Shown: piece by piece, positions 1-64,000 of the stretch
Layout: each line of letters starts with the position of its first letter
How positions within the stretch are numbered: the first letter of the stretch is position 1
Assembly (NCBI RefSeq): GCF_001316265.1
Contig: NZ_BBDN01000005.1
Coordinates: forward strand, 62,001 to 126,000
Origin: Vulcanisaeta sp. JCM 16159
GTDB taxonomy: Archaea; Thermoproteota; Thermoprotei; Thermoproteales; Thermocladiaceae
DNA: 64,000 bases
Direction of reading: 5' to 3'
Position numbers and translations under genes: made by a program
Notes under the pieces: model-generated
What the model saw: the letters and a program-made list of their open reading frames with translations, nothing else
The model's database searches: none
What the model was told of the DNA's origin: nothing

Positions 1-1583
1 GAGGAGTATGGACTCGCCGATAATTACTTCACGCCATACCTCTCAGAAAGCGCGCCAAACCACCTCTTCCTATACGCAGCCTATGCGCCGGTTATTGATG
101 ATTACGGCCCACCGCCCTATATACCGGTTCAGGAGAGCATATTCGCGGAGTTATGCCAATACCATGTGAGTTGGGGCTACTACGTAGATCCTAGGGAGTC
201 TCCGAGTCTCCTTGACATTAAGTACTTCTACGGCATTAGTAAGTACTCATCGTACATACAGACGTGGAGTGACTTCATAAGTGAGGTCATGAATGGTTCA
301 TTACCGGCGGTCTCCTGGGTTATGCCAGACCCATTAACAGACATGGGGCCTCCAGGCAATATACTGTATGGTGAGGCTTGGCTTCTTTACATAATAAATA
401 CGGTTGAGGAAAGCCCAATATGGAACTCGACAGTAATCTTCATAACATGGGATGAGTTCGGTGGTTATTATGACCATGTACTACCACCGATAATAAATGG
501 CAAACCACTGGGTGTTAGGGTCCCCCTGATAGTAATTTCGCCCTATGCCAAGGAGGATTATGTGTCGCATACCTTGTTAACCCACGCATCGCTTATAGCC
601 TTCATTGATTACAATTGGGGATTACCCGCTCTGAACAAGTACGTGCTGGAGAGCAACATACCCCTCGACTTCTTCTACTTCAACATGAGCAGGGAGCCAA
701 TAATATTTAGTCGGGGGTTCCCATTAATAGGCAATGTATATTTATTACCTAACGTATCCAATTACGAGGGCCTATCAACCCTATACCCATTAACACCACA
801 GATACCGCTCAATGAACTCCCATATCCAAGGTATGGCTATAGCAACATAACGTTGGCCGAACTAGGATCCACTGTTTATGTGAGTGAGGATTTTGCGTAC
901 GTACCTGTGGTCTACACGCCACTGGTCCTATGGTTAATCATAGCCCTAACCATAGACCTGGCATCAGTATCACTATTACCCATAGGCAAGGGAAAGCTTA
1001 GTGCGTTACACATTAAGGTGCTTGGTATTGTTAATGGTTCAGTAATCGCCGCATCAGTAACTGGCTTAATAACCCTGACAACGGGCTTCCTTAATTACCT
1101 GGGCAATACCGGTGAGGCACCACCACTGCTGCTGGGGTACCTCATTGGCCTGGTTATCTTTCCGATGATTGGCATGGCACTTACACGCATCAGGGTGGCG
1201 CATACATTATTGTTCTTCTTTCAATCATTGTCCCAGTACTTCTTTACCTACTGATCTATGTTCAAGCCATTCAGTCCTTCCTAATGAGTGATGAACCATT
1301 GTTGATTTACGGTCTATTATCCACGGCGCCCGCCATGTTAATCACACTATTGTTTCTTAGGAATTACATAAGTAGTGGTAGGTGGGTCAAGGGCTCTGTT
1401 TATGTACTTTCGCTGGGGCTGCTTTCATACTTATTAATACTAGTAATTGCCCTTGTATACATAAGGCTATACCAACCTGGATTATCAACACTGTTACTAC
1501 CAACGGAACTACTGGGTCTCTCGTTGGCTATTGCTTGGTTTGTAACGTTAACGAGAAGCCCTAGTCGGGGTGATTCTTCGTGA
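1..1583 (+). CDS. Phosphoesterase-family membrane-anchored hydrolase (5' end outside window, one frame change)
   Basis: The reading frame is open from base 1, so the N-terminus lies upstream of the window. The visible part resembles the phosphoesterase family of acid phosphatases and phospholipase C-like enzymes, with a TWDEFGGYYDH segment and a downstream RVPLIVISPYAK segment typical of that fold. The C-terminal part is hydrophobic with several membrane segments, suggesting a membrane-anchored catalytic domain facing outside. Near position 1200 the frame breaks: the first frame stops at 1254, while frame 3 continues without interruption as hydrophobic sequence (YIIVLLSIIVPVLL) to 1583, so this is one gene with an apparent missing base. 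The stop overlaps the start of the next gene, so it may belong to the same transcript. Confidence 0.72.
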
Positions 1584-2969
1584 GTTATGACATCGCCATA
1601 ATAGGCTCTGGCGTTGTTGGTTTGTTTATTGCCTATGAACTTGCGCATTATAGGATTAGGGTCCTCGTTATTGATAGGGAGGTTGAGCCAGGTTTTGGTG
1701 TTTCAAAGGGCCATGCTGGGGTTATCCACGTAGTCCAGCCACCATTTAACTCACTAAGGAGTAAACTGGCCGTTGAGGGCAATAGGCTATATGATGGCAT
1801 TGCCAAGAGGCTTCACGTCAGGATTAGAAGGTTAAGCGCATTATTAGTGGCTAGGAACTTAGGTCACCTAATTGTGCTACCCGCCGTGTGGTTAATCCTT
1901 AATCGCGTGTATGGCAAACACGGCTTTAGGGTTAGGATAATTGGGCCGCGGGAATTACGTAGACGTGAGCCTAATGTTAATGGCTTGGGTGCAGTGGAGG
2001 TTGAGGGCTACGGAGTAATAAACTCCTTCGAATTAGTATCGCAGTTATACAACTTCTGTAAATTAAATGGTGTTGACTTCGCCCTAGGCACAGAGGTTAG
2101 GGGTGCCAAGGTATTGGATGATGAAGTTGTCATACTCACGAACAGGGGTGAGTACAGGGCCAAGTACGTAGTTAACGCGGCGGGTCTTTACTCGGCGGAT
2201 GTTGCTAGGTTGTTTGGTGATGAGTATAGGCTTGAGTTTGGTAAGGGGGTTATGCTTGTTTTCTGGGGTGAACAGACAAGGAACATAATTGCACCGCTGC
2301 AATTAATACCTAACCCAAAGACCAAGGGCGGCGCGGTAATACCCACCGTATTTGGCACGACGATATGGGGACCAAGTCTGTCAATGGGTGAGAGGGTGAT
2401 AGGTCAGTTAATGAGGAGGACATCGATGTCTTAATTAAGAAGTTCAGTAACTTGTTGAGGAGTGAGGGTTTCACGCCGATAAAGGCCTATGCGGGAGTTA
2501 GGCCTATACCCGAGGGTGATGACTTCATAATAACATATAGCAAATTGAGCAGGCACGTAATTCACCTGGTGGGTATCGAATCGCCTGGATTAACGTCGGC
2601 GCCAGCAATAGTTGGGAGGGTCGTGGAGATGCTTAGGGAGGCAGGGGCCGTACTCATGCCTAAGGATGAGGTTAAGGAGGTTAACCCCATGGTAATGACC
2701 AGGGATATAGTGGAGGGGGGAGGACCCATTAATGATGAGCAAGGCGATGTCGTCTGTCCCTGCATGGGGGTTACCAGGGCGGATATTCGTGAAGCTATTA
2801 GGCGTGGTGCAAGGACACTAGACGGCGTGGCCTTCAGGACTGGGCTTGGCATGGGTATCTGCCAGGGCATGTGCCTCGCAAGGCCATCAAGGTTATTTCT
2901 GAGGAGCTTGGTATTGATCCGAGGGAGTTGACCAAGTCAGGTGGTGATTCATGGTTGGCTACACGGTAA
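1580..2969 (+). CDS. GlpA-like FAD-dependent glycerol-3-phosphate dehydrogenase with C-terminal BFD-type [2Fe-2S] domain (two frame changes)
   Basis: The N-terminus has a dinucleotide-binding motif (IIGSGVVGLFIAYELA) and a DAO-family body, as in anaerobic glycerol-3-phosphate dehydrogenase GlpA. The C-terminus carries a BFD-like iron-sulfur motif, CPCMG followed about 30 residues later by CQGMC. The protein likely oxidises glycerol-3-phosphate to dihydroxyacetone phosphate and passes electrons to a membrane acceptor. The frame changes near 2395 (after MGERV, continuing as SVNEEDIDVLIKKF) and near 2879 (after GMCLA, continuing as KAIKVISEELG and ending at 2969). Both behave as single missing bases. 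The end overlaps the next gene, indicating translational coupling. Substrate assignment is inferred from the family and the adjacent kinase. Confidence 0.75.
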
Positions 2970-3886
2970 TTGGCGCAGGGCTGGCCGGGCTCTCGTTGGC
3001 GACGGAGCTGCGCAGACTTGGTGTTGAGGTTGAGGACATCGAGTATAGAGATTACGTGGGCGGTATCCATGCCATGGTTCCCGAGGTTAGGGGTATAATT
3101 AGTGGCATGATTAGTGAGGTTGATGTTCGATTAGACACAACGGCCATTAGGGTCGGCGGTGCAATATACGTGGTTTGGAGGGGTGGGTATAGGAAACTCG
3201 ATAATAATGTATTAGTGGCTACAGGATTTAGGGTTATGACAATGCCCGAGCTGGGCATCTATGGAGAGAGGCCCGCGGGTATTTACCCACATCATGCAGT
3301 ACTGGACATGCTACACTACGACTTACTACCTGGTAAAAACGTGGTAATTTATGGGGATAACCAATATGCACTATCACTGGCTAGGGAATTAATGAGACGT
3401 GGTGTTACTGCCAGGGTCGTATCGCCGAGGAAACCAAGTGTTGAGGCTTACTCAGGTCCTGAGGTCATCATTGGCAGGGTTAAGTACGTTAGGGGCATGG
3501 GCAGGGTTGAGAAAATCCTAGTGGATAATGAATGGATTGCCGCGGATACCCTGGTAATATCCATGTTTAAGTCATTCAACCCATTCCCTGAGTTTAAGGC
3601 TGTTGGGCAGGCGGCCATTGAAACCTATGACCCAAGTATCGTTATTGAGAGCGGTAGGATAATGGCCAGGGAATTAGTAAGTAAATCCAATGACTTCATA
3701 GTAATAAATAGTGAATTACCCATTTACCCAGGTAATAAAGTCAGTAGGGATACACGTAGGGTGATAATCCCCTGCAGTGGATGTAGGGTCATGGTAAATG
3801 ATAGGGAGTACGTGATCAACGGTGATGCCGCCGTTATTGAATTACCAGATACTGATAAGGTTAGTATTAGGAGGGTGGTTTCATGA
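2951..3886 (+). CDS. FAD/NAD(P)-binding oxidoreductase, partner flavoprotein of the GlpA-like enzyme
   Basis: This 311-residue protein starts with a Rossmann FAD motif (VIGAGLAGLSLATEL) and has a second nucleotide-binding segment (VVIYGDNQYALSLA), the layout of pyridine nucleotide-disulfide-type flavoproteins. It resembles the smaller flavoprotein subunits that accompany GlpA, opine/octopine dehydrogenase A subunits and HcnB. It overlaps both neighbours (19 bases with the GlpA-like gene, 4 with the kinase). I infer that it forms a heteromeric dehydrogenase with the GlpA-like protein and relays electrons. A CSGC pair near the C-terminus (residues about 276-279) could bind metal or form a disulfide. 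The reading frame is intact. Confidence 0.6.
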   Translation: MVGYTVIGAGLAGLSLATELRRLGVEVEDIEYRDYVGGIHAMVPEVRGIISGMISEVDVRLDTTAIRVGGAIYVVWRGGYRKLDNNVLVATGFRVMTMPELGIYGERPAGIYPHHAVLDMLHYDLLPGKNVVIYGDNQYALSLARELMRRGVTARVVSPRKPSVEAYSGPEVIIGRVKYVRGMGRVEKILVDNEWIAADTLVISMFKSFNPFPEFKAVGQAAIETYDPSIVIESGRIMARELVSKSNDFIVINSELPIYPGNKVSRDTRRVIIPCSGCRVMVNDREYVINGDAAVIELPDTDKVSIRRVVS

Positions 3887-5287
3887 GTCTTGGGGTTATT
3901 GATGTCGGGACCACGAACGTTAAGCTAATAATATATGACGAGGAACTTAACCAGAGGTATTTGGAAACAATAAATGTGCCGATGCTATTCCCCAGCAGTT
4001 ACTACGTTGAGCAGGACGCAAATGCACTTAGGTCTGCCTTCAATCGTTTAATAAGCACAGCCAAAGAAAAGGGCGTTAAATACCTGGCATCTCAACCTAT
4101 AGGGCATCAATAATTACATGGGATAGGTCAGGTAACCCCCTCACTAACATAATCACGTGGCTCGATAGAAGGGGTCTTGAGATCATTAATAAATTTCCAT
4201 ACTCAATAATGAGACGTTTACCGCTGCTGGGCAGTATCCTAATACCCACATCGCCCGTCGCCCAAATACTATGGTTGTTAGGGAATAGGCAGGACCTGGC
4301 TCAACGTATAAGGAAAGGTGAGGCTTTCATTGGCACGTTAAGTTCATACTTGGCATACCTCGTTAGCAATAGGTACATTAACGATGCAAGTAATGAGGCG
4401 TTAACGGGTCTTTGGCATCCGGGTAATTTAAGGAGGATTGACCTGGTTTACGAGCTGTTGGGCATACCCAGAGAGGTGGGGCCTGAGGTTATTGATAATG
4501 TACATGAGCTTGGTGAGGTCGATGGAATGAAGGTTGGGGTTTTAATAGCGGACCAACAGGCGGCGATGGTTGGTGAGGGTTGCTTAAGTGTTGGTTGCGG
4601 TAAGGTTACGAATGGCACGGGCTCCTTCATGGACGCCGTTGTTGACGAATTTAAACTCGTTGGTGGCGGCTTATTACCGCTCCTCATACTTAAGTATGGT
4701 GGTAATGTGTTTTATGGAGTTGAGGGTTTCCTGCCTGCGACTGGTTCAGTAATTGATTGGTTAGTTAGGCTTGGGTTGTTATCTTCGCCGCAGGAGCTGG
4801 ATGGCTTGGCCCATGTCGATACCCAAGGTATAGTGGTTATACCAGCACTGGCTGGTGTTAATGTGCCGCCTAGGCCATGTGCAAGGGGCTTGATCGATGG
4901 CTTAACACTAAGCACTACTAGGGAGCCTTTGTGAGGGCCGTTATTGAAGGTATTGTTCAATTGATAGGCCTGATCTTCGATAAGATTAAGATTTATTCGA
5001 GGGCCAGTGTTGTTAGGGTTGATGGAGGCCTGTCAAGGAGCACCCTATTCCTTAGGTTATTGGCTACGGCGTTGGGTACCATCGTTGAGAGGCAGAGGGA
5101 TGTGGAGACTACGGCTAGGGGTGTTGCGGCGTTATTGAAGGTATTTAAGGGTGATTGGTCATTAAATGATGTTATTAAGGGCGTACATGTTAACGTGGAG
5201 TTACGAGTTGAACCTGGCGAGGAGAGGCTATCGTTAAATAGGGATATTGTTAAGAGGATTATTGAGGGGATGAGATGCAGAGCGTAA
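3883..5287 (+). CDS. FGGY-family carbohydrate kinase, probably glycerol kinase (two frame changes)
   Basis: The N-terminus reads GVIDVGTTNVKLIIYD, the phosphate-binding turn of the FGGY/hexokinase fold. It is followed by a YVEQDA segment and, after a frame change near 4105, an ITWLDRRG segment as in glycerol kinases. The second half has NGTGSFMD and, after another frame change near 4925, RVDGGLSRSTLFL, the adenosine-binding region. The second break occurs where TTRE should continue as AFVRAVIEG; restoring one G in a GG pair joins the frames. The expected length, about 468 residues, fits the family. Glycerol is the probable substrate because the operon also encodes glycerol-3-phosphate-type flavoproteins. 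Other FGGY substrates cannot be excluded. Confidence 0.75.
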
Positions 5288-6678
5288 TTGAGGAATTGAT
5301 CAATGCCTTGGGTCATAATAAGGTAATAATAAGTGACGAGGTATTAAGGAGGTATTCCAGGGATTTCTGGCCGTTATTAATAATGCGTGAGCAAGTGCTT
5401 AATGAGGAATTACCGAGGCCTTTTGCGGTTATTGTGCCCGAGAGCGTAAATGATGTATCACTGGCCCTAAGAGTAATTAATGAGAGCAGTGATGTAGTGC
5501 CTGTGGTTGTTTATGGCGGTGGTTCAAGCGTCACTGGCGCCTCATACGGCGCTGGGTCAATAATCATCGACATGTCCAAGTTGAATAGGGTCATGGACAT
5601 TAATACCTATGACTCATTAGTGACCGTCGAGGCCGGCGCCAGGTTGAGGGATGTTGAGACTAGGCTAAATGAGGTGGGGTATAGCCTTAGGCATATTCCG
5701 CAGTCATTCAATTACGCAACGATAGGAGGTTTAATAGCGACAATGAGCTCAGGCCAGTACAGTACGTTATACGGCAATATTGAGGATATGGTAATAAACC
5801 TCGAGGTTGTCCTACCGAATGGTGAAGTCACTTGGTTGAGGAGTAATAATGTTCCCCGCGCATCAACAGGGCCATCCCTCAAGTACTTGTTTATTGGTTC
5901 AGAGGGCATGCTGGGCGTGATTACGAAGGCCGTGCTTAGAATCGTACCATTACCAACATCCAACATTTATGGTGCATACAGATTTAACACCCTTGAGCAG
6001 GGCGTGGAGACTCTTAGGGAATTAATGATGAAAAGGGTCGTTCCAGCAGTTGCCAGGCTTTATGACGAGCAGGAGGCATCGATTAGGTTTGGTGTTAATA
6101 AACCATTACTAATAATTGATTTTGAGGGCTACTATGACGACTTAGTTCAAGCGCTGTGGAGGAGGGCTGATGAGATTATTAGGGGTCACGGTGGTGAGTA
6201 CGCGGGGAGTAAGTACTTCGAGGATTGGCTGAGGACCAGGTTCAACGTCGAGGAGGAGATAGAGATGGTTAAGAGGTATGGGCTTTGGTTCGACACAATA
6301 GAGGTCTCAACAACCTGGTCAAAGATTAATCAACTATATAGAGACTTCAGGGAGTCCCTGTTGAGGGTTAGTGGCGTTGTGGGTGTAATGGCTCACATAT
6401 CACATTTATATATTAACGGTGCATGCATCTACTTCACAGTACTATTTAAGCCCGACGAAAATACCTATTGGGAGATGTGGAATAGGGCCATGGAGGCTAC
6501 GTTAAGGAATGGCGGATCCATAAGCCATCACCACGGCATTGGCATTGTGCGTTCAAGATGGTTAAGGCACGAGCTCGGTAATGCACTTGATGTTTTAAGA
6601 TCAATAAAGGCAGCACTGGATAGTAAGGGGATATTGAACGTAAGGAAAGGCATGTCTTCCCTAACTAAATCATATTAG
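5275..6678 (+). CDS. FAD-linked oxidase (GlcD/D-lactate dehydrogenase/alkyl-DHAP synthase superfamily)
   Basis: This intact 467-residue protein has the PCMH-type FAD domain: VVVYGGGSSVTGASYG near residues 79-94 and a second FAD-contact region (QSFNYATIGGLIATMSSG). The C-terminal cap contains SHHHGIGIVRSRW, the histidine-rich motif typical of glycolate and D-lactate oxidases and alkyl-dihydroxyacetonephosphate synthases. It overlaps the kinase by 13 bases, so it is the last gene of the glycerol operon. It may oxidise a 2-hydroxy acid or act as a further glycerol-3-phosphate oxidase; the sequence alone does not decide. The ending deviates from the usual GILNPGK motif (GILNVRKG), so the last residues may be affected by an indel. 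Confidence 0.72.
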   Translation: MQSVIEELINALGHNKVIISDEVLRRYSRDFWPLLIMREQVLNEELPRPFAVIVPESVNDVSLALRVINESSDVVPVVVYGGGSSVTGASYGAGSIIIDMSKLNRVMDINTYDSLVTVEAGARLRDVETRLNEVGYSLRHIPQSFNYATIGGLIATMSSGQYSTLYGNIEDMVINLEVVLPNGEVTWLRSNNVPRASTGPSLKYLFIGSEGMLGVITKAVLRIVPLPTSNIYGAYRFNTLEQGVETLRELMMKRVVPAVARLYDEQEASIRFGVNKPLLIIDFEGYYDDLVQALWRRADEIIRGHGGEYAGSKYFEDWLRTRFNVEEEIEMVKRYGLWFDTIEVSTTWSKINQLYRDFRESLLRVSGVVGVMAHISHLYINGACIYFTVLFKPDENTYWEMWNRAMEATLRNGGSISHHHGIGIVRSRWLRHELGNALDVLRSIKAALDSKGILNVRKGMSSLTKSY

Positions 6679-6796
6679 TCTCAATAGTGAGATTTAAATC
6701 GATCTAGTAAATTAAATGGGTAACCTAATACGGAAAGGGTTAAGGTTACTAGGATTTTTCAGGTTACGATACCCGCGGGCATTAGGGAGATAGATT

Positions 6797-6898
6797 GTGG
6801 AGGCGATAATCGATACTAATGTTATATTTTTCGATTTATTCACTGATTCTGAATTCTATAATGAGGATTCAGGTCTGAGGTATTGCCTCATCACTTAA
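6797..6898 (+). pseudogene. Truncated PIN-domain (VapC-like) remnant
   Basis: From a GTG the sequence reads VEAIIDTNVIFFDLF then TDSEFYNEDSG and stops after 33 codons. The IDTNV start and the following DSEF segment match the first strand and helix of PIN-domain ribonucleases, but the rest of the domain, including the remaining acidic residues, is missing. No continuation was found in the other frames. It lies about 450 bases from an intact VapC, which suggests decay of an older toxin gene. Confidence 0.45.
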
Positions 6899-6933
6899 AT
6901 GAACTTTTTATTTATCATTTTTAGTGCCATTTC

Positions 6934-7275
6934 TTAAACATCAATCTCGAGAAATCCATCCTGGGTGACTCTGACCTTGTAGGTTGGTAGTGGCGCCTTG
7001 ACATCGGCGTACTCACACTTAACCTCAGGCCTAACCTGCGGCTTCTCAATCATCTCGCCAGTTCTAACGTCGTACTTGGCCTGGTGTGCTGGGCATGTGG
7101 CTACGTAACCATTGACATCCGTTAATAGGGCACACCCCATGTGGGCGCATATGGCGAGCGTTCCGTAGTAGTTATCGCCGTATTTAACCACGAGTATTGG
7201 CTTATTGTCAACCCAGGTAATCACGGAGTTCCTCTTCTCAAAAACCTTGACCAGTATGGAAACCCTCCTCCACAT
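6934..7275 (-). CDS. Rieske-type [2Fe-2S] ferredoxin
   Basis: This small protein of 113 residues carries both halves of the Rieske cluster motif: CAHMGC and, 17 residues later, CPAHQAKYD, giving the C-x-H and C-x2-H ligand pattern. There is no membrane segment or attached catalytic domain, so it is a soluble Rieske ferredoxin, not a bc1-complex subunit. Such proteins deliver electrons to oxygenases or hydroxylases, or act in respiratory side chains. Its partner is not visible nearby. It lies between toxin-antitoxin debris and the vapBC pair. Confidence 0.85.
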   Translation of the reverse strand: MWRRVSILVKVFEKRNSVITWVDNKPILVVKYGDNYYGTLAICAHMGCALLTDVNGYVATCPAHQAKYDVRTGEMIEKPQVRPEVKCEYADVKAPLPTYKVRVTQDGFLEIDV

Positions 7276-7351
7276 AACAAGACCCAGGGCATAGTCACCT
7301 GCTAATTAAGTTTATTGCACAGGCACGAGCTAAAATAACTAATGGGAAGCC

Positions 7352-7759
7352 CTACATGAGTATTACTGATATGCCTAATTTCCTGGCAACGCTAGCCTGC
7401 TCCTTATCGCTCGTTAGAAGGGTTCCTCTCTTCAATGCCTGAGCTATGTATAGGGAGTCATACACAGTAATGCCGTTATGTAACGCGATCGTAAAAGCAT
7501 CAGATATGTATTGTTCTTCAGGCTCCAGTATTATAACGCCGGTATCGACTAATTCGATCACTGCATTAATTAATTCCTGGGCAATATAATCGGCAATTAT
7601 TTGTCTTTTAACGTATTTCCATAATGCATTGGCTACCTCCTTAATTATGAGGTCAACTGAATAAATTGGTTTATTAACACGTATAAATTCAGAAATATCC
7701 CTCCATCCCACTTCCTTTAACACGTACTTAGCCAGGGTCGACGCATCAATGACTATCAC
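7352..7759 (-). CDS. vapC: PIN-domain ribonuclease toxin, VapC family
   Basis: The 135-residue protein begins MIVIDASTLAKYVLKE, the first PIN strand with its conserved Asp. It contains an internal EVANALWKY helix carrying the conserved Glu, and TVYDSLYIAQA plus LLTSDKEQA with the later acidic residues. These together form the Mg2+ site of PIN endoribonucleases. The start overlaps the end of the antitoxin gene by 14 bases, as is usual for vapBC pairs. The RNA target (often tRNA or rRNA in VapC proteins) cannot be predicted. Confidence 0.85.
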   Translation of the reverse strand: MIVIDASTLAKYVLKEVGWRDISEFIRVNKPIYSVDLIIKEVANALWKYVKRQIIADYIAQELINAVIELVDTGVIILEPEEQYISDAFTIALHNGITVYDSLYIAQALKRGTLLTSDKEQASVARKLGISVILM

Positions 7760-7982
7760 GATCCTCTCTCACGAGAGACACGATAGAACCAGTAGGTGAC
7801 TCGGGAAGTTTCTCGATAATACTATTTAGCCTATTCAATGCTTCCTCCTGCCTAATTTCGGTGATTCGCCTAATTATGAAGTTCCTAATTTCCTCACTCC
7901 AATTAATTACGCCTGAATACTTGTCCATAATTTCTTTCAATTCCTTTGGCACCCTTACCGTAATTACAACATTACCGCACAT
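7746..7982 (-). CDS. vapB: VapB-type ribbon-helix-helix antitoxin
   Basis: The protein begins MCGNVVITVRVPKELKE, where the ITVRVPKEL strand is the DNA-binding beta-strand of ribbon-helix-helix antitoxins, followed by a helical NWSEEIRNFIIRRI region and a C-terminal toxin-wrapping tail. I chose the ATG at 7982 because a TATA-like AAATTTAAA at 8005-8013 lies 23-31 bases upstream, as expected for a leaderless transcript. A longer form from a GTG at 8021 is possible and would overlap the upstream gene as GTGA, but its extra 13 residues are hydrophobic and unlike the family. Confidence 0.75.
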   Translation of the reverse strand: MCGNVVITVRVPKELKEIMDKYSGVINWSEEIRNFIIRRITEIRQEEALNRLNSIIEKLPESPTGSIVSLVREDRDSH

Positions 7983-8004
7983 TAGTAATACAATAATGTA
8001 ATAC

Positions 8005-8013
8005 AAATTTAAA
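8005..8013 (-). promoter_or_regulatory. TATA-like box for vapBC
   Basis: AAATTTAAA lies 23-31 bases before the vapB ATG at 7982, the spacing of a leaderless archaeal promoter. It sits in an AT-rich stretch at the very end of the upstream protease gene. Confidence 0.5.
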
Positions 8014-8017
8014 CCCT

Positions 8018-8371
8018 TCACTTCATTAACATCCTGGCTGGGCGTAACTCCCTCCTGAATGGGTCCAAGACGAGCCCGAATATCTCAAGCGTGACTGTAC
8101 CAAGTAGGTTCTCATCCTCTGTCTCACCAAGCACAACAGGCGTGTGCCTCTCACCATAACCCCTCAATTCGATTACAGCCTCCGAAACCCATCGTTTAAT
8201 TACGGTACCGTCAGCAAGGACAAACTCCATTCCCTGCATAGGCCTAAGCCCGAGGTACTCCCAAACATCTCTTCTTAAGACCGTGTATATAGCCCCTGAA
8301 TCGACAAGTAGCTTAACTGGTACGGACTTGTCCCCATGCTTAACCACGGCATCAACATAGACCAGGCCCAT
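8018..8371 (-). CDS. Retropepsin-like aspartic protease domain protein (clan AA)
   Basis: This 117-residue protein has VKLLVDSGAIYTVL near its N-terminus, the Asp-Ser/Thr-Gly active-site loop of retropepsin-like proteases, followed by hydrophobic strands and a FVLADGT flap-like segment. Single-domain members dimerise to complete the active site. Such small clan AA proteins are common in archaea and cyanobacteria and mostly uncharacterised. It ends at the point where a longer vapB reading frame could start (GTGA overlap), so it may be cotranscribed with vapBC. Cellular substrate unknown. Confidence 0.72.
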   Translation of the reverse strand: MGLVYVDAVVKHGDKSVPVKLLVDSGAIYTVLRRDVWEYLGLRPMQGMEFVLADGTVIKRWVSEAVIELRGYGERHTPVVLGETEDENLLGTVTLEIFGLVLDPFRRELRPARMLMK

Positions 8372-8399
8372 AATGTATCAATAATGTCCACCATAGCGC

Positions 8400-9500
8400 T
8401 TAGTTATATATTTTGATGATCCTGTACCAATTATCTCTCTCGGCAGGTGTTAAACCTAAACCCCTAATTAAGTTTGTGACGGTATCCCTTGTTAGTACGG
8501 GCATCTTAAGCCCCGTGGCCGGTATAACCCTTTCCTCATAAAGTGTACCGCCAAAGTCATTGGCGCCGAACTTAAGGGCCAGCTGCGCAACCTCAAGCCC
8601 ATTCGTTAACCAACTCGACTGTATATTGGGCAGTTCATTCTTAAACACGAGCCTGGCCACGGCAATGACCCTCAGGAGGGTGGCTGAGGTCAGTGGGTAC
8701 GGAACCTCCCTAGTCAACTCACTATTGCCTGGCTCAAAGTTCCAGGCGGTGAATGATAGGAATCCATGTGTCCTCCTCTGAAGCTCAATTATCCTATATA
8801 GGTGCTCCGCCCAATCACTCACAGTCTCCACGTGTCCGTACATCATGGTTGCATTGCTCATTATACCCATCCTGTGCGCCGTCTCCATTATGCCTAGCCA
8901 GGTCTCGGTGTCGATCTTGTGAGGTGCAATGGCTTTCCTCACATTATCAACCAGTATTTCACCGCCACCGCCAGCCAGCGTGTCCATACCGACGTTCCTA
9001 AGCCTATCTAGGACCTCCGAATAGCTCATCCTATGTTTCCTCGCTAGGTAATCGATTTCTATTGGGCTTAACCCATGGATTGCGACGTGAGGCAACCTAG
9101 CCTTTAATGCCTTGAATAACTCCTCGTAATACTCAATGCCTAGCTCAGGGTTTATACCTCCCTGCACCAGGACCTGCCTAATACCAAGCTCCCTATCAAT
9201 GGCGACAACCCTCCGCACAGCCTCCTCAACACTCAATGTATAGGTCTCGGGGTGCCCCGGCGGTCTGTAAAAGGCGCAGAACCTGCATGCTATTACGCAC
9301 ACGTTCGTGTAGTTAAGTATCATGTTTGGTATGAAGGTAACCACGTTACCGAAGTACCTCCTGGTCAGGTACTCGGCGGCGGACCCAAGCTCCCATAGGT
9401 CGGCCTTAAATAATTCCTCAATATCACGTGGGCCCAGTTTCTCCTCATAAATGGCCTTCTCAACAATTGGACTCCAATTATTACCCACGTCATTATGCAT
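8400..9500 (-). CDS. mqnC: Cyclic dehypoxanthinyl futalosine synthase, radical SAM (MqnC)
   Basis: The radical SAM motif is CVIACRFCAFYR (C-x3-C-x2-C) at residues about 68-79. Several features favour MqnC over its paralog MqnE: HGLSPIEIDYLA, GGGGEILVDNVR, ATMMYGHVET and a W-containing LSFTAWNFEPGN segment. MqnC closes the ring of dehypoxanthine futalosine in the futalosine route to menaquinone. The frame is intact and 366 residues is normal. It is divergent from mqnE across a 101-base gap that holds promoters for both directions. Confidence 0.85.
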   Translation of the reverse strand: MHNDVGNNWSPIVEKAIYEEKLGPRDIEELFKADLWELGSAAEYLTRRYFGNVVTFIPNMILNYTNVCVIACRFCAFYRPPGHPETYTLSVEEAVRRVVAIDRELGIRQVLVQGGINPELGIEYYEELFKALKARLPHVAIHGLSPIEIDYLARKHRMSYSEVLDRLRNVGMDTLAGGGGEILVDNVRKAIAPHKIDTETWLGIMETAHRMGIMSNATMMYGHVETVSDWAEHLYRIIELQRRTHGFLSFTAWNFEPGNSELTREVPYPLTSATLLRVIAVARLVFKNELPNIQSSWLTNGLEVAQLALKFGANDFGGTLYEERVIPATGLKMPVLTRDTVTNLIRGLGLTPAERDNWYRIIKIYN

Positions 9501-9570
9501 TTATGGCATTATTTAAGTTATTACGTTATGTTTTTAATAATTGAGGTAAATAGAATCAAAAGACCAATGC

Positions 9571-9578
9571 TTAAAAGG
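9571..9578 (+). promoter_or_regulatory. TATA box for mqnE-mqnA-mqnD
   Basis: TTAAAAGG lies 24-31 bases before the mqnE ATG, with no room for a ribosome binding site leader. This is the usual crenarchaeal leaderless arrangement. Confidence 0.5.
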
Positions 9579-9601
9579 AATTCAAATACCAACGTAGTGT
9601 T

Positions 9602-10693
9602 ATGTGCACAATAGATGATTTACGTAATGCCGTGATCAACGGCATTACTAAGGCTGATGCTGAGGAATTCATGACGGAGTGTGACTTTAAGGATCTGGCT
9701 CACGTCGCGAATGAACTTACGAGAAAGATAACTGGGGATACCGCGACCGTGGTTAATAACGTCGTCATCAATTACTCAAACATATGCGTGGCCCAATGCC
9801 CAATATGCGCCTTCTACAGGCCTAAGGGTCACCCTGAGGCCTATGTTAGAACCCCTGAGGAGATAACAAAGGGCGTGCTGGAGGCCAAGGCACGCTTTGG
9901 CGTGACGGAACTGCACATAAACGGCGGATTCAACCCAGACCTAGGCATTGAGTACTTCGAGAATGTATTTAGATCAGTTAAGAAGGCGGCGCCTGACGTA
10001 ATTATTAAGGGGCCCACGGCGGCGGAGATAGACTTCTACGCGAGGGTTTGGAGGATGAGCACGAGGGAGGTCCTCGAGAGGTTCAGGGAGGCTGGTCTTG
10101 ATGCGCTTAGCGGCGGTGGTGCGGAGATACTGAATGAGGAGGTTAGGAGAGTGATAACTCCGTATAAGTTCAATGCAGAGGCCTGGCTCAGGATCCAGGA
10201 GGAGGCCCATAGGGTTGGTCTTATGAGCAATGCAACCATGCTCTACGGCCATATCGAGAAGCCGAGGCACATCGTTGAACATGTATTCGCGATTAAGGAG
10301 GTCCAGGAGAGGACCCATGGAATACTCCTCTTCATACCAATAAAGTTCGTTCCCTGGAACACGAAATTGTATAGGGATGGCTTAGTTAAGGGGCCAGCAC
10401 CAACAGAGTATGATGTAAAGGTCGTAGCCATTTCAAGGCTGATACTTGGTGATTCCATTAAGAGGATAGGCGCGTACTGGATTTCAACGGGTAAAAGATT
10501 GGCTTCGACGTTATTGATGGCCGGAGCCAACGACCTCGTTGGCACTATGATTAATGAACAGGTACTTAAGCAGGCGGGTTCTAGGGAGTCGGTAACGCTC
10601 AGCGAGTTGGCGCACATAGCCCGTGAGGCTGGGTTAAGGCTGTTCCTGAGAGATACATTCCATAGAATACTCACTGGGGTGGACATTGCATAG
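9602..10693 (+). CDS. mqnE: Aminofutalosine synthase, radical SAM (MqnE)
   Basis: The cluster motif is CVAQCPICAFYR at residues about 60-71. Segments TELHINGGFNP, GPTAAEIDFYAR, SGGGAEIL, ATMLYGHIE and FIPIKFVPWNT match MqnE, which joins 3-(1-carboxyvinyl)oxybenzoate to SAM to form aminofutalosine. At 363 residues and with an intact frame, it heads a forward cluster with mqnA and mqnD. The protein is clearly paralogous to the divergent mqnC; the two were separated by the motifs just given. CofH is a more distant alternative that I consider unlikely because no F420 genes are nearby. Confidence 0.82.
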   Translation: MCTIDDLRNAVINGITKADAEEFMTECDFKDLAHVANELTRKITGDTATVVNNVVINYSNICVAQCPICAFYRPKGHPEAYVRTPEEITKGVLEAKARFGVTELHINGGFNPDLGIEYFENVFRSVKKAAPDVIIKGPTAAEIDFYARVWRMSTREVLERFREAGLDALSGGGAEILNEEVRRVITPYKFNAEAWLRIQEEAHRVGLMSNATMLYGHIEKPRHIVEHVFAIKEVQERTHGILLFIPIKFVPWNTKLYRDGLVKGPAPTEYDVKVVAISRLILGDSIKRIGAYWISTGKRLASTLLMAGANDLVGTMINEQVLKQAGSRESVTLSELAHIAREAGLRLFLRDTFHRILTGVDIA

Positions 10694-10704
10694 AGATGGT
10701 GATG

Positions 10705-11438
10705 ATGAACATAGTCAGGCTAAAGTATGCTCACTCAGACCCACTCTTCTATTACTCGGGGCTTAACCAATATGGGCCAGCAATAATGAGTCAATTAGGC
10801 TGCTTCTTGAGGGCAAGGCAAGCATCGGCTTTGTACCGCTAACGTACGCCGCACATAACTGTGATGTGTTATATGTCGTCCCTAGGTTCGCTATTTACAG
10901 TGACGGGCCAGTTATATCCGCTAGGTTATTCAGGGGCCTGGGTACTGGGTACGCGGCCGTTAGTGACACAAGCGTTAATGCAATGGCCGTGAGGAGACTA
11001 TTGGGTATTGACCTTAAGGTCATTGATGATCCATACAGGGCATTGAGGGATTTCGGCGCTGTGCTCGTTATTGGTGATGATGCCTTAAGAATGGTCGATG
11101 CTGGTTATCCGTATATACTGGACGTGGGTGAGCTATGGAGGGAGAGGGTAGGCCTGCCTCTGGTGTATGCGGTCATGGCCGTGACTAGGAATTATGATGA
11201 GGAGGAGTTGAACGTGGTTATAAATACCATCGAGAAATCTCTCTATCTCTTTGAGGAGGATCCAGAACCTGTTATTCAGTATACCGCGGGCAGGCTTGGT
11301 GTATCCAGGGAGTTAATTAGGCAGTACTTCAGGGCTATTAGGTATAGGGTCGATGATAGGGTTATTTCAGGGATTAATGAGGAACTGAGGACATTCGGTA
11401 TAAATAATTGCCTACGTTTCCTAGGCAATAAAACTTAA
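10705..11438 (+). CDS. mqnA: Chorismate dehydratase MqnA (one frame change)
   Basis: The first frame reads MNIVRLKYAHSDPLFYYSG and then breaks near 10780. The shifted frame continues as ESIRLLLEGKASIGFVPL and the rest of a periplasmic-binding-protein-like fold (RLFRGLGTGYAAV, then AVLVIGDDALRM), which is characteristic of MqnA. MqnA removes water from chorismate to start the futalosine pathway. The break behaves as one missing base. The gene lies 11 bases after mqnE and 24 bases before mqnD. Two ATG codons (10702 in a different frame, 10705 in frame) precede it; the in-frame one is chosen. Confidence 0.78.
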
Positions 11439-11462
11439 TACCACGGGTAAGGCCCCAGCCTG

Positions 11463-12262
11463 ATGGAGTTATTAATTGGGCATAGTCCTGACCCGGATGA
11501 CGCATTCATGTTCTACGCACTGAAGAAGGGCTTAATTAAAGCGTCATTCACGGTAAGGGAATTCTTAGTCGATATTGAAACGCTGAATAAGTTGGCGATA
11601 CATGGTAGGATTGACGTCACGGCAGTGAGCACGCATGCCATGGCATACATAGGAAGTAAATACTACATACTCAGGGTCGGCGCTTCCATGGGGCTTAGGT
11701 ACGGCCCCGTCGTCGTGGGTAATACCGCAAAGCCTGAGTTAGTCGCGGTACCAGGCACGTACACCACAGCAACACTATTGGTTAAGCTCGCAATACCCAA
11801 TGTAAAGACCGTAGAGGTACCTTTCGATAAGATCATGGACGCGGTAAAGGCCGGCGTAGTTGATGCAGGCGCATTAATACATGAGGGGCAAATAACTTAT
11901 GAGAGGTATGGGCTTAGGAAGATCATAGACCTAGGTGAGTGGTGGTATGAGGAGACGAAGCTGCCAACACCCCTTGGCCTGGACGTTGTTAAGGCCTCCC
12001 TGGGAATTGACGTGGCCAAGGCCGTTAAGGAGGCACTACTGGAGTCTATCGGGTACGCAATGATTCACAGGGAGGAGGCCCTGGCGTATGCATGGAATTC
12101 TCGAGGGGCCTAAACATGGTTGACACTGATAGGTTCGTTAAGATGTACGTGAATGAGTACACCATGGACATGGGGGTTGACGGCGAGAGGGCAATTAGGG
12201 TATTACTAGAAATGGGTCACGAAGATGGTTTACTGCCTGAACCCCAATTATTATTCGTCTAG
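11463..12262 (+). CDS. mqnD: 1,4-dihydroxy-6-naphthoate synthase MqnD (one frame change near the end)
   Basis: The N-terminus LLIGHSPDPDDAFMFYALK is the MqnD signature, followed by the IDVTAVSTHA and GALIHEGQITY segments. MqnD makes 1,4-dihydroxy-6-naphthoate from cyclic dehypoxanthinyl futalosine. The first frame stops at 12113, but the adjacent frame continues with RFVKMYVNEYTMDMG and ends at 12262, giving the complete C-terminus expected for the family. This is consistent with one missing base near 12097. It is the last gene of the mqn cluster and ends two bases before the convergent CoA transferase gene. Confidence 0.83.
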
Positions 12263-12263
12263 G

Positions 12264-13330
12264 TCACTTAATCACCACACCCAGTTCGGTTAGTCTACTT
12301 ATTTCATCATGCGATAGGCCAAGTTCCATTAAAATCTCCACGGTGTTTTCACCTAGCCTCGGTGCCCTGCCCCGCGATCTAGGTCTGGCGTCATTTATTA
12401 CTAATGGGTTGAGGAATTCATTTACATTAAAACCTCTCGCAACTAATTGAGGGTCTTTCTCAAGGTCCTTTATAGAATTTACGGGGGCTGCTGGTACGTC
12501 GTGGCTCCAAAGGAGTTTAAGAGCCTCGGCAACGGTGTACTTACCGAATTCCCTACTTAGCTCATTAATGGCTTCCTTATCGAACTGCCTATTGATTAGG
12601 TCTTCACGGTTTAAGGCCCTGCATAACCCTCGCCAGAACTTGGTCTCTATGGCGCCAATGGTTATGTAACCATCCCTGCATTTGTAAACGTTATAGAACG
12701 GGTACTTACCAGTTAGGCTTGGGTCTGCGCCCTCGTAGGTGATCGCCATGTTCAGCGTATTGAAGAGTAACGCGGCCTCCATCATGGAGACCTCAACCCT
12801 ACCACCAACACCACGTAGTAGTAGGCTTAGGACACCAATCACGCATAGCAGGGCTGAACCGACATCAGCAACCTGCACAGTGAGTGGCCTTGGCACTCCA
12901 TCGCTGAATAGACCTGGGTCTAGTAGGCCCGCAACGCTGACTGTATTAATGTCGTGGTTTGGAAGCCTGAGTACGGGCCACCCCCTCCATAACCATTTAT
13001 TGAGCAGTAAACAACCCTGTCATTAATTTCCCTGAGTCTCCCATAATCAATGCCAAGCTTCTCAGCAACACCGGGTCTAAAGCCCTCGACAATCACGTGA
13101 CTGCTCCTGACCAATTTATAGAATAATTCCCTGCCCTCCTCAGTCTTCAGATTAATTGCTACGCTCTTTTTACCGGTGTTCAACCATTCAAAAAGCTTTG
13201 GCGAGATCTCCCTTAGGTAATCACCGGTCTCCGTATCCTCAACCTTAATAACGTCAAAGCCGAGATCAACAAACATTCTAGTAGCAACACCACCAGGATA
13301 AAGTCTGGTTAGATCTAAAACCCTAAACAT
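12264..13330 (-). CDS. CaiB/BaiF family CoA transferase (one frame change)
   Basis: The N-terminal part has RVLDLTRLYPGG and VIKVEDTETGDYLR, typical of family III CoA transferases and alpha-methylacyl-CoA racemases. It includes an NLKTEEGRELFYKLV segment and the GYGGGGPYSGF motif. The frame breaks just after that motif near 12955. Adding one C to a CC pair restores GFPNHDINTVSVAGLLDPGLF and joins the second half, which contains VADVGSALL and EGADPSLTGKYPFYNV. About 356 residues is the normal family length. The enzyme moves CoA between carboxylic acids or racemises an acyl-CoA; the substrate is unknown. Confidence 0.8.
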
Positions 13331-13378
13331 TGTGTATGCTGCATGTTTTAATTAATAAGTGTTTAACACGTGTTTGAT

Positions 13379-13767
13379 TTAGGGATTGCCATTGTTCCTC
13401 TGCCCGTTGTTCTTAACCATGAACCATGTCCCTATCCCAACTGCACACAGCTTCTTGTTTGCATCGTATACATGACCCTCAGCAACGGCCAAGTGCTTAC
13501 CAGCCTGATCACCCTGCCCTCCACGGTGAATGGCCCATTTATCAACGGCTCAAGGAAGTGAACCTTAAGCTCTGCAGTGTATTGATTAATACCATCGTTA
13601 ACGGTCATGACGGCGGTGCCAAGTACGGTATCGATTATGGTCATAACAACGCCACCGTGAACCATACCCCCTTGCCTAAGTATCTCACGCTTATAGGGAA
13701 AGACAGCCTTAACATAGCCGTCATTTACCTCCACGAACTCAAGGCCAATGAAGTTGAATAAGCTCAT
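13379..13767 (-). CDS. Hotdog-fold acyl-CoA thioesterase, PaaI/YdiI type (one frame change)
   Basis: The segment GGMVHGGVVMTIIDTVLG is the active-site helix region of PaaI-type hotdog thioesterases. The frame breaks near 13510. The shifted frame continues GDQAGKHLAVAEGHVYDANKK and GTWFMV, the normal last strands, and stops at 13379. It probably hydrolyses an aryl- or acyl-CoA thioester, perhaps together with the adjacent CoA transferase. The true start may be further upstream: see the small reading frame at 13739-13888, which has a promoter at leaderless distance and a plausible N-terminal helix. Confidence 0.75.
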
Positions 13768-13888
13768 TACGCAGGTAATTGTTCATTAAATCAGCAATGT
13801 TAAGACCAGTAGATCTAGCCTTAAGAAACAGCTCCCTAACACTACTTATTGATCCAGCCATTTTAATCAACTCATCCCATGCTGACAC
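13739..13888 (-). CDS. Small reading frame overlapping the thioesterase start; possible N-terminal extension
   Basis: From a GTG at 13888 a 49-codon frame reads VSAWDELIKMAGSISSVREL, then LNIADLMNNYLRN. A TATA-like GTTTAAATA at 13911-13919 sits 23-31 bases upstream, so transcripts probably start here, not at the thioesterase ATG. Its last helix lines up with where a PaaI protein normally has a short N-terminal helix. Joining it to the thioesterase frame would need a net change of two missing bases (or one extra) near 13765. It is either that N-terminus or a separate small protein. Confidence 0.4.
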   Translation of the reverse strand: MSAWDELIKMAGSISSVRELFLKARSTGLNIADLMNNYLRNELIQLHWP

Positions 13889-13910
13889 GTAATATAGGTG
13901 AGGGAAGGCC

Positions 13911-13919
13911 TATTTAAAC
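13911..13919 (-). promoter_or_regulatory. TATA-like box upstream of the thioesterase locus
   Basis: GTTTAAATA in minus-strand orientation, 23-31 bases before the GTG at 13888. Confidence 0.4.
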
Positions 13920-14576
13920 AAAGTTGTGCTGATAAGTAAATAGTGATAAGTAACCTATAAAGTTGAAGATGACTTACTCATGGCAAGTGAGACCAACAGT
14001 ACTACTTAGTGGTAGCCCAATGGCTAAAGGCTACACCACTAGTTAAGGGGGTAGTTCGAAATAATAACCCAATACCTAAGCCAAATAGAAACACTAATAC
14101 CACTAATACCAATAACATACGTAACAATGATTGAACTCAATACCTGCCAATCAGCAAATGGCTTCATTAATGGTAGACTTGGGATAGTCAGTTCCTTAAT
14201 CCAGTCCACTATATTAATTGGTATATCCAGTGATTAATATGTTGAATGAAATTTACGCAGCAATACGACTTGGCTTAACAATGCGGCGGTTAATGATTTA
14301 ATAGTGACACAGTAACAGCATCATTCATAGCAAATTAAGGATAAGCAATTATAAATGATGTCATGACCCACTAACTACCTGGTGGTACGACCATATACTA
14401 ATGGATTAACACGGACATGGCACTACCATCTACAATACTCAGTGCTATCGGTCAATTATAATATGTGCAGGAACATGAAGCATTGATACGTAAGTCATTG
14501 AACATAATGATGAAATACCGATCAATGCATCATGATAAAATAAATCATTAAAGTTATATTTCAAAATTTTACTCTT
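13920..14576. other. Gene-poor stretch with decayed coding traces
   Basis: No convincing gene was found. On the plus strand, a frame from about 14072 to 14237 reads as 55 codons beginning QYLSQIETLIPLIPITYV, which looks like a membrane-protein remnant without a start. It is followed by MLNEIYAAIRLGL (from 14239) and many stops. Short repeats of the type ACTAATACC occur near 14094-14115. A strong hairpin lies at 14008-14040. The stretch resembles a degraded gene or mobile insertion but carries no recognisable transposase. Confidence 0.4.
14008..14040 (+). other. Stable hairpin in the gene-poor stretch
   Basis: AGTGGTAGCC at 14008-14017 pairs with GGCTA plus CCACT at 14029-14040. This gives ten base pairs with a two-base bulge and an 11-base loop. 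No T-run follows, so it is not an obvious terminator. It could be part of an unrecognised RNA or a remnant of a mobile element. Confidence 0.4.
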
Positions 14577-15170
14577 TTACTTTATTATTTTTACACCGAG
14601 AACCTCCTGGAAAAACTTCATTGCCTCAGTCCTACTAACCCTCTGATCCCTACCAACCTCGCTCCTAGCCCTCCTCCTATACATGACCCTTAACCCCGGT
14701 CTCGTGAGTACCGTGACTACATTTAAGCCCCACACACCAACTGCCGGGTCGTACTTGGTACCTGGTATCATTATGTGTTCCCTTATCCCGAAGGCCACGT
14801 TACCCCAGTCATCGAATGAACTCTCCCTCAGTGTGAAGTCCACCGCAGCTAATGCCCTAAGCAGGAACCAAACGGCCTTATTCCTTCTTAGGGTAACCGC
14901 CACACCAATTGGTTCCCCCTTCCTAATATTCCAGTCCTTAATTGACCTCTTGGCAAGTCTATAGCTTGGTTCCTGCTGTGTTAATTCCTCAAGTACCTTG
15001 GCAGCCTTCTCAAGTCTTTCACCGCTCTGCCCAACACCTATGTTGGCAACGACCTTCTCAATCCTAATAACCCTCATTGGATGATCAGCGGGCAATACAA
15101 ACTTCCTCCAGTCCAGTTGATCCGGTGTTAATGTCTTTAAGTCCACCTGCGTTAGGTCTATTGCAGGCAT
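14577..15170 (-). CDS. rpl5: Large-subunit ribosomal protein uL5
   Basis: The 197-residue protein has MRVIRIEKVVANIGVGQSGE, the conserved uL5 N-terminal region, then RLAKRSIKDWNIRKGEPIG and FGIREHIMIPGTKYDPAVG. It contacts 5S rRNA and the central protuberance. The frame is intact. It is encoded alone, flanked by a gene-poor stretch and a transporter, and not in the spc operon where uL5 sits in most archaea; scattered ribosomal operons are known in Thermoproteales. The start ATG is followed by an archaeal-type N-terminal extension of about 30 residues. Confidence 0.93.
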   Translation of the reverse strand: MPAIDLTQVDLKTLTPDQLDWRKFVLPADHPMRVIRIEKVVANIGVGQSGERLEKAAKVLEELTQQEPSYRLAKRSIKDWNIRKGEPIGVAVTLRRNKAVWFLLRALAAVDFTLRESSFDDWGNVAFGIREHIMIPGTKYDPAVGVWGLNVVTVLTRPGLRVMYRRRARSEVGRDQRVSRTEAMKFFQEVLGVKIIK

Positions 15171-15305
15171 CGTTTATGCGTGGGGAATAAGCATTAATAA
15201 AAATTTGCCTCATGGGCGTTGCGTTGATATATATGCATATTTATTTATAAATATGATAATTACTTTACTAACAAAAGCCCTATTAAGGTTTCAGCCACAC
15301 GGATC

Positions 15306-16701
15306 ATGATGTCGAGTAAAACGCCCTTTGAACCACTTGATTGGTCGAACCCAACACCAGGCACTTAAAGCTATTATTCATATCCGGCGCGGGCTTCTTT
15401 GCCGATGCCTATGACCTATTCGCAATATCAATAGCCCTAGTATTCCTAAGGCAGGTCTGGTCGCTAACGGCTTCAGAAATAAGCCTAATATCATCAGCCG
15501 CATTGTTCGGTGCGGTAATAGGCCCCTTCATATTCGGTAGGATAGGCGACATATTTGGTAGGAAGTACATATACGGAGTGGAGGCCGCACTACTAGCAGC
15601 TGGTGCCATAGTCTCCGCCTTCTCAGTAAACCCAACAATGCTGTGGATAACGAGGTTCATACTTGGACTCGGAGTTGGCGGTGACTACCCAATAAGCGCC
15701 ACGCTAATGAGTGAATACGCGCCGGCCAGGAGCAGGGGCTTATTCATAGCTGGCGTCTTCTCAATGCAGGGCTGGGGCATAGTAACGGCTGCCCTATTGG
15801 GCCTGGGGCTATTAAATGCCAGGGTAAACCCAGACCTAGCCTGGAGGGTAATACTTGGTTTCGGCGCGGTGATGCCAGCACTTGTTATTTACTTTAGGCG
15901 TAGGGTCCATGAGACACCTAGATTTGAATACTTCGTTAAGGGCAACGTTGAAGCGCAAGGAGAGCCATTAGGGACGTGCTTAGGCAGGACGTGGAGATAA
16001 ACGGCATAAATAATTATAGCAATGGTTTTCGCGATAACTTCCTGAGATACCTACCGGTGGTACTGGGTACGGCAATACCCTGGTTCGCACTTGACGTGTT
16101 CTTCTACGGTATGAACATATTTGGCCCATTCGTAACCTCGGCAATGGGACTAGCGAAGAATCCACTGGCTGGTATTTATGTTCAGTTATACGTTGTGCTA
16201 GCCTTTCTAGTCCCTGGCTACTACGTGGCTGCCTTCCTAGTGGATAAAATGGGTAGGAAGTCCATGCAGATAATGGGATTCTCAATCGTAGCCGCCACAT
16301 ACCTAGCGGCCGCCCTCATGCTTAGGAGTGGTGCAATATATCCAGTAGCCATAATAGCGCTGTACGGCTTAGCCCAGTTCTTCACCAACGTTGGTCCTAA
16401 CGTAACGACGTTCATACTGCCAACCGAGGTGTTCCCAACGAGGTTCAGGACGACCGGTCACGGAATAGCCGCCGGCAGCGGTAAGTTGGGCGCAACACTC
16501 GCTGCACTATTCATTCCACTGCTCTTCCCAATAACAAGCAATTCATTGAACGCAACGGCTAAGTACATGGTGATGTCGAACCTATTACTCGTATTGGTTG
16601 CCGTGGCGATAATCGGTATAATATTCACAGCACTATTCATAAAGGAACCCAAGGGTAAGCCCCTGGAACTATCCTCGGGAGAACTAGGTATAAGTCAGTG
16701 A
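15306..16701 (+). CDS. MFS transporter of the phosphate:H+ symporter type (two frame changes)
   Basis: The ATG at 15306 opens MSSKTPFEPLDWSNP, and the frame shifts near 15345 to RHLKLLFISGAGFFADAYDLF. A second shift near 15970 joins the C-terminal six helices. Diagnostic segments are FGRIGDIFGRKY (the MFS loop 2-3 motif), GVGGDYPISATLMSEYA and TTGHGIAAGSGKLGA, which match the Pho84-like phosphate:proton symporter group. Twelve membrane segments are expected. Both breaks behave as missing bases. Other organic-anion substrates are possible within this MFS branch, so phosphate is a family-based inference. Confidence 0.75.
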
Positions 16702-16716
16702 CGTATTAAAAACAAC

Positions 16717-16727
16717 CTTAAAATAAA
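16717..16727 (+). promoter_or_regulatory. TATA box for the HEPN-MNT pair
   Basis: CTTAAAATAAA lies 20-30 bases before the GTG at 16747, in leaderless spacing. Confidence 0.45.
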
Positions 16728-16746
16728 CAGGGCGTTAGAAACCAAC

Positions 16747-17163
16747 GTGGGTGTTTCTAAGGAATTCATTAGGGGCCTTATTAGGGATGTTGAGGATGCG
16801 ATAAATGAAATTGAAAGAATAACGAATAAGTCATACAATGAATTAAGCGATGAAGATAAAATGGCCATTAGGTATGAGTTAATAGTCATTGCAGAGGCGG
16901 TAATGGCGTTAGCAATGCATATAGTACGTAGAGACTTGAGTGAAAGACCTAGGACGCCGATAAATGCACTAATGATATTGAGGGATAAGGGCTTATTAAT
17001 GGTGAATGAGTACGAGGATTTAACGAGACTTATAAGACTTAGGAACCTGCTTGTTCATAGGTATTGGGTAATCGATGATTACTTAATATATCAAAGCATT
17101 AAGTCGAACTTTAAAAACCTGGTGAGTTTCATAAGTAGGTTGAGGGATCGTTATGGAATTTAG
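16747..17163 (+). CDS. hepT: HEPN-domain toxin of a HepT/MntA module
   Basis: This all-helical 138-residue protein of the DUF86/HepT type has the RNLLVH motif (R-x4-H) that forms the RNase active site in HEPN toxins, followed by a tyrosine-rich helix region (HRYWVIDDYLIY). It starts at GTG 16747 behind a TATA box at leaderless distance, and it overlaps the following nucleotidyltransferase by 11 bases. In characterised HepT-MntA pairs the transferase neutralises the toxin by AMPylating a tyrosine near this motif. The YxxxY-like tyrosines here fit that model, but this is inference. Confidence 0.75.
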   Translation: MGVSKEFIRGLIRDVEDAINEIERITNKSYNELSDEDKMAIRYELIVIAEAVMALAMHIVRRDLSERPRTPINALMILRDKGLLMVNEYEDLTRLIRLRNLLVHRYWVIDDYLIYQSIKSNFKNLVSFISRLRDRYGI

Positions 17164-17550
17164 TGGCGAGTATGTCTATCGCTCAATGGATCGTGAGGAG
17201 AGGGAATTAATTATTTCAAGAATTAGAGATATACTTAGGGAGTACGGTATCTCCCTTGGGATATTATTCGGTAGTTTCGTAGACTTAATGAGTTTAGGGA
17301 CATAGACATTGCGGTTTACGGGAAGAATCTTGACCTGAATGAGTTATTAAGCCTTGGAACAAGGCTTGAGGAGGTACTCGGCATGCCTGTGGATGTCGTG
17401 CCACTAATCAATGTCGACCCTGAATTTAGGCTTTCGATAATGGAGCACGGCCTCATAATTCTTGAGGATGTTGATGGCCTATACGAGGCATTGATGAGTG
17501 AGGCACTTGATGAGTTATACCTGGTAATGCGTGATGATTCAATACAGTAG
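17153..17550 (+). CDS. mntA: MNT-type minimal nucleotidyltransferase antitoxin (one frame change)
   Basis: The first frame reads MEFSGEYVYRSMDREERE up to ILFGS and breaks near 17277. One added C in the GTTTCG context restores GSFRRLNEFRDIDIAVYG, the G-S-x(n)-D-x-D polymerase-beta active site of MNT proteins. The C-terminus reads LPVDVVPLINVDPEF-like sequence and the frame ends at a TAG at 17548-17550. It overlaps the HEPN gene, forming a toxin-antitoxin pair. Because the frame is broken in this sequence, whether the antitoxin is functional is not settled. Confidence 0.72.
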
Positions 17551-17590
17551 GTATGGCGCTTCCCTGAGGGTGCCCGTTGTTGGTCTATCA

Positions 17591-17782
17591 TTAAACCCAG
17601 TATTTCCAGGGTCGTATTGTCTCAAGACCCAGGGCACCGGCTATGGCAAGCCGAAACTCCTCATCACTCCTAATCAAATCTAGCACAACCCTCCTCAACT
17701 CATCCCTACTAACCACGCCAACCCAATTACTAACATCGCAGGGATTAATAACCCTTCCCATTATGTTTAGTCGCACCATCAT
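17591..17782 (-). CDS. Small Thermoproteales-type protein, possibly truncated
   Basis: The 63-residue frame contains VSRDELRRVVLDLIRSDEEF followed by RLAIAGALGLETI. This pattern resembles the N-terminal part of crenarchaeal proteins of the DUF3782-like group, which are usually much longer and end in a nuclease-like domain. Here the frame stops shortly after, so it may be a fragment. It lies next to the HEPN/MNT pair and a palindromic repeat, in a region that looks like accessory DNA. I assign no function. Confidence 0.35.
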   Translation of the reverse strand: MMVRLNIMGRVINPCDVSNWVGVVSRDELRRVVLDLIRSDEEFRLAIAGALGLETIRPWKYWV

Positions 17783-17795
17783 TAATTAGGGTTGC

Positions 17796-17862
17796 CATGC
17801 TTTGAATGTACAGAGCCACCGTAATTATAATAATTACGGTGACTCTCCAGGCCCAAAGCATG
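17796..17862. repeat. Nested palindromic repeat, copy 1
   Basis: The outer arms CATGCTTTG (17796-17804) and CAAAGCATG (17854-17862) enclose inner arms CACCGTAATTA (17817-17827) and TAATTACGGTG (17831-17841). The outer and inner arms are separated by 12 bases on each side, and AGAG/CTCT adds four more pairs beyond the inner stem. The right-hand block ACTCTCCAGGCCCAAA recurs in a second copy at 24039-24054. There are no coding features inside. Confidence 0.7.
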
Positions 17863-17918
17863 AAAGACTACTACGGATTAATGTGCGACTTTTGCTGTAT
17901 CTCGTTTTGGGTATAACT

Positions 17919-18504
17919 TTAAGTTAGTGTTGATATTGCCCAGAAGATTATTAGGGCTATTAGTGTTGGTATTAATGCTTGGTAATGCTTGTTCCGTAGA
18001 TCCTGGCAAATATGTAGGCCAGGAATAATGAACCTATTATCGTGAATGCCAGGCCAACTGCCAGTATTGCTGGTTCGCTTAGGATGCTACCATGCATTAT
18101 CACTGCGTTAATTGAGTATTCAAATATTGGTGTGGTTATTACGATTGCCGTCTGCACCACACTCACGTAGAAGTAATTCCCACTGAGTAGCCAGGTGTCT
18201 GTGAAGCCGGTGTTAATTTTGAATGCCCTGAGTAGTGCCATGAGTATTGCAGCCTCTATTAACCAGCCGATCACCATGCCCACAAGGCTGTTACGGGCAT
18301 TATTGTGGCCATGAATGAGGTGAACCCTGAAATATCGCTTTGGTTTACGGCAACACCCTCACTGCTTAGTTGTGACTCAATTTGTTGAGTAAGTATTGGC
18401 ATTATGGTTGGTACAAGGATGTAGGCCATGTAGAGGTATGTGGCCACAGCAGCCATCACAAAGCCCACGAGGCCGGTAATTCTCAGAAAAGCCTTATTAT
18501 TCAT
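17919..18504 (-). CDS. Polytopic membrane protein of unknown function (two frame changes)
   Basis: Three reading frames join into one protein of about 194 residues. The first (from 18504) has a hydrophobic N-terminal helix (GLVGFVMAAVATYLYMAYIL) and a loop with polar residues. The second (from about 18283) carries further membrane helices. The last, after a break near 17985, ends QALIPTLIALIIFW-type sequence with a stop at 17919. Both breaks behave as missing bases. The arrangement of four or five helices resembles Yip1-like small membrane proteins, but I would not assign a family. It is adjacent and codirectional with the ABC ATPase upstream. Confidence 0.5.
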
Positions 18505-18550
18505 TGATGAGGACTAGGCGCCATGTTATTTAAATAAATTGCGCCTTGGT

Positions 18551-19269
18551 TTAAATGGTGGTTAGTTCCCTAATTAACTGTTCAATGCCCTCGTGTGCCT
18601 GTGGTACCTCGTAAGTCCTCGTTATCACGCCATCACTTATTCTGGAAACCCTGTGGCAATTACCTATCAACTCGAGGTTATGAGTAACCATGACAATCGT
18701 CATCCCAAGCTCCTTATTCAACTTCCTAAAGATATCCATTATCACCATGGTCGTCTTACTATCCAGGTTACCCGTGGCTCATCAGCCAGCAAAAGCCTTG
18801 GCCTGGCCACTATCGCCCTTGCAATCGCAACCCTCTGCTGCTCACCGCCACTGAGCTCATTGGGTCTCCTCCTGGCCTTGTTTCTGAGGCCAACCATTTC
18901 AAGAGCCTCAAGGGCCAGCTTTCTCCTTTGACTTGGGTCAACACCCCTGGCTATTAGCGGTAACTCAACGTTCTCGAGCACCGTCATCCTAGGTATTAAG
19001 TAGTATAGTTGGAATACGAAGCCCAGGAACTCATTCCTATACCTATCGAGCTCCGCGTTACTGAGTTTATGCAGTTCATAGGGGCCGACCCTCAGGTAGC
19101 CCTTACTAACCCTGTCCAAGCCGCCTATTAGGCTGAGTAGTGTCGTCTTGCCACTGCCGCTTGGCCCGACGATGCACCTGAACTCACCCTCCTTAATCTC
19201 AAGACTCAACACGTAGTGCTGGATAATCACCATAATACTTCCACACGTCCCTGCCTCGATAAACGACAC
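18551..19269 (-). CDS. ABC transporter ATPase, LolD/MacB type (several frame changes)
   Basis: Walker A is GPSGSGKTTLL, the signature is LSGGEQQRVAIARA and Walker B is LLLADEP. The frame breaks near 18775, exactly where TGNLD should follow, and resumes as TTMVIMDIFRK with the H-loop VTHN. At the N-terminus another frame over 19216-19255 reads GRDVWKYYGDYPALR, the normal start of this family, implying two compensating indels. A TATA box at 19291-19300 fits the GTG at 19269. It likely powers the permease at 21027-22259, although it is transcribed in the opposite direction from it. Confidence 0.8.
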
Positions 19270-19290
19270 GGCGAGTTATTACAACACCTC

Positions 19291-19300
19291 TTTAAAATAC
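19291..19300 (-). promoter_or_regulatory. TATA box for the ABC ATPase
   Basis: GTATTTTAAA on the minus strand, 22-31 bases before the GTG at 19269. Confidence 0.45.
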
Positions 19301-19344
19301 ATACTCACCAAATACCCATATAGTGGAGATAGTAATAATGCGCG

Positions 19345-19353
19345 TATTTAAAG
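19345..19353 (+). promoter_or_regulatory. TATA box for the surface protein-permease operon
   Basis: TATTTAAAG lies 25-33 bases before the GTG at 19378. A second TATA-like TTTATAAG at 19363-19370 is too close to the start for leaderless initiation. Confidence 0.45.
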
Positions 19354-19377
19354 AGAGTATGGTTTATAAGAACATAC

Positions 19378-21030
19378 GTGGCCTTAGGTTCGATGTCGAA
19401 AATGATAACTAATGAGTACGCATTAATAATAATCACGGCGTTAATCACACTACTGACCTTAATACCCCTGGCACAGGCGCAGCAGTACTCAAACACTGCA
19501 CCACCCTTCTCAATAGTCAGCATATCACCGACACCATCACCAACCATTACGGGCGTTTCCAAGGTCTCAATAACACTAATATACACAGGTGGCTACTACC
19601 TATACAATACGGAGTTCTCCCTAACACCCTGCAGCGGCGCCGTGGTTTCTCAAAACCCTGTATTCATTGGTTGGTTAAACCCCGGACAGGAGGTCACGGT
19701 CACGTACCTAATAAACTCAACACTACCCATTAACTGCCAATCGACATTAACCATAAGCTGGGGTGCCGAGTACGAGACATCACCGAGGGCCCAGGTAACC
19801 ACGTATATCGAGGTGGCTGGCTCAGGCTCCATGAACATAAACTTCCCACTGGTTATTTACGGTTCCCCAATAATCACGGCGCAGACCAATACGCAATACC
19901 TAGTCAGTAACCTTGCTAATCCGGTGGAGCTCGTGATAAGCAATAATGGTAGTGGCCCCATTTATGATCTACAGGCCAACGTGGGGATCGAGGGCGCCAC
20001 CTTGGCTGCGGGCTCCAACACATTAATAATTGGGACGTTAAGCCCAGGAAGCAACTACACAACGATACTGTACGTACTACCAACGGGTAGTGGCCCAGTA
20101 ACGATTACCATAAGTTACTCAGGCCTCGACGAAGTTGGCAATACTGTGAGCGGGAGTATTTCAATAAGCATGAGCGTTACCACGGTATCCTCAAGTCAAG
20201 TCATTGTTTACCCAGTCAATTCCTCGTTAAGTATTGGCTCTGGCAGATTAGCCATTGGTATTAGAAACGTGAACCCAGTGCCTATTTATAACGTGACCCT
20301 GGTCATTACCTCAACCCAGGGATTAAGCTTAACGGGTAATACCACGTATGACATTACCGAGATACCACCTGGATCCACTGATTATGTCTATGTACCCATC
20401 GCCGTGCCAATAACCTCGTCCTCGGTATCCATAACATACTCACTAACTTATCAATACACCGGTGGATACCCAGGAGGTATCCAGGGCACGATGACCCTCT
20501 CGGTGTTGAATAAACCATCAATACTAATCACCGGTTACCAAGTAGCGCCAACCCCATTGACGATTGGCGAGACGGGCTCCGTGTCCCTAAACTTCGTTAA
20601 TACGGGGCCGGTACCAGCCTATAACCTAAACATAACCGCAATACCGGGCCCCGGCATTGAGATGATTAGTCAGTCAAGCACCTACATGGGCACGCTGAAC
20701 TCCCAGCAGTTAAATGCTGTGGCCTTCAGTTTCACCATTATGAGAACCATGAATACTACCATAACCTTCCAAATACAGTACACGGACCAATTCGGGCAAC
20801 AACATACTCAGTATTATACCGTGCCAATAACCGTGATTAAAAACGCAACACTAATTACGCAATCAGCATTTCCACAGACTGGACCGCAAGGCACCAACTA
20901 TGGGTATTACTATAGGTATCATAGGGTCAATTTCTTCACTTACGTAATAATTACGCTGGCCGTAATAGCCGTAATAATGATAATCACCGTAGTTCTACTC
21001 CTGCGTAGGAGGCGCGGTGGTTCCTCATGA
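19378..21030 (+). CDS. Secreted, membrane-anchored surface protein with CARDB-like repeats
   Basis: The 550-residue protein has an N-terminal signal peptide (hydrophobic core at residues about 14-34, cleavage likely after AQA). A long Ser/Thr/Asn-rich beta-sandwich region with repeated INNTGPVPAYNL-like segments follows, as in COG1361/CARDB-type S-layer-associated proteins. A C-terminal membrane helix ends in a short run of arginines. Many N-x-S/T sequons suggest glycosylation. It overlaps the start of the FtsX-like permease by four bases, so the two are translationally coupled. It probably acts as the extracellular partner of the exporter. The frame is intact. Confidence 0.72.
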   Translation: MALGSMSKMITNEYALIIITALITLLTLIPLAQAQQYSNTAPPFSIVSISPTPSPTITGVSKVSITLIYTGGYYLYNTEFSLTPCSGAVVSQNPVFIGWLNPGQEVTVTYLINSTLPINCQSTLTISWGAEYETSPRAQVTTYIEVAGSGSMNINFPLVIYGSPIITAQTNTQYLVSNLANPVELVISNNGSGPIYDLQANVGIEGATLAAGSNTLIIGTLSPGSNYTTILYVLPTGSGPVTITISYSGLDEVGNTVSGSISISMSVTTVSSSQVIVYPVNSSLSIGSGRLAIGIRNVNPVPIYNVTLVITSTQGLSLTGNTTYDITEIPPGSTDYVYVPIAVPITSSSVSITYSLTYQYTGGYPGGIQGTMTLSVLNKPSILITGYQVAPTPLTIGETGSVSLNFVNTGPVPAYNLNITAIPGPGIEMISQSSTYMGTLNSQQLNAVAFSFTIMRTMNTTITFQIQYTDQFGQQHTQYYTVPITVIKNATLITQSAFPQTGPQGTNYGYYYRYHRVNFFTYVIITLAVIAVIMIITVVLLLRRRRGGSS

Positions 21031-22259
21031 GGATTAGTGACTACTTTAAACTGGCGTGGAGTGCGGCGTGGGAGCGTAGGGGTAGGACCATAGGCGCCAT
21101 TGTAGCATAGTAATAGCATAGTGGCCCTTGGTCTAGCCATAGGCATGGGGCAGGGGTATAAAGTATTAACCACGAGCTTCTTCGAGAGGGTCTTCGGAAC
21201 AAACACCGTGTTCCTATTCCCAGGACAGAATTCCCAGCTAACGATCACCGACGTTTACGAGGTCATGGATATACCACATGTGACTAACGCCATACCGATC
21301 CTCTCCACGGTGGCTAAGGTAGATATTAATGGGCATGAGGTCACGGCCACGATAATAGGAGCCACGGAGCAGGAGATAATGCAGCTCTACGGAGTAACCT
21401 CACTGAGCAACGCCATACTGGCCGGCGCACCGGTACTATCACCTGGCCTGGCCTTGGTTGGTTACGACATCGCCTTCACAAGTACCGGACAGCAGATTGC
21501 CTATCCTGGGCAGGTCATGGTGATAACAACGCCAGGTGGTTCTGAGTTGACTTACACGGTAGGCGCCATAATGCAGCAGAGCGGTATTGGCGTCATCGGC
21601 TTGAATCCGAATAATGCCATATTCATTGATGAGAACACGTTCCTCTCTCAATTCGATCCGTCCGGCATAGTTGATGGAATAATCGTTTACGTGGACTCGC
21701 CAAGCAACATCAACTACGTTACCAACGAGTTAAAGGCCCTATTCCCAATGGACCAGGTACTAAACCTATCAACACTACTATCAAGCATTAACCAGTTCTT
21801 CACGGTGCTCGAGCTCTTCCTAGCCTTCATAGCCGGCATAAGCTTCGTAATAATCGGCATCTGGATGTTTGACACAATGATGATAAACGTTATTCAGAGG
21901 ACTAGGGAGTTTGGGATAATGAGGGCTGTGGGCTTCAGCGGCAGGTCAATACCACTACTCCTCATTATCGAGCCGCGATAATAGCCATAATAGGCTCCGT
22001 AATCGGCACGGCACTGCTCATGGCCATAGTCAGCGCCTTCCCAGGCCCATCATCAATGATGGGGCCGGCCTTTGGAGGACCAGGCAGGGCCGTGAGGACT
22101 ACCACCGCCACATCATCAATAATGCTACCCATAGCCCTAACACCACTCGACTACGCCGCAATATTTATACTGCCCATAGCCATAAACATAATCGCAGCCC
22201 TAGTACCAGCAATAAGGGCCATGAGAATACTACCGGCTCAAACCCTGCGTTATGAATGA
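21027..22259 (+). CDS. FtsX/MacB-like ABC permease (three frame changes)
   Basis: The ATG at 21027 opens MRISDYFKLAWSAAWERRG, then two close frame changes (near 21103 and 21118) lead to VALGLAIGMGQG, the first membrane helix. The large extracytoplasmic domain follows (residues about 60-240), then the conserved TREFGIMRAVGFSGRSI loop of FtsX permeases. A third break near 21975 (one G missing from GAGGCC) joins the last two helices, ending MRILPAQTLRYE. All three behave as missing bases. It forms an export or mechanotransmission system with the surface protein and the divergent ATPase. Confidence 0.77.
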
Positions 22260-22291
22260 AAGCAGTAACACAAATGAGCAGCATTTAAAAC

Positions 22292-23296
22292 TCATAGTTT
22301 AAGCATGGCCTTTCTAAGTATTGGGTCTGCAATTACGTACTCCTCATTAAGTCTCTCCACAATGCCGTGATCCATCAACTCCCTGAGTAGTACGTAGAGT
22401 GACTTATCATTGATTGACTTATCCTCCGCAGCCTCAAGCGCCGCCTTTAACTCCCTCCAACCCCCTTTAACGAATAACTCCCTAAGCAATACCCTATACC
22501 TGGGACTCCTGTTGACTAGGAAGTTCCTGAGTTCATTAAGTGCCAGTGCTGTTGCTGACTCGAGGACCTCCTCAATGGATTGCTTACCCTCAATCACGTA
22601 TTGATGGCCAACAGCCCCTTCTTAGGAAGTCCAGGGATTCATCAGGGCTGTGTCTCCTGGTGCTCACGAAGTGTATGTACCTGCCGAATAATGGGGCCTC
22701 GGGATCATTAACCCTGAGGAACCTATCCAATACCCCGACCTCTGATCCCGACAGCAGGAATTTCACATACCTCAAATTATCATATGTATACGTAAGTAAC
22801 ATGTTAAAGTCTACCCAAGTCGCCTTACTCAATTCCTAGGACCCATCAATGGCGATTACTACGGCCTTACCAATTCAGCGCCGAGGTCGTTAAGGGCATC
22901 GAGTAACTCACCAATGTTCATCCTACGGTATTCACCCAACCTAATTTCCACATGTATCGGCGATACCCCAACCCTAATTCACCTAACCCTGGATAGGGCA
23001 TTCCCAACCCTGTTAATTATTGACCTATTCCTTGCCTGGAAGTCCTCAAGCCTACGCCTAATCAACCCAATAAGGTCAACCTGCCTAGGCCTTCTTGTAA
23101 ACCTAATGTCGAGGTGAATGTATGGGTAACTAACCTCATTGAGCGCGACCCTCATTAACGATGTCTTACCAGTCCTCCTCAAGCCCCTGATGATTATTAC
23201 CTTATCATTAATAATACCATTAATCAAGACCCTTTATTCAGTCTCGAAGTCGTATAAATCCTCCCTCCTGCTCTTAGGCTCAAGATTAAATAGCAT
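22292..23296 (-). pseudogene. Archaeal AAA ATPase (DEXX-box family) with stops and frame changes
   Basis: From the ATG at 23296 the protein starts MLFNLEPKSRREDLYDFETE, then meets an in-frame TAA at 23234-23236 and resumes with IIIRGLRRTGKTSLM (Walker A). Another frame carries RLGEYRRMNIGELLDALNDL. A TAG at 22836-22838 lies where a Walker B-adjacent QELS is expected, then LLSGSEVGVLDRFL (sensor 1) follows. The C-terminal winged-helix region ends at 22292. Besides missing bases there are true in-frame stops, so this one may be a genuine pseudogene. The family acts in NTP-dependent processes that are mostly unknown and is abundant in crenarchaeal accessory DNA. Confidence 0.62.
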
Positions 23297-23446
23297 ATAC
23301 CAGTTACTTACCCTATAGGTAAGCTTATTAACTTAGTGTGGAGCAAAGTGAATATTTTATGGTAATTTCAATACCAACTATATGTGATACGGCAAAGGCA
23401 CTATTAAGTCACTTAACCCATATTGTGGAGATTTATTAAATAATAA

Positions 23447-23925
23447 TCACTTCCTTGGCTTCAGTACTGCACCTAGTATTGCCAATACCACACCTATAAT
23501 GCCAATTACTATACTCATAAGAAGAAATAAACCGACAGATGCAAGCCCATGATAAATATAGTACGTGATGGTCACGGGCACCGTATAATTGTTTACTAAA
23601 TACAGAGTACCAGTGCCATTGCCTATTGGTGAGCAAGTCACAACATAAAGGCCATAGACATATCTTTGAAATATGATATATCTTTGAGATGCGTTAGGAG
23701 GTGCCGTAACGTAAAAATCCAGGGATTTATTAATAGAGTCCATATAGGACATGGTAAATACCTTACCTGGACTTACAACGCCTACTGCGATTTCCTCACC
23801 AGGCTTAAAGTCACCGTCATAACGGTGAGCCTTACCTGTCGGGCAAGTATGTACATGCCAAAGGCAAAAATCACAATAGCCACCATGATTAAAACCACGC
23901 CGGCCATCAATAAGCCCTTCCTCAT
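23447..23925 (-). CDS. Small membrane-anchored exported protein (one frame change)
   Basis: From the ATG at 23925 the first frame gives a clear N-terminal membrane segment (GLLMAGVVLIMVAIVIFAFG), then breaks near 23845 into the frame TGKAHRYDGDFKPGEEIAVG. An extracellular domain of about 90 residues and a second membrane helix near the C-terminus (LFLLMSIVIGIIGVVLAILG) follow. About 159 residues in total. The organisation, two helices flanking an outside domain, is like the 37957-38484 protein. I recognise no family. Confidence 0.5.
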
Positions 23926-24014
23926 ACAATATCTCGAAAAACCACTTAATTAATAAGCACTGCTTCCCGGGGCTTGAATGAATTTTGTAAAGTCATAACT
24001 TGGACTTGAAGACC

Positions 24015-24056
24015 CACCGTGATTATATAATTACGGTGACTCTCCAGGCCCAAAAC
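24015..24056. repeat. Palindromic repeat, copy 2
   Basis: CACCGTGATTA (24015-24025) and TAATTACGGTG (24028-24038) form an 11-base hairpin with one G-T wobble. It is followed by ACTCTCCAGGCCCAAA (24039-24054), identical to copy 1. The outer arms of copy 1 are not conserved here. It lies in a 250-base intergenic gap. Confidence 0.65.
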
Positions 24057-24177
24057 ACGGCATCCCTTATTTAGTACTTATGTCTCTCATATTTAATTAG
24101 TTGATTTGGTATAATTCTTGGTATTATTTCTATTTTTTATTAGAGTAAAGCTTATAAACCCCTGTTTTATCCTAATT

Positions 24178-24802
24178 TTGATATATGTGGTTCTTGGAAT
24201 AACGAGTGGGATGTCTTTGAGGGGGCTTTGAGGGTAGGTATAAAGGTCCCAGTGACATTAGAGATGTCCACGTGAGTGATGTTCCTAGGACTAACCACAT
24301 ACTTCACAGCTTCATAATCACAAATAATGATGGTGACCTTGTTCTTTGGTCCTTTGATATACCTGGTTATGAGACCCACATATACTCAATGATTAAGGAA
24401 ACAGCAACGCTAATGCTTTGCCCAAGGATTGACAACTCCACATACCTACTACCCAACGTTTCGTTAGTTGGGGAATTGAATTCGATGCTATACAGGGATG
24501 CCAGGTCGGCTACGTACTTTGTTAAGCCTATGGATAGGTCCTTCCTATCCAGGGTTCTTAGGGACACGGTTAACGCCGCCAGGGCTTTGATAATGGAGAA
24601 GGTTAGTAACTTGTTTAGGTCTAGGGGCCTTGCCACGGTTAGATTAATGGATGAGCTTAGTGGTGTTAGTGATGATATAATTGTGTCGGCCAGGTTATGG
24701 GCCAGTAAGGGGTTTGCCGAGGAGGTTAGTGGTGTGTACTCACTGGTTGATTACGTTAGGTCATCCCTGGAATTAAAGAGGAGTAGGTCGAGGAGAAGGT
24801 AA
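24178..24802 (+). CDS. Hypothetical protein (two probable frame changes)
   Basis: The open part (24272-24802) reads as about 176 residues with a strand-rich start (HILHSFIITNNDGDLVLWSF) and a helical C-terminus rich in Arg and Ser. Upstream, frame 1 from a TTG at 24178 reads LIYVVLGITSGMS, then frame 3 gives FEGALRVGIK and frame 2 gives GPSDIRDVHVSD, so the true start is probably 24178 with two missing bases. A TATA-like CTTATAAAC lies about 25 bases before this start. I recognise no family. The short N-terminal strand, turn and strand suggest a sensor- or Roadblock-like fold, but that is weak. Confidence 0.42.
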
Positions 24803-24818
24803 TTTTTACCTAAAATGG

Positions 24819-25555
24819 TTAGGGCTTCACCGTGTAGTAAACCCTCTTCTTATCCTTACCCCTACTCTCCGACTTCAGGAAGACAATCTCCCCAATCTCC
24901 CTAGTATTGGCCACGTGTGGTCCACCGTCAGCCTGAACATCGATGCCCTCGATCTCCACAATCCTCCACTCCTCACCAGGCGGTGGCTCCCTCTCGGCCA
25001 ACTTAACAATGCCCGGTATCTTCATCGCCTCCTCCTTCCTGAGGAAGTAAATCTTCACTGGAATACCTCTCTTAACGACATCGTTGGCCTCCGCAATCAA
25101 GTCCTGAAATGCCTTCCTAAGCGCATCACCGCTCAGGGTTAGGTTGTAATCATCCCTGGCATACTCAGGGGTTATGTCGCCGCCGGTCACGAGGGCATTG
25201 TACTTCTTATAGGCCAGCGCGGCTATTATGTGCGTTGCCGTGTGAAGCTCATTAACCTATACCTCCTATCCCAATCGATTATGCCGTGAATAGCATCACC
25301 AGCCTTGAATCTGGGCTCTCTATCGAGGATGTGCACCGCATCCTCACCCTCCTTAACCACCTCCCTGACCACGTACTCCTCACCCTGCCAAACAAGCTTG
25401 CCAGTGTCATTGGCAACCCCACCACTCCTTGGGTGGAAAAGCGTTTGGTCGAGCCAGACCCTATTACCATCTATCCTAACCACAGTCGCATCAAATTCCC
25501 TCCTGTATGAGTCCCACCAGTAGAGGAATTTGGTTGGCATTGCTTTTAAACCCAT
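24819..25555 (-). CDS. Alanyl-tRNA editing protein AlaX (one frame change)
   Basis: The N-terminal barrel domain includes DQTLFHPRSGGVANDTG. The frame breaks near 25245, where adding one G gives RLMRLHTATHIIAALAY, the zinc-binding H-x3-H motif. The C-terminal part contains DVQADGGPHVANTREIG, the second metal motif. The protein deacylates mischarged Ser- or Gly-tRNA(Ala). At about 245 residues it fits AlaX-M/L. The ATG at 25555 is taken as the start, but an internal ATG at 25540 is possible. It is codirectional with the M20 peptidase and aminotransferase upstream. Confidence 0.82.
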
Positions 25556-25577
25556 AAGTAATTACTTAACAATTGCG

Positions 25578-26823
25578 CTACTTCTCAAGGCCAAAGAATC
25601 TCCTCACTGCGTAGGACATTACGTCGTGGGTCTTTAATAAGTCGTCAACTGTAACATACTCATTATACGCATGCGCCAGCGCCAACTCGCCAGGGCCGTA
25701 AACAACCGTTGGAATGCCCCTAGCCTCAGGTACCTACCGTCAGTGGCGCCAGTAACTATTATGGGTTTAGGCGTAGCACTGAGCACCTTCTCAATACCCT
25801 CATGGATAAGCCTAACAATGGTCTCCCCAGGACCCGTGTAGTTTGGCTCGCTTGTGTCAAGGACCTCAACATCAGCTATTCCACCCAACCCGTTCCTTAG
25901 GTGGTTAATTACCTGGTTCGGTGAGACTCCCGGTGGAACCTCATGTCTAGCTCAAGCTCTGCGTAGTCAGGGACCATGTTTATCTTTGAACCACCCCTAA
26001 TAACCCCAGGATTAAAGGACACAGTACCAACAACCCTCTCGAAATCACTAAGCGTTAGGTTAAGGCCGGAGCCCCTTGAGACCTCCAGGTAAACCTCAGC
26101 CGAATTCTTAATAGCCTCCATCAATTCACTGGGTAGCTTAATACCCCTGTTAAACTCATTAATCAACTCCTCGGCCCTGCTAATTGCCCTAATGAGCTTC
26201 ATGATAGCGTTATCACCAAGTACTGGTAAACTACCGTGGGCGGGCCTGCCCCTCGCCACGAGCTTGACCTGGCAAAGACCTTTCTCCCCAATGTAATACC
26301 TAAAACCGCCGGACGGCTCGGCAACTATCGCAGCATCACCAACTAACACACCATCTCTAACCAAGGCCTCGACACCTGGGTGTCCGCCGGTCTCCTCATC
26401 AGCCGTTGCCGAGAATATTAACGTACCGGATCCTTGTCTCTCAATTAATGGCGCTAACTCCGCGAATACGGTCATTATCACGGCTAAGCCGCCCTTCATG
26501 TCCGTGGCGCCCCTACCGTAGATCCTACCCTCAACGACCTTCCCCGAAAACGGTGGGTAAACCCACCTGGACTCATCACCGGGAGGAACGACGTCCATGT
26601 GGCCATTAAGTATGAGCACGGGCTTACCCTTACCAACCCTAGCAATCACGTTAGGCTTATCCTTAATATACTCCCTAACCTCACTTCTAAACCCCAAATC
26701 ACCCAACCAATCCCTAATAAAACCAGCGATGTTAACGGTATAACCAGGAGGATTAACACTGGGCATCTGAATTAATCTAGATACTAGGTTTGGAATATTG
26801 TCTCTTAGATCCCTTTCGTTCAT
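25578..26823 (-). CDS. M20-family metallopeptidase (ArgE/DapE-like, two frame changes)
   Basis: Metal and catalytic motifs are present in order: LNGHMDVVPPG, RGATDMKGGLA and ATADEETGGHPG, and later AEPSGGFRY. The frame breaks near 25928 (one missing G restores DMRVPPGVSPNQV) and near 25735, after which YGPGELALAHAYNEYV, with the last metal-ligand His, leads to a stop at 25578. This gives about 416 residues, the usual size. Members deacylate or hydrolyse N-acyl amino acids or dipeptides; here the substrate is unknown. It lies between an aminotransferase and alaX in one probable operon. Confidence 0.8.
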
Positions 26824-26838
26824 TATTCGATATTTGAC

Positions 26839-27863
26839 TCAATACTTAATTTGCATTACCTCCATCAATGCGTTTAGGAAGTCGTTATTGATATCCTTAC
26901 TCTTAATGCTGATTCTGAAGTAGCCCTTCGTTAGTGGTGGTATGTTTGATAGGTCACGTATTAGGAATCCGTGTTTGAGGAGTTCTTCACCGAGCCATGG
27001 TTTATGCCTTATCACGAAGTAGTGAGTCATTGATTCATAATAATCAATGCCGAGCTCCCTTAATGAGCTCAAAACCCTACTCCTCTCCTCCTCAACGTAT
27101 TTAATCGTTAATTCCCTGAACCCATGGGCATGTTTCATGTACCTTGACACCGCATACTCTGCTATTGAGTTTACGGGCCACGTGGGCACCAAGTCCTCAA
27201 TGCCGGCTTTAGTGAATACCGCGCCAACCCTGAGTCCAGGTACTGCCAGGAACTTGGTGTATGACTTAACGATAAAGACATTGTCATGGTTCAACGCATC
27301 CCTAATTAGTGACTCGCTAATTCTCACGAAATCCATGAAGGATTCATCGACGATTAACGCACCACCGCGCCTACCCAACTCCTTGGCTAACTCAAGCAAT
27401 TGCTCACGCCTAATTAAGTAACCCATTGGTGAGTTTGGGTTTGAGAGGACAACGATAGTGCTTGGTGTCACATCATTGATCAGCGAGCTCACTAGGTCTC
27501 CACGCCCCCAATACTCGATTAACCTAGTTTCAGCATTTACGAGATTACCCAGTCGTAGGTAATCACCGTAGTTTGGTATGGGTATTATCACTCGCCGAGG
27601 CCTTAAATGCATGAATAGTAATTGCAGGGCCTCCGTGGCTCCATTGAAAACATACGTTAACTCAGGCCCAATACCTTCAAAATCCGCCAGTGAATCCCTT
27701 AATTCATCGCCAAGCTCCGTTGGGTAGTGCGAGTAATGACCATAATCCACACCCTCCTTAATTAGTTCAATCAATTCCTTTGGAGTACCCAGTGGTTCAT
27801 GTTTGAGCTCATGTCTATTAACCCATACCTCCACCCATACCCGCCATGTCCCCTGGCACTCAT
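26839..27863 (-). CDS. Class I aminotransferase, HisC/CobD-like (one frame change)
   Basis: The ATG at 27863 opens MSARGHGGYGWRYGLIDMSS. The frame breaks near 27795, where adding one C restores NMNPLGTPKELIEL, the classic start of histidinol-phosphate aminotransferase and CobD-type enzymes. Further motifs are FNGATEALQLLF, VLSNPNSPMG, DESFMDF and the PLP-binding KSYTKFLAVPGLRVG. About 341 residues. CobD makes aminopropanol phosphate for cobalamin, HisC acts in histidine synthesis; no other genes of either pathway are nearby, so the substrate stays open. It leads an operon with M20 and alaX. Confidence 0.78.
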
Positions 27864-27928
27864 GATCCAGTTTAGGATTTTGTGAGATAAGTTAAATAAA
27901 TCCCCACTACTATTGAATTCGATAATTA

Positions 27929-28369
27929 ATGTATCACGAGCATGGACGCTTCGGTCCACCGCCGCAGTGGTTCATAAAGAGGAGGGGTCTGAAGTACTTG
28001 ATACTTTACCTACTCAGCAGTAGGGGTCCAATGACTGGTGCGCAGATTATTGATGAGATCGAGAGGTTGTCAATGGGCTTCTGGAGACCAAGCCCAGGCT
28101 CTGTCTACCCAGCCCTTGAGGAACTTGAGGCTGATGGCTTGATTAAGGTGGCGAGGGTTGAGGGCACTAAGAAGTATTATGAGGTCACTGATAGTGGTAA
28201 GGCCTTCATTGGATTACCAAGCATTGACAAGACTACGGCAGCGGTTAATGACTTCCTATCACTTGCCAAGTACATTATTGATAACTGGGATGTATTGAGT
28301 GAGGCAGATAGGGATAAAATCAAGAGTGTCCTTAGGGACCTCATTAAGGCAGTCGGTATTCAATGTTAG
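27929..28369 (+). CDS. PadR-family transcriptional regulator
   Basis: The 146-residue protein has the PadR winged-helix (GLKYLILYLLSSRGPMTGAQ) followed by PSPGSVYPALEELEADGLI, the recognition helix and wing. It ends with the helical dimerisation region. The N-terminus is His-rich (MYHEHGRFGPPP), which is unusual but seen in archaeal members. It is divergent from the aminotransferase operon, so it may regulate it, and it overlaps the convergent ATPase gene by four bases. The signal it senses is unknown. Confidence 0.85.
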   Translation: MYHEHGRFGPPPQWFIKRRGLKYLILYLLSSRGPMTGAQIIDEIERLSMGFWRPSPGSVYPALEELEADGLIKVARVEGTKKYYEVTDSGKAFIGLPSIDKTTAAVNDFLSLAKYIIDNWDVLSEADRDKIKSVLRDLIKAVGIQC

Positions 28370-29400
28370 GCAACGCTATAGAGAACCACATGCGGCATCT
28401 TCAGTTCATCGATGAACCACTTATTCCTAACCTCCATTATTAATTGCTTACCATCAATATAATTACTCAATAACTTAGTGATTATGTTACCAAGACCCTC
28501 ACCGAGGCAGAAATCGGCGTTTTCAATGAGTATTAATGACGGTTTCCTAGCCACCAATAACTGCGTGGTTAATGCCAGGATTGTCTTCATGTGGCATGGT
28601 AACTCATCACCAATGTGGACAAGGCCCCTCCTATCTATGTAAGAGAGCACCAGATCACCTCCGTACCAACCAGCCCTGAAATTCCTAAAGCCAAGCTCGC
28701 TAAAGATCTTCCTCAAAAACCTCACGTCCTGGTCCCTCCTTGGATCAGTAAATAATTGAGAGAGCACCTCAACGACGTGCTCGCCATGCTCGCCGATGAA
28801 GTCCGTGTATGAGGCATTAACATTTTTAACACGGCCCCTAAAGTCTATGTACGGGCCCATCCTATAAACACCCACTGAGGATAAGTACTCCCTAAGGACC
28901 TTAATGACCGTTAAGGCCGTGTCATAATCCTCAGAGGCGCTGCTCACGAGCTGCAGGGCCTGCCCCTTGGGCGTTAATCCATCTGGATTTAATAATACTG
29001 ATGCATCGGCAACCTCCACATCCAGTGGGTACTTAACCCTACTAACGCCATTTCTAAGTTCAACAACCATGACCTCCCTTTCACCAACCCTCACAGCGCT
29101 GACATAACCATCATCAAAACCAACACTAATTGATATATTATCCCCCGAATAACCAACCTCCTCAAGTTTCCTCTTAACTCTATCATCAAGCGATATTGTA
29201 ATCTCAACCCTAGCCTCACCAACCCTGGATAAATCCTCAAGAATTACCCTATCCCTGATCCCCCTGAAAACTCTCCATAATAACTCAATGATCATTGACT
29301 TGCCGGAACCAGGTGGACCGGTTATCACGGTTAAGGGCCCGGTCTCAATGTTGACATTTACTCCATTAAACCCCTTGATGTTCAACCTTGTTATTAACAC
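28366..29400 (-). CDS. AAA/SMC-like ATP-binding protein
   Basis: This intact 344-residue protein has an N-terminal P-loop (TVITGPPGSGKSMIIELL) immediately after a strand typical of AAA_15/AAA_21 and RecF/SMC-like ATPases. A long middle region of strands and helices follows, and a C-terminal LILIENADFCLGEGLG segment serves as Walker B and D-loop. It lacks the long coiled coil of SMC or Rad50. Such standalone ATPases often act in DNA repair, phage defence or as regulators. It is convergent with padR and divergent from the class V aminotransferase. Confidence 0.6.
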   Translation of the reverse strand: MLITRLNIKGFNGVNVNIETGPLTVITGPPGSGKSMIIELLWRVFRGIRDRVILEDLSRVGEARVEITISLDDRVKRKLEEVGYSGDNISISVGFDDGYVSAVRVGEREVMVVELRNGVSRVKYPLDVEVADASVLLNPDGLTPKGQALQLVSSASEDYDTALTVIKVLREYLSSVGVYRMGPYIDFRGRVKNVNASYTDFIGEHGEHVVEVLSQLFTDPRRDQDVRFLRKIFSELGFRNFRAGWYGGDLVLSYIDRRGLVHIGDELPCHMKTILALTTQLLVARKPSLILIENADFCLGEGLGNIITKLLSNYIDGKQLIMEVRNKWFIDELKMPHVVLYSVA

Positions 29401-29510
29401 ATCATTATGTTAAAGAACCATTTATTAAAGTTGAGGTTCATGTATTGTGTATATCATGGATATATGGAATATATTAGAATACAGTGTAGTTTATATATTT
29501 AATAAATAAA

Positions 29511-29519
29511 GCTTAAATA
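29511..29519 (+). promoter_or_regulatory. TATA box for the class V aminotransferase
   Basis: GCTTAAATA lies 23-31 bases before the GTG at 29542, so the transcript is probably leaderless. Confidence 0.5.
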
Positions 29520-29541
29520 GTAATTCAATAATTACGATTGC

Positions 29542-30735
29542 GTGAACCTGGACCTAGCGCCGGACCCCCTTCTCGTGGTCCCTGGACCATCACAAATACC
29601 ACCTAGGGTGATGAGAGCCTTAATGAGGGTTGTTGACCATAGGTCTCCTCACTTCCATAGGTTATATAGGGACGTGGTTGAGGGCTTAAGGTACGTCTTT
29701 CGAACAAACGGTGATGTATTCCCAATAACCGCGAGTGGTACCGGCGCCGTTGAGACCATGGTCCTCAACTTCGTCAGGCCCAGGGATACCGTTCTCGTGC
29801 CAGTCTTCGGAAGCTTCAGTAGGAGGCTTGTTAATCACCTTAGGAGGGTTGGTGCTGAGGTTATTGAGGTTGATTATGGTTGGGATAGGGCGCCCACGTA
29901 TGATGACTTAAGGGCTCGGGTTGAGTCAATGGGTATCAAGCAGGTTGATGTATTCGCCACGGTCTATAACGACACAAGCCCAGGCATTGTGTTTAGGGAC
30001 CTGCCAAAGGTTGCTGGGTGGATTAAGTCCTACGGCGCCTTGGTACTTGTTGATAATGTGTCCGCCCTAGGCGGTGATTACTTTGAGGTGGATTCCTGGG
30101 GGATTGACGTTGCTGTATCTAGCAGCCAAAAATGCCTTGCTGCCCCGCCGGTCATGTCGTTCATTGCTGTAGCCTCTAACGAGGCCTATCGTAAGGCTGA
30201 TTCCGTGAATCATGCGAGTATTTACTTCGACATTAAGTTAATGAGGAAGTTTGGAGAGAAGTCTGAGACACCGTTCACGCCCTCCGTTAATTACCTATTC
30301 GCCATTAGGGAGGCCTTGGGCATAATTAGGGAGGTTGGCCTTGAGAACTGGATTAGGTGGCACGTAGAGAGGGGTAAAGCGATTGTGAACGCCCTTAATA
30401 AGATGGGTCTGGAACCCTTTATAAAGAATGACTACTACAGATCAACAACAGTACTCTCATTTAAGTACTCACAGGGTATTAGCCCTGATGAGTTCAGGAA
30501 AACAGTATATAGACTCGGTGTGTCGATATCGGATGCCATGGATGATGTGAAGGGTAAGGCCTTCAGGATTGGTAACATGGGTTACCTAACAAGAAGGGAT
30601 GTGCTTACCCTGGTTTCGTCCATAATGGCCGCATTATCGATCATGAATAGCACCGGCAGTATTAATAATATGGATGTTTTTAAGGAGATTTTGAATTACT
30701 GGGAGCCACAGCAATTCTCAATGGATGAGGGCTAA
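29542..30735 (+). CDS. Class V aminotransferase (serine/alanine-glyoxylate type)
   Basis: The N-terminus reads LLVVPGPSQIPPRVMRAL with HRSPHFH, as in alanine-glyoxylate and serine-pyruvate aminotransferases. ASGTGAVETMVLN, LVLVDNVSALGGDYF and the PLP-lysine motif SSSQKCLAAPP follow. At 397 residues and with an intact frame, it transfers amino groups between small amino acids and 2-oxo acids, probably serine or alanine with glyoxylate. The C-terminal end overlaps the convergent sdhD by 18 bases. The assignment to one substrate pair is not possible from sequence alone. Confidence 0.85.
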   Translation: MNLDLAPDPLLVVPGPSQIPPRVMRALMRVVDHRSPHFHRLYRDVVEGLRYVFRTNGDVFPITASGTGAVETMVLNFVRPRDTVLVPVFGSFSRRLVNHLRRVGAEVIEVDYGWDRAPTYDDLRARVESMGIKQVDVFATVYNDTSPGIVFRDLPKVAGWIKSYGALVLVDNVSALGGDYFEVDSWGIDVAVSSSQKCLAAPPVMSFIAVASNEAYRKADSVNHASIYFDIKLMRKFGEKSETPFTPSVNYLFAIREALGIIREVGLENWIRWHVERGKAIVNALNKMGLEPFIKNDYYRSTTVLSFKYSQGISPDEFRKTVYRLGVSISDAMDDVKGKAFRIGNMGYLTRRDVLTLVSSIMAALSIMNSTGSINNMDVFKEILNYWEPQQFSMDEG

Positions 30736-31083
30736 TATTGTGCCTGTTAGGGCTATCGTTCCAATCACGGCCACGGCAACCCCTATCACTATTAATACCG
30801 CGTCCACAGTTATCCTGGCGTACTTCCAGTGCCATAGCTCGAGCAGCAGTGTTCTGAGGCCTATGAGGCCATGCGTTAACGCGGCATAGAGGAGTATGTA
30901 TAGGACAGCTGCGTACGCAAAGTCCCAGGCCTGTATATGGCTTATTGCGGCTGAGTATGTTATTGATTGTTCATAACTCGGCCACCTGAAGGCTAGGTGT
31001 ATTCCAACAACCACAATAAGCACTATCCCAAGGAGGTATTGCCACTTTCTTAATGTGGATGCGCTCACCATGCCCATCACCAT
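30718..31083 (-). CDS. sdhD: Succinate dehydrogenase membrane anchor (SdhD-type)
   Basis: The 121-residue hydrophobic protein has three membrane helices and the THGLIGLRTLLLEL segment that matches succinate dehydrogenase D subunits, where the His helps bind heme b or the quinone. It overlaps the upstream anchor gene by seven bases. Together with the C subunit it forms the quinone-binding membrane part, which fits the menaquinone genes elsewhere in the window. Its last codons overlap the convergent aminotransferase gene. Confidence 0.8.
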   Translation of the reverse strand: MVMGMVSASTLRKWQYLLGIVLIVVVGIHLAFRWPSYEQSITYSAAISHIQAWDFAYAAVLYILLYAALTHGLIGLRTLLLELWHWKYARITVDAVLIVIGVAVAVIGTIALTGTILALIH

Positions 31084-31547
31084 ATGAAGGCCACTAGTGT
31101 TGCTAGTATGAGGAAGATGATGACTACAATAACGGCTATGTACTTAAGCCATGCCTGCCCAGTCTTTCTAACCGAAGGCACTGCCCTTGGGAATGTGTGT
31201 CTCTCGGGCCTTGGAAGGCCAACACCGAAGTACTGCGTTAGTATTAGCCTGAAGCCGTTGGCTCCGTGAACAGCCGCCAAAAGCGCTATTAGGTACTCAA
31301 TTACTGTACCGACATGCACATGCCCATATATCGCCGGCCCCTCTATGGTGCCTATTATTGCATTCCATGTTAGCTGCGATGGATGGCCAAGGCCGAGTGC
31401 CGTGGATATTACCAGGGTATGGCCTATCAGGTAAAGAATGAGGATTGCGCCACTGACCTTCTGGAAAATCAGTAACCACTCATCAAGGCCCTTAAACCAA
31501 AGGGACCACTTTGGTGGAACCCTCTTTACCTGTTTCTGCTGCGCCAT
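31077..31547 (-). CDS. sdhC: Succinate dehydrogenase cytochrome b subunit (SdhC-type)
   Basis: The 156-residue protein starts with a soluble N-terminal stretch ending in WLLIFQKVSGAILI, then has three to four membrane helices with histidines in GHTLV, HVHVGT and AVHGANGFR, the expected heme b and quinone-site positions. It ends with a last membrane helix. It is located between sdhB and sdhD, with an overlap to sdhD, forming one operon. The frame is intact. Confidence 0.85.
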   Translation of the reverse strand: MAQQKQVKRVPPKWSLWFKGLDEWLLIFQKVSGAILILYLIGHTLVISTALGLGHPSQLTWNAIIGTIEGPAIYGHVHVGTVIEYLIALLAAVHGANGFRLILTQYFGVGLPRPERHTFPRAVPSVRKTGQAWLKYIAVIVVIIFLILATLVAFIW

Positions 31548-31553
31548 TCACCA

Positions 31554-32364
31554 TCACCTATTACGCTTACCTGTTAATAACCACTTCTTCAAAAGGTTTA
31601 TCGCCAGGCTGGATCGACATCCTTGGGGCATACCTTACTGCAAGTGCCGCTGTAGTGGCATGACCACACGCCGTTCTCACTATCAACGACCTTAAGCCTA
31701 AGCACGGCCCCCTCATCCCTACTATCCGCACTCCACCTATATGCCTGGGCGAGGGCTTGTGGGCCAGGTAGTCCTTGTTCAGAAAAACCATTGGGCATGC
31801 CGAATAACAAAGACCGCATTTGATGCAGTATGCAAATTCCAGGTAATCACTTAGTTGTTCCTCCGTCTGTGGGTAATAGGTCTCCAGCTTCTCGAATTGC
31901 TCCGTCTCGTCCTTCCTAATCAACCAAGGCTTAACACTTCTATGCTTCTCAAAGAAGTTCGAGAAGTCCGCGGCCAAGTCCTTTATTGGTTCGAAATTAC
32001 TGAGTGGTTCTATTGTTACGACCTCAGTGCCTAGGTCGTAGGGCTTTGTCTCGCAGGCCAGCCTTGGCGTTCCATTAATTATCATGCCGCAGGAGCCGCA
32101 AATGCCCATCCTGCAACTATACCTGAAGGACAATGTGGCATCTTGGCTCCACTTAATCTTCAGTAGTCCATCAAGCACTGTTTCGTGATTTGTGAGCTCA
32201 ACCTTATACTCACGCCAGTAATACCTCCTCTTTTCTGGGTCATACCTCTTAACCCTAAATGTGTATGTACGCTTAATGGGTGAACCAAGTGGTGGTTTGG
32301 TTATGGTTATCTTTCCCGTAGCAACAGTCGTCTGTAATGCACTGCCAGTCTGTTGAGAAGACAC
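31554..32364 (-). CDS. sdhB: Succinate dehydrogenase iron-sulfur subunit (two frame changes)
   Basis: The [2Fe-2S] ligands are in CRMGICGSC and a later Cys (TPRLAC). The second cluster domain begins CIKCGLCYSACP. The frame breaks near 31775, where one G added to a GG pair gives YLGPQALAQAYRW. The shifted frame carries CHYSGTCSKVCPKDVDP, the remaining [3Fe-4S]/[4Fe-4S] ligands. A second break near 31605 leads to INLLKKWLL and a stop at 31554. The length then fits SdhB, about 270 residues. It heads the B-C-D gene order. No flavoprotein subunit SdhA lies in this window. Confidence 0.88.
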
Positions 32365-32504
32365 GCTTAACTATGAATAATAATGTCTTTATAAGTTCTT
32401 CCTTGGAAAAGAATAAAATGGAATAGTTAATTGCCACTTGGCGTTCTCGTGGCGTCTACAATCACGGTAAAACGCATAAATACTAGACCTTTGTATATTT
32501 CTTA

Positions 32505-33250
32505 ATGGTTGAGTATGAAGGTTTTATAACGGACATTATGATTAGGATAGCCGGCGACATAGTACTCTCAGAAAATCCTGGCAAGGGAATTAGAAAGTGG
32601 CGCGAATTCTTCGAGATGTCCCAGGCGGAGTTGGCGGCTAGGCTTGGCACATCGCCAAGCGTGATCAGTGATTATGAGTCTGGGCGTAGGAAGTCACCTG
32701 GTTCTCAATTCATTAGGAGGGTTGTTAAGGCGTTGGTAGATTACGAGCTTGAGAGAGGTGGTCAGAAGTTATACATCTTGAGTAGGCAACTTGGTGGCGA
32801 GAGGTTTTGGGAGGCGATTCTTGACATGAGGGATTTCGACATGCCAATCGAGATTAATGAGTTCGTTAAGGCGATAGGGGCCACGATCGCGGTAGGGCCT
32901 GAGGGTTATGTCGATATTCACGGGTACACGGTGGTCGACAGCCTAAAGCTTGTCCTTGACGTGCCATCCCACGAGTACCTAAAGCTTTATGGAAGTACCA
33001 CGCAGAGGGCTGCCGTGTTCACCAATGTTAAGTATGGTAGGTCCCCATTAATCGCCATAAAGTCTATGATGGCATTCACGAACTTGAGACCAGCGTGATT
33101 ATTATGCATGGCGTTGATAGACCTGACTACTTGGGTATTGAGATTGCCAGGAGGGAACGAATACCCCTGGCTATTGTTAATAATACGATTGATGAATTAC
33201 TAGCAGCCTTAAGGAATCTGGCCGAGCGACAGAGGATAGTCACTAGGTGA
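32505..33250 (+). CDS. Archaeal XRE-type transcriptional regulator, COG1709-like (one frame change)
   Basis: The helix-turn-helix spans residues about 33-58 (REFFEMSQAELAARLG followed by SPSVISDYESGRRKSPGS). It is followed by a long C-terminal domain (residues about 90-200) seen in archaeal COG1709-type regulators. The first frame stops at 33098. The adjacent frame continues IHELETSVIIMHGVDRPDY and NTIDELLAALRNLAE to the TGA at 33248-33250, so one base is missing near 33085. It overlaps the convergent kinase gene by eight bases. Its targets are unknown. Confidence 0.77.
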
Positions 33251-33788
33251 AATTACCTGCTTGCGTAATTAGTGAGGTTAGGATCTTGCGTACTTTTTCC
33301 CTTAGCTCATCGATTGATGAGTCATTAACTAGTATATAATCGGCCCTAGCTATTAAGTCGCCGAGTCCATACCTCAACTCCCTAAGGTCCCTCATTAGGA
33401 AGTCCTCAAGGGTCTTCGGGTCATCGGGCCTACCCCTCCTTAGCAACCTCTCGAACCTTAACCTCCAGGGTGCTACTACGTAGATTAATACCGCCTTAGT
33501 AGATAATACCTCCTCAATGGTTTCAACCTCCCTAATACTCCTAGCCCCATCAATAACAATGGCATTCAATGACTTTGGGATCTTATCAATAGTCTTATAG
33601 GCAATTATCCTGGTGCCATTTCTCAACCTAAGGATTACCGATGCCATGGATGAGGAGATACCGCTCTTCACAGCCTCCTCCCTAATTATATCGCCCATGG
33701 TTACCACGGGGAGACCCAGCTCCCTCGCCACGTCGGAAACTATTGTTTTCCCAGAGCCAGGTAAGCCGGTTATCACTATCACCAGCAC
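33243..33788 (-). CDS. UPF0200-family nucleotide kinase (dephospho-CoA kinase-like)
   Basis: The 181-residue protein has a P-loop ITGLPGSGKTIVSDVARELG and VVTMGDIIREEA. IDGARSIREVE and a lid-like LRFERLLRRGRPDDPKT region follow. This matches the archaeal UPF0200 family, related to dephospho-CoA and adenylate kinases, whose natural substrate is not settled. It is the last gene of a minus-strand cluster with trm1, a helix-turn-helix regulator, fibrillarin and nop5. The frame is intact. Confidence 0.75.
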   Translation of the reverse strand: MLVIVITGLPGSGKTIVSDVARELGLPVVTMGDIIREEAVKSGISSSMASVILRLRNGTRIIAYKTIDKIPKSLNAIVIDGARSIREVETIEEVLSTKAVLIYVVAPWRLRFERLLRRGRPDDPKTLEDFLMRDLRELRYGLGDLIARADYILVNDSSIDELREKVRKILTSLITQAGNFT

Positions 33789-33815
33789 ATATGACCAGAG
33801 CTACTAGGCTTATTT

Positions 33816-34975
33816 TTATTTACCCATAATAATCTCCCTGATCCTAAGCAGGTCAGCGTTTGTTCTAAATCCCTTAATGTGGAAGTGGGACCTCACGGCT
33901 TGGTAACCAAGTCCCCTTATCACATTTATGATGTCATTAATGGGCAGTTCACGCCCCAAGTCCTTGCCTACCTCTGTGGTGAGTGCATAGGGTATGTTAG
34001 GTCCGAGTGACTCATCGGTAATTAACATGCCAATTTCCTTAGCCCTACTACTGAAGTAATCCCTAATATTCCTCATGAAGTAATTTACTAGGAATTCAGC
34101 ATCCCATAAATTACCAATCCATAGCGGGCCCGCCAGTCTATACCTAGTAATACTAGGTATTGGGTATCCAGGTATAAAGCCCCTCCGTAATGTGCCTGAC
34201 CTGTAGTATGCATAACCGAGGTTCTTTAGTGTTTCTAGGGCGTAGGACCGGTCCTTAAGAATCAATGCGCAAACCCTGTAGTAATGGCCGTCGAGAAATG
34301 ATGCCAGTGGTTGTATCCCGTAATCCATTGATAAGGCGTACCGTGCAATTAACGATATTAATATTCTAATGCCCACCTCAAACCTATAGGGGAACTTCTG
34401 CGGTAATGCCCCATAACGCCTAACGCACTTAATTGGGTACTTACCCGATAAAACGCCCACGTCAGTCGCCGTTACGCATAGTAACCCCTGGTCCTTAATG
34501 GCCCTAAGGCTATTCTCTATGAATGGTTGCGGAGACCCGAAGGGTCAATATCAACTACGTCACAGCCACCCTCGCGGGCGGCCCTCAATAATAGGTTATT
34601 TGCATCGTCCCTGTGTACGTTAATTATATCGTTTAGGCCGTTCCTATCTATGTTTAACCTTATTAACTCATAGGCCTTTTCAGAAATATCGTTAGCTATG
34701 ACCCTAGAGATGCCATTGACCTCTCTAGCGTACCTAACAGCCCTAATCCCAGTCCCTGACAGCGGCTCGCAGATAGTAATGCCCACCTTACCCGTATAGC
34801 TTATGTAGCCATTAACTATGGCTATGGACAACGACCTATTAACCTCCATCCTGGGGTTATAAAACACGGGTGCATGGGCTGGCTCGGGTCTATTGCCAAC
34901 AATGTACTTTGACAAATCAGGTGCAATTATCGAGACCAAGCCCTCCCTAATCTCTATTCTTGGGTAACTACTCAT
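33816..34975 (-). CDS. trm1: tRNA (guanine26-N2)-dimethyltransferase Trm1 (one frame change)
   Basis: The N-terminus YPRIEIREGLVSIIAP leads to PVFYNPRMEVNRSLSIA and CEPLSGTGIRAVRYA, the SAM-binding part of Trm1. The frame breaks near 34535 at the catalytic DIDPFG motif: one added base changes DPSGLRN into DPFGSPQPFIEN. The second half then reads CVTATDVGVLSGKYP and YGALPQKFPYRFEVGIR. The enzyme makes m2,2G26 in tRNA. Start chosen at ATG 34975; a TTG at 34987 is also in frame. It lies in a cluster with other RNA-modification genes. Confidence 0.87.
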
Positions 34976-34987
34976 ATGTGTTCGCAA

Positions 34988-35835
34988 TTAACTCCTGGAT
35001 TCCAGGAACTCAACGTCACGCTTGTCAGACTCTATTACAGCTAACCCAACGCCAAGTACCTTAGCAACGCTAATAACCTCATTGCTTAACCTGTTCCTAT
35101 CCTCAACTAGGTACGACTCACTTGATGAGTGAGCCGCAACCTTTGTGTGGGCCTTCAATAGCGAGTATAGCCTAAATGATGATAGTAATTCCTTAATGCC
35201 TTCATCAACCATTTCCTCCCTCTCCCTAACCTCATTAACGACTTCCTCCTCCCTAGGTCTCAGGTCGACATCACTCAGTACATCCTCGTTGAATATGCTA
35301 ACGAGCATCCTAGCTGTCCTCTCCGAAGCCTCCATAAACTCCCTCTCATACTCATAAACAGTCCTCCTGGTAACACCAAGCATTTTCGCAAGGTCGCCAA
35401 GCTCATACCCCTATCTTCCCTCAACCTCCTAAGCAATTGCCCCTTCACACTAGCCCTCACAATACCCTTATCCTTCACAAACTTAATCCCCTCATTGTCC
35501 AAAATCCTCTTAAATGTCCTAATACCCACCGCGTAGATTCCATGTACCTTATACGCCACTCCATCAGCCATTTCCTCATCACCGTAATTAATACCCACGA
35601 TTATCGGTGTTGAGTTTGAAACTCTGGATAATACAATGAGGTCTATTATAGACTCTCTACTCATTCTATCCGCGTCCTCCTTAACCTTAATAATGAACTT
35701 GCCCTCCTCATGGTCCCTATAATTAGGTACCCTAATTATAGCGTCGTAGGATAGTGATGAATCACCAACAAGCAGCACCTTAGCTCTTCTACTTGCTGCC
35801 AAATTCAACATATGCGTTATGAGTTCATTGCTCAT
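34988..35835 (-). CDS. Archaeal HTH transcriptional regulator, COG1395-like (one frame change)
   Basis: The N-terminal domain (about 110 residues, starting MSNELITHMLNLAASRRAKVL at 35835) is the nuclease-like domain seen in COG1395 regulators. The helix-turn-helix lies around KGQLLRRLREDRGMSL and, after a frame break near 35400, LAKMLGVTRRTVYEYE. A helical C-terminal domain follows. A TATA-like ATTTAAATAA at 35861-35870 suits the ATG at 35835 better than the upstream starts. The break behaves as one missing base. It lies between fibrillarin and trm1 and may regulate this cluster. Confidence 0.77.
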
Positions 35836-35860
35836 TACCTTTATAATCATACGCACTATT

Positions 35861-35870
35861 TTATTTAAAT
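35861..35870 (-). promoter_or_regulatory. TATA-like box for the COG1395 regulator
   Basis: ATTTAAATAA, 26-35 bases before the ATG at 35835. Confidence 0.4.
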
Positions 35871-35895
35871 CCCTTTTTGCCAATATAATGAATAA

Positions 35896-36611
35896 TTACG
35901 ATGACTTCCTGCCTATAACCATGGCGTGGGCCGTGTCGTAAGGCTCCAGGTGAACCATGTCAAGTATTTCATAGCCCCTGTCCTTAAGCACATCAATTTC
36001 CCTCTTAAACGTCTCGCTTGGTTCCTTAGTAACGTCGATGCTCATGGCCTTTATTACCAGCATTACATAGCCGTGGCTCTTCACGTAGACATCGGCATTG
36101 TCAGCAAGTATCTTTGCCTGGAACGGCTGTGCAATGTCTATGTAGGCTATGTCAACCGCCTTAACAATGTGCACATACTGCTCCGGATACCTTGCATCAG
36201 CTAGTATTGGTATTACGTTCTTCCTGCCCTGGTCAACCAGCTTTTCCATGAACTCCCTGAAAACCCTCGGTGAGAACTCGACGGAGTAAATAATACCGTT
36301 ATTACCAACTATGTCGCTTATGTGGCTTACCGTAGTCCCACTGGCCGCGCTAGGTATAGTATTCGTGATCCCTCTCCTATTGGCATTACCTTAAGCCCAT
36401 TCATAATGGCCGCGGCGAGTTTGGACCTGTATGGGTTCCAAATCCTGTATTCCCTACCCTCCCACTGGATTAATTGTTCACCATAAACCCTCCTACCTGG
36501 CGTTAGATTAATTGTGGCGAGTCTCTCGGTACCATCCTCGAATGACACCCAGTAGATACCCTTGAATTTCTCATGTTCCTTAACACCAACAACCTGTATT
36601 AATGAAGACAT
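35896..36611 (-). CDS. flpA: Fibrillarin-like rRNA/tRNA 2'-O-methyltransferase (one frame change)
   Basis: The N-terminal domain includes [19 protein letters not shown] and [12 protein letters not shown]. The frame breaks near 36345 at ILYL, where the shifted frame gives [15 protein letters not shown], the SAM-binding motif of fibrillarin. [10 protein letters not shown] and [20 protein letters not shown] follow in the second part. It is the catalytic subunit of C/D box sRNPs and uses Nop5 and L7Ae with guide RNAs. It lies 44 bases downstream of nop5. The two guide RNA candidates in this window are plausible partners. Confidence 0.9.
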
Positions 36612-36655
36612 TGGGGGATGCGTATTTTTAAGGGATTATAAATCTTAATATCTCA

Positions 36656-37918
36656 CTATCTACGGCCTCTCTTTTCGTGGGATCTCCTCTCCTCAGCTCT
36701 CTTAACCGGTCCTTTCTTCTCGGGGGCCTTCCTGGCAGCCTTGGCCTCAGGCTTCCTTGCTGGTGGCTTGGCATATAGTGTCTTAACCTCCTGGATCCTC
36801 TTCATTAAGTCCTCCTTAAGCCTTGGTGCGATGAAGTTGCCCGTGAAGGCGTCAGCCTTAGCCGCTATTGCCAACTTCGCAGCCAATGCTCTGGCTATCT
36901 TACCGCGCTGCCACCTTGGGGCCCTAAATATCTCCGGGAATTGGAATATGACGCCGTGCTTCGGCGGCTTACCGCCAGTCCTCAAAGCCCTAAACAACGC
37001 CTTCTCCGCACCGAGTACCTGGATTGTGGATGCTGGTAATAATGCGAGCCTCATCAAGCCTCCCGCAAGCATTAAAAGCCTGGCGCCAAGTAATGGACCA
37101 ACCAACTCCCTGATATTCGGCGCAACCTCAACCATGGCCTCATCTATGTATTCAGACAACTTATTCCTCAGGTCTGATAATTGCACATAAATTCTTGCGT
37201 AGGTCCTTATGGGCTCTAGGTCCCAATCAGCCATCTCAGCACCGACGCTTTTACTCGCCGCCTCTGCAATTCTCTTGGCTCTATCCTGAGAAAGTCCCAG
37301 CTTTGTAAGGTTATCTAGCGTGAAATTGCTCCTATGCCCTAGCTCGGTGACCAATGTCATGTATTCCTTATGGTCCTTAACCAAGTCCTCAAGCTCTGGG
37401 AAGTGGAGGCCGTACCACTCCCTAACCCTCGAGCTTATTAGGTTGAGTATCTTGTCGAGATCGTCGACGGAACTAATCGCCTGGGCTATGAATAGGTCTC
37501 TCTTCTCCGCAACCTGCCTTAACTTATGCCTTGTCTGTACCGTCGTTATTTCATAAACCCTTGCCAAGTACTCGTCCTCAGTTAAGCCAAAGACCTCCTT
37601 GACATACCTACCAATGTTGTCTCTATAAATCATACCTGCCTTACTCGGCAACTCGGACCTAATTTCAACCCCAGCAACCATGTTTGCCAGATTCCTAGCC
37701 AACTCCCTATTCTCAATAATGATCTTCGTAATGCCCTTACCCCTAAGTTCATTTATTATCCTAATGACTTCATTAATTGGTTCGCCAGTCTCTAGTTTAT
37801 TCATCTTGTCGGCTATCTCATCCGTACTACCCTCATAGAGAACCTTGGCTATCACATCACCATTCTCATTCAGAGCCACCACACCGAGGACGTCCAGTAC
37901 CAGGTATGCCACGCTCAT
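36656..37918 (-). CDS. nop5: Nop5 (Nop56/58) C/D box sRNP core protein
   Basis: This intact 420-residue protein has an N-terminal fibrillarin-binding domain, a coiled coil, and a C-terminal Nop domain with LVGPLLGARLLMLAGGL and STIQVLGAEKALFRAL followed by PPKHGVIFQFP. It ends in a Lys/Arg-rich tail (KKGPVKRAEERR) typical of archaeal Nop5. It bridges L7Ae and fibrillarin on the guide RNA. It is the first gene of the minus-strand cluster nop5-flpA-HTH-trm1-kinase, with small gaps between all genes. Confidence 0.93.
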   Translation of the reverse strand: MSVAYLVLDVLGVVALNENGDVIAKVLYEGSTDEIADKMNKLETGEPINEVIRIINELRGKGITKIIIENRELARNLANMVAGVEIRSELPSKAGMIYRDNIGRYVKEVFGLTEDEYLARVYEITTVQTRHKLRQVAEKRDLFIAQAISSVDDLDKILNLISSRVREWYGLHFPELEDLVKDHKEYMTLVTELGHRSNFTLDNLTKLGLSQDRAKRIAEAASKSVGAEMADWDLEPIRTYARIYVQLSDLRNKLSEYIDEAMVEVAPNIRELVGPLLGARLLMLAGGLMRLALLPASTIQVLGAEKALFRALRTGGKPPKHGVIFQFPEIFRAPRWQRGKIARALAAKLAIAAKADAFTGNFIAPRLKEDLMKRIQEVKTLYAKPPARKPEAKAARKAPEKKGPVKRAEERRSHEKRGRR

Positions 37919-37956
37919 CAGTACTCACACTAATCACGAGATTGATTCACTATCTT

Positions 37957-38484
37957 TTAAGTTTTTATTTCATTCTTAGGATTTGACCTAACTATATATA
38001 GTATATTAATTGTAACGAACAACACACCGATGATGAATAATACGACGCCTAGATCCATCATTGTACTTAATATCACCGCATTACTTACCATATATTGAGA
38101 TATTGAGGTCACCAAAAGTGAAACATTAAGTGGCGTTGAGTTATCATTAAGTAGTACTAATGAGTAATTACCGTGTTCAAGTAGTGGAAACATTACTAGA
38201 TAAATACCTCCCTCCTGCTTATAGTTCAGTGGGGTTAGTACATGCCCAAATGAGTCAAATACGTAAATGGGTAATGGGTATGAATCATTAAGCATGACCA
38301 CTATATACGCGGGGCTTTTTATGTAGATTGACATTAGGTACTTCGAATTAACGTCCATACTTACCGTGGTATTGTTTACCGTATTAATCATCACGTTATA
38401 TACTCTGGGCAAGAATGAATTGGATATTAATAGTATTGCTACTCCAATTATCATTAGCGAAATGCCCACTCTTATTAAATTCAC
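37957..38484 (-). CDS. Membrane-anchored exported protein, unknown function
   Basis: The 175-residue protein has one N-terminal membrane helix (ISLMIIGVAILLISNSFL), an external domain of about 110 residues with several N-x-S/T sites, and a C-terminal helix (MMDLGVVLFIIGVLFVTINI). The design is the same as in the protein at 23447-23925, although I see no clear sequence similarity. I recognise no family. It lies upstream of nop5, on the same strand, 38 bases away. Confidence 0.5.
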   Translation of the reverse strand: MNLIRVGISLMIIGVAILLISNSFLPRVYNVMINTVNNTTVSMDVNSKYLMSIYIKSPAYIVVMLNDSYPLPIYVFDSFGHVLTPLNYKQEGGIYLVMFPLLEHGNYSLVLLNDNSTPLNVSLLVTSISQYMVSNAVILSTMMDLGVVLFIIGVLFVTINILYIVRSNPKNEIKT

Positions 38485-38544
38485 AGGTATAAAATGAACG
38501 AGATCCCTTAAAAACTTAATTTAAGTAGTTCTCTGCGCAATGCT

Positions 38545-38841
38545 TCAGGAATACATGTCGACAAATTCAAGCCACGTGTCAATTTCATCAATATTCATCC
38601 TACGCATTGCATTACCTCTCTCAACCCATGCTTCCCTCGGTATTAATTCATCACCAACCCTAGCAAATACAATTCTCACTATGGGTCTAGGCTCATCACT
38701 GATTTCCGCCTCGGTTCCAGAAGCCTCCTCCTCACTTGGTGCATGAAATAATAGCTCAACGGAATCCCCACTCTCTCTGATCTCGTAAAGTGGATTACCC
38801 CTAATGAAGTTAATGAGTTTATAATAGTTAATTGCCTTCAT
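38545..38841 (-). CDS. Small acidic hypothetical protein
   Basis: 98 residues, mixed strands and helices, with an acidic linker (SEEEASGTEAEISDEP) in the middle. The C-terminal half, RIVFARVGDELIPREAWVER, resembles short strands of small regulatory proteins, but no family is evident. A good start ATG and an intact frame support a real gene. Its neighbours are the membrane protein at 37957 and the TauE transporter. Confidence 0.45.
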   Translation of the reverse strand: MKAINYYKLINFIRGNPLYEIRESGDSVELLFHAPSEEEASGTEAEISDEPRPIVRIVFARVGDELIPREAWVERGNAMRRMNIDEIDTWLEFVDMYS

Positions 38842-38935
38842 ACCGCATGTAAATAAAATTATGAGTAATTAAATACTTTGTTCCTCGTAAAAATCCATCA
38901 AGACTGTGAGATAGGTATTGGGTGACTTGGGTAAT

Positions 38936-39775
38936 TCATGGTATTATGTGGTATATTTTCATTAGCATATATATGCCTACGAGCACTATTATTGCTCCAT
39001 AGGCAATCCTCAGAGTCCTCTTTGGGACCTTAACAGCCAGGCTAGTGCCTGCGTAACCACCAGCCACACCGCCAGCCACGTATAGTAGGGCTATGAGTAT
39101 GAGGACGTCGCCATAGAACCAATACTCGGCACCACTGGCCACACCAAACGTACCAACACTTAACAGGCTAGTCCCAATGGCCCTCGTTATGCATAGACCA
39201 GCAGAGAACATTAGGCTGGGCACGATTAAGAAGCCACCGCCAATACCGAAGTAACCACTGACCAAGCCAACTATGAAGCCGAAGATCGCAACCTTAATTG
39301 CCGTTGATGTTGTCAATCCTGGGCACTTCTTAAAGGCATTTACAACATGATTAACTTCATCGGCAGTACCGGCCTGCGTTGATTCCTTCCTAATTGCCAT
39401 GTATATGCCAAGCACAATCATTGCTATTGCGAAGTAGGTCAATAGGTCAGTACCTGGCGTTATGTGGCCCAGGTAGGCCCCTATTAAGGAACCAACGAGG
39501 CCTACGCCGGCGAATATGCCTCCAACCCTTGGCGCCACGTTCTTCTTCCTAAGGTGCATGTAGGAGTTTATGTACGCGTTTAAGCCTACTGCCAATGCCG
39601 TAGTCCCAATGGCTATGTGCGCGGCATCAGGTATTGTGTCAAGGCCAACGAAGTATAGGAACAATGGGACAGCCAAGATACTACCACCACCCCCAATAAG
39701 ACCGAGTGAGAAACCAACCAGTATTCCCGATATTATTGACAGCACATATTGGATAAGTGTCACCATTACAGTCAT
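38936..39775 (-). CDS. TauE/SafE-family membrane exporter
   Basis: The 279-residue protein has eight membrane helices and two repeats of a glycine-rich motif: GLIGGGGSILAVPLF near residues 25-39 and GYFGIGGGFLIVPSLM near residue 175, the hallmark of TauE/SafE proteins. Members move sulfite, sulfoacetate or other small organosulfur anions. The substrate here is unknown. It is transcribed away from ppdK and preceded by long A-tracts on its coding strand. Confidence 0.87.
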   Translation of the reverse strand: MTVMVTLIQYVLSIISGILVGFSLGLIGGGGSILAVPLFLYFVGLDTIPDAAHIAIGTTALAVGLNAYINSYMHLRKKNVAPRVGGIFAGVGLVGSLIGAYLGHITPGTDLLTYFAIAMIVLGIYMAIRKESTQAGTADEVNHVVNAFKKCPGLTTSTAIKVAIFGFIVGLVSGYFGIGGGFLIVPSLMFSAGLCITRAIGTSLLSVGTFGVASGAEYWFYGDVLILIALLYVAGGVAGGYAGTSLAVKVPKRTLRIAYGAIIVLVGIYMLMKIYHIIP

Positions 39776-39962
39776 ACACCCTCGTTAAGAAATTAGTCCT
39801 TTTTTTTAAGTTTTTTTTAGTTCAAAAATATGACATATTCATTAAATTTAGTGACATTTAGTGATAATCAATAAATGAATATAGCGTTATTGTCCTTATT
39901 TATCTATCGTTAGGTTTCTGTAAAATGGTACCTTTAAATGCTTTTAATGGTGGTTCGGCGTA

Positions 39963-42641
39963 TTAGTATATGTGTATCTTTGGTGCCTTGCCCAATATCT
40001 TCAGGGACTCCTGGGCAGCCACGAGCCTAGCCACTGGTACTCTGTAAGGCGATGCGCTGAAGTAGTTGAGTCCCCTGCCCACAACCTTAGCCAGTATCTT
40101 TATTGAGTCTGGGTCACCGCCATGCTCGCCACATATGCCAATCTCTATGTCTGGCTTCACGGACCTGGCCGCGTCTATGGCTATCTTCATGAGCTTGGCA
40201 ACGCCATCCTCATCGATGGTCACGAATGGGTCATAGGGCAGTACGCCGAGCTCCAGGTACTTACTCATGAACTTATTCTCCACATCATCCCTACTAAAGC
40301 TGAAGACCGCTTGTGTTAGGTCATTTGTTCCAAAGCTCATGAAGTCCACCACCTTGGCGATCTTATCGGCTGTCAGGCATGACCTGACGGTCTCCATCAT
40401 TGTGCCAATCTTAAAGTCAATCCTATCACCATATGTCTTGAATACCTCCTCTACCGTGGGCTTAACGACATTGTTAATTATTATCTCGAGCTCCCTAACC
40501 TCCGCGACCTGCGGTATCATTATCTGCACATCAACGTGCTTACCCTTCCTCTTTAGCTCTAGGGCTGCGGATACTATTGCCTTAACCTGTGCCGCGTAGA
40601 TCTCTGGGTATGTAATGCCGACCCTAACGCCCCTGTGCCCCATCATTGGGTTAGCCTCCATCAACGCCTTCACCCTGGCGAGCAGCCTCTCCTTCTCAGG
40701 ATCCGGCTTGCCCAAGGTCCTGGCCCTGGTTACCTCAGTGACTAATTCCTCGAAGTTTGGTAGGAACTCGTGAAGTGGTGGGTCGAATAACCTAACCGTT
40801 ATTGGGTAGCCCTCCATTATCTCGAATATCTCCAGGAAGTCCCTCTTCATCATCTCGGCCAATTGATCAAGCAGCTCCTTCCTCTCGCTTGGGTTGTCCG
40901 AGAGTATTACCTTCCTAAATAGGTCCAGCCTACCGGGTGCCCTGAACATCCTCTCGGTCCTCAATAGGCCAATGCCCTTGGCACCAAACCTCCTGGCTAT
41001 TGCGGCATCATCAGGCGTATCTGCATTAGCCCTAACCCCAAAGACAGACACAGAGTCAGCCATGTCCAGGAACTCGAAGAACTCAGGCGGTAGTTTGGGC
41101 TCTATCGTTGGTACCTTACCGACGTATACGTTACCCGTGAACCCATCAATCGTTATCCAATCACCCTCCTTAACAACCACATCACCAACCCTCGCAGTCC
41201 TAGTGCTGTAATCGATTTGCAGGGCCTCGGCACCAACTACCGCCGGCCTACCGATTGCCCTGGCAACGACCGCCGCGTGGCTAGTTGCACCACCCCTACT
41301 TGTTAACACGCCCACCGATGCGTAGAAGCCGTGCACGTCGTCCGGCTTCGTCTCCTCCCTAACCAGTATAACCTGTTTGCCGGCCTTGGACCACTCCACG
41401 GCCCTATCTGGGTCGAACACGGCCTGCCCACTCACTGCACCTGGTGATGCGGGTATACCCTTGGTCAACGGCTTACCTGCCTTGGACTCGTCAATCCTCG
41501 GGTAAAGCATCTGCAGTATGTACTCTGGCTTAACACCCATTATTGCCTCCTCCTTCGTTATCATGCCCTCCTTATACATGTCGACCCTCGTCTTCAAAAC
41601 GGCCAATGGATTCATCTTAGCATTCCTTGTCTGCAGGAACCAAAGCTTGCCCTTCTCTATCGTGAACTCCACATCTTGAACCTCCTTCTTAGTCTTCTCA
41701 ATGAGCTTAACACCGTTATACAACTGCTCATAGACCTCGGGCATCTCCTCCTTAAGCTTCTCAATGGGCTTTGGAGTCCTTATGCCCGCAACCACGTCCT
41801 CACCCTGGGCGTATGGCAAGTACTCACCGTAAAGCTATTCTCACCAGTTGCTGGGTCCCTTGAGAAGACGACGCCAGTGGCTGACCTCCAGTCGCGTTGC
41901 CGAAGACCATGGTCACTATTGCTGTGGCCGTGCAGTCGGCGATGTCGGGTGTTATCTTATTGGCCTCCCTATAGAACCTAGCCCTTGGTGAGTTCCATGA
42001 CTTGAACACGGCCTCTATTGAGAGCCTTAACTGCTCCCATGGATCATCAAACACCTTACCAAACCTCTTAATGTATACCTGCTTGTAGATTTCCACGAGT
42101 TCCTTAAGCCCCTCGAGCGGTATTTCCGGGTCCTCCTTAACGCCGTACTTCCGCTTAATCTCCTCAAGGGCTTATTAAACTCCTCCTCAGGTATCCCAAG
42201 GACTATCCTACCAAACATCGCCAGGAATCTCCTATATGCGTCGTAGGCGCCGTGCTCATTATTGATCCTCTTGGCTAGTCCATGGACAGTCCTATCATTA
42301 AGGCCTACGTTGAGGACAGTATCCATCATGCCAGGCATTGAAACCGCAGCTCCAGACCTCACGCTAACGAGTAATGGCTTATCAGGATCCCCAAGCTTAT
42401 ACCCTGTCTTCTCCTCAAGGTACTTAATGCCCCTGGTAACCTCATCCATCAATCCCTCGGGTAACTTCTCACCCTTGTCGTAGTATTCCCTACATGCCTT
42501 GGTTGTTATTATGATACCTGGAGGAACTGGCAAACCAAGTCTCGTCATTAGGACGAGACTGGATGCTTTACCACCTATTAACTTAACATCGTCTGGATCA
42601 GCCTCTTCGAAGGTTAACACGTACTTGCCGAGAGAGCCCAT
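39963..42641 (-). CDS. ppdK: Pyruvate, phosphate dikinase (three frame changes)
   Basis: The ATP-grasp part starts at ATG 42641 (KLIGGKASSLVLMTRLGLPVP) and breaks near 42165, 41900 and 41830. The last two restore DWRSATGVVFSRDPATGEN and FYGEYLPYAQGEDV by adding one G and one T to short runs. The central phosphohistidine domain has GGATSHAAVVARAIG with the catalytic His. The C-terminal PEP-binding barrel has GLLRTERMF and ICGEHGGDPDS. This gives about 893 residues, the normal size. It converts pyruvate, ATP and Pi to PEP, AMP and PPi, reversibly. In Thermoproteales it functions in both glycolytic and gluconeogenic directions. Confidence 0.93.
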
Positions 42642-42662
42642 TATGTATTTATGGATCTCTAG

Positions 42663-42672
42663 TTTTTATAAA
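42663..42672 (-). promoter_or_regulatory. TATA box for ppdK
   Basis: TTTATAAAAA on the minus strand, 22-31 bases before the ATG at 42641. Confidence 0.5.
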
Positions 42673-42869
42673 TTTTATTATATCGATCATTATTAATACT
42701 TTTTCTATTGATTAACTATTAACAATAATTATAAATACTGAATAAACAAGCTCGAGCAATTACCTGAGTCATTATTCTATTAATAATGATTTATATGTAA
42801 ATTTAATCTCGAAAAATAATCATGACATAGTTTATTTTTAGCAATAAGGAACTACCAATAACTACACGA

Positions 42870-45127
<2,258 letters not shown>

Positions 45128-45251
45128 TATTACTCATTTACTCGAGCTTACCCATTTTAATGGTTGAACTCTAATTTCTGCAATGTCTAGTATTGGACGT
45201 ATTATGTATTTTTAAGTAAGAAATATTAATACTTTTCCAGAACCAGTAATT

Positions 45252-45926
45252 GTGTCTCGGAACTTAAGTATTCAACAAGCCGTCAGGATAATTATTGAGG
45301 AGAACCCGCTTTACGTAACCTTACTGTCGAGCGGTCTCGTTAATTTATCGGCACTTGCAAGGAGCATTAAGCCACTGGTTGACTCAATGATTGGTAAGGA
45401 CACTAAGGTATTCACGATAGTCAAGGCCTTGGAGAGGATTTCCATGAATTACAAACTTGTTAATGAGTATCCTGACATTGTTAAGGCATTGAGTATGGCG
45501 GAGATCATAACATACAGTGGCATGGGTGAGGTTGAGATACCGTTGATTGAGGAGAACATGGAGAAGGTGGCTAAGCTTAGGGATTTGCTTGCGGCCGCTA
45601 AGGTTCAGTTCATAATACTCAATGATGGTAATAGAATGCACGTGATTGCACCGTTGATGTACATAGCCAGTGTTTGCACGCAGACTAGGATTGAGGAGTA
45701 CGGTATGGTGAGGATAATGTTTGCTGAGAAGGCGCCAGTCGGTATAGTGACTTTCCTGGTGCAGGTCATGAAGTCTAATCAAATAACAACTAAGCACGTG
45801 CTTAGGTATGACAATGACATATACATAGTGGTGGAGAGGGAAAAGACTCCCCTTCTCCTCAATATTATAGAGAAACTAAGGGCCATGGCATCACTACAGA
45901 CATTTCAGTCAAAGGCAATGAAATGA
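45252..45926 (+). CDS. Conserved archaeal protein with possible ACT-like regulatory domain
   Basis: This intact 224-residue protein starts VRIIIEENPLYVTLLSSGLV then LSALARSIKPLV, a pattern I associate with archaeal and bacterial proteins that pair a short helical domain with an ACT-like fold. The middle has strands (KVQFIILNDGNRMHVIAPL). The C-terminus has a second possible ACT-like unit (APVGIVTFLVQVMKSN). This would suggest small-molecule-responsive regulation, for example of amino acid metabolism, but it is an inference. GTG start at 45252. A C/D box guide RNA lies just downstream. Confidence 0.5.
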   Translation: MSRNLSIQQAVRIIIEENPLYVTLLSSGLVNLSALARSIKPLVDSMIGKDTKVFTIVKALERISMNYKLVNEYPDIVKALSMAEIITYSGMGEVEIPLIEENMEKVAKLRDLLAAAKVQFIILNDGNRMHVIAPLMYIASVCTQTRIEEYGMVRIMFAEKAPVGIVTFLVQVMKSNQITTKHVLRYDNDIYIVVEREKTPLLLNIIEKLRAMASLQTFQSKAMK

Positions 45927-45969
45927 TGAATCAAAGCCCTGGGTTTTATGTCAAAAACATCGGTAACTA

Positions 45970-46017
45970 ATGATGATTCTACGGGATCTGAGCAATGATG
46001 TAAGCGGCCTCTGCTGA
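45970..46017 (+). ncRNA. C/D box sRNA candidate 1
   Basis: Box C ATGATGA (45970-45976), an 11-base guide, box D' CTGA (45988-45991), a three-base spacer, box C' ATGATGT (45995-46001), a 12-base guide, box D CTGA (46014-46017). Guide lengths and the short D'-C' spacer are as in archaeal C/D sRNAs. It would guide 2'-O-methylation by Nop5-fibrillarin-L7Ae. Targets would be the RNA sequences complementary to TTCTACGGGAT and AAGCGGCCTCTG; I could not check these against rRNA or tRNA. Confidence 0.65.
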
Positions 46018-46060
46018 TGTGGGAATAGCTTATTATTAGATACTTTATGACTAATGCCGC

Positions 46061-47154
46061 ATGCCGAGTGTCAGTAGGATTTGGAGATTAATTGATGAAT
46101 TACGTAGGTCGCAGATAGAGTTGGCCGTTATTGTTCCAGGACCTAACTTTAGGTATTTGGTTGGTTCTAATATCGAGACCTTCGAGAGGTTCGGCGCATT
46201 GATTGTTTGTTCAGGCAATGGTACATACGCTTTAATATTGCCAAGGCTTGATGAGGGAAGGGCCAAGGCCACTGGCTTGCCGTACATTGTTTATGGGGAT
46301 GAGGAGGGCCCATTAAGCGTCATTAAGACGTTCATTAATGATAACTGCGGCGCTGTTGGTAGGGTTGGTTTTGAGGGCAGGGCCGCACTCAACTACTTGT
46401 GGGTTATACGTGGGGCAATTGGTGAATTTAGTGATTATTCCATTGATGGTTTATTAGCATCAATGAGGATAAGTAAGGATAATAATGAGCTAAATAATAT
46501 TGAGCGGGCGGTCAGAGCTATTGAGGATGGCATTAAGGCGGCGCGTGAATCTATCAGGCCCGGAATGACCGAGCTTGATGTTGCTAAGGTGATTAGTGAT
46601 GCCATTAGTAATGCAGGTGCTGAGCCTAGAGATGTGCTTGTTCAGTCGGGCCCTAACTCGGCCATACCTCATTGGATGCCTTCCCGTAGGAGGATTGAGG
46701 TTGGTGATGTGGTTGTCATTGACGTTACCGCAACCTACAATGACTACTATGGCGATTTAACGAGGACATTCGTAATCGGCAACCCGCCAGGCAATTTCTG
46801 GCACATTTACAACCTAGTTAGGAAAGCCCATGACGAGCTATAGCCGGGGTTAGGGAGGGCGTTACGGGTGCTTATGTTGATTCGATAGCCAGGAGGGTCA
46901 TAACCGAGGGTGGTTATGGGGAGTACTTCATACATAGGACTGGTCATGGGATTGGGCTTGAGGTTCATGAGGAACCATTCATAAGCCAGTCCTATGATAA
47001 GGCATTACCGAGGGGTAGCGCATTCACTATTGAGCCTGGCATATACCTGCCCAGCAGGTTTGGTGTTAGGCTTGAGAGTAACGTTGTGATTAAACTTGAC
47101 GGTGGGGTTGAGGTTCTCGATAGGTACTGGCCAGAGGTTATTGTCAGGGTCTAG
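46061..47154 (+). CDS. M24-family Xaa-Pro aminopeptidase/dipeptidase (one frame change)
   Basis: The N-terminal creatinase-like domain (residues about 1-120) precedes the pita-bread catalytic domain. Metal ligands are seen in VVVIDVTATYNDYYGDLTR (two Asp), in the second frame in RTGHGIGLEVHEEP (His), FTIEPGIY (Glu) and VRLESNVV (Glu). The first frame stops at 46843 after KAHDEL; the next frame continues AIAGVREGVTGAYVDSIA and ends at 47154, so one base is missing. It releases amino acids from the N-terminus of Xaa-Pro peptides. It starts a forward cluster with the histidine phosphatase. Confidence 0.85.
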
Positions 47155-47191
47155 TAATGCTTTATTACCCAGCACATCTGTAGTCACTAAC

Positions 47192-47813
47192 GTGATATTA
47201 TACCTTGTTAGGCATGGTGAGGCGCAATTGAATGCACTTGGAATACTTCATTCGAGGAATTACGATGATAATCCATTAACGGACAGGGGTAAGCTCGAAG
47301 CAGCCGCAGCCGCGTTGTTCCTACATAGAATGGGTGCTGGCGGCCCTGTATTCACCTCGCCATTACTGCGCGCACGCCAGACTGCCAACTGTATTAACCG
47401 TAATTACAGGGTTGATGATAGTTGAGGGAGATTGACATGGGTGAGTGGAACTTAAGAGGATAAGTGAGGTTCCCTTCGATGACTACAGGAGGGACCCGGT
47501 TAAGTACCATCCACCTGGTGGTGAGTCTATAGAGTCTGTGGTTAATAGGGTCATGGACTTCCTAAACTTCGTCGAGGGCATTAATGAGAGGTCCGTGATT
47601 GCCGTAAGCCATTGGCACCCCATTGCTACAATCGCGGCCCTGATCATGGGATTACCCCTGAGTAATATCTATAAGTTGCGTATTAGTACGGGGTCTATAA
47701 CGGCCATTGACTTGGATAATGATGACGTATTATTCCTAAACCTAAGCCCATTAAGGGTGTTGAGAAGCCTTGGCTTTAGCGATAATGAGTTAATTAAGGA
47801 GTGCGGTGAGTAG
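47192..47813 (+). CDS. Histidine phosphatase (phosphoglycerate mutase-like, two frame changes)
   Basis: Start GTG 47192 opens MILYLVRHGEAQLN, the RHG motif with the catalytic His. PVFTSPLLRARQTA follows. Breaks near 47420 and 47455 bring in REIDMGEWNLK, with the conserved acidic residue, and RISEVPFDDYRRDP. The second catalytic His is in AVSHWHPIATIAAL. Both breaks behave as missing bases. Such proteins act as cofactor-dependent phosphoglycerate mutases or as broad phosphatases; the small size (about 208 residues) favours a phosphatase or a CobC/alpha-ribazole type. It follows the M24 peptidase closely. Confidence 0.8.
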
Positions 47814-47824
47814 GGCTAATTACT

Positions 47825-48259
47825 ATGAATATTACCTGCAGTGAGGTTCATTGGAGGCTTGTTGAGTTGAATATGGATCACGCATGTGGATTAGCAAGCA
47901 TATTGAAGGTTATTGGTGAGAGACTAGGTATTCTTAGTATCCCGGATGTGGTTGATGTCATGGTTTACGGTAACTACGAAACCGCTAAACAAGTACTGGG
48001 TAACTCGGTGGTTCTTGAGAGGTCTCTGGTTCCGGGGCTTTTCTCACGCGCAATTCTCATAGGTGGTATTCCCTACGCATCTATTGAGGATTTAATTGTG
48101 TCCGTAGTTGTTAATGGGGATACACCATGGTACGTGGACATAGTCCGGGAATTAATGAGGAATAATAATGTGAGGAATAGCCTGAGGTGGGAGTGGATTA
48201 ATGAAGTGCTTAGTAGATTCGGCGTTACAAGGATTTTCAACGAAATTATTTTGCAGTAG
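47825..48259 (+). CDS. Hypothetical protein, unknown function
   Basis: 144 residues, intact. It starts MNITCSEVHWRLVELNMDHA with a helical region, followed by a strand-rich middle (DVVDVMVYGNYETAKQVLG, ILIGGIPYASIEDLIV) and a helical C-terminus. The MVYGNYE and YASIEDLIV segments are suggestive of a nucleotidyltransferase-like fold, but no catalytic Asp pair is clear, so I do not assign it. It lies just after the histidine phosphatase and ends overlapping the convergent radical SAM gene by 14 bases. Confidence 0.45.
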   Translation: MNITCSEVHWRLVELNMDHACGLASILKVIGERLGILSIPDVVDVMVYGNYETAKQVLGNSVVLERSLVPGLFSRAILIGGIPYASIEDLIVSVVVNGDTPWYVDIVRELMRNNNVRNSLRWEWINEVLSRFGVTRIFNEIILQ

Positions 48260-49364
48260 GTTCATAGATACAGGCCGGGTCTGAGGCTAGGGGATCCCCC
48301 AACTCTGTAAATGCCCTTGCCCTTGAGCCACCGCATACGTTCTTGAACTCGCACATGCCGCATTTGCCGTTGAACCTAGCCTCCCTTATAGTCCTCAATA
48401 CTGAGTGTTCCTTATACACTCTGACTATGTTATCCTTCCTCACGTTACCCAGCGTGAGCGGTAAGAAGCCGCTTGGGTATATCGAGCCGTCGCTCGCCAC
48501 GAATATTATCCCATAACCATCCCTAGCCGGCGTGAAACTCGGCGGCTTTGCAATGCCTGATGGCTCGCCCATTAACTCCCTGAGTTGTTTTGTTAATTCC
48601 CAGTATAGTTTACCACCCTCATACTTAATGCCGGAGCTTCTCTGCATAATGACCCTCCTGAAGAAGGGTGCTTCCACGGTCCTTATTGGCAACCCGTAGA
48701 GTGATGCGTCGTATAGGAATTGAACAACATCCTCGGTCTCCCAGGGATCCAAGGGCTCGAGTTCCATACCCCTACCCACGCGTATTAGGAAGAAGACCTC
48801 CCACGCATTGGCCCCGCTATCTTTAACTATTTTAAATACCTGGGGTAATTCATGAACGTTAAGCTTCATAACGGCCGTATTGACCTGGAACTCAATACCA
48901 TAACTCCTCAGCTTATTAAGTACCTCCAGCGTTGTCTTAAAGACGTCGATCCTCTCCAACGCTGTCCTTCTAATGTAATTATGAGTCTCAGGCCTGGCCC
49001 CGTCCAGGCTTATTGATACGGAGCTCACACGACCCTTTAACTCCTTGAGTAACTCATCATTAAGTAGTTTTGTTGACACGGCGGGAGACAGCGCCACTGG
49101 GATTCCCAGCGACCTTGCATGGTCTATTAGCTCCAGTATGTCATCCCTCATTAATGGATCACCACCGGTGAGTATCAGTACAGGGTATGGTCTGCCGAAC
49201 CCTGTCAAATCCTCTATGAATTTCTTAGCCTCCTTAGTACTTAACTCAGTGGGTAATGGCTTAAGCAGTGCGTTGGCTCTGCAATGCCGACATGCCAATG
49301 GGCATGCCTTCGTTGTCTCGTAAAATACCAGTAATGGTTTCTCCTCAAGTGGCCATCTATGCAT
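48246..49364 (-). CDS. Radical SAM/SPASM enzyme, heme-biosynthesis-like (AhbD/NirJ group)
   Basis: The radical SAM motif is CPLACRHCRAN (C-x3-C-x2-C) near residue 20 from the chosen start, and the C-terminal SPASM part has CGMCEFKNVCGGSRARAF. The overall pattern (LVFYETTKACPLACRHC, ILTGGDPLMRDDI, SISLDGARPETHNYIR) matches the family that includes AhbD, AhbC and NirJ in the siroheme-dependent heme pathway. Start chosen at ATG 49364 because a TATA box at 49383-49392 suits a leaderless transcript. A TTG at 49433 would add 23 residues. It is divergent from the second radical SAM gene. Confidence 0.72.
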   Translation of the reverse strand: MHRWPLEEKPLLVFYETTKACPLACRHCRANALLKPLPTELSTKEAKKFIEDLTGFGRPYPVLILTGGDPLMRDDILELIDHARSLGIPVALSPAVSTKLLNDELLKELKGRVSSVSISLDGARPETHNYIRRTALERIDVFKTTLEVLNKLRSYGIEFQVNTAVMKLNVHELPQVFKIVKDSGANAWEVFFLIRVGRGMELEPLDPWETEDVVQFLYDASLYGLPIRTVEAPFFRRVIMQRSSGIKYEGGKLYWELTKQLRELMGEPSGIAKPPSFTPARDGYGIIFVASDGSIYPSGFLPLTLGNVRKDNIVRVYKEHSVLRTIREARFNGKCGMCEFKNVCGGSRARAFTELGDPLASDPACIYEPTAK

Positions 49365-49382
49365 TGCGTTGGGTTCAAGCCC

Positions 49383-49392
49383 CTTATTTAAT
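49383..49392 (-). promoter_or_regulatory. TATA box for the radical SAM gene at 48246-49364
   Basis: TTATTAAATA on the minus strand, 19-28 bases before the ATG at 49364. It decides the start choice. Confidence 0.4.
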
Positions 49393-49470
49393 AACTTACT
49401 TCTTAGTGTTATTTTACATACATGGGCAAGCAAGATTTTATACTTGGTTAGGTACCTGTCAATTGATTAG

Positions 49471-50709
49471 ATGATTAACATAACGAACTTAGTGGTGGGG
49501 AGTGGCACTGTGAGTCTCTCTATTAAGGGTCATGACTACGTGAGAAGTGATAGGGAGTTCACGGACATTAGTAGGCCGTTAATATTCTGGAACATCACGT
49601 ACAGGTGCAACCTAAAGTGCATTCATTGCTACATAAATGCAATCCAAGGCCTATCAAGGGATGAATTAACTACTGAGGAGGTTCTTAGGGTCGTTGATGA
49701 CGCCCATGAATTGAGGACCCCCTTACTCATTATCAGTGGTGGCGAGCCTCTAATTAGGGAGGACATTACTGAGGTCATGAAGAGGGCTAGTGATTATGGT
49801 ATAAAGGTTTCCCTCAGCACTAATGGTACGTTAATCACCAGGGATTGGGCTTTAAAGCTTAAGGAGTTGAATGTTCAATACGTAGGGATAAGCATTGACT
49901 CGCCAGTACCTGAAATCCATGATAAAATAAGAGGCATCACTGGTGCCTGGGACCTGGCAATTAGGGGTATTAAGAACGTGATGGAGGTTGGGATGCCCGT
50001 CGGTATCAGGACAACCGTTACCAAGTTAAATATTGACCATGCGCCTGAGGTTGTTGAGCTGGCGCATAGGTTAGGCATTTCGAGGGTGGCCTTCTATCAC
50101 TTAGTACCAAGTGGTAGGGGTAGGGGCATCATTAATTTATTACCAAGCCCCGAGCAATTACTGAGGTTCCTAACGAGATTAATCGATACTGCTAGGAAGT
50201 ACCCTGATGTCGAGGTATTGACTGTGGATAACCCAGCCGATGGAGTTGTTGCGTCGTTGCTGGCGAGTAGTGATGAGGGCGAGTTCATGGATAAGTTAAG
50301 GCTTGTGAGTAGGATGGGAGCGTGCAGTGCCGGTAGGAAGGTTATGTCCATTTACCCCAATGGCGATGTTTACCCATGCCAATTCTTCAATGATAAACCA
50401 ATGGGTAATGTTAGGAGGGAGAGATTAACCGAGATTTGGCTTAGGCCCAAGGTAAACACTGAGCTTGTGGTTAGGCTTAGGGAGAGAAATTACGGCGGCT
50501 CACCGTGTATGAGGTGCCCATACCTAAGATACTGCGGTGGTTGTAGGGTTAGGGCTGAGGTTCTCAATGGCGATGTTTGGTCCATGGATCCACTATGCAC
50601 CATGAACTCGCTACTGCGTTTATGGAGACTTGGTGAGGTTGATCTAAGGCCCTGGCAGGTAAGGGTCATGAAGGAGTTTGAGGAATCGTTGGGTATTAAT
50701 GGTAATTAA
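49471..50709 (+). CDS. Radical SAM/SPASM enzyme, AhbC-like (12,18-didecarboxysiroheme deacetylase type)
   Basis: The motif CNLKCIHCYINA follows RPLIFWNITYR. LIISGGEPLIREDI, GISIDSPVPEIHDKIRG and VAFYHLVPSGRGRG match the AhbC/NirJ group, where the YHLV-x-GRG segment is conserved. The C-terminal SPASM domain has CMRCPYLRYCGGCRVRAE. At 412 residues it is intact. In archaea AhbC removes two acetate side chains to give Fe-coproporphyrin III, and AhbD then makes heme; the divergent neighbour may be that partner. The exact assignment of C versus D between the two genes needs comparison with characterised enzymes. Confidence 0.72.
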   Translation: MINITNLVVGSGTVSLSIKGHDYVRSDREFTDISRPLIFWNITYRCNLKCIHCYINAIQGLSRDELTTEEVLRVVDDAHELRTPLLIISGGEPLIREDITEVMKRASDYGIKVSLSTNGTLITRDWALKLKELNVQYVGISIDSPVPEIHDKIRGITGAWDLAIRGIKNVMEVGMPVGIRTTVTKLNIDHAPEVVELAHRLGISRVAFYHLVPSGRGRGIINLLPSPEQLLRFLTRLIDTARKYPDVEVLTVDNPADGVVASLLASSDEGEFMDKLRLVSRMGACSAGRKVMSIYPNGDVYPCQFFNDKPMGNVRRERLTEIWLRPKVNTELVVRLRERNYGGSPCMRCPYLRYCGGCRVRAEVLNGDVWSMDPLCTMNSLLRLWRLGEVDLRPWQVRVMKEFEESLGINGN

Positions 50710-50778
50710 ATAATCCTTAATTTAATTTATTGTAATAACAAAGTACATAAACCAGTTATTTATTGGCTACTTGAGTAA

Positions 50779-52079
50779 ATGACTGATTTAATAATCAAGG
50801 TTTTAGGTGGTGGAGGCGAGGTCGGTAGAATGGCTATTTTCGTTAAGGATGCCAATTCAGACAAGGGTTTCCTCTTCGATTATGGCGTTAACTTTGATGA
50901 AAATGATAGACCCGTAATGCCCAGTCATGTTAGGCCCAGGGACATAATGGCAGTATTCCTAAGCCACGCCCACTTAGATCATTGTGGTGCACTGCCGAGC
51001 CTATACGTCAGCTCGCCACCGCCTGTATATGCCACACCATTAACGCTTGAGCTTGCAGACATCATGTTTAAGGACGCCATTAAACTGAGCGGTTATTACC
51101 TGCCCTATGAGGATGAGGAGATCAAGGCCGTGCTTGACCACGCAATACCCGTGACCTATGGTGAGGATGTTGACATATCAAAGGATGTTAGGGCTACGAT
51201 AATAAACGCCGGCCATGTGCCGGGCAGCATGTTAACCTTACTGGAGATAAATGGTGCCAGGGTACTATTCACGGGTGACTTTAACCTATCACCATCAAAC
51301 CTGCTGCGTGGTGCCGATATTAATAATGTGCCTAGGGACGTTGATGTGGTCATTATGGAGGGTACGTACGTAGCAAATACACACCCGCCCAGGGAGGAGG
51401 TTGAGAAGGAGTTCATTAGGGTGATTAAGGAGACTATCGAGGGTGGTGGTTCAGTATTAATTCCCGTACTTACAATCGGTAGGGCCCAGGAAATACTAAT
51501 AACGCTTTATAAGAATGGTATTGACTACCCAATAATAATTGATGGCTTGGCTAGGGTCGCCAATCAAATAGTGGCTAAGTACCCTCATTACCTGGCGAAT
51601 CCCGAGCTTTATCTTAAGGCTGTGGAGAATAGCCTTGAAATCACCACGGACTACCAGAGGAAGTCGTTAACCAAGGAGCCCGTGATAATAGTCTCGCCAG
51701 CCGGTATGCTGAAGGGAGGCGCCGCTGTTTATTACCTAAAGAAGTTGGGTAGGGATAGGAGAAACGCTGTGATACTTCCAAGCTACCAGGCGCCGGATAC
51801 ACCTGGCTTTGAGTTATTAACGAGAGGTAGGGCATTCATTGATAAGGTCGAGATTGTGCTTGAAGCAAGGCTTTATTGGTTTGACTTCAGTTCACATAGT
51901 GGTAGGGCTGAGTTGGAAGCATTCATTAATCACTTCAGCCAGATACTAAGGTTCTCCTCGTTCATACGGATGCGATAAAGGCTCTTCAATTCCTTGAGAG
52001 GCTGAAGGTTAAGTACGGCATTGATAACGTACATATGCCAATTAATGATGAAGCATTATTAATGCATGTGGGTAGGTAA
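50779..52079 (+). CDS. Beta-CASP metallo-beta-lactamase ribonuclease, aCPSF2/RNase J-like (one frame change)
   Basis: The metal-binding motif is LSHAHLDHCGALP (HxHxDH), followed by GHVPGSMLTLLE, LFTGDFN and the beta-CASP segment PVLTIGRAQEILI, with SPAGMLKGGAA and FSSHSGRAEL near the end. The frame breaks near 51945 (SQ continuing as DTKVLLVHTDAIKALQF) and ends at 52079, one missing base. About 433 residues without KH domains favours aCPSF2 or archaeal RNase J-like exonuclease over aCPSF1. It would act in RNA processing or decay. The next gene is TIP49. Confidence 0.85.
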
Positions 52080-52160
52080 ATCCTTTCGGTTAATTAATCA
52101 TTATCGTTAATTCCATGCTGAAAGGTTTAAAGGCTATATATTTTAACTTCGTTAATTGCT

Positions 52161-53515
52161 ATGTCCCAGATAAGGATTGAGGAGGTGAAGCCAACCTTCG
52201 AGAGGGTTGGACTACATAGTCACATCAAGGGTTTAGGCGTTAGGGATGGTAAGGTGCAGTTCTCGGCCGATGGCTTCGTTGGCCAGGTCGAGGCTAGGGA
52301 AGCGGCTTACTACGTTGTTAAGATGATTAAGGCCGGTAAGTTTGGTGGTAAGGGCGTATTAATTGTCGGTCCACCGGGCACCGGTAAGACTGCGCTCGCC
52401 ATAGGCATTGCCAGGGAGCTTGGTCCTGACACGCCGTTTGTGCAGATAAGCGCTGCTGAGGTCTATAGTATGGAGGTTAAGAAGACGGAATTCCTGACGA
52501 GGGCCCTTAGGAGCGCCATTGGTGTTAGGATTAGGGAGTGGCGTAGGGTGTACGAGGGTGTTGTCAAGAGCATCGATATTCAATACGGTAAACACCCATA
52601 CAACCCATACGCCCAAATACCTAGGAGTGCCGCCATAACCCTGGCCACGAAGGACGAGGAGAAGAGACTTAGGGTCCTGCGGAGATCGCTGAGCAGTTAA
52701 TCGAGCTTGGTGTTGAGGAGGGTGATGTTATTTGGATTGATGAGGAGACTGGTAGGGTGTTTGTTCAGGGTAAGGGTGAGGGTGGTGAGACTTACGATAT
52801 TTACGTCAAGAAGAAGATTGAGGTTCCTAAGGGCCCCGTATATAAGGAGAAGGAGATCACGAGGTTCTTCACGCTCAATGACTTGGACATATACCAGGCT
52901 AGGCAGCAGGGATTGCTCAGCGCCATGATATTTGGCTTTGCGGCTGAGGAACGAGAAATCCCCAATGAGGTTAGGAAGGCCGTTGATGAGTTCGTGTTAA
53001 AGTTGATAAATGATGGGAAGGGTGAGCTTGTGCCTGGTGTACTGTTTATCGATGATGTCCACATGCTCGATATTGAGACCTGGGCCTACTTGAGTAGGGC
53101 CATGGAGAGTGAGTTAAGTCCAATACTCATCCTAGCCACCAATAGGGGTATAACGAAGATTAGGGGCACGGATGTCGAGTCGCCGCATGGTGTTCCTCTT
53201 GACATGCTTGATAGGCTGATCATAATTAGGACCAAGCCTTACACGGCTGATGAAGTTAGGGAGATCATAAAGATTAGGGCGAGGGAGGAGAAGGTTTCGT
53301 TAGCCAATGATGCACTTGAAGAGCTGACGAAGGTAGGTACAGAGGAGAGCCTTAGGTACGCAATACAGTTGTTGGCGCCTGCCCAGTTGAGGGCTCAGGA
53401 GGTTGGTCACAAGGAAATTACCAAGGAGGATGTTGAGTATGTTAAGAAGTTGTTCCTAAGTGTTAGGGAGAGTGTTCAGTATGTTAAGGAGTACGAGAAT
53501 TACTTCCTACGTTAG
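52161..53515 (+). CDS. TIP49/RuvB-like AAA+ helicase (one frame change)
   Basis: Walker A is GPPGTGKTALAIGIA near residue 72. The frame breaks near 52680 (KRLRV, continuing in the next frame as IAEQLIELGVEEGDVIWID). Walker B reads LFIDDVHMLDIE, and the sensor is LILATNRGI. This matches the archaeal homologue of eukaryotic RuvBL1/2, about 451 residues in total. The Walker B has Asp-Asp where Asp-Glu is usual. The eukaryotic proteins act in box C/D snoRNP assembly and chromatin remodelling. A TATA-like TTTAAAGG lies 28-35 bases before the ATG at 52161. Confidence 0.9.
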
Positions 53516-53569
53516 AATTTCTACACTCAAGAAAAGTTAAGGTTAAAAAGGCAATAAGCAAAGCCGATT

Positions 53570-54028
53570 ATGGGGGTACTCATGCTTGGCCTTAACGATG
53601 TCGTTCAAGCAATATACATGGTGACGAGGGTCGTGACTGTACCCGTTAATATACATGCAATAGTGTACTTAGCCGGTAGGGATTGGGCGATGTTCGAGAG
53701 GGATGGTTCATACGTCATTTATAAAACAACGGATACCCAGGGAAACCCAGTAACGATTAGGTTAAGGGTTAGGGAGATGGGGTCGACTGGAAGTCATTAT
53801 TACGAGGTTTACGGCATGGAAATGCAGTTTAAGTACTTGGGCCAGGATTTCTTGGCCATATACCCAGTAAGTGGCGGTTTTAGTAAGGCCAAGGTTGATG
53901 ACAAGTATCTACTGGACATAAGTACCAAGATTAGTGGTGAGCCGTGCATAGTGGCCCTAAGGATTGGTCAAGTACCTGCCATATGCAAGCAGATTGGTAA
54001 GTTCTACCTGGTCATTGTCAGGGCATAA
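53570..54028 (+). CDS. Conserved-looking hypothetical protein
   Basis: 152 residues, intact, mostly beta-strands (VNIHAIVYLAGRDWAMFERD, VTIRLRVREMGS, YYEVYGMEMQFKYLG). There is a CIVALRIGQVPAIC segment near the C-terminus whose two Cys could form a disulfide or bind metal. No family is recognised. It has a purine-rich, TATA-like upstream region (GTTAAAAAGG at 53541-53550) and follows TIP49. A guide RNA candidate starts on the opposite strand directly after its stop. Confidence 0.5.
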   Translation: MGVLMLGLNDVVQAIYMVTRVVTVPVNIHAIVYLAGRDWAMFERDGSYVIYKTTDTQGNPVTIRLRVREMGSTGSHYYEVYGMEMQFKYLGQDFLAIYPVSGGFSKAKVDDKYLLDISTKISGEPCIVALRIGQVPAICKQIGKFYLVIVRA

Positions 54029-54078
54029 TCAGCAGCGGCGTTCCAGCATCATCGATCTGCTGGGTTCATCCTCATCAC
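54029..54078 (-). ncRNA. C/D box sRNA candidate 2
   Basis: On the minus strand: box C GTGATGA (54078-54072), 12-base guide GGATGAACCCAG, box D' CAGA (variant of CTGA), three-base spacer, box C' ATGATGC (54052-54046), 13-base guide, box D CTGA (54032-54029). The spacing and guide lengths fit archaeal C/D sRNAs. A TATA box at 54101-54108 lies 23-30 bases upstream of box C. Targets could not be checked here. Confidence 0.65.
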
Positions 54079-54100
54079 ACTGAACTAATAGGGAATTGGT

Positions 54101-54108
54101 TTATATAA
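54101..54108. promoter_or_regulatory. Bidirectional TATA box for sRNA 2 and the DUF47 gene
   Basis: TTATATAA sits in the nearly palindromic context GGTTTATATAACC. It is 23-30 bases from box C of the minus-strand sRNA and 29-36 bases from the ATG at 54137 on the plus strand, so it can serve both directions. Confidence 0.5.
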
Positions 54109-54136
54109 CCCTTGGCCATACTTTTTGCCCTAGAGA

Positions 54137-54849
54137 ATGTCGAGGTTTATAAGAGACTTTTGGGGAAGAATATTATCGCCACTCTACGTGGGGGAGAGGG
54201 AGTTCCTGAGTAGGTTGGTGGTTCATATTGAGCTTAGCCAGAGGGCCATGGCAATACTTGAGGATATGGTGTTGAGCGCCGTTGAGAATAACAGCGTTAG
54301 TAAGACCAAGGTTTCCGAGGGAATGAGGGAAATAGCGGCTCTTGAGCGTGAGGGTGATGAAATCGTTAGGCAAATAAACGATTCAGTACTCAGAGCGCTG
54401 TTCCAATAACTACGGCATCAATTATGGATACAATACTGAATAAATCGGATGATATACTTGATGGGATCCATGTTATATCGAGGGAGTTAAGACGTACGTA
54501 TTACCTATGCAATACTGAGCCCGTTAGGAAGTTCCTAGGTGAGGAATTCCTGGAAATGCTTAGAATAGGTAAGGAGGCCTTGAGGATGCTCCTTGAAATG
54601 ATAAATAATCTCGATAAAAAGAGCTTTAGTGATATAAGGGTCATGGTCATGGGCATACAGAAGCTTGAGGAGGAGGTTGACGACATAAAGGACTCAGTCC
54701 TGGATAAGTTGTATTCCGATGCAAGGGAATTAACCTACGTTGAGTTCATGAGCAGCATGAGCCTAATATTCGGCATTGATGACGTACTCGACTCAATAAA
54801 GGATATAGCCTATATGCTATTAACATTAATTAGTACGTATGGCGCCTAA
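54137..54849 (+). CDS. DUF47/PhoU-like phosphate transport accessory protein (one frame change)
   Basis: The protein is all helical: SRFIRDFWGRILSPLYVGER, then GMREIAALEREGDEIVRQIN, the PhoU-like motif region. The frame breaks near 54402 (one G missing restores RGAVPITTASIM) and continues with KSDDILDGIHVISREL and FGIDDVLDSIKDIA. About 238 residues, normal for DUF47. Such proteins often pair with Pit-type phosphate transporters; none is adjacent, but an MFS phosphate-type transporter lies at 15306-16701. It is cotranscribed with the HAD gene, only five bases downstream. Confidence 0.82.
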
Positions 54850-54853
54850 TAAT

Positions 54854-55564
54854 GTGATTTGTGTAAATGCCGTATTATTTGACTATGATGATACGTTAAT
54901 AGACGCCAGGGAGGCAAGGGATAACGCAAGGCGTGCAGTTGTTGATTTTTTTGTCGTTAGTGAGTGGCCTTAATAAATCACATGTACTTGATACAGTCAT
55001 GAATATTGAGAGACAGATGGAGGTTATTGGTCAATTTAATAGGAGGGTTTGGTTTAGGGAAGTAGCCAGTGTATTGGGGATTAGGCTAAGTGATCATGAA
55101 GTTAATGAACTTGTGAAAACGTACTGGGACTCATGGCGTTCAGGGAGTAAGTTATTTTCCGACGTCCTACCGACCCTGGCTAAATTAAGGAGGTGCGGCT
55201 TAAGGCTTGGGATAATTACAAATACTGATGGCGAGCTGGGCTTAAGAGAGATAGAATACGCAAGGATGGTGTTTACGAATTATTTGACCTAGTAATAATT
55301 GCTGGAGATGATACGAAGCATGTCAAGCCACACCCAGAACCATTTATGAAGGCTTTGCAAGTCCTCGATATGCGGGGTAACGAAGTCATTTATATTGGTG
55401 ATAATGTGAGCATTGACGTACCTGGAGCAAAGGCAGCAGGCATGCGTGTGGGTATTATTAATAGATATAACGCAGTGGATCCTGGGATTAACAATTATAA
55501 AGATGTAAGGCCGGATTTCATAATTCAGTCACTAACGGAATTGCTTCAATTAATTGGGTGCTAA
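54854..55564 (+). CDS. HAD-superfamily hydrolase (two frame changes)
   Basis: Motif I is VLFDYDDTLIDA with the nucleophile Asp. The frame breaks in a run of seven T at 54945-54951, where one T fewer (or two more) joins LSLVSGLNKSHVLDT. The cap domain follows. Motif II is LGIITNTDGE. A second break near 55270 (one missing G) leads to VYELFDLVIIAGDDTKHVKPHPEPF (motif III Lys) and VIYIGDNVSIDVPGAKAAG (motif IV). It is a phosphatase of the phosphoglycolate or 2-haloacid dehalogenase-like group. Substrate unknown. Confidence 0.8.
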
Positions 55565-55682
55565 CGCCCGCCGGCTTATTTTAGCGGGTTGATATAGTGC
55601 TCAATATGATGGTGCTATTTATATATAATACAATTCATTGCAATATTAAGGATTAATTAGTATTTATTTAAAATAACTTTGC

Positions 55683-56065
55683 TTACTCAACAAGGATCTT
55701 TGTCAGCTTATCCTTCAATTTCTCTATTTCAAGCAATATTAACCCTAGGTTTGGATCCGGCTTTGCTATTGCAGTTAGGATTAAGTCCTTGCTTATTGGA
55801 GCCACTAATAACGTATTCCTGGTATATTGGGATACACTTATTATTGATTCACCAAGCCTAGCTCTGCGCCTAGCCTATCCATTGTGCTTCTGGCTATTGC
55901 AACCATTGCACTAACTACCTTTGCATTAAATTCTCCACCAACCTTAAAGGCCACTGGTAATCCATCACGCCTAACAACCAATGCACCAACAATATCCGGA
56001 AATACCCTATTCATGAATTCCTCCAGCGCATCCACAACCTCCTTGCCTACACTGGAACTCATCAT
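55683..56065 (-). CDS. Roadblock/LC7-domain protein (one frame change)
   Basis: The N-terminal part DALEEFMNRVFPDIVGALVV followed by RRDGLPVAFKV is the Roadblock/LC7 alpha-beta fold used by MglB-like and Ragulator-like proteins. The first frame stops at 55841. One G added to a GG pair gives LGESIISVSQYTRNTLLVAP and continues to a stop at 55683, completing the sheet and last helix (about 127 residues). In archaea such proteins bind small GTPases or act as structural dimers; no GTPase gene is adjacent. It is convergent with the HAD gene. Confidence 0.8.
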
Positions 56066-56162
56066 TGTACATTTTTTTTCAATCCTTAAAAACCTTTCTA
56101 TCTAATCTATCTAACGAGTGGCCATACTCTTTAAAAGCTCTCGTTATTCTATAGCGTTTAAA

Positions 56163-58262
56163 ATGCCAACGAGGGAGCACCTAGACATCGTAATGGGGAA
56201 TTCCCAGTACATAGATGATGTTAAAATAGATGATATGGCTTACCTTCATGTAATTAGGTCACCATATGCACGCGCAAAGGTCTTAAAGATTGATTCACCA
56301 AGCAACAAATCTTTACTTTTTCTAACCGCTAAATCTATTGGAAAATTATTAATGCCCGCAATGCCAACATCCAATGCCAGGATTGTCAGAATGCCCGTGT
56401 TACCTAACGATACCGTGAACTTCATCGGTCAACCAGTGGCGGCCGTGGTCACGGAATCCAGGTACTCACTTGAGGATGTGGTTGATGAGATATCTATCGA
56501 GTACGAGCCTCTGAAACCCGTGGTTACCATAGATGATGCGATGAAGAACGAGGAGATAATACACCCGGAAATAGGCACGAATATTTCCCTGGACACCGTG
56601 TTAGAGGGCGGTAACCTTAACGTGTTTAAGGACGCGGACGTGGTTATTGAGAGGGAAATCGAGCAAGCCAGGCTAGTTGCCAACCCAATGGAGCCCAAGG
56701 GATGCATTGCTTACTATAATGGCGATAAACTCCTTGTTTACGCATCGACACAATCAACATTTAGGGTCAGGTCGGACCTGGCGGAGGTTCTTGGATTGCC
56801 CATTGATAAGATCGTTGTTAAGGCGCCTAAAAATATCGGAGGAGCCTTCGGTAATAAGACGCCGGCTTACCCCGAGTACGTACTTACTGCAATAGCTTCA
56901 ATGAAGTTAAGAAGACCTGTTAAGTGGATCGAGACAAGGACCGAGCATCTAAACAATGCGACCCAGGGCAGGGGAGTTAAGTCGAGGATGAGACTCTACG
57001 CTAAGAGAGATGGGACAATACTGGGTATTGAGGGTGAGGTCATCGTTAACTTAGGTGCTTATAACTTCACGATAAATGCCTCATCGCCAATATTCATAGC
57101 TAACCTATCCACGGGACCCTATAAAATGCTCGCTGCCAGGGTCAGGGCGATTGGCGTCTTCACAAACACACCGCCCTCAGGTCCATACCGAGCGCGGGCA
57201 GGCCCGAGGCCGCGTTAATTCATGAGACCCTAATTGATGACCTAGCCGATGAACTCGGTATGGACTGTCGAGGTTAGGAGGAGGAATATAATCAAGGACG
57301 GTGAGACCTACAAGTCACCTCTAGGTCTTATGATTGATCCCGCCAATTATCAATCAATTCTCGAGGATGCGGCGAAGCGTTATTACGAGTTAAGGAGTAG
57401 GTATCCAAATAAGGGCGTTTCCATCGTTGTTTTTGCTCTATACGTGAGCACGTTTGGAGGTGAGGGTGTTAAAGCATGATTGGCAATGGTAAGTTGAGGC
57501 TCATAATAGGATCTCGACCGCAGGGTCATGCCCATGTATCAGCATTTACCAAATACGCCTCCGAGGTCTTTGGGATTCCTGAGGAACTTATTGAGGTTGT
57601 GCCTGGTGATACGGAGACCCTTAATTACGGTGTTGGCACATTCGGTAGTAGGAGCGCTACCGTGGTTGCGGCCGCTATTACTGAATTGGCGGAGAGGGTG
57701 GCGTCGAGATTATCAACAATGGGTCTGTCGTTGATTGATGCCATTAAGTCTAGGGGCATTATTATTGAGGAAGAGGTTGATTATAAACCAAGCATTGCCA
57801 TACTTGCGCCAGGCGCTCACGTAGCGGTTGTCGATTTCGACCTAGAGACTGATGGCCAATGTAATTGATTACTACGCTGCCTATAACGTCGGTAAGCCAC
57901 TTCTTGAGGAGGAGATCGAGGCACAGCTTCATGGTGGCGTACTCCAGGGAATTGCACAGGTACTTTGGGAAGGCGCAATATATGGTGATGATGGAACACC
58001 ACTTCATACGACGCTTGCTGATTACGGATTGCCAAGTCCTTCTGACGTGACGTATAAGGTATTGACTAAGGGTTTGAATACGCCATCAATACTGCCCGGC
58101 GGACTTCGCGGTATTGGTGAGGCTGGTACCACGGGCGCGTTGGCAAGCGCATTCCTGGCCCTTGAGAAGGCGATAAGGGCTAAGACAGGTATTAGGATCA
58201 AGCTTAATAGAACGCCGGTGACGCCATCATACCTGCACAATCTAATTAATAATCAATTTTAA
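56163..58262 (+). CDS. Molybdopterin-dependent hydroxylase large subunit (xanthine dehydrogenase/aldehyde oxidase family, several frame changes)
   Basis: The N-terminal domain starts MPTREHLDIVMGNSQYIDDV at ATG 56163. Moco-binding motifs follow: GGAFGNKTPAYPEY, then after a break near 57195 GPYRGAGRPEAAL (one missing G), then RPQGHAHVSAF, and near the end the catalytic Glu in RGIGEAGTTGALAS. Breaks near 57195, 57265, 57475 and 57850 are all explained by one or two missing bases. The RGAGRPEA sequence is of the xanthine/aldehyde type; the AYXCSFR loop of form I CO dehydrogenase is absent. No medium (FAD) or small (Fe-S) subunit gene is in the window. Confidence 0.8.
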
Positions 58263-58278
58263 TACCTAGCGTTTAGGA

Positions 58279-58780
58279 TTATTTTGTTGTTTCAAGCAAT
58301 GCCTTAAAGAGCGTTACTGGGAATGCGCGGTCCATGCCGAGGTAATCAATGAGTAGTACGTATAATTCATACGGCAGTGCACCGGCCAGTATTGTCCTTG
58401 CCACGAAGAATTTCGCGTCAGCATCACCACACATCTTTATTGCCTCCGCTGCCTGAAGCGCGGTGAAAGCGGCGTATATTCCAGGGTTAATGCGGTACAC
58501 CGCGAATATGGATAGTATGCTGTCTGCATATTCGCCAATGTCTGTTGTGCCTATGAGCTTCTTAATATTTTCCTGAATCTCGGCAAACTTGCTTATTAAT
58601 GCGTTAATGTCATTTGATAGTTCAGGGAATATCTTGAGCAATGTGCTTAATGCATTTTTTTGTTATGGTATCGTAATTCTTTAGTATGCATTCACTTGGT
58701 TTCACGTTAAGGTTTGTTATAATTAATTGGACGGTCTTCTTTATCTCCTCCTTCACGTCGGTATTACCTGTGCTCATCAT
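58279..58780 (-). CDS. Tandem paralog A, helical protein of unknown function (one frame change)
   Basis: From the ATG at 58780 the first frame reads MSTGNTDVKEEIKKTVQLI, then NLNVKPSECILKNYDTITK, and runs into seven A (58655 region). Reading one A fewer gives NALSTLLKIFPELSNDINAL and the rest: KFAEIQENIKKLIG, YADSILSIFAVYRINPGIYA and LQAAEAIKMCGDADAKFF. It is about 45% identical by eye to the next gene and shares a Cys-x-D-A-D-A-K-F-F block. No family is recognised. All-helical, no membrane segment. Confidence 0.5.
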
Positions 58781-58894
58781 TAGAGGCCGTAGTAAGGGGT
58801 ATTTAAGTATTAGCAGTAGAAAGAAGAAAAATCAACTATAGCATTTAATAGAATTATAGATTAGGGAAAAATTTAACGTATAAATCAAATATAA

Positions 58895-59437
58895 TTAACC
58901 CCTGGTTTCACTATTGTACTTCTCGAGTAGTGCCTTAAGTAGGTTTATTGGGAAATTGTGGTCTAGGCTTAGGTAATCAAGCAGCAGCCTATACAAATTA
59001 TTTGGGAGTGAGCTGGCTAATAATGTCCTTACTAGGAAGAACTTTGCATCGGAATCACTGCAGATCTTTGCCGCCTCCATTGCCTGCAGCGCCGCAAATA
59101 CTCCATAAAGTCCTGGGTCGACATTGTATGTAGTGAATATCGTCAATACGGCATCCGCGTACTGTGCTGGGTCCTTAATCCCTACGAGTTTTCTACTGGC
59201 CTCCTGGATCTCCTTGAACTTGCTCGCCAATATGTTGAACTCGGTAGATAGTTCTGGGAATAACTTAAGCACTTGGTTCATTGCGTTCAGGGTTATTGTA
59301 CCGTAATTCTTCAATAGGCAGTCGCTTGACTTTACCTCCAGGGCCGATGTTATTATGCGGGCAATATAACTGACAATCTCCTTCACATCAGCACTACCTG
59401 GTATACCAACTATCGTACTCGGTCCTGATGCGTCCAT
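58895..59437 (-). CDS. Tandem paralog B, helical protein of unknown function
   Basis: This intact 180-residue protein is homologous along its whole length to paralog A: SSDCLLKNYGTITLNAMNQV, KLFPELSTEFNILASKFKE, YADAVLTIFTTYNVDPGLYG and LQAMEAAKICSDSDAKFFLV. The conserved Cys in the two KI/KM-C segments and the conserved NY-T-I block suggest a common fold. The pair forms a tandem duplication on the minus strand; the gap between them holds a TATA-like AATTTAACG stretch. Function unknown; nothing in the sequence points to enzymatic activity. Confidence 0.55.
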   Translation of the reverse strand: MDASGPSTIVGIPGSADVKEIVSYIARIITSALEVKSSDCLLKNYGTITLNAMNQVLKLFPELSTEFNILASKFKEIQEASRKLVGIKDPAQYADAVLTIFTTYNVDPGLYGVFAALQAMEAAKICSDSDAKFFLVRTLLASSLPNNLYRLLLDYLSLDHNFPINLLKALLEKYNSETRG

Positions 59438-59545
59438 TATATTTATTAGTAATTGAATAAATATAAATGTTAAGTAATTGAAATAATGCTACTTATGCAT
59501 TAGACTTAAATAAATACTGTTACAATTATATCATGCTTACCGTGA

Positions 59546-60103
59546 CTAATTTGAATGATTATTCACGTGTAGAAAGTGAAGAAAAGAGAACCTACCTATA
59601 ATTGGTATAAGTGCCACTGACGAGATTACAATAATAGGCTTCCAGGGAATTAAAGCCCTAGGCGCCTCCAGCTGTATTCTCATATTCTCAATAACATCAC
59701 TAATGCACCGGCCCAACGGCTTAATACATACCCTTCTTTCTCTCACAAAATGCCTTAGTGCGTCATAAACCTCATAGACGATATTGAACCTAGGACCAAT
59801 GATATGCTGCAGATACTCCCTACTAACTTCGATCTCGGTCTCTATCACCCCATCACTGAAGATCCTCGTGTGGATTTCCCATGGCCCATGAATTCTCATT
59901 ACTAAGCTATACACCTCGCCCTTATTTACTGACAACATTGTTTTTCTAAACCCACTGTTTATTAGCCCCATTGCTGCATCATGTACTCTATAGGGAGGTA
60001 TCTTGATGATGAATATGGGGTTTCGTGAACCCCTCATTATTAGATTAAGAGGTATTCTATATCTTGTTCCATCCTCAAGACGTACAAGCCAGCAGGTAAA
60101 CAA
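59546..60103 (-). CDS. Hypothetical protein with C-terminal membrane helix
   Basis: 185 residues, intact. The cytoplasmic-looking N-terminal part has strands (FTCWLVRLEDGTRYRIPLNL) and helices. The C-terminus has one hydrophobic segment (PIIVISSVALIPIIGRFSFL). This makes it a probable tail-anchored protein. No family is recognised. It lies between the paralog pair and the RND exporter, on the same strand, and could belong to their transcript. Confidence 0.45.
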   Translation of the reverse strand: MFTCWLVRLEDGTRYRIPLNLIMRGSRNPIFIIKIPPYRVHDAAMGLINSGFRKTMLSVNKGEVYSLVMRIHGPWEIHTRIFSDGVIETEIEVSREYLQHIIGPRFNIVYEVYDALRHFVRERRVCIKPLGRCISDVIENMRIQLEAPRALIPWKPIIVISSVALIPIIGRFSFLHFLHVNNHSN

Positions 60104-60222
60104 TGTAGGTACTCCCTATAGGTAATAATCAACGTGATCCTTTAAATTCATTTCTACATAATTAAATTATGAATGAGGAGACTTCATAGTCCTACTTTTC
60201 ATGAGAAGTAACTGGTTTTGGC

Positions 60223-63049
60223 TTAAGGTTCGGAGGTGGAGGAAATGGCCCCTATAGACTTATTGTAAAATGGCCACCAATTCCACTTACCAAGCAGAAC
60301 TATTATAGCCGGCACGAGTAGCGGCCTGACTATGAATGAATCGATGATTACCGATGAAGCCACCGCGAGGGCTACTTGCTTGAGTATGTAGATGCTTGAT
60401 AGTGCCAGGGAGGCAAAGGCCATGGCCAGCACCAAGGCTGCGCCCGTTACCACGGGCCCCGTAACCTCAACGGCCCTGACTATAGCGTCCTTATCACTTA
60501 ATCCATTGCTAATCTCCTCCCTGAATCTGCTGACTATGAATAGGTCATAGTCAGTACCAACACTCAGCAATAGTGATATTAAAATCACCGGCATTAACCA
60601 ATAGGTCTGTATCCCCATTAATTCCTGAAATACAAATATCGTTAGCGCCAAGGACCAGGTGATGCTCATGAGGACCGTGGCTACGAGTCTTAGTGGTATC
60701 ATTACGGATCTCATATAAATTGTGAGTATAACAATGTTTATGGCTATCATTACGTAGATTATGAGACCGTAATACTCACGCTCAAAGCCAAGCACGAAGT
60801 AATACTTATCCGCAGGTGACCCTCCAATCAATACCTTGGACCCGTACTCCCTAGCCACCTCATTAGCCACCTCCCTTAGGCTTAGGTATATTGGTATAAG
60901 TTTGTCGGATAATGATTGTTGGTTAACCGTGGCGGTTATTATATACATGTCTGACCCATTGTATGATAGGGCTGCGTTTATTACATAGTCCTGTCCCTTA
61001 ATGGCATTGAGCAACGCCAAAGCGGCTGACTTATTGCCATAAATCACCAAGTATGCTGTTGAATAATCATAATTCCTGAAATAATTGATTAATAGGCTAA
61101 GCCCAACCTTAGCCGGCGTATTAGGCATGACTTGCACGGGGTCTGTGGTTATCCTAATGTTTAGCAATAAGTATGTGAGGGCTAAGGCAGTGATTGCCAG
61201 GAATATGGTCACGACTAACCTCGGCCTATCAACGGCGAACTTGGCCATCCTTGAGAGAAAGGCTGTCCTCAACTCAACGGACTTTGCCTCAATCCCATGG
61301 GCCATAGAACGCCATCGCCAAGTAACCTCATGAATTCGGGCAGTATTACCGCGGTTGCCATTACCGTGAATGCCACGGCAATTATGAATCCAATGCCGAT
61401 GTCCTGTATGTAGCCATACCTCGATATTGCGAAGCTGCCAAGCCCAAGTCCAACAACCGACGCACTGGCTAGTATTGTTGGTCTAATGCGGGATAAAACA
61501 ATACTCAATGCTTTATTCTTATCACGTTCCCTGATCCTCTCCTCTAAGTACCTACTAAGCATGAGCATGCTGTAATCGACACCTATGCCAAATATTACTG
61601 GGGCTATCATGTAAACGGTTAGGTAGTAAAGCTTGAAGTGTATTGCCCAGTTGTAGAGTAGCCCGAGGGATGCTAGGTATGTTAGGCCAAGTATTGTCAA
61701 TGACATGACCGGGCCCACCAGGGTACCGAGCATTGCAATCATTGTTACGAACACGAGGCTGCCGTGGTCTTATCGATGATATTTACATCGTTTGTGACCA
61801 TCTCCTGAAGTTCGTATAGAATAACATCAGTGCTCACTGGGTATACCCAGTCCTTCTTTGTTAGTAGGTCATAAATTGTGTCCTCGTAATTGCTCGGTAG
61901 TGAGATGAAGGCTACGGTGTACGTATCATTTAGAAACTTCTGGGTTAGGTTGTCAGGTAAATCGAGAATGCTTGGCGGCGGATGCTCCTGCATTAATGCG
62001 TTGGTTACGCTACTTCTTATTTCATTCAATACCGTATTTACTACCGATGTATCATTGCTGCATGTTAATTGATAGATGTATGGCGTCAATATGGTGGATG
62101 TGTCGTTTATATACTCTTGTATTAGTAAGAGCCTTAGTAGTTTCATGTCCGTGTTTGGCCCTATTAATACGGCAATCCTAAGGTCCGTATAATTAATATC
62201 ATTATTAAGCAGCACGTCGTATGCATACCCAGTTATATTGCCTATGTTAATTCCTGGATACTCCTGCTGAATTATGTACTCGTAATTCATTAGTAGGATA
62301 CCCGTTATATTTTCTGAAACTAATTTATACGGCGATGGCCCATTGCCAATATTACTAATTAATTGAGTAAGTGTTCTATTGGCTAGTTCATTTATGTAAT
62401 TGTCATAACGCCCGTACTTAATTTCGTAGTCTTTTGTCGTTAAATAAAATAATGTAGTTAATGATGCGTTTGGGTATTTTTCCAGGTAATAGTCCTCAAT
62501 TTCATAATAAAGGAGCTGCGCATAATCTATTGTTGCGTTAAACTTGCCGCTAATATCGTTACTAAGGTTATAAACCATGGAATAATACTCTCTATTCAGC
62601 CGTATTATTGATGAGCATTCATTATTTAATGACCAATAGAGACTCCATACACTGCCGGTTTCGTTATTAATTATTTCGGCAGTGACGTTATTTATTGTTT
62701 CATTATATATCGTGTATGCGTCATTATATACCGTTAATAAATCAGTAATTGTTATGTTTGGTGCATCAACCTCCCTAATAATACTATTTACGTAATTTAA
62801 GTGGTCTTTAATGCCCATTGTACTGTTGCTGTTCAACTTGACTACAACAACCAGTGTTGTCTCGTTGGAAGTACCTATGTACTTATTAACTAGGTTGTCG
62901 ACAATCACCGGCTCTACGTTATCCGGCATTAACTGCATCTCATCGTATGTTAGTACATTAAATACACGGAATGAGTAATGGGCTAGGTAAATCATAAGAA
63001 CCAGCCAGGCCATAATTATTAATATTGATAGGCGACTCCTCGATATCAT
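60223..63049 (-). CDS. RND-superfamily MMPL-type exporter (two frame changes)
   Basis: The N-terminal membrane helix (SILIIMAWLVLMIYLAHYSF) is followed by a large extracytoplasmic loop of about 370 residues. The frame breaks near 61750 and resumes as VFVTMIAMLGTLVGPVMSL with the six-helix bundle, including APVIFGIGVDYSMLMLSRYLEE (helix 4 with the conserved Asp). A second break near 61305 brings the second half with VLLSVGTDYDLFIVSRFREE. Both behave as missing bases. It exports lipids or hydrophobic compounds using the proton gradient. It is divergent from the ABC ATPase, with overlapping promoters between 63050 and 63089. Confidence 0.85.
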
Positions 63050-63059
63050 TCTCAATAAG

Positions 63060-63080
63060 GATTTTAACCAGTATTAAATA
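63060..63080. promoter_or_regulatory. Divergent promoter region between the RND exporter and the ABC ATPase
   Basis: GATTTTAACC at 63060-63069 is 21-30 bases before the GTG at 63090. TATTTAATAC on the minus strand at 63071-63080 is 22-31 bases before the ATG at 63049. The two boxes are side by side, so the two directions probably compete for the same site. Confidence 0.45.
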
Positions 63081-63089
63081 CCATTCCCC

Positions 63090-63959
63090 GTGAGGAGCAA
63101 TGAGGAGGTCGTTAGGCTCGTTAATGTCAGTAAGAGGTATTACCTGAGTAGTAGTGTTTATGTTGATGCATTAATTAATGTGAACCTAACAATCAGGGGT
63201 AGGGAAATAGCAATCATAATGGGGCCCAGCGGGTCTGGTAAGACCACGTTGATGAACATAATGGGTACACTTGATAAGCCGTCTAGTGGGCAGGTCATTA
63301 TTGACGGCATTGACGTTACTAACATAGATGAGAAGTATTTATCGAAGTTCAGGCTTGAGAGACTGGGTTTCGTATTTCAACAGTATAACCTGGTTTCGCA
63401 ATTAACTGCCCTTGAGAATGTGATGCTACCAATGCTATTAACGGGTAGGTACACGAAGGACGAGGCTAGGGAGAAGGCCAGGCTGCTTTTAGACCTTGTT
63501 GGTGTCGGTGAGTTTGCGAATAATAAGCCTAATCAATTAAGTGGCGGCCAGCAGCAGAGGGTTGCCATCGCCAGGGCTCTGGCTAATGACCCATCATTTG
63601 TGATTATGGATGAGCCGACAGGGTCCATAGACCTTGCCAGTTCGTACATGATCCTGGACCTAATTAAGTTATTGAATAAGGCCGTAGGCGTCACCTTCGT
63701 GATTGCCACGCATAACATGGAGGTTGCGGCAATAGGTCATAGGATCATTTACCTTAGGGGTGGTAGGATAATGAGTGAGAGTGACCTTGCAAGGATTAAG
63801 GAGGAGTTCAGTAGGCTAAGGGTTGATCAGGTGGCCGTGATTAAGTCGTATCTTAGGATACTCGATCTTGAGGAGAGGAGGTTGAGGAGGCTGGGTCAGG
63901 ATTTAAGTGAGATAGAAAGGAAAAGGAACCTAGTAAATAGTTTTATTGGGCCTATATAG
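63090..63959 (+). CDS. ABC transporter ATPase, LolD/MacB type
   Basis: Walker A is GPSGSGKTTLMN, the signature is LSGGQQQRVAIARAL, Walker B is FVIMDEPTGSID and the H-loop is VIATHNMEVAA. At 289 residues it has a C-terminal extension of about 55 residues (ARIKEEFSRLRVDQ) beyond the usual LolD length. It is intact. It opens with a GTG at 63090 and leads a new operon: another start codon follows at 63980. It is divergent from the RND exporter and similar to the ATPase at 18551-19269. Confidence 0.88.
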   Translation: MRSNEEVVRLVNVSKRYYLSSSVYVDALINVNLTIRGREIAIIMGPSGSGKTTLMNIMGTLDKPSSGQVIIDGIDVTNIDEKYLSKFRLERLGFVFQQYNLVSQLTALENVMLPMLLTGRYTKDEAREKARLLLDLVGVGEFANNKPNQLSGGQQQRVAIARALANDPSFVIMDEPTGSIDLASSYMILDLIKLLNKAVGVTFVIATHNMEVAAIGHRIIYLRGGRIMSESDLARIKEEFSRLRVDQVAVIKSYLRILDLEERRLRRLGQDLSEIERKRNLVNSFIGPI

Positions 63960-63979
63960 GGAATTAGGTTTAATTAATT

Positions 63980-64000
63980 ATGCCTAGTGTTTTTATCGAT
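63980..64000 (+). CDS. Start of a further gene, cut off by the window end
   Basis: ATG at 63980 opens MPSVFID and runs off the window. By position it is the likely permease or surface partner of the ABC ATPase, but nothing more can be seen. Confidence 0.35.

What the first reader, a model, noticed from the sequence alone, without database searches (positions are those of the whole stretch)
1..64000. Window-wide pattern of single-base frame breaks in about 30 genes, nearly all behaving as one missing base
Seen directly: frames change inside sdhB, ppdK, hppA, trm1, fibrillarin, TIP49, mqnA, mqnD, alaX and many others. Tracking the reading frame across each break shows the downstream part shifted as if one base were absent. 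Where the family motif is known, the missing base restores a short homopolymer, for example GG to GGG in sdhB, GG to GGG in the Roadblock gene and TTT to TTTT in ppdK. Several genes are essential and single copy. The simplest explanation is homopolymer contraction in the assembly. The less likely alternatives, widespread programmed frameshifting or genome decay, would be remarkable.
Basis: partly seen in the sequence, partly recalled or inferred. Interest (0 to 1): 0.7.

Follow-up and report, generated by a model that had tools for sequence, protein, structure and literature searches.

The report
Sequencing-error frameshifts in Vulcanisaeta draft
The many broken genes in this stretch of a hot-spring archaeon's genome are very probably sequencing mistakes, mostly single lost G or C letters of a kind described for one older sequencing machine, and not a biological feature.

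Summary
The breaks are in the sequence, but almost certainly artefacts. The window lies in an unnamed 2.25 Mb Vulcanisaeta draft rated 63% complete. Against two complete same-genus genomes, 54.5 kb of the window holds 33 one-base and 3 two-base losses against 6 one-base gains; the complete genomes show 1-3 one-base losses and 1-6 gains each. By this strict test 26 of 58 reference frames are hit, 23 by a base loss in a credible gene.

The decisive result: the genome's one detected 23S rRNA gene lacks 8 bases that five relatives have, with no gains. Recoding cannot explain that. Third-codon-position bias persists downstream of breaks.

'Homopolymer contraction' is only partly right. Losses are mostly of G or C from runs of 2-3, favouring GGGC and GGCT; longer runs and A/T runs are not preferred. 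This resembles published Ion Torrent PGM high-frequency indels (PMC3623719). Three low-completeness relatives are JCM drafts, and a sister draft was made on that machine (PMC9872577).

Seven coding breaks, including fibrillarin, are shared with a close relative that is also such a draft; they cannot be settled singly without reads.

The parts
2389..2399 (+). one-base loss in FAD oxidoreductase (DAO/Fer2_BFD) gene
4080..4090 (+). one-base loss in FGGY carbohydrate kinase gene (shared with G002)
4920..4930 (+). second one-base loss in the FGGY kinase gene
10761..10771 (+). one-base loss in VitK2_biosynth gene (first of the mqnA/mqnD pair)
12085..12095 (+). one-base loss in the second VitK2_biosynth gene
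13498..13508 (-). one-base loss in 4HBT thioesterase gene (shared with G004)
13756..13766 (-). two-base loss in the same 4HBT gene
15356..15366 (+). one-base loss in MFS/sugar transporter gene
15946..15956 (+). second one-base loss in the same transporter gene
17278..17288 (+). one-base loss in Polbeta nucleotidyltransferase gene
25242..25252 (-). one-base loss in alaX-like gene (tRNA_SAD)
25718..25728 (-). one-base loss in M20 peptidase gene (shared with G004)
27790..27800 (-). one-base loss in aminotransferase gene, near its start; same loss in G002 and G004
31603..31613 (-). one-base loss in sdhB-like gene (Fer2_3), in a GG/GGG run
31760..31770 (-). second one-base loss in the sdhB-like gene, not in a run; shared with G002
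34536..34546 (-). one-base loss in trm1 (TRM)
35396..35406 (-). one-base loss in HTH_3 gene
36346..36356 (-). one-base loss in fibrillarin, found as two adjacent pieces and no other copy; same break in G002, open in the six other genomes searched
41831..41841 (-). one-base loss in ppdK (PPDK_N)
41888..41898 (-). second one-base loss in ppdK
42165..42175 (-). third one-base loss in ppdK
44485..44495 (-). one-base loss in hppA (H_PPase)
46831..46841 (+). one-base loss in M24 peptidase gene
47416..47453 (+). two one-base losses in histidine phosphatase gene (first shared with G002; G004 and G008 carry other losses close by)
52670..52680 (+). one-base loss in TIP49 gene; G002 and G004 are broken at other places, G008 open
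54387..54397 (+). one-base loss in PhoU_div gene
55230..55240 (+). one-base loss in HAD hydrolase gene
55849..55859 (-). one-base loss in Roadblock/LC7-like gene (lenient test only; G002 lacks the base too)
57186..57269 (+). one-base and two-base losses in molybdopterin-dependent dehydrogenase gene (the two-base one shared with G002)
57469..57853 (+). a further one-base and a further two-base loss in the same dehydrogenase gene
61281..61291 (-). one-base loss in MMPL-family gene (shared with G002)

Best explanation
The frame breaks are uncorrected sequencing errors in a draft of a Vulcanisaeta strain, most likely made on an Ion Torrent PGM. In that platform's high-frequency indel error, a large share of reads lose or gain one base at the same place; the strand-asymmetric class is mainly loss of one G or C from a run of two or three. 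The consensus inherits the loss. Shown here: excess of losses over gains, 23S rRNA hit, G/C context, persisting third-position bias after breaks, mostly open frames in complete relatives, same excess of losses in named JCM drafts. Inferred: that the window's unnamed draft was made on that platform, and that reads of the true DNA would carry the missing bases.
For: Losses far exceed gains: 33 against 6 one-base events in the window; 101 against 10 on 139.9 kb of the contig, 9-16 per 20 kb over its first 160 kb (99 of the 101). Complete genomes tested the same way show 1-3 one-base losses and 1-6 gains. The one detected 23S gene has 8 losses and no gains, against 0, 1 and 2 losses in complete G007, G010 and G003; at 6 of the 8 all five relatives have the same letter. 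Third codon positions hold 0.74 of substitutions after a break, 0.68 before and 0.72 in unbroken genes. C/G account for 44 of the 53 losses where both references agree, and 75 of 101 lie in runs of 2-3 by best placement. PMC3623719 (abstract and passages) reports PGM high-frequency indels about 1 per 1000-2000 bp, strand-asymmetric ones 82% in runs of two to three and dominated by C and G deletions. G002, G004 and G008, with 36, 40 and 18 one-base losses, are JCM drafts, and the sister draft BBBK01 is Ion Torrent PGM (PMC9872577, whole text). Completeness is 63% against 99% for G003, G007 and G010.
Against: The window's own record is unnamed, so its platform is not confirmed, and no reads were available. 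The 16S count (1 loss) is no higher than in complete G007 or G010 (1 each), and the divergent complete G011 shows 6 losses in each rRNA gene. The substitution rate against G002 is somewhat higher after breaks (5.44 per 100) than before (3.85) or in unbroken genes (4.40), though the third-position share is not lower. 9 of 36 sites are shared with G002, more than independent random error would give. In PMC3623719 only 29% of the full set of high-frequency indels lay in homopolymers and A/T insertions were common, which fits less well than the strand-asymmetric subset. The GGGC/GGCT preference is not named in the passages I read.
Confidence: 0.95

Rival explanations
1. Same class of artefact, different machine: classic homopolymer contraction in an unpolished long-read assembly.
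For: Losses dominate over gains, and completeness is low in a genome of full size with few contigs.
Against: Long runs and A/T runs are not preferred: none of the 53 agreed losses is in an A/T run of three or more, at most 5 of the other 48 could be, and no run exceeds 4. Three relatives with the same excess of losses are JCM drafts; a sister of that series is documented as Ion Torrent.
Confidence: 0.12
2. A subset of the breaks, the seven coding ones shared with G002, are genuine inherited frameshifts: real gene loss or recoding in the common ancestor of the two strains.
For: Shared at the same place: 4085, 27795, 31765, 36351, 47421, 57264, 61286. Fibrillarin is broken at the same place in both and has no second copy.
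Against: G002 is a draft with the same error profile: 36 one-base losses in 64.7 kb. 27795 is also shared with the more distant G004 while G007, G003 and G008 have the base. Fibrillarin and sdhB are core genes (recalled).
Confidence: 0.06
3. Widespread programmed frameshifting that restores the frame during translation.
For: Third-position bias continues in the shifted frame.
Against: The 23S rRNA gene carries the same kind of loss. Complete congeners have the genes mostly in one frame. The context preference, GGGC/GGCT counted on both strands together, covers only a minority of sites and I found no common slippery site.
Confidence: 0.01
4. Genome decay with many young pseudogenes.
For: 26 of 58 reference frames are hit by the strict test, and the substitution rate is slightly higher after breaks (5.44 against 4.40 per 100 in unbroken genes).
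Against: The third-position share of substitutions is not lower after breaks. Fibrillarin and the one detected 23S gene are hit. One-base losses dominate with a G/C context rather than mixed lesions.
Confidence: 0.01

Closest known systems
Ion Torrent PGM high-frequency indel errors (Bragg et al. 2013, PMC3623719; abstract and passages read)
   Same: About one per 1-2 kb, mostly single bases; the strand-asymmetric class is mostly C/G losses in runs of two or three; said to yield frame-shifts in assembly.
   Different: That paper also reports many A/T insertions and only 29% of the full set in homopolymers; the draft here shows few gains (10 of 111 one-base events). Strand asymmetry cannot be tested without reads.
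Vulcanisaeta souniana JCM 11219 draft (BBBK01, Ion Torrent PGM; PMC9872577 whole text) and the V. souniana IMG assembly flagged for excess split proteins (PMC11237513 passages)
   Same: Same genus. The IMG assembly had 148 of 264 protein sets attributed to confident fission, which the authors say could indicate assembly fragmentation.
   Different: Whether the IMG assembly equals BBBK01, and how the window's strain relates to V. souniana, was not established; the window is about 80% identical to G010, a single-contig 2.4 Mb genome that may be V. souniana (not verified).

Membership tests
Ion Torrent PGM high-frequency indel artefact | Rate near one per 1000-2000 bases | tested here: met
   101 one-base losses in 139.9 kb, 0.72 per kb
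Ion Torrent PGM high-frequency indel artefact | C/G losses in runs of two or three (strand-asymmetric class) | tested here: met
   44 of 53 agreed letters C/G; 75 of 101 in runs of 2-3 by best placement, 61 of them C/G
Ion Torrent PGM high-frequency indel artefact | A/T insertions among the commonest errors (full set) | tested here: not met
   only 10 one-base gains against 101 losses
Ion Torrent PGM high-frequency indel artefact | Strand asymmetry and run-to-run irreproducibility in reads | not testable with these tools
   no reads held
Ion Torrent PGM high-frequency indel artefact | Genome sequenced on that platform | tested here: inconclusive
   own record unnamed; three relatives with the same symptoms are JCM drafts and sister BBBK01 is Ion Torrent PGM
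Classic homopolymer contraction | Loss rate rises with run length, A/T runs included | tested here: not met
   agreed losses only: A/T triplets 0 of 1374, A/T quintuplets 0 of 41; GGG 22 of 2268, GGGG 2 of 239, GGGGG 0 of 13; at most 5 of 48 other losses could lie in an A/T run of three
Programmed frameshifting | Confined to coding genes | tested here: not met
   8 losses in 23S
Programmed frameshifting | Site conserved in relatives | tested here: not met
   complete relatives have the base (by construction of the strict test); shared with drafts G002 at 9 of 36, G004 3 of 35, G008 1 of 33
Pseudogenisation | Relaxed selection after the break | tested here: not met
   third-position share 0.74 after, 0.68 before, 0.72 unbroken; overall rate 5.44, 3.85 and 4.40 per 100

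The most novel reading that the evidence does not exclude
One or more of the seven coding breaks shared by the window's strain and JCM 11216, above all the fibrillarin break, is a true inherited frameshift that the cell tolerates by recoding on the ribosome, while the rest of the pattern is error.
Probability: 0.03. Interest if true: 0.75.

Novelty: not a real feature. Interest (0 to 1): 0.08.

Why it matters
As biology it does not matter. As a warning it does: genes of this draft and of sister JCM drafts read as split, absent or pseudogenes, their completeness is probably understated, and even rRNA genes carry errors. The +3 expansion of G/C runs seen in two relatives is worse in one respect: within genes it keeps the frame and so passes frameshift-based quality checks while adding a residue.

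Tried and rejected
Modified-base motif: an EM motif search on 127 losses pooled from four drafts gave an AG-S-CCT-like pattern. Per-context rates on the window's contig reach only about 2-3%, so a fully modified recognition site is not indicated; I dropped this.

Hairpins or polymerase stalling: longest hairpin arms and folding energy at 101 loss sites do not exceed those at 600 random sites or 600 context-matched sites by any significant margin.

Sharing test: does sharing follow identical flanks or ancestry? With G002, 9 of 23 same-flank and 0 of 13 different-flank sites are shared at flanks of 4 and 5; 8 of 22 and 1 of 14 at flank 6; 7 of 19 and 2 of 17 at flank 7. With G004 at flank 5 it is 1 of 7 and 2 of 28, so two of its three shared sites have different flanks. 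The numbers do not decide between context and descent.

Literature: one search (Vulcanisaeta, JCM, Ion PGM) held nothing. Search 54, on Ion Torrent drafts with many frameshifted proteins, showed no paper on these strains in its listing (10 of 51 listed). One search gave the error paper; searches gave the Vulcanisaeta papers; of PMC5069417 I saw one passage listing accessions, of PMC3961732 one passage.

Rows dropped before counts: blast pieces under 300 bases; gaps within 15 bases of an alignment end, with flanks under 60% identity, or with another gap within 12 bases; 14 of 70 reference frames without a good match in the window. In one search the per-context rates use only the 53 of 101 losses where both references agree.
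Full report
What the window is. It is bases 62001-126000 of contig 5 of an unnamed 2.249 Mb genome in 28 contigs, rated 63% complete. Thirty relatives were searched; 11 are of the same genus. G003 and G007 are single-contig genomes rated 99% complete. From memory, their lengths fit V. moutnovskia 768-28 and V. distributa DSM 14429.

Seventy G007 open frames conserved in G003 served as references; 56 could be located in the window and 33 of them have at least one frame change: 51 breaks, 39 of net -1 and 5 of net -2. The same procedure applied to complete G003 gave 19 breaks in 13 of 69 frames, 2 of them -1. Requiring the same event against both complete genomes leaves 33 one-base losses, 3 two-base losses and 6 one-base gains in 54.5 kb. 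G007 and G003, each tested against two others, show 1-3 one-base losses, up to 2 two-base losses and 1-6 one-base gains. Thirty one-base losses, 3 two-base losses and 2 gains of the window are coding and hit 26 of 58 reference frames; 23 of these are credible genes hit by a loss. On contig 5 as a whole the picture is the same: 101 one-base losses, 8 two-base losses and 10 one-base gains in 139.9 kb.

It is very probably not biology. First, the genome's one detected 23S rRNA gene lacks 8 bases that all five compared Vulcanisaeta genomes have, and no base is gained; at 6 of the 8 the five agree on the letter. Complete G007, G010 and G003 lack 0, 1 and 2; draft G004 lacks 4. The divergent complete genome G011 lacks 6, with 60 unique substitutions. 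The 16S gene lacks 1, which is no more than G007 and G010 (1 each), so the argument rests on 23S. Losses in rRNA cannot be translational recoding. Second, substitutions relative to G002 keep their third-codon-position excess after breaks: 0.74, against 0.68 before and 0.72 in unbroken genes; the overall rate is somewhat higher after breaks, 5.44 against 3.85 and 4.40 per 100. Third, core genes are hit: fibrillarin is found in two adjacent pieces with no other copy, and TIP49 is split in the window's genome, in G002 and in G004 at different places but open in G008.

What kind of error. The usual picture of homopolymer contraction does not fit. By best placement the missing base lies in a run of 1 (20 sites), 2 (37), 3 (38) or 4 (6); 78 of the 101 are C/G and 23 A/T. 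Among the 53 losses where both references agree, A/T triplets are hit in 0 of 1374 places, GGG in 22 of 2268, GGGC in 12 of 486, GGCT in 13 of 600 and GGCC in 0 of 209; at most 5 of the remaining 48 losses could lie in an A/T run of three. Four of the 8 losses in 23S are also at GGGC. Bragg et al. (PMC3623719; abstract and passages) describe high-frequency indels of the Ion Torrent PGM: about one per 1000-2000 bases, the strand-asymmetric class 82% in runs of two to three and dominated by loss of C and G, and they say these regions yield frame-shifts in assembly. The same paper puts only 29% of the full set in homopolymers and names A/T insertions as common, which fits less well. The sister draft of V. 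souniana (BBBK01) was made on that machine (PMC9872577, whole text), and a 2014 announcement of other JCM drafts names Ion Torrent PGM with Newbler 2.8 (PMC3961732, passage). That the window's draft and the three JCM drafts compared here come from the same platform is inference.

What remains open. Of 36 window loss sites, 9 are shared with G002 (7 coding), 3 of 35 with G004 and 1 of 33 with G008. At flanks of 4 or 5 bases, sharing with G002 occurs only where flanks are identical (9 of 23 against 0 of 13), but at flanks of 6 and 7 it is 8 of 22 against 1 of 14 and 7 of 19 against 2 of 17, and two of the three sites shared with G004 have different flanks. Context-driven error and common descent both fit, so the shared sites are not settled one by one. 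Two shared sites (9505, 11444) are outside the reference genes and may be real variation.

Known or new. That a Vulcanisaeta souniana assembly shows an excess of split proteins was already noted, with assembly fragmentation suggested as the cause (PMC11237513, passages). I file the finding as not a real feature.

Noticed in passing
L014-L017 (G002, JCM 11216), L030-L033 (G008, JCM 11217), L040, L049: Roughly half to two thirds of G or C runs of four appear as runs of exactly seven (G002: 84 runs of 4, 168 of 7 in 80 kb; G008: 84 and 91 in 65 kb; 0 G/C runs of 7 in the window and in the G003, G004 and G007 stretches). It also occurs in rRNA, so it looks like an artefact, but in genes it keeps the frame; why +3 is not explained.
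   Followed up: partly
L020:9542-9896 (G007), matching window 41440-41794: The single-contig genome G007 carries a 355-base inversion inside ppdK that splits the gene; turned back, an 893-residue frame is open. No perfect inverted repeat of 9 bases or more was found within 60 bases of the ends. Misassembly or a real inversion.
   Followed up: partly
window 47405-47450; G004 and G008 counterparts: In the histidine phosphatase gene all four drafts (window, G002, G004, G008) carry losses close together, at different places except for the window and G002, while G003 and G007 are open: a hot spot of error, or something real.
   Followed up: no
window 6791-10217 against G008 (L033): This stretch is 93-94% identical to G008 while its neighbours are 80-88%, suggesting recent exchange of a few kb between species.
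   Followed up: no
window 17.8-22.6 kb: This block lies inverted relative to its neighbours in G003 and about 100 kb away in G007, so it has moved within the genus.
   Followed up: no
G002, G008 against G007: JCM 11216 and JCM 11217 are labelled V. distributa but differ from G007 (by recalled length the V. distributa type strain) at about 171 and 152 substitutions per kb over this region; the window and JCM 11216 differ at 46 per kb. The labels may be wrong at species level.
   Followed up: no
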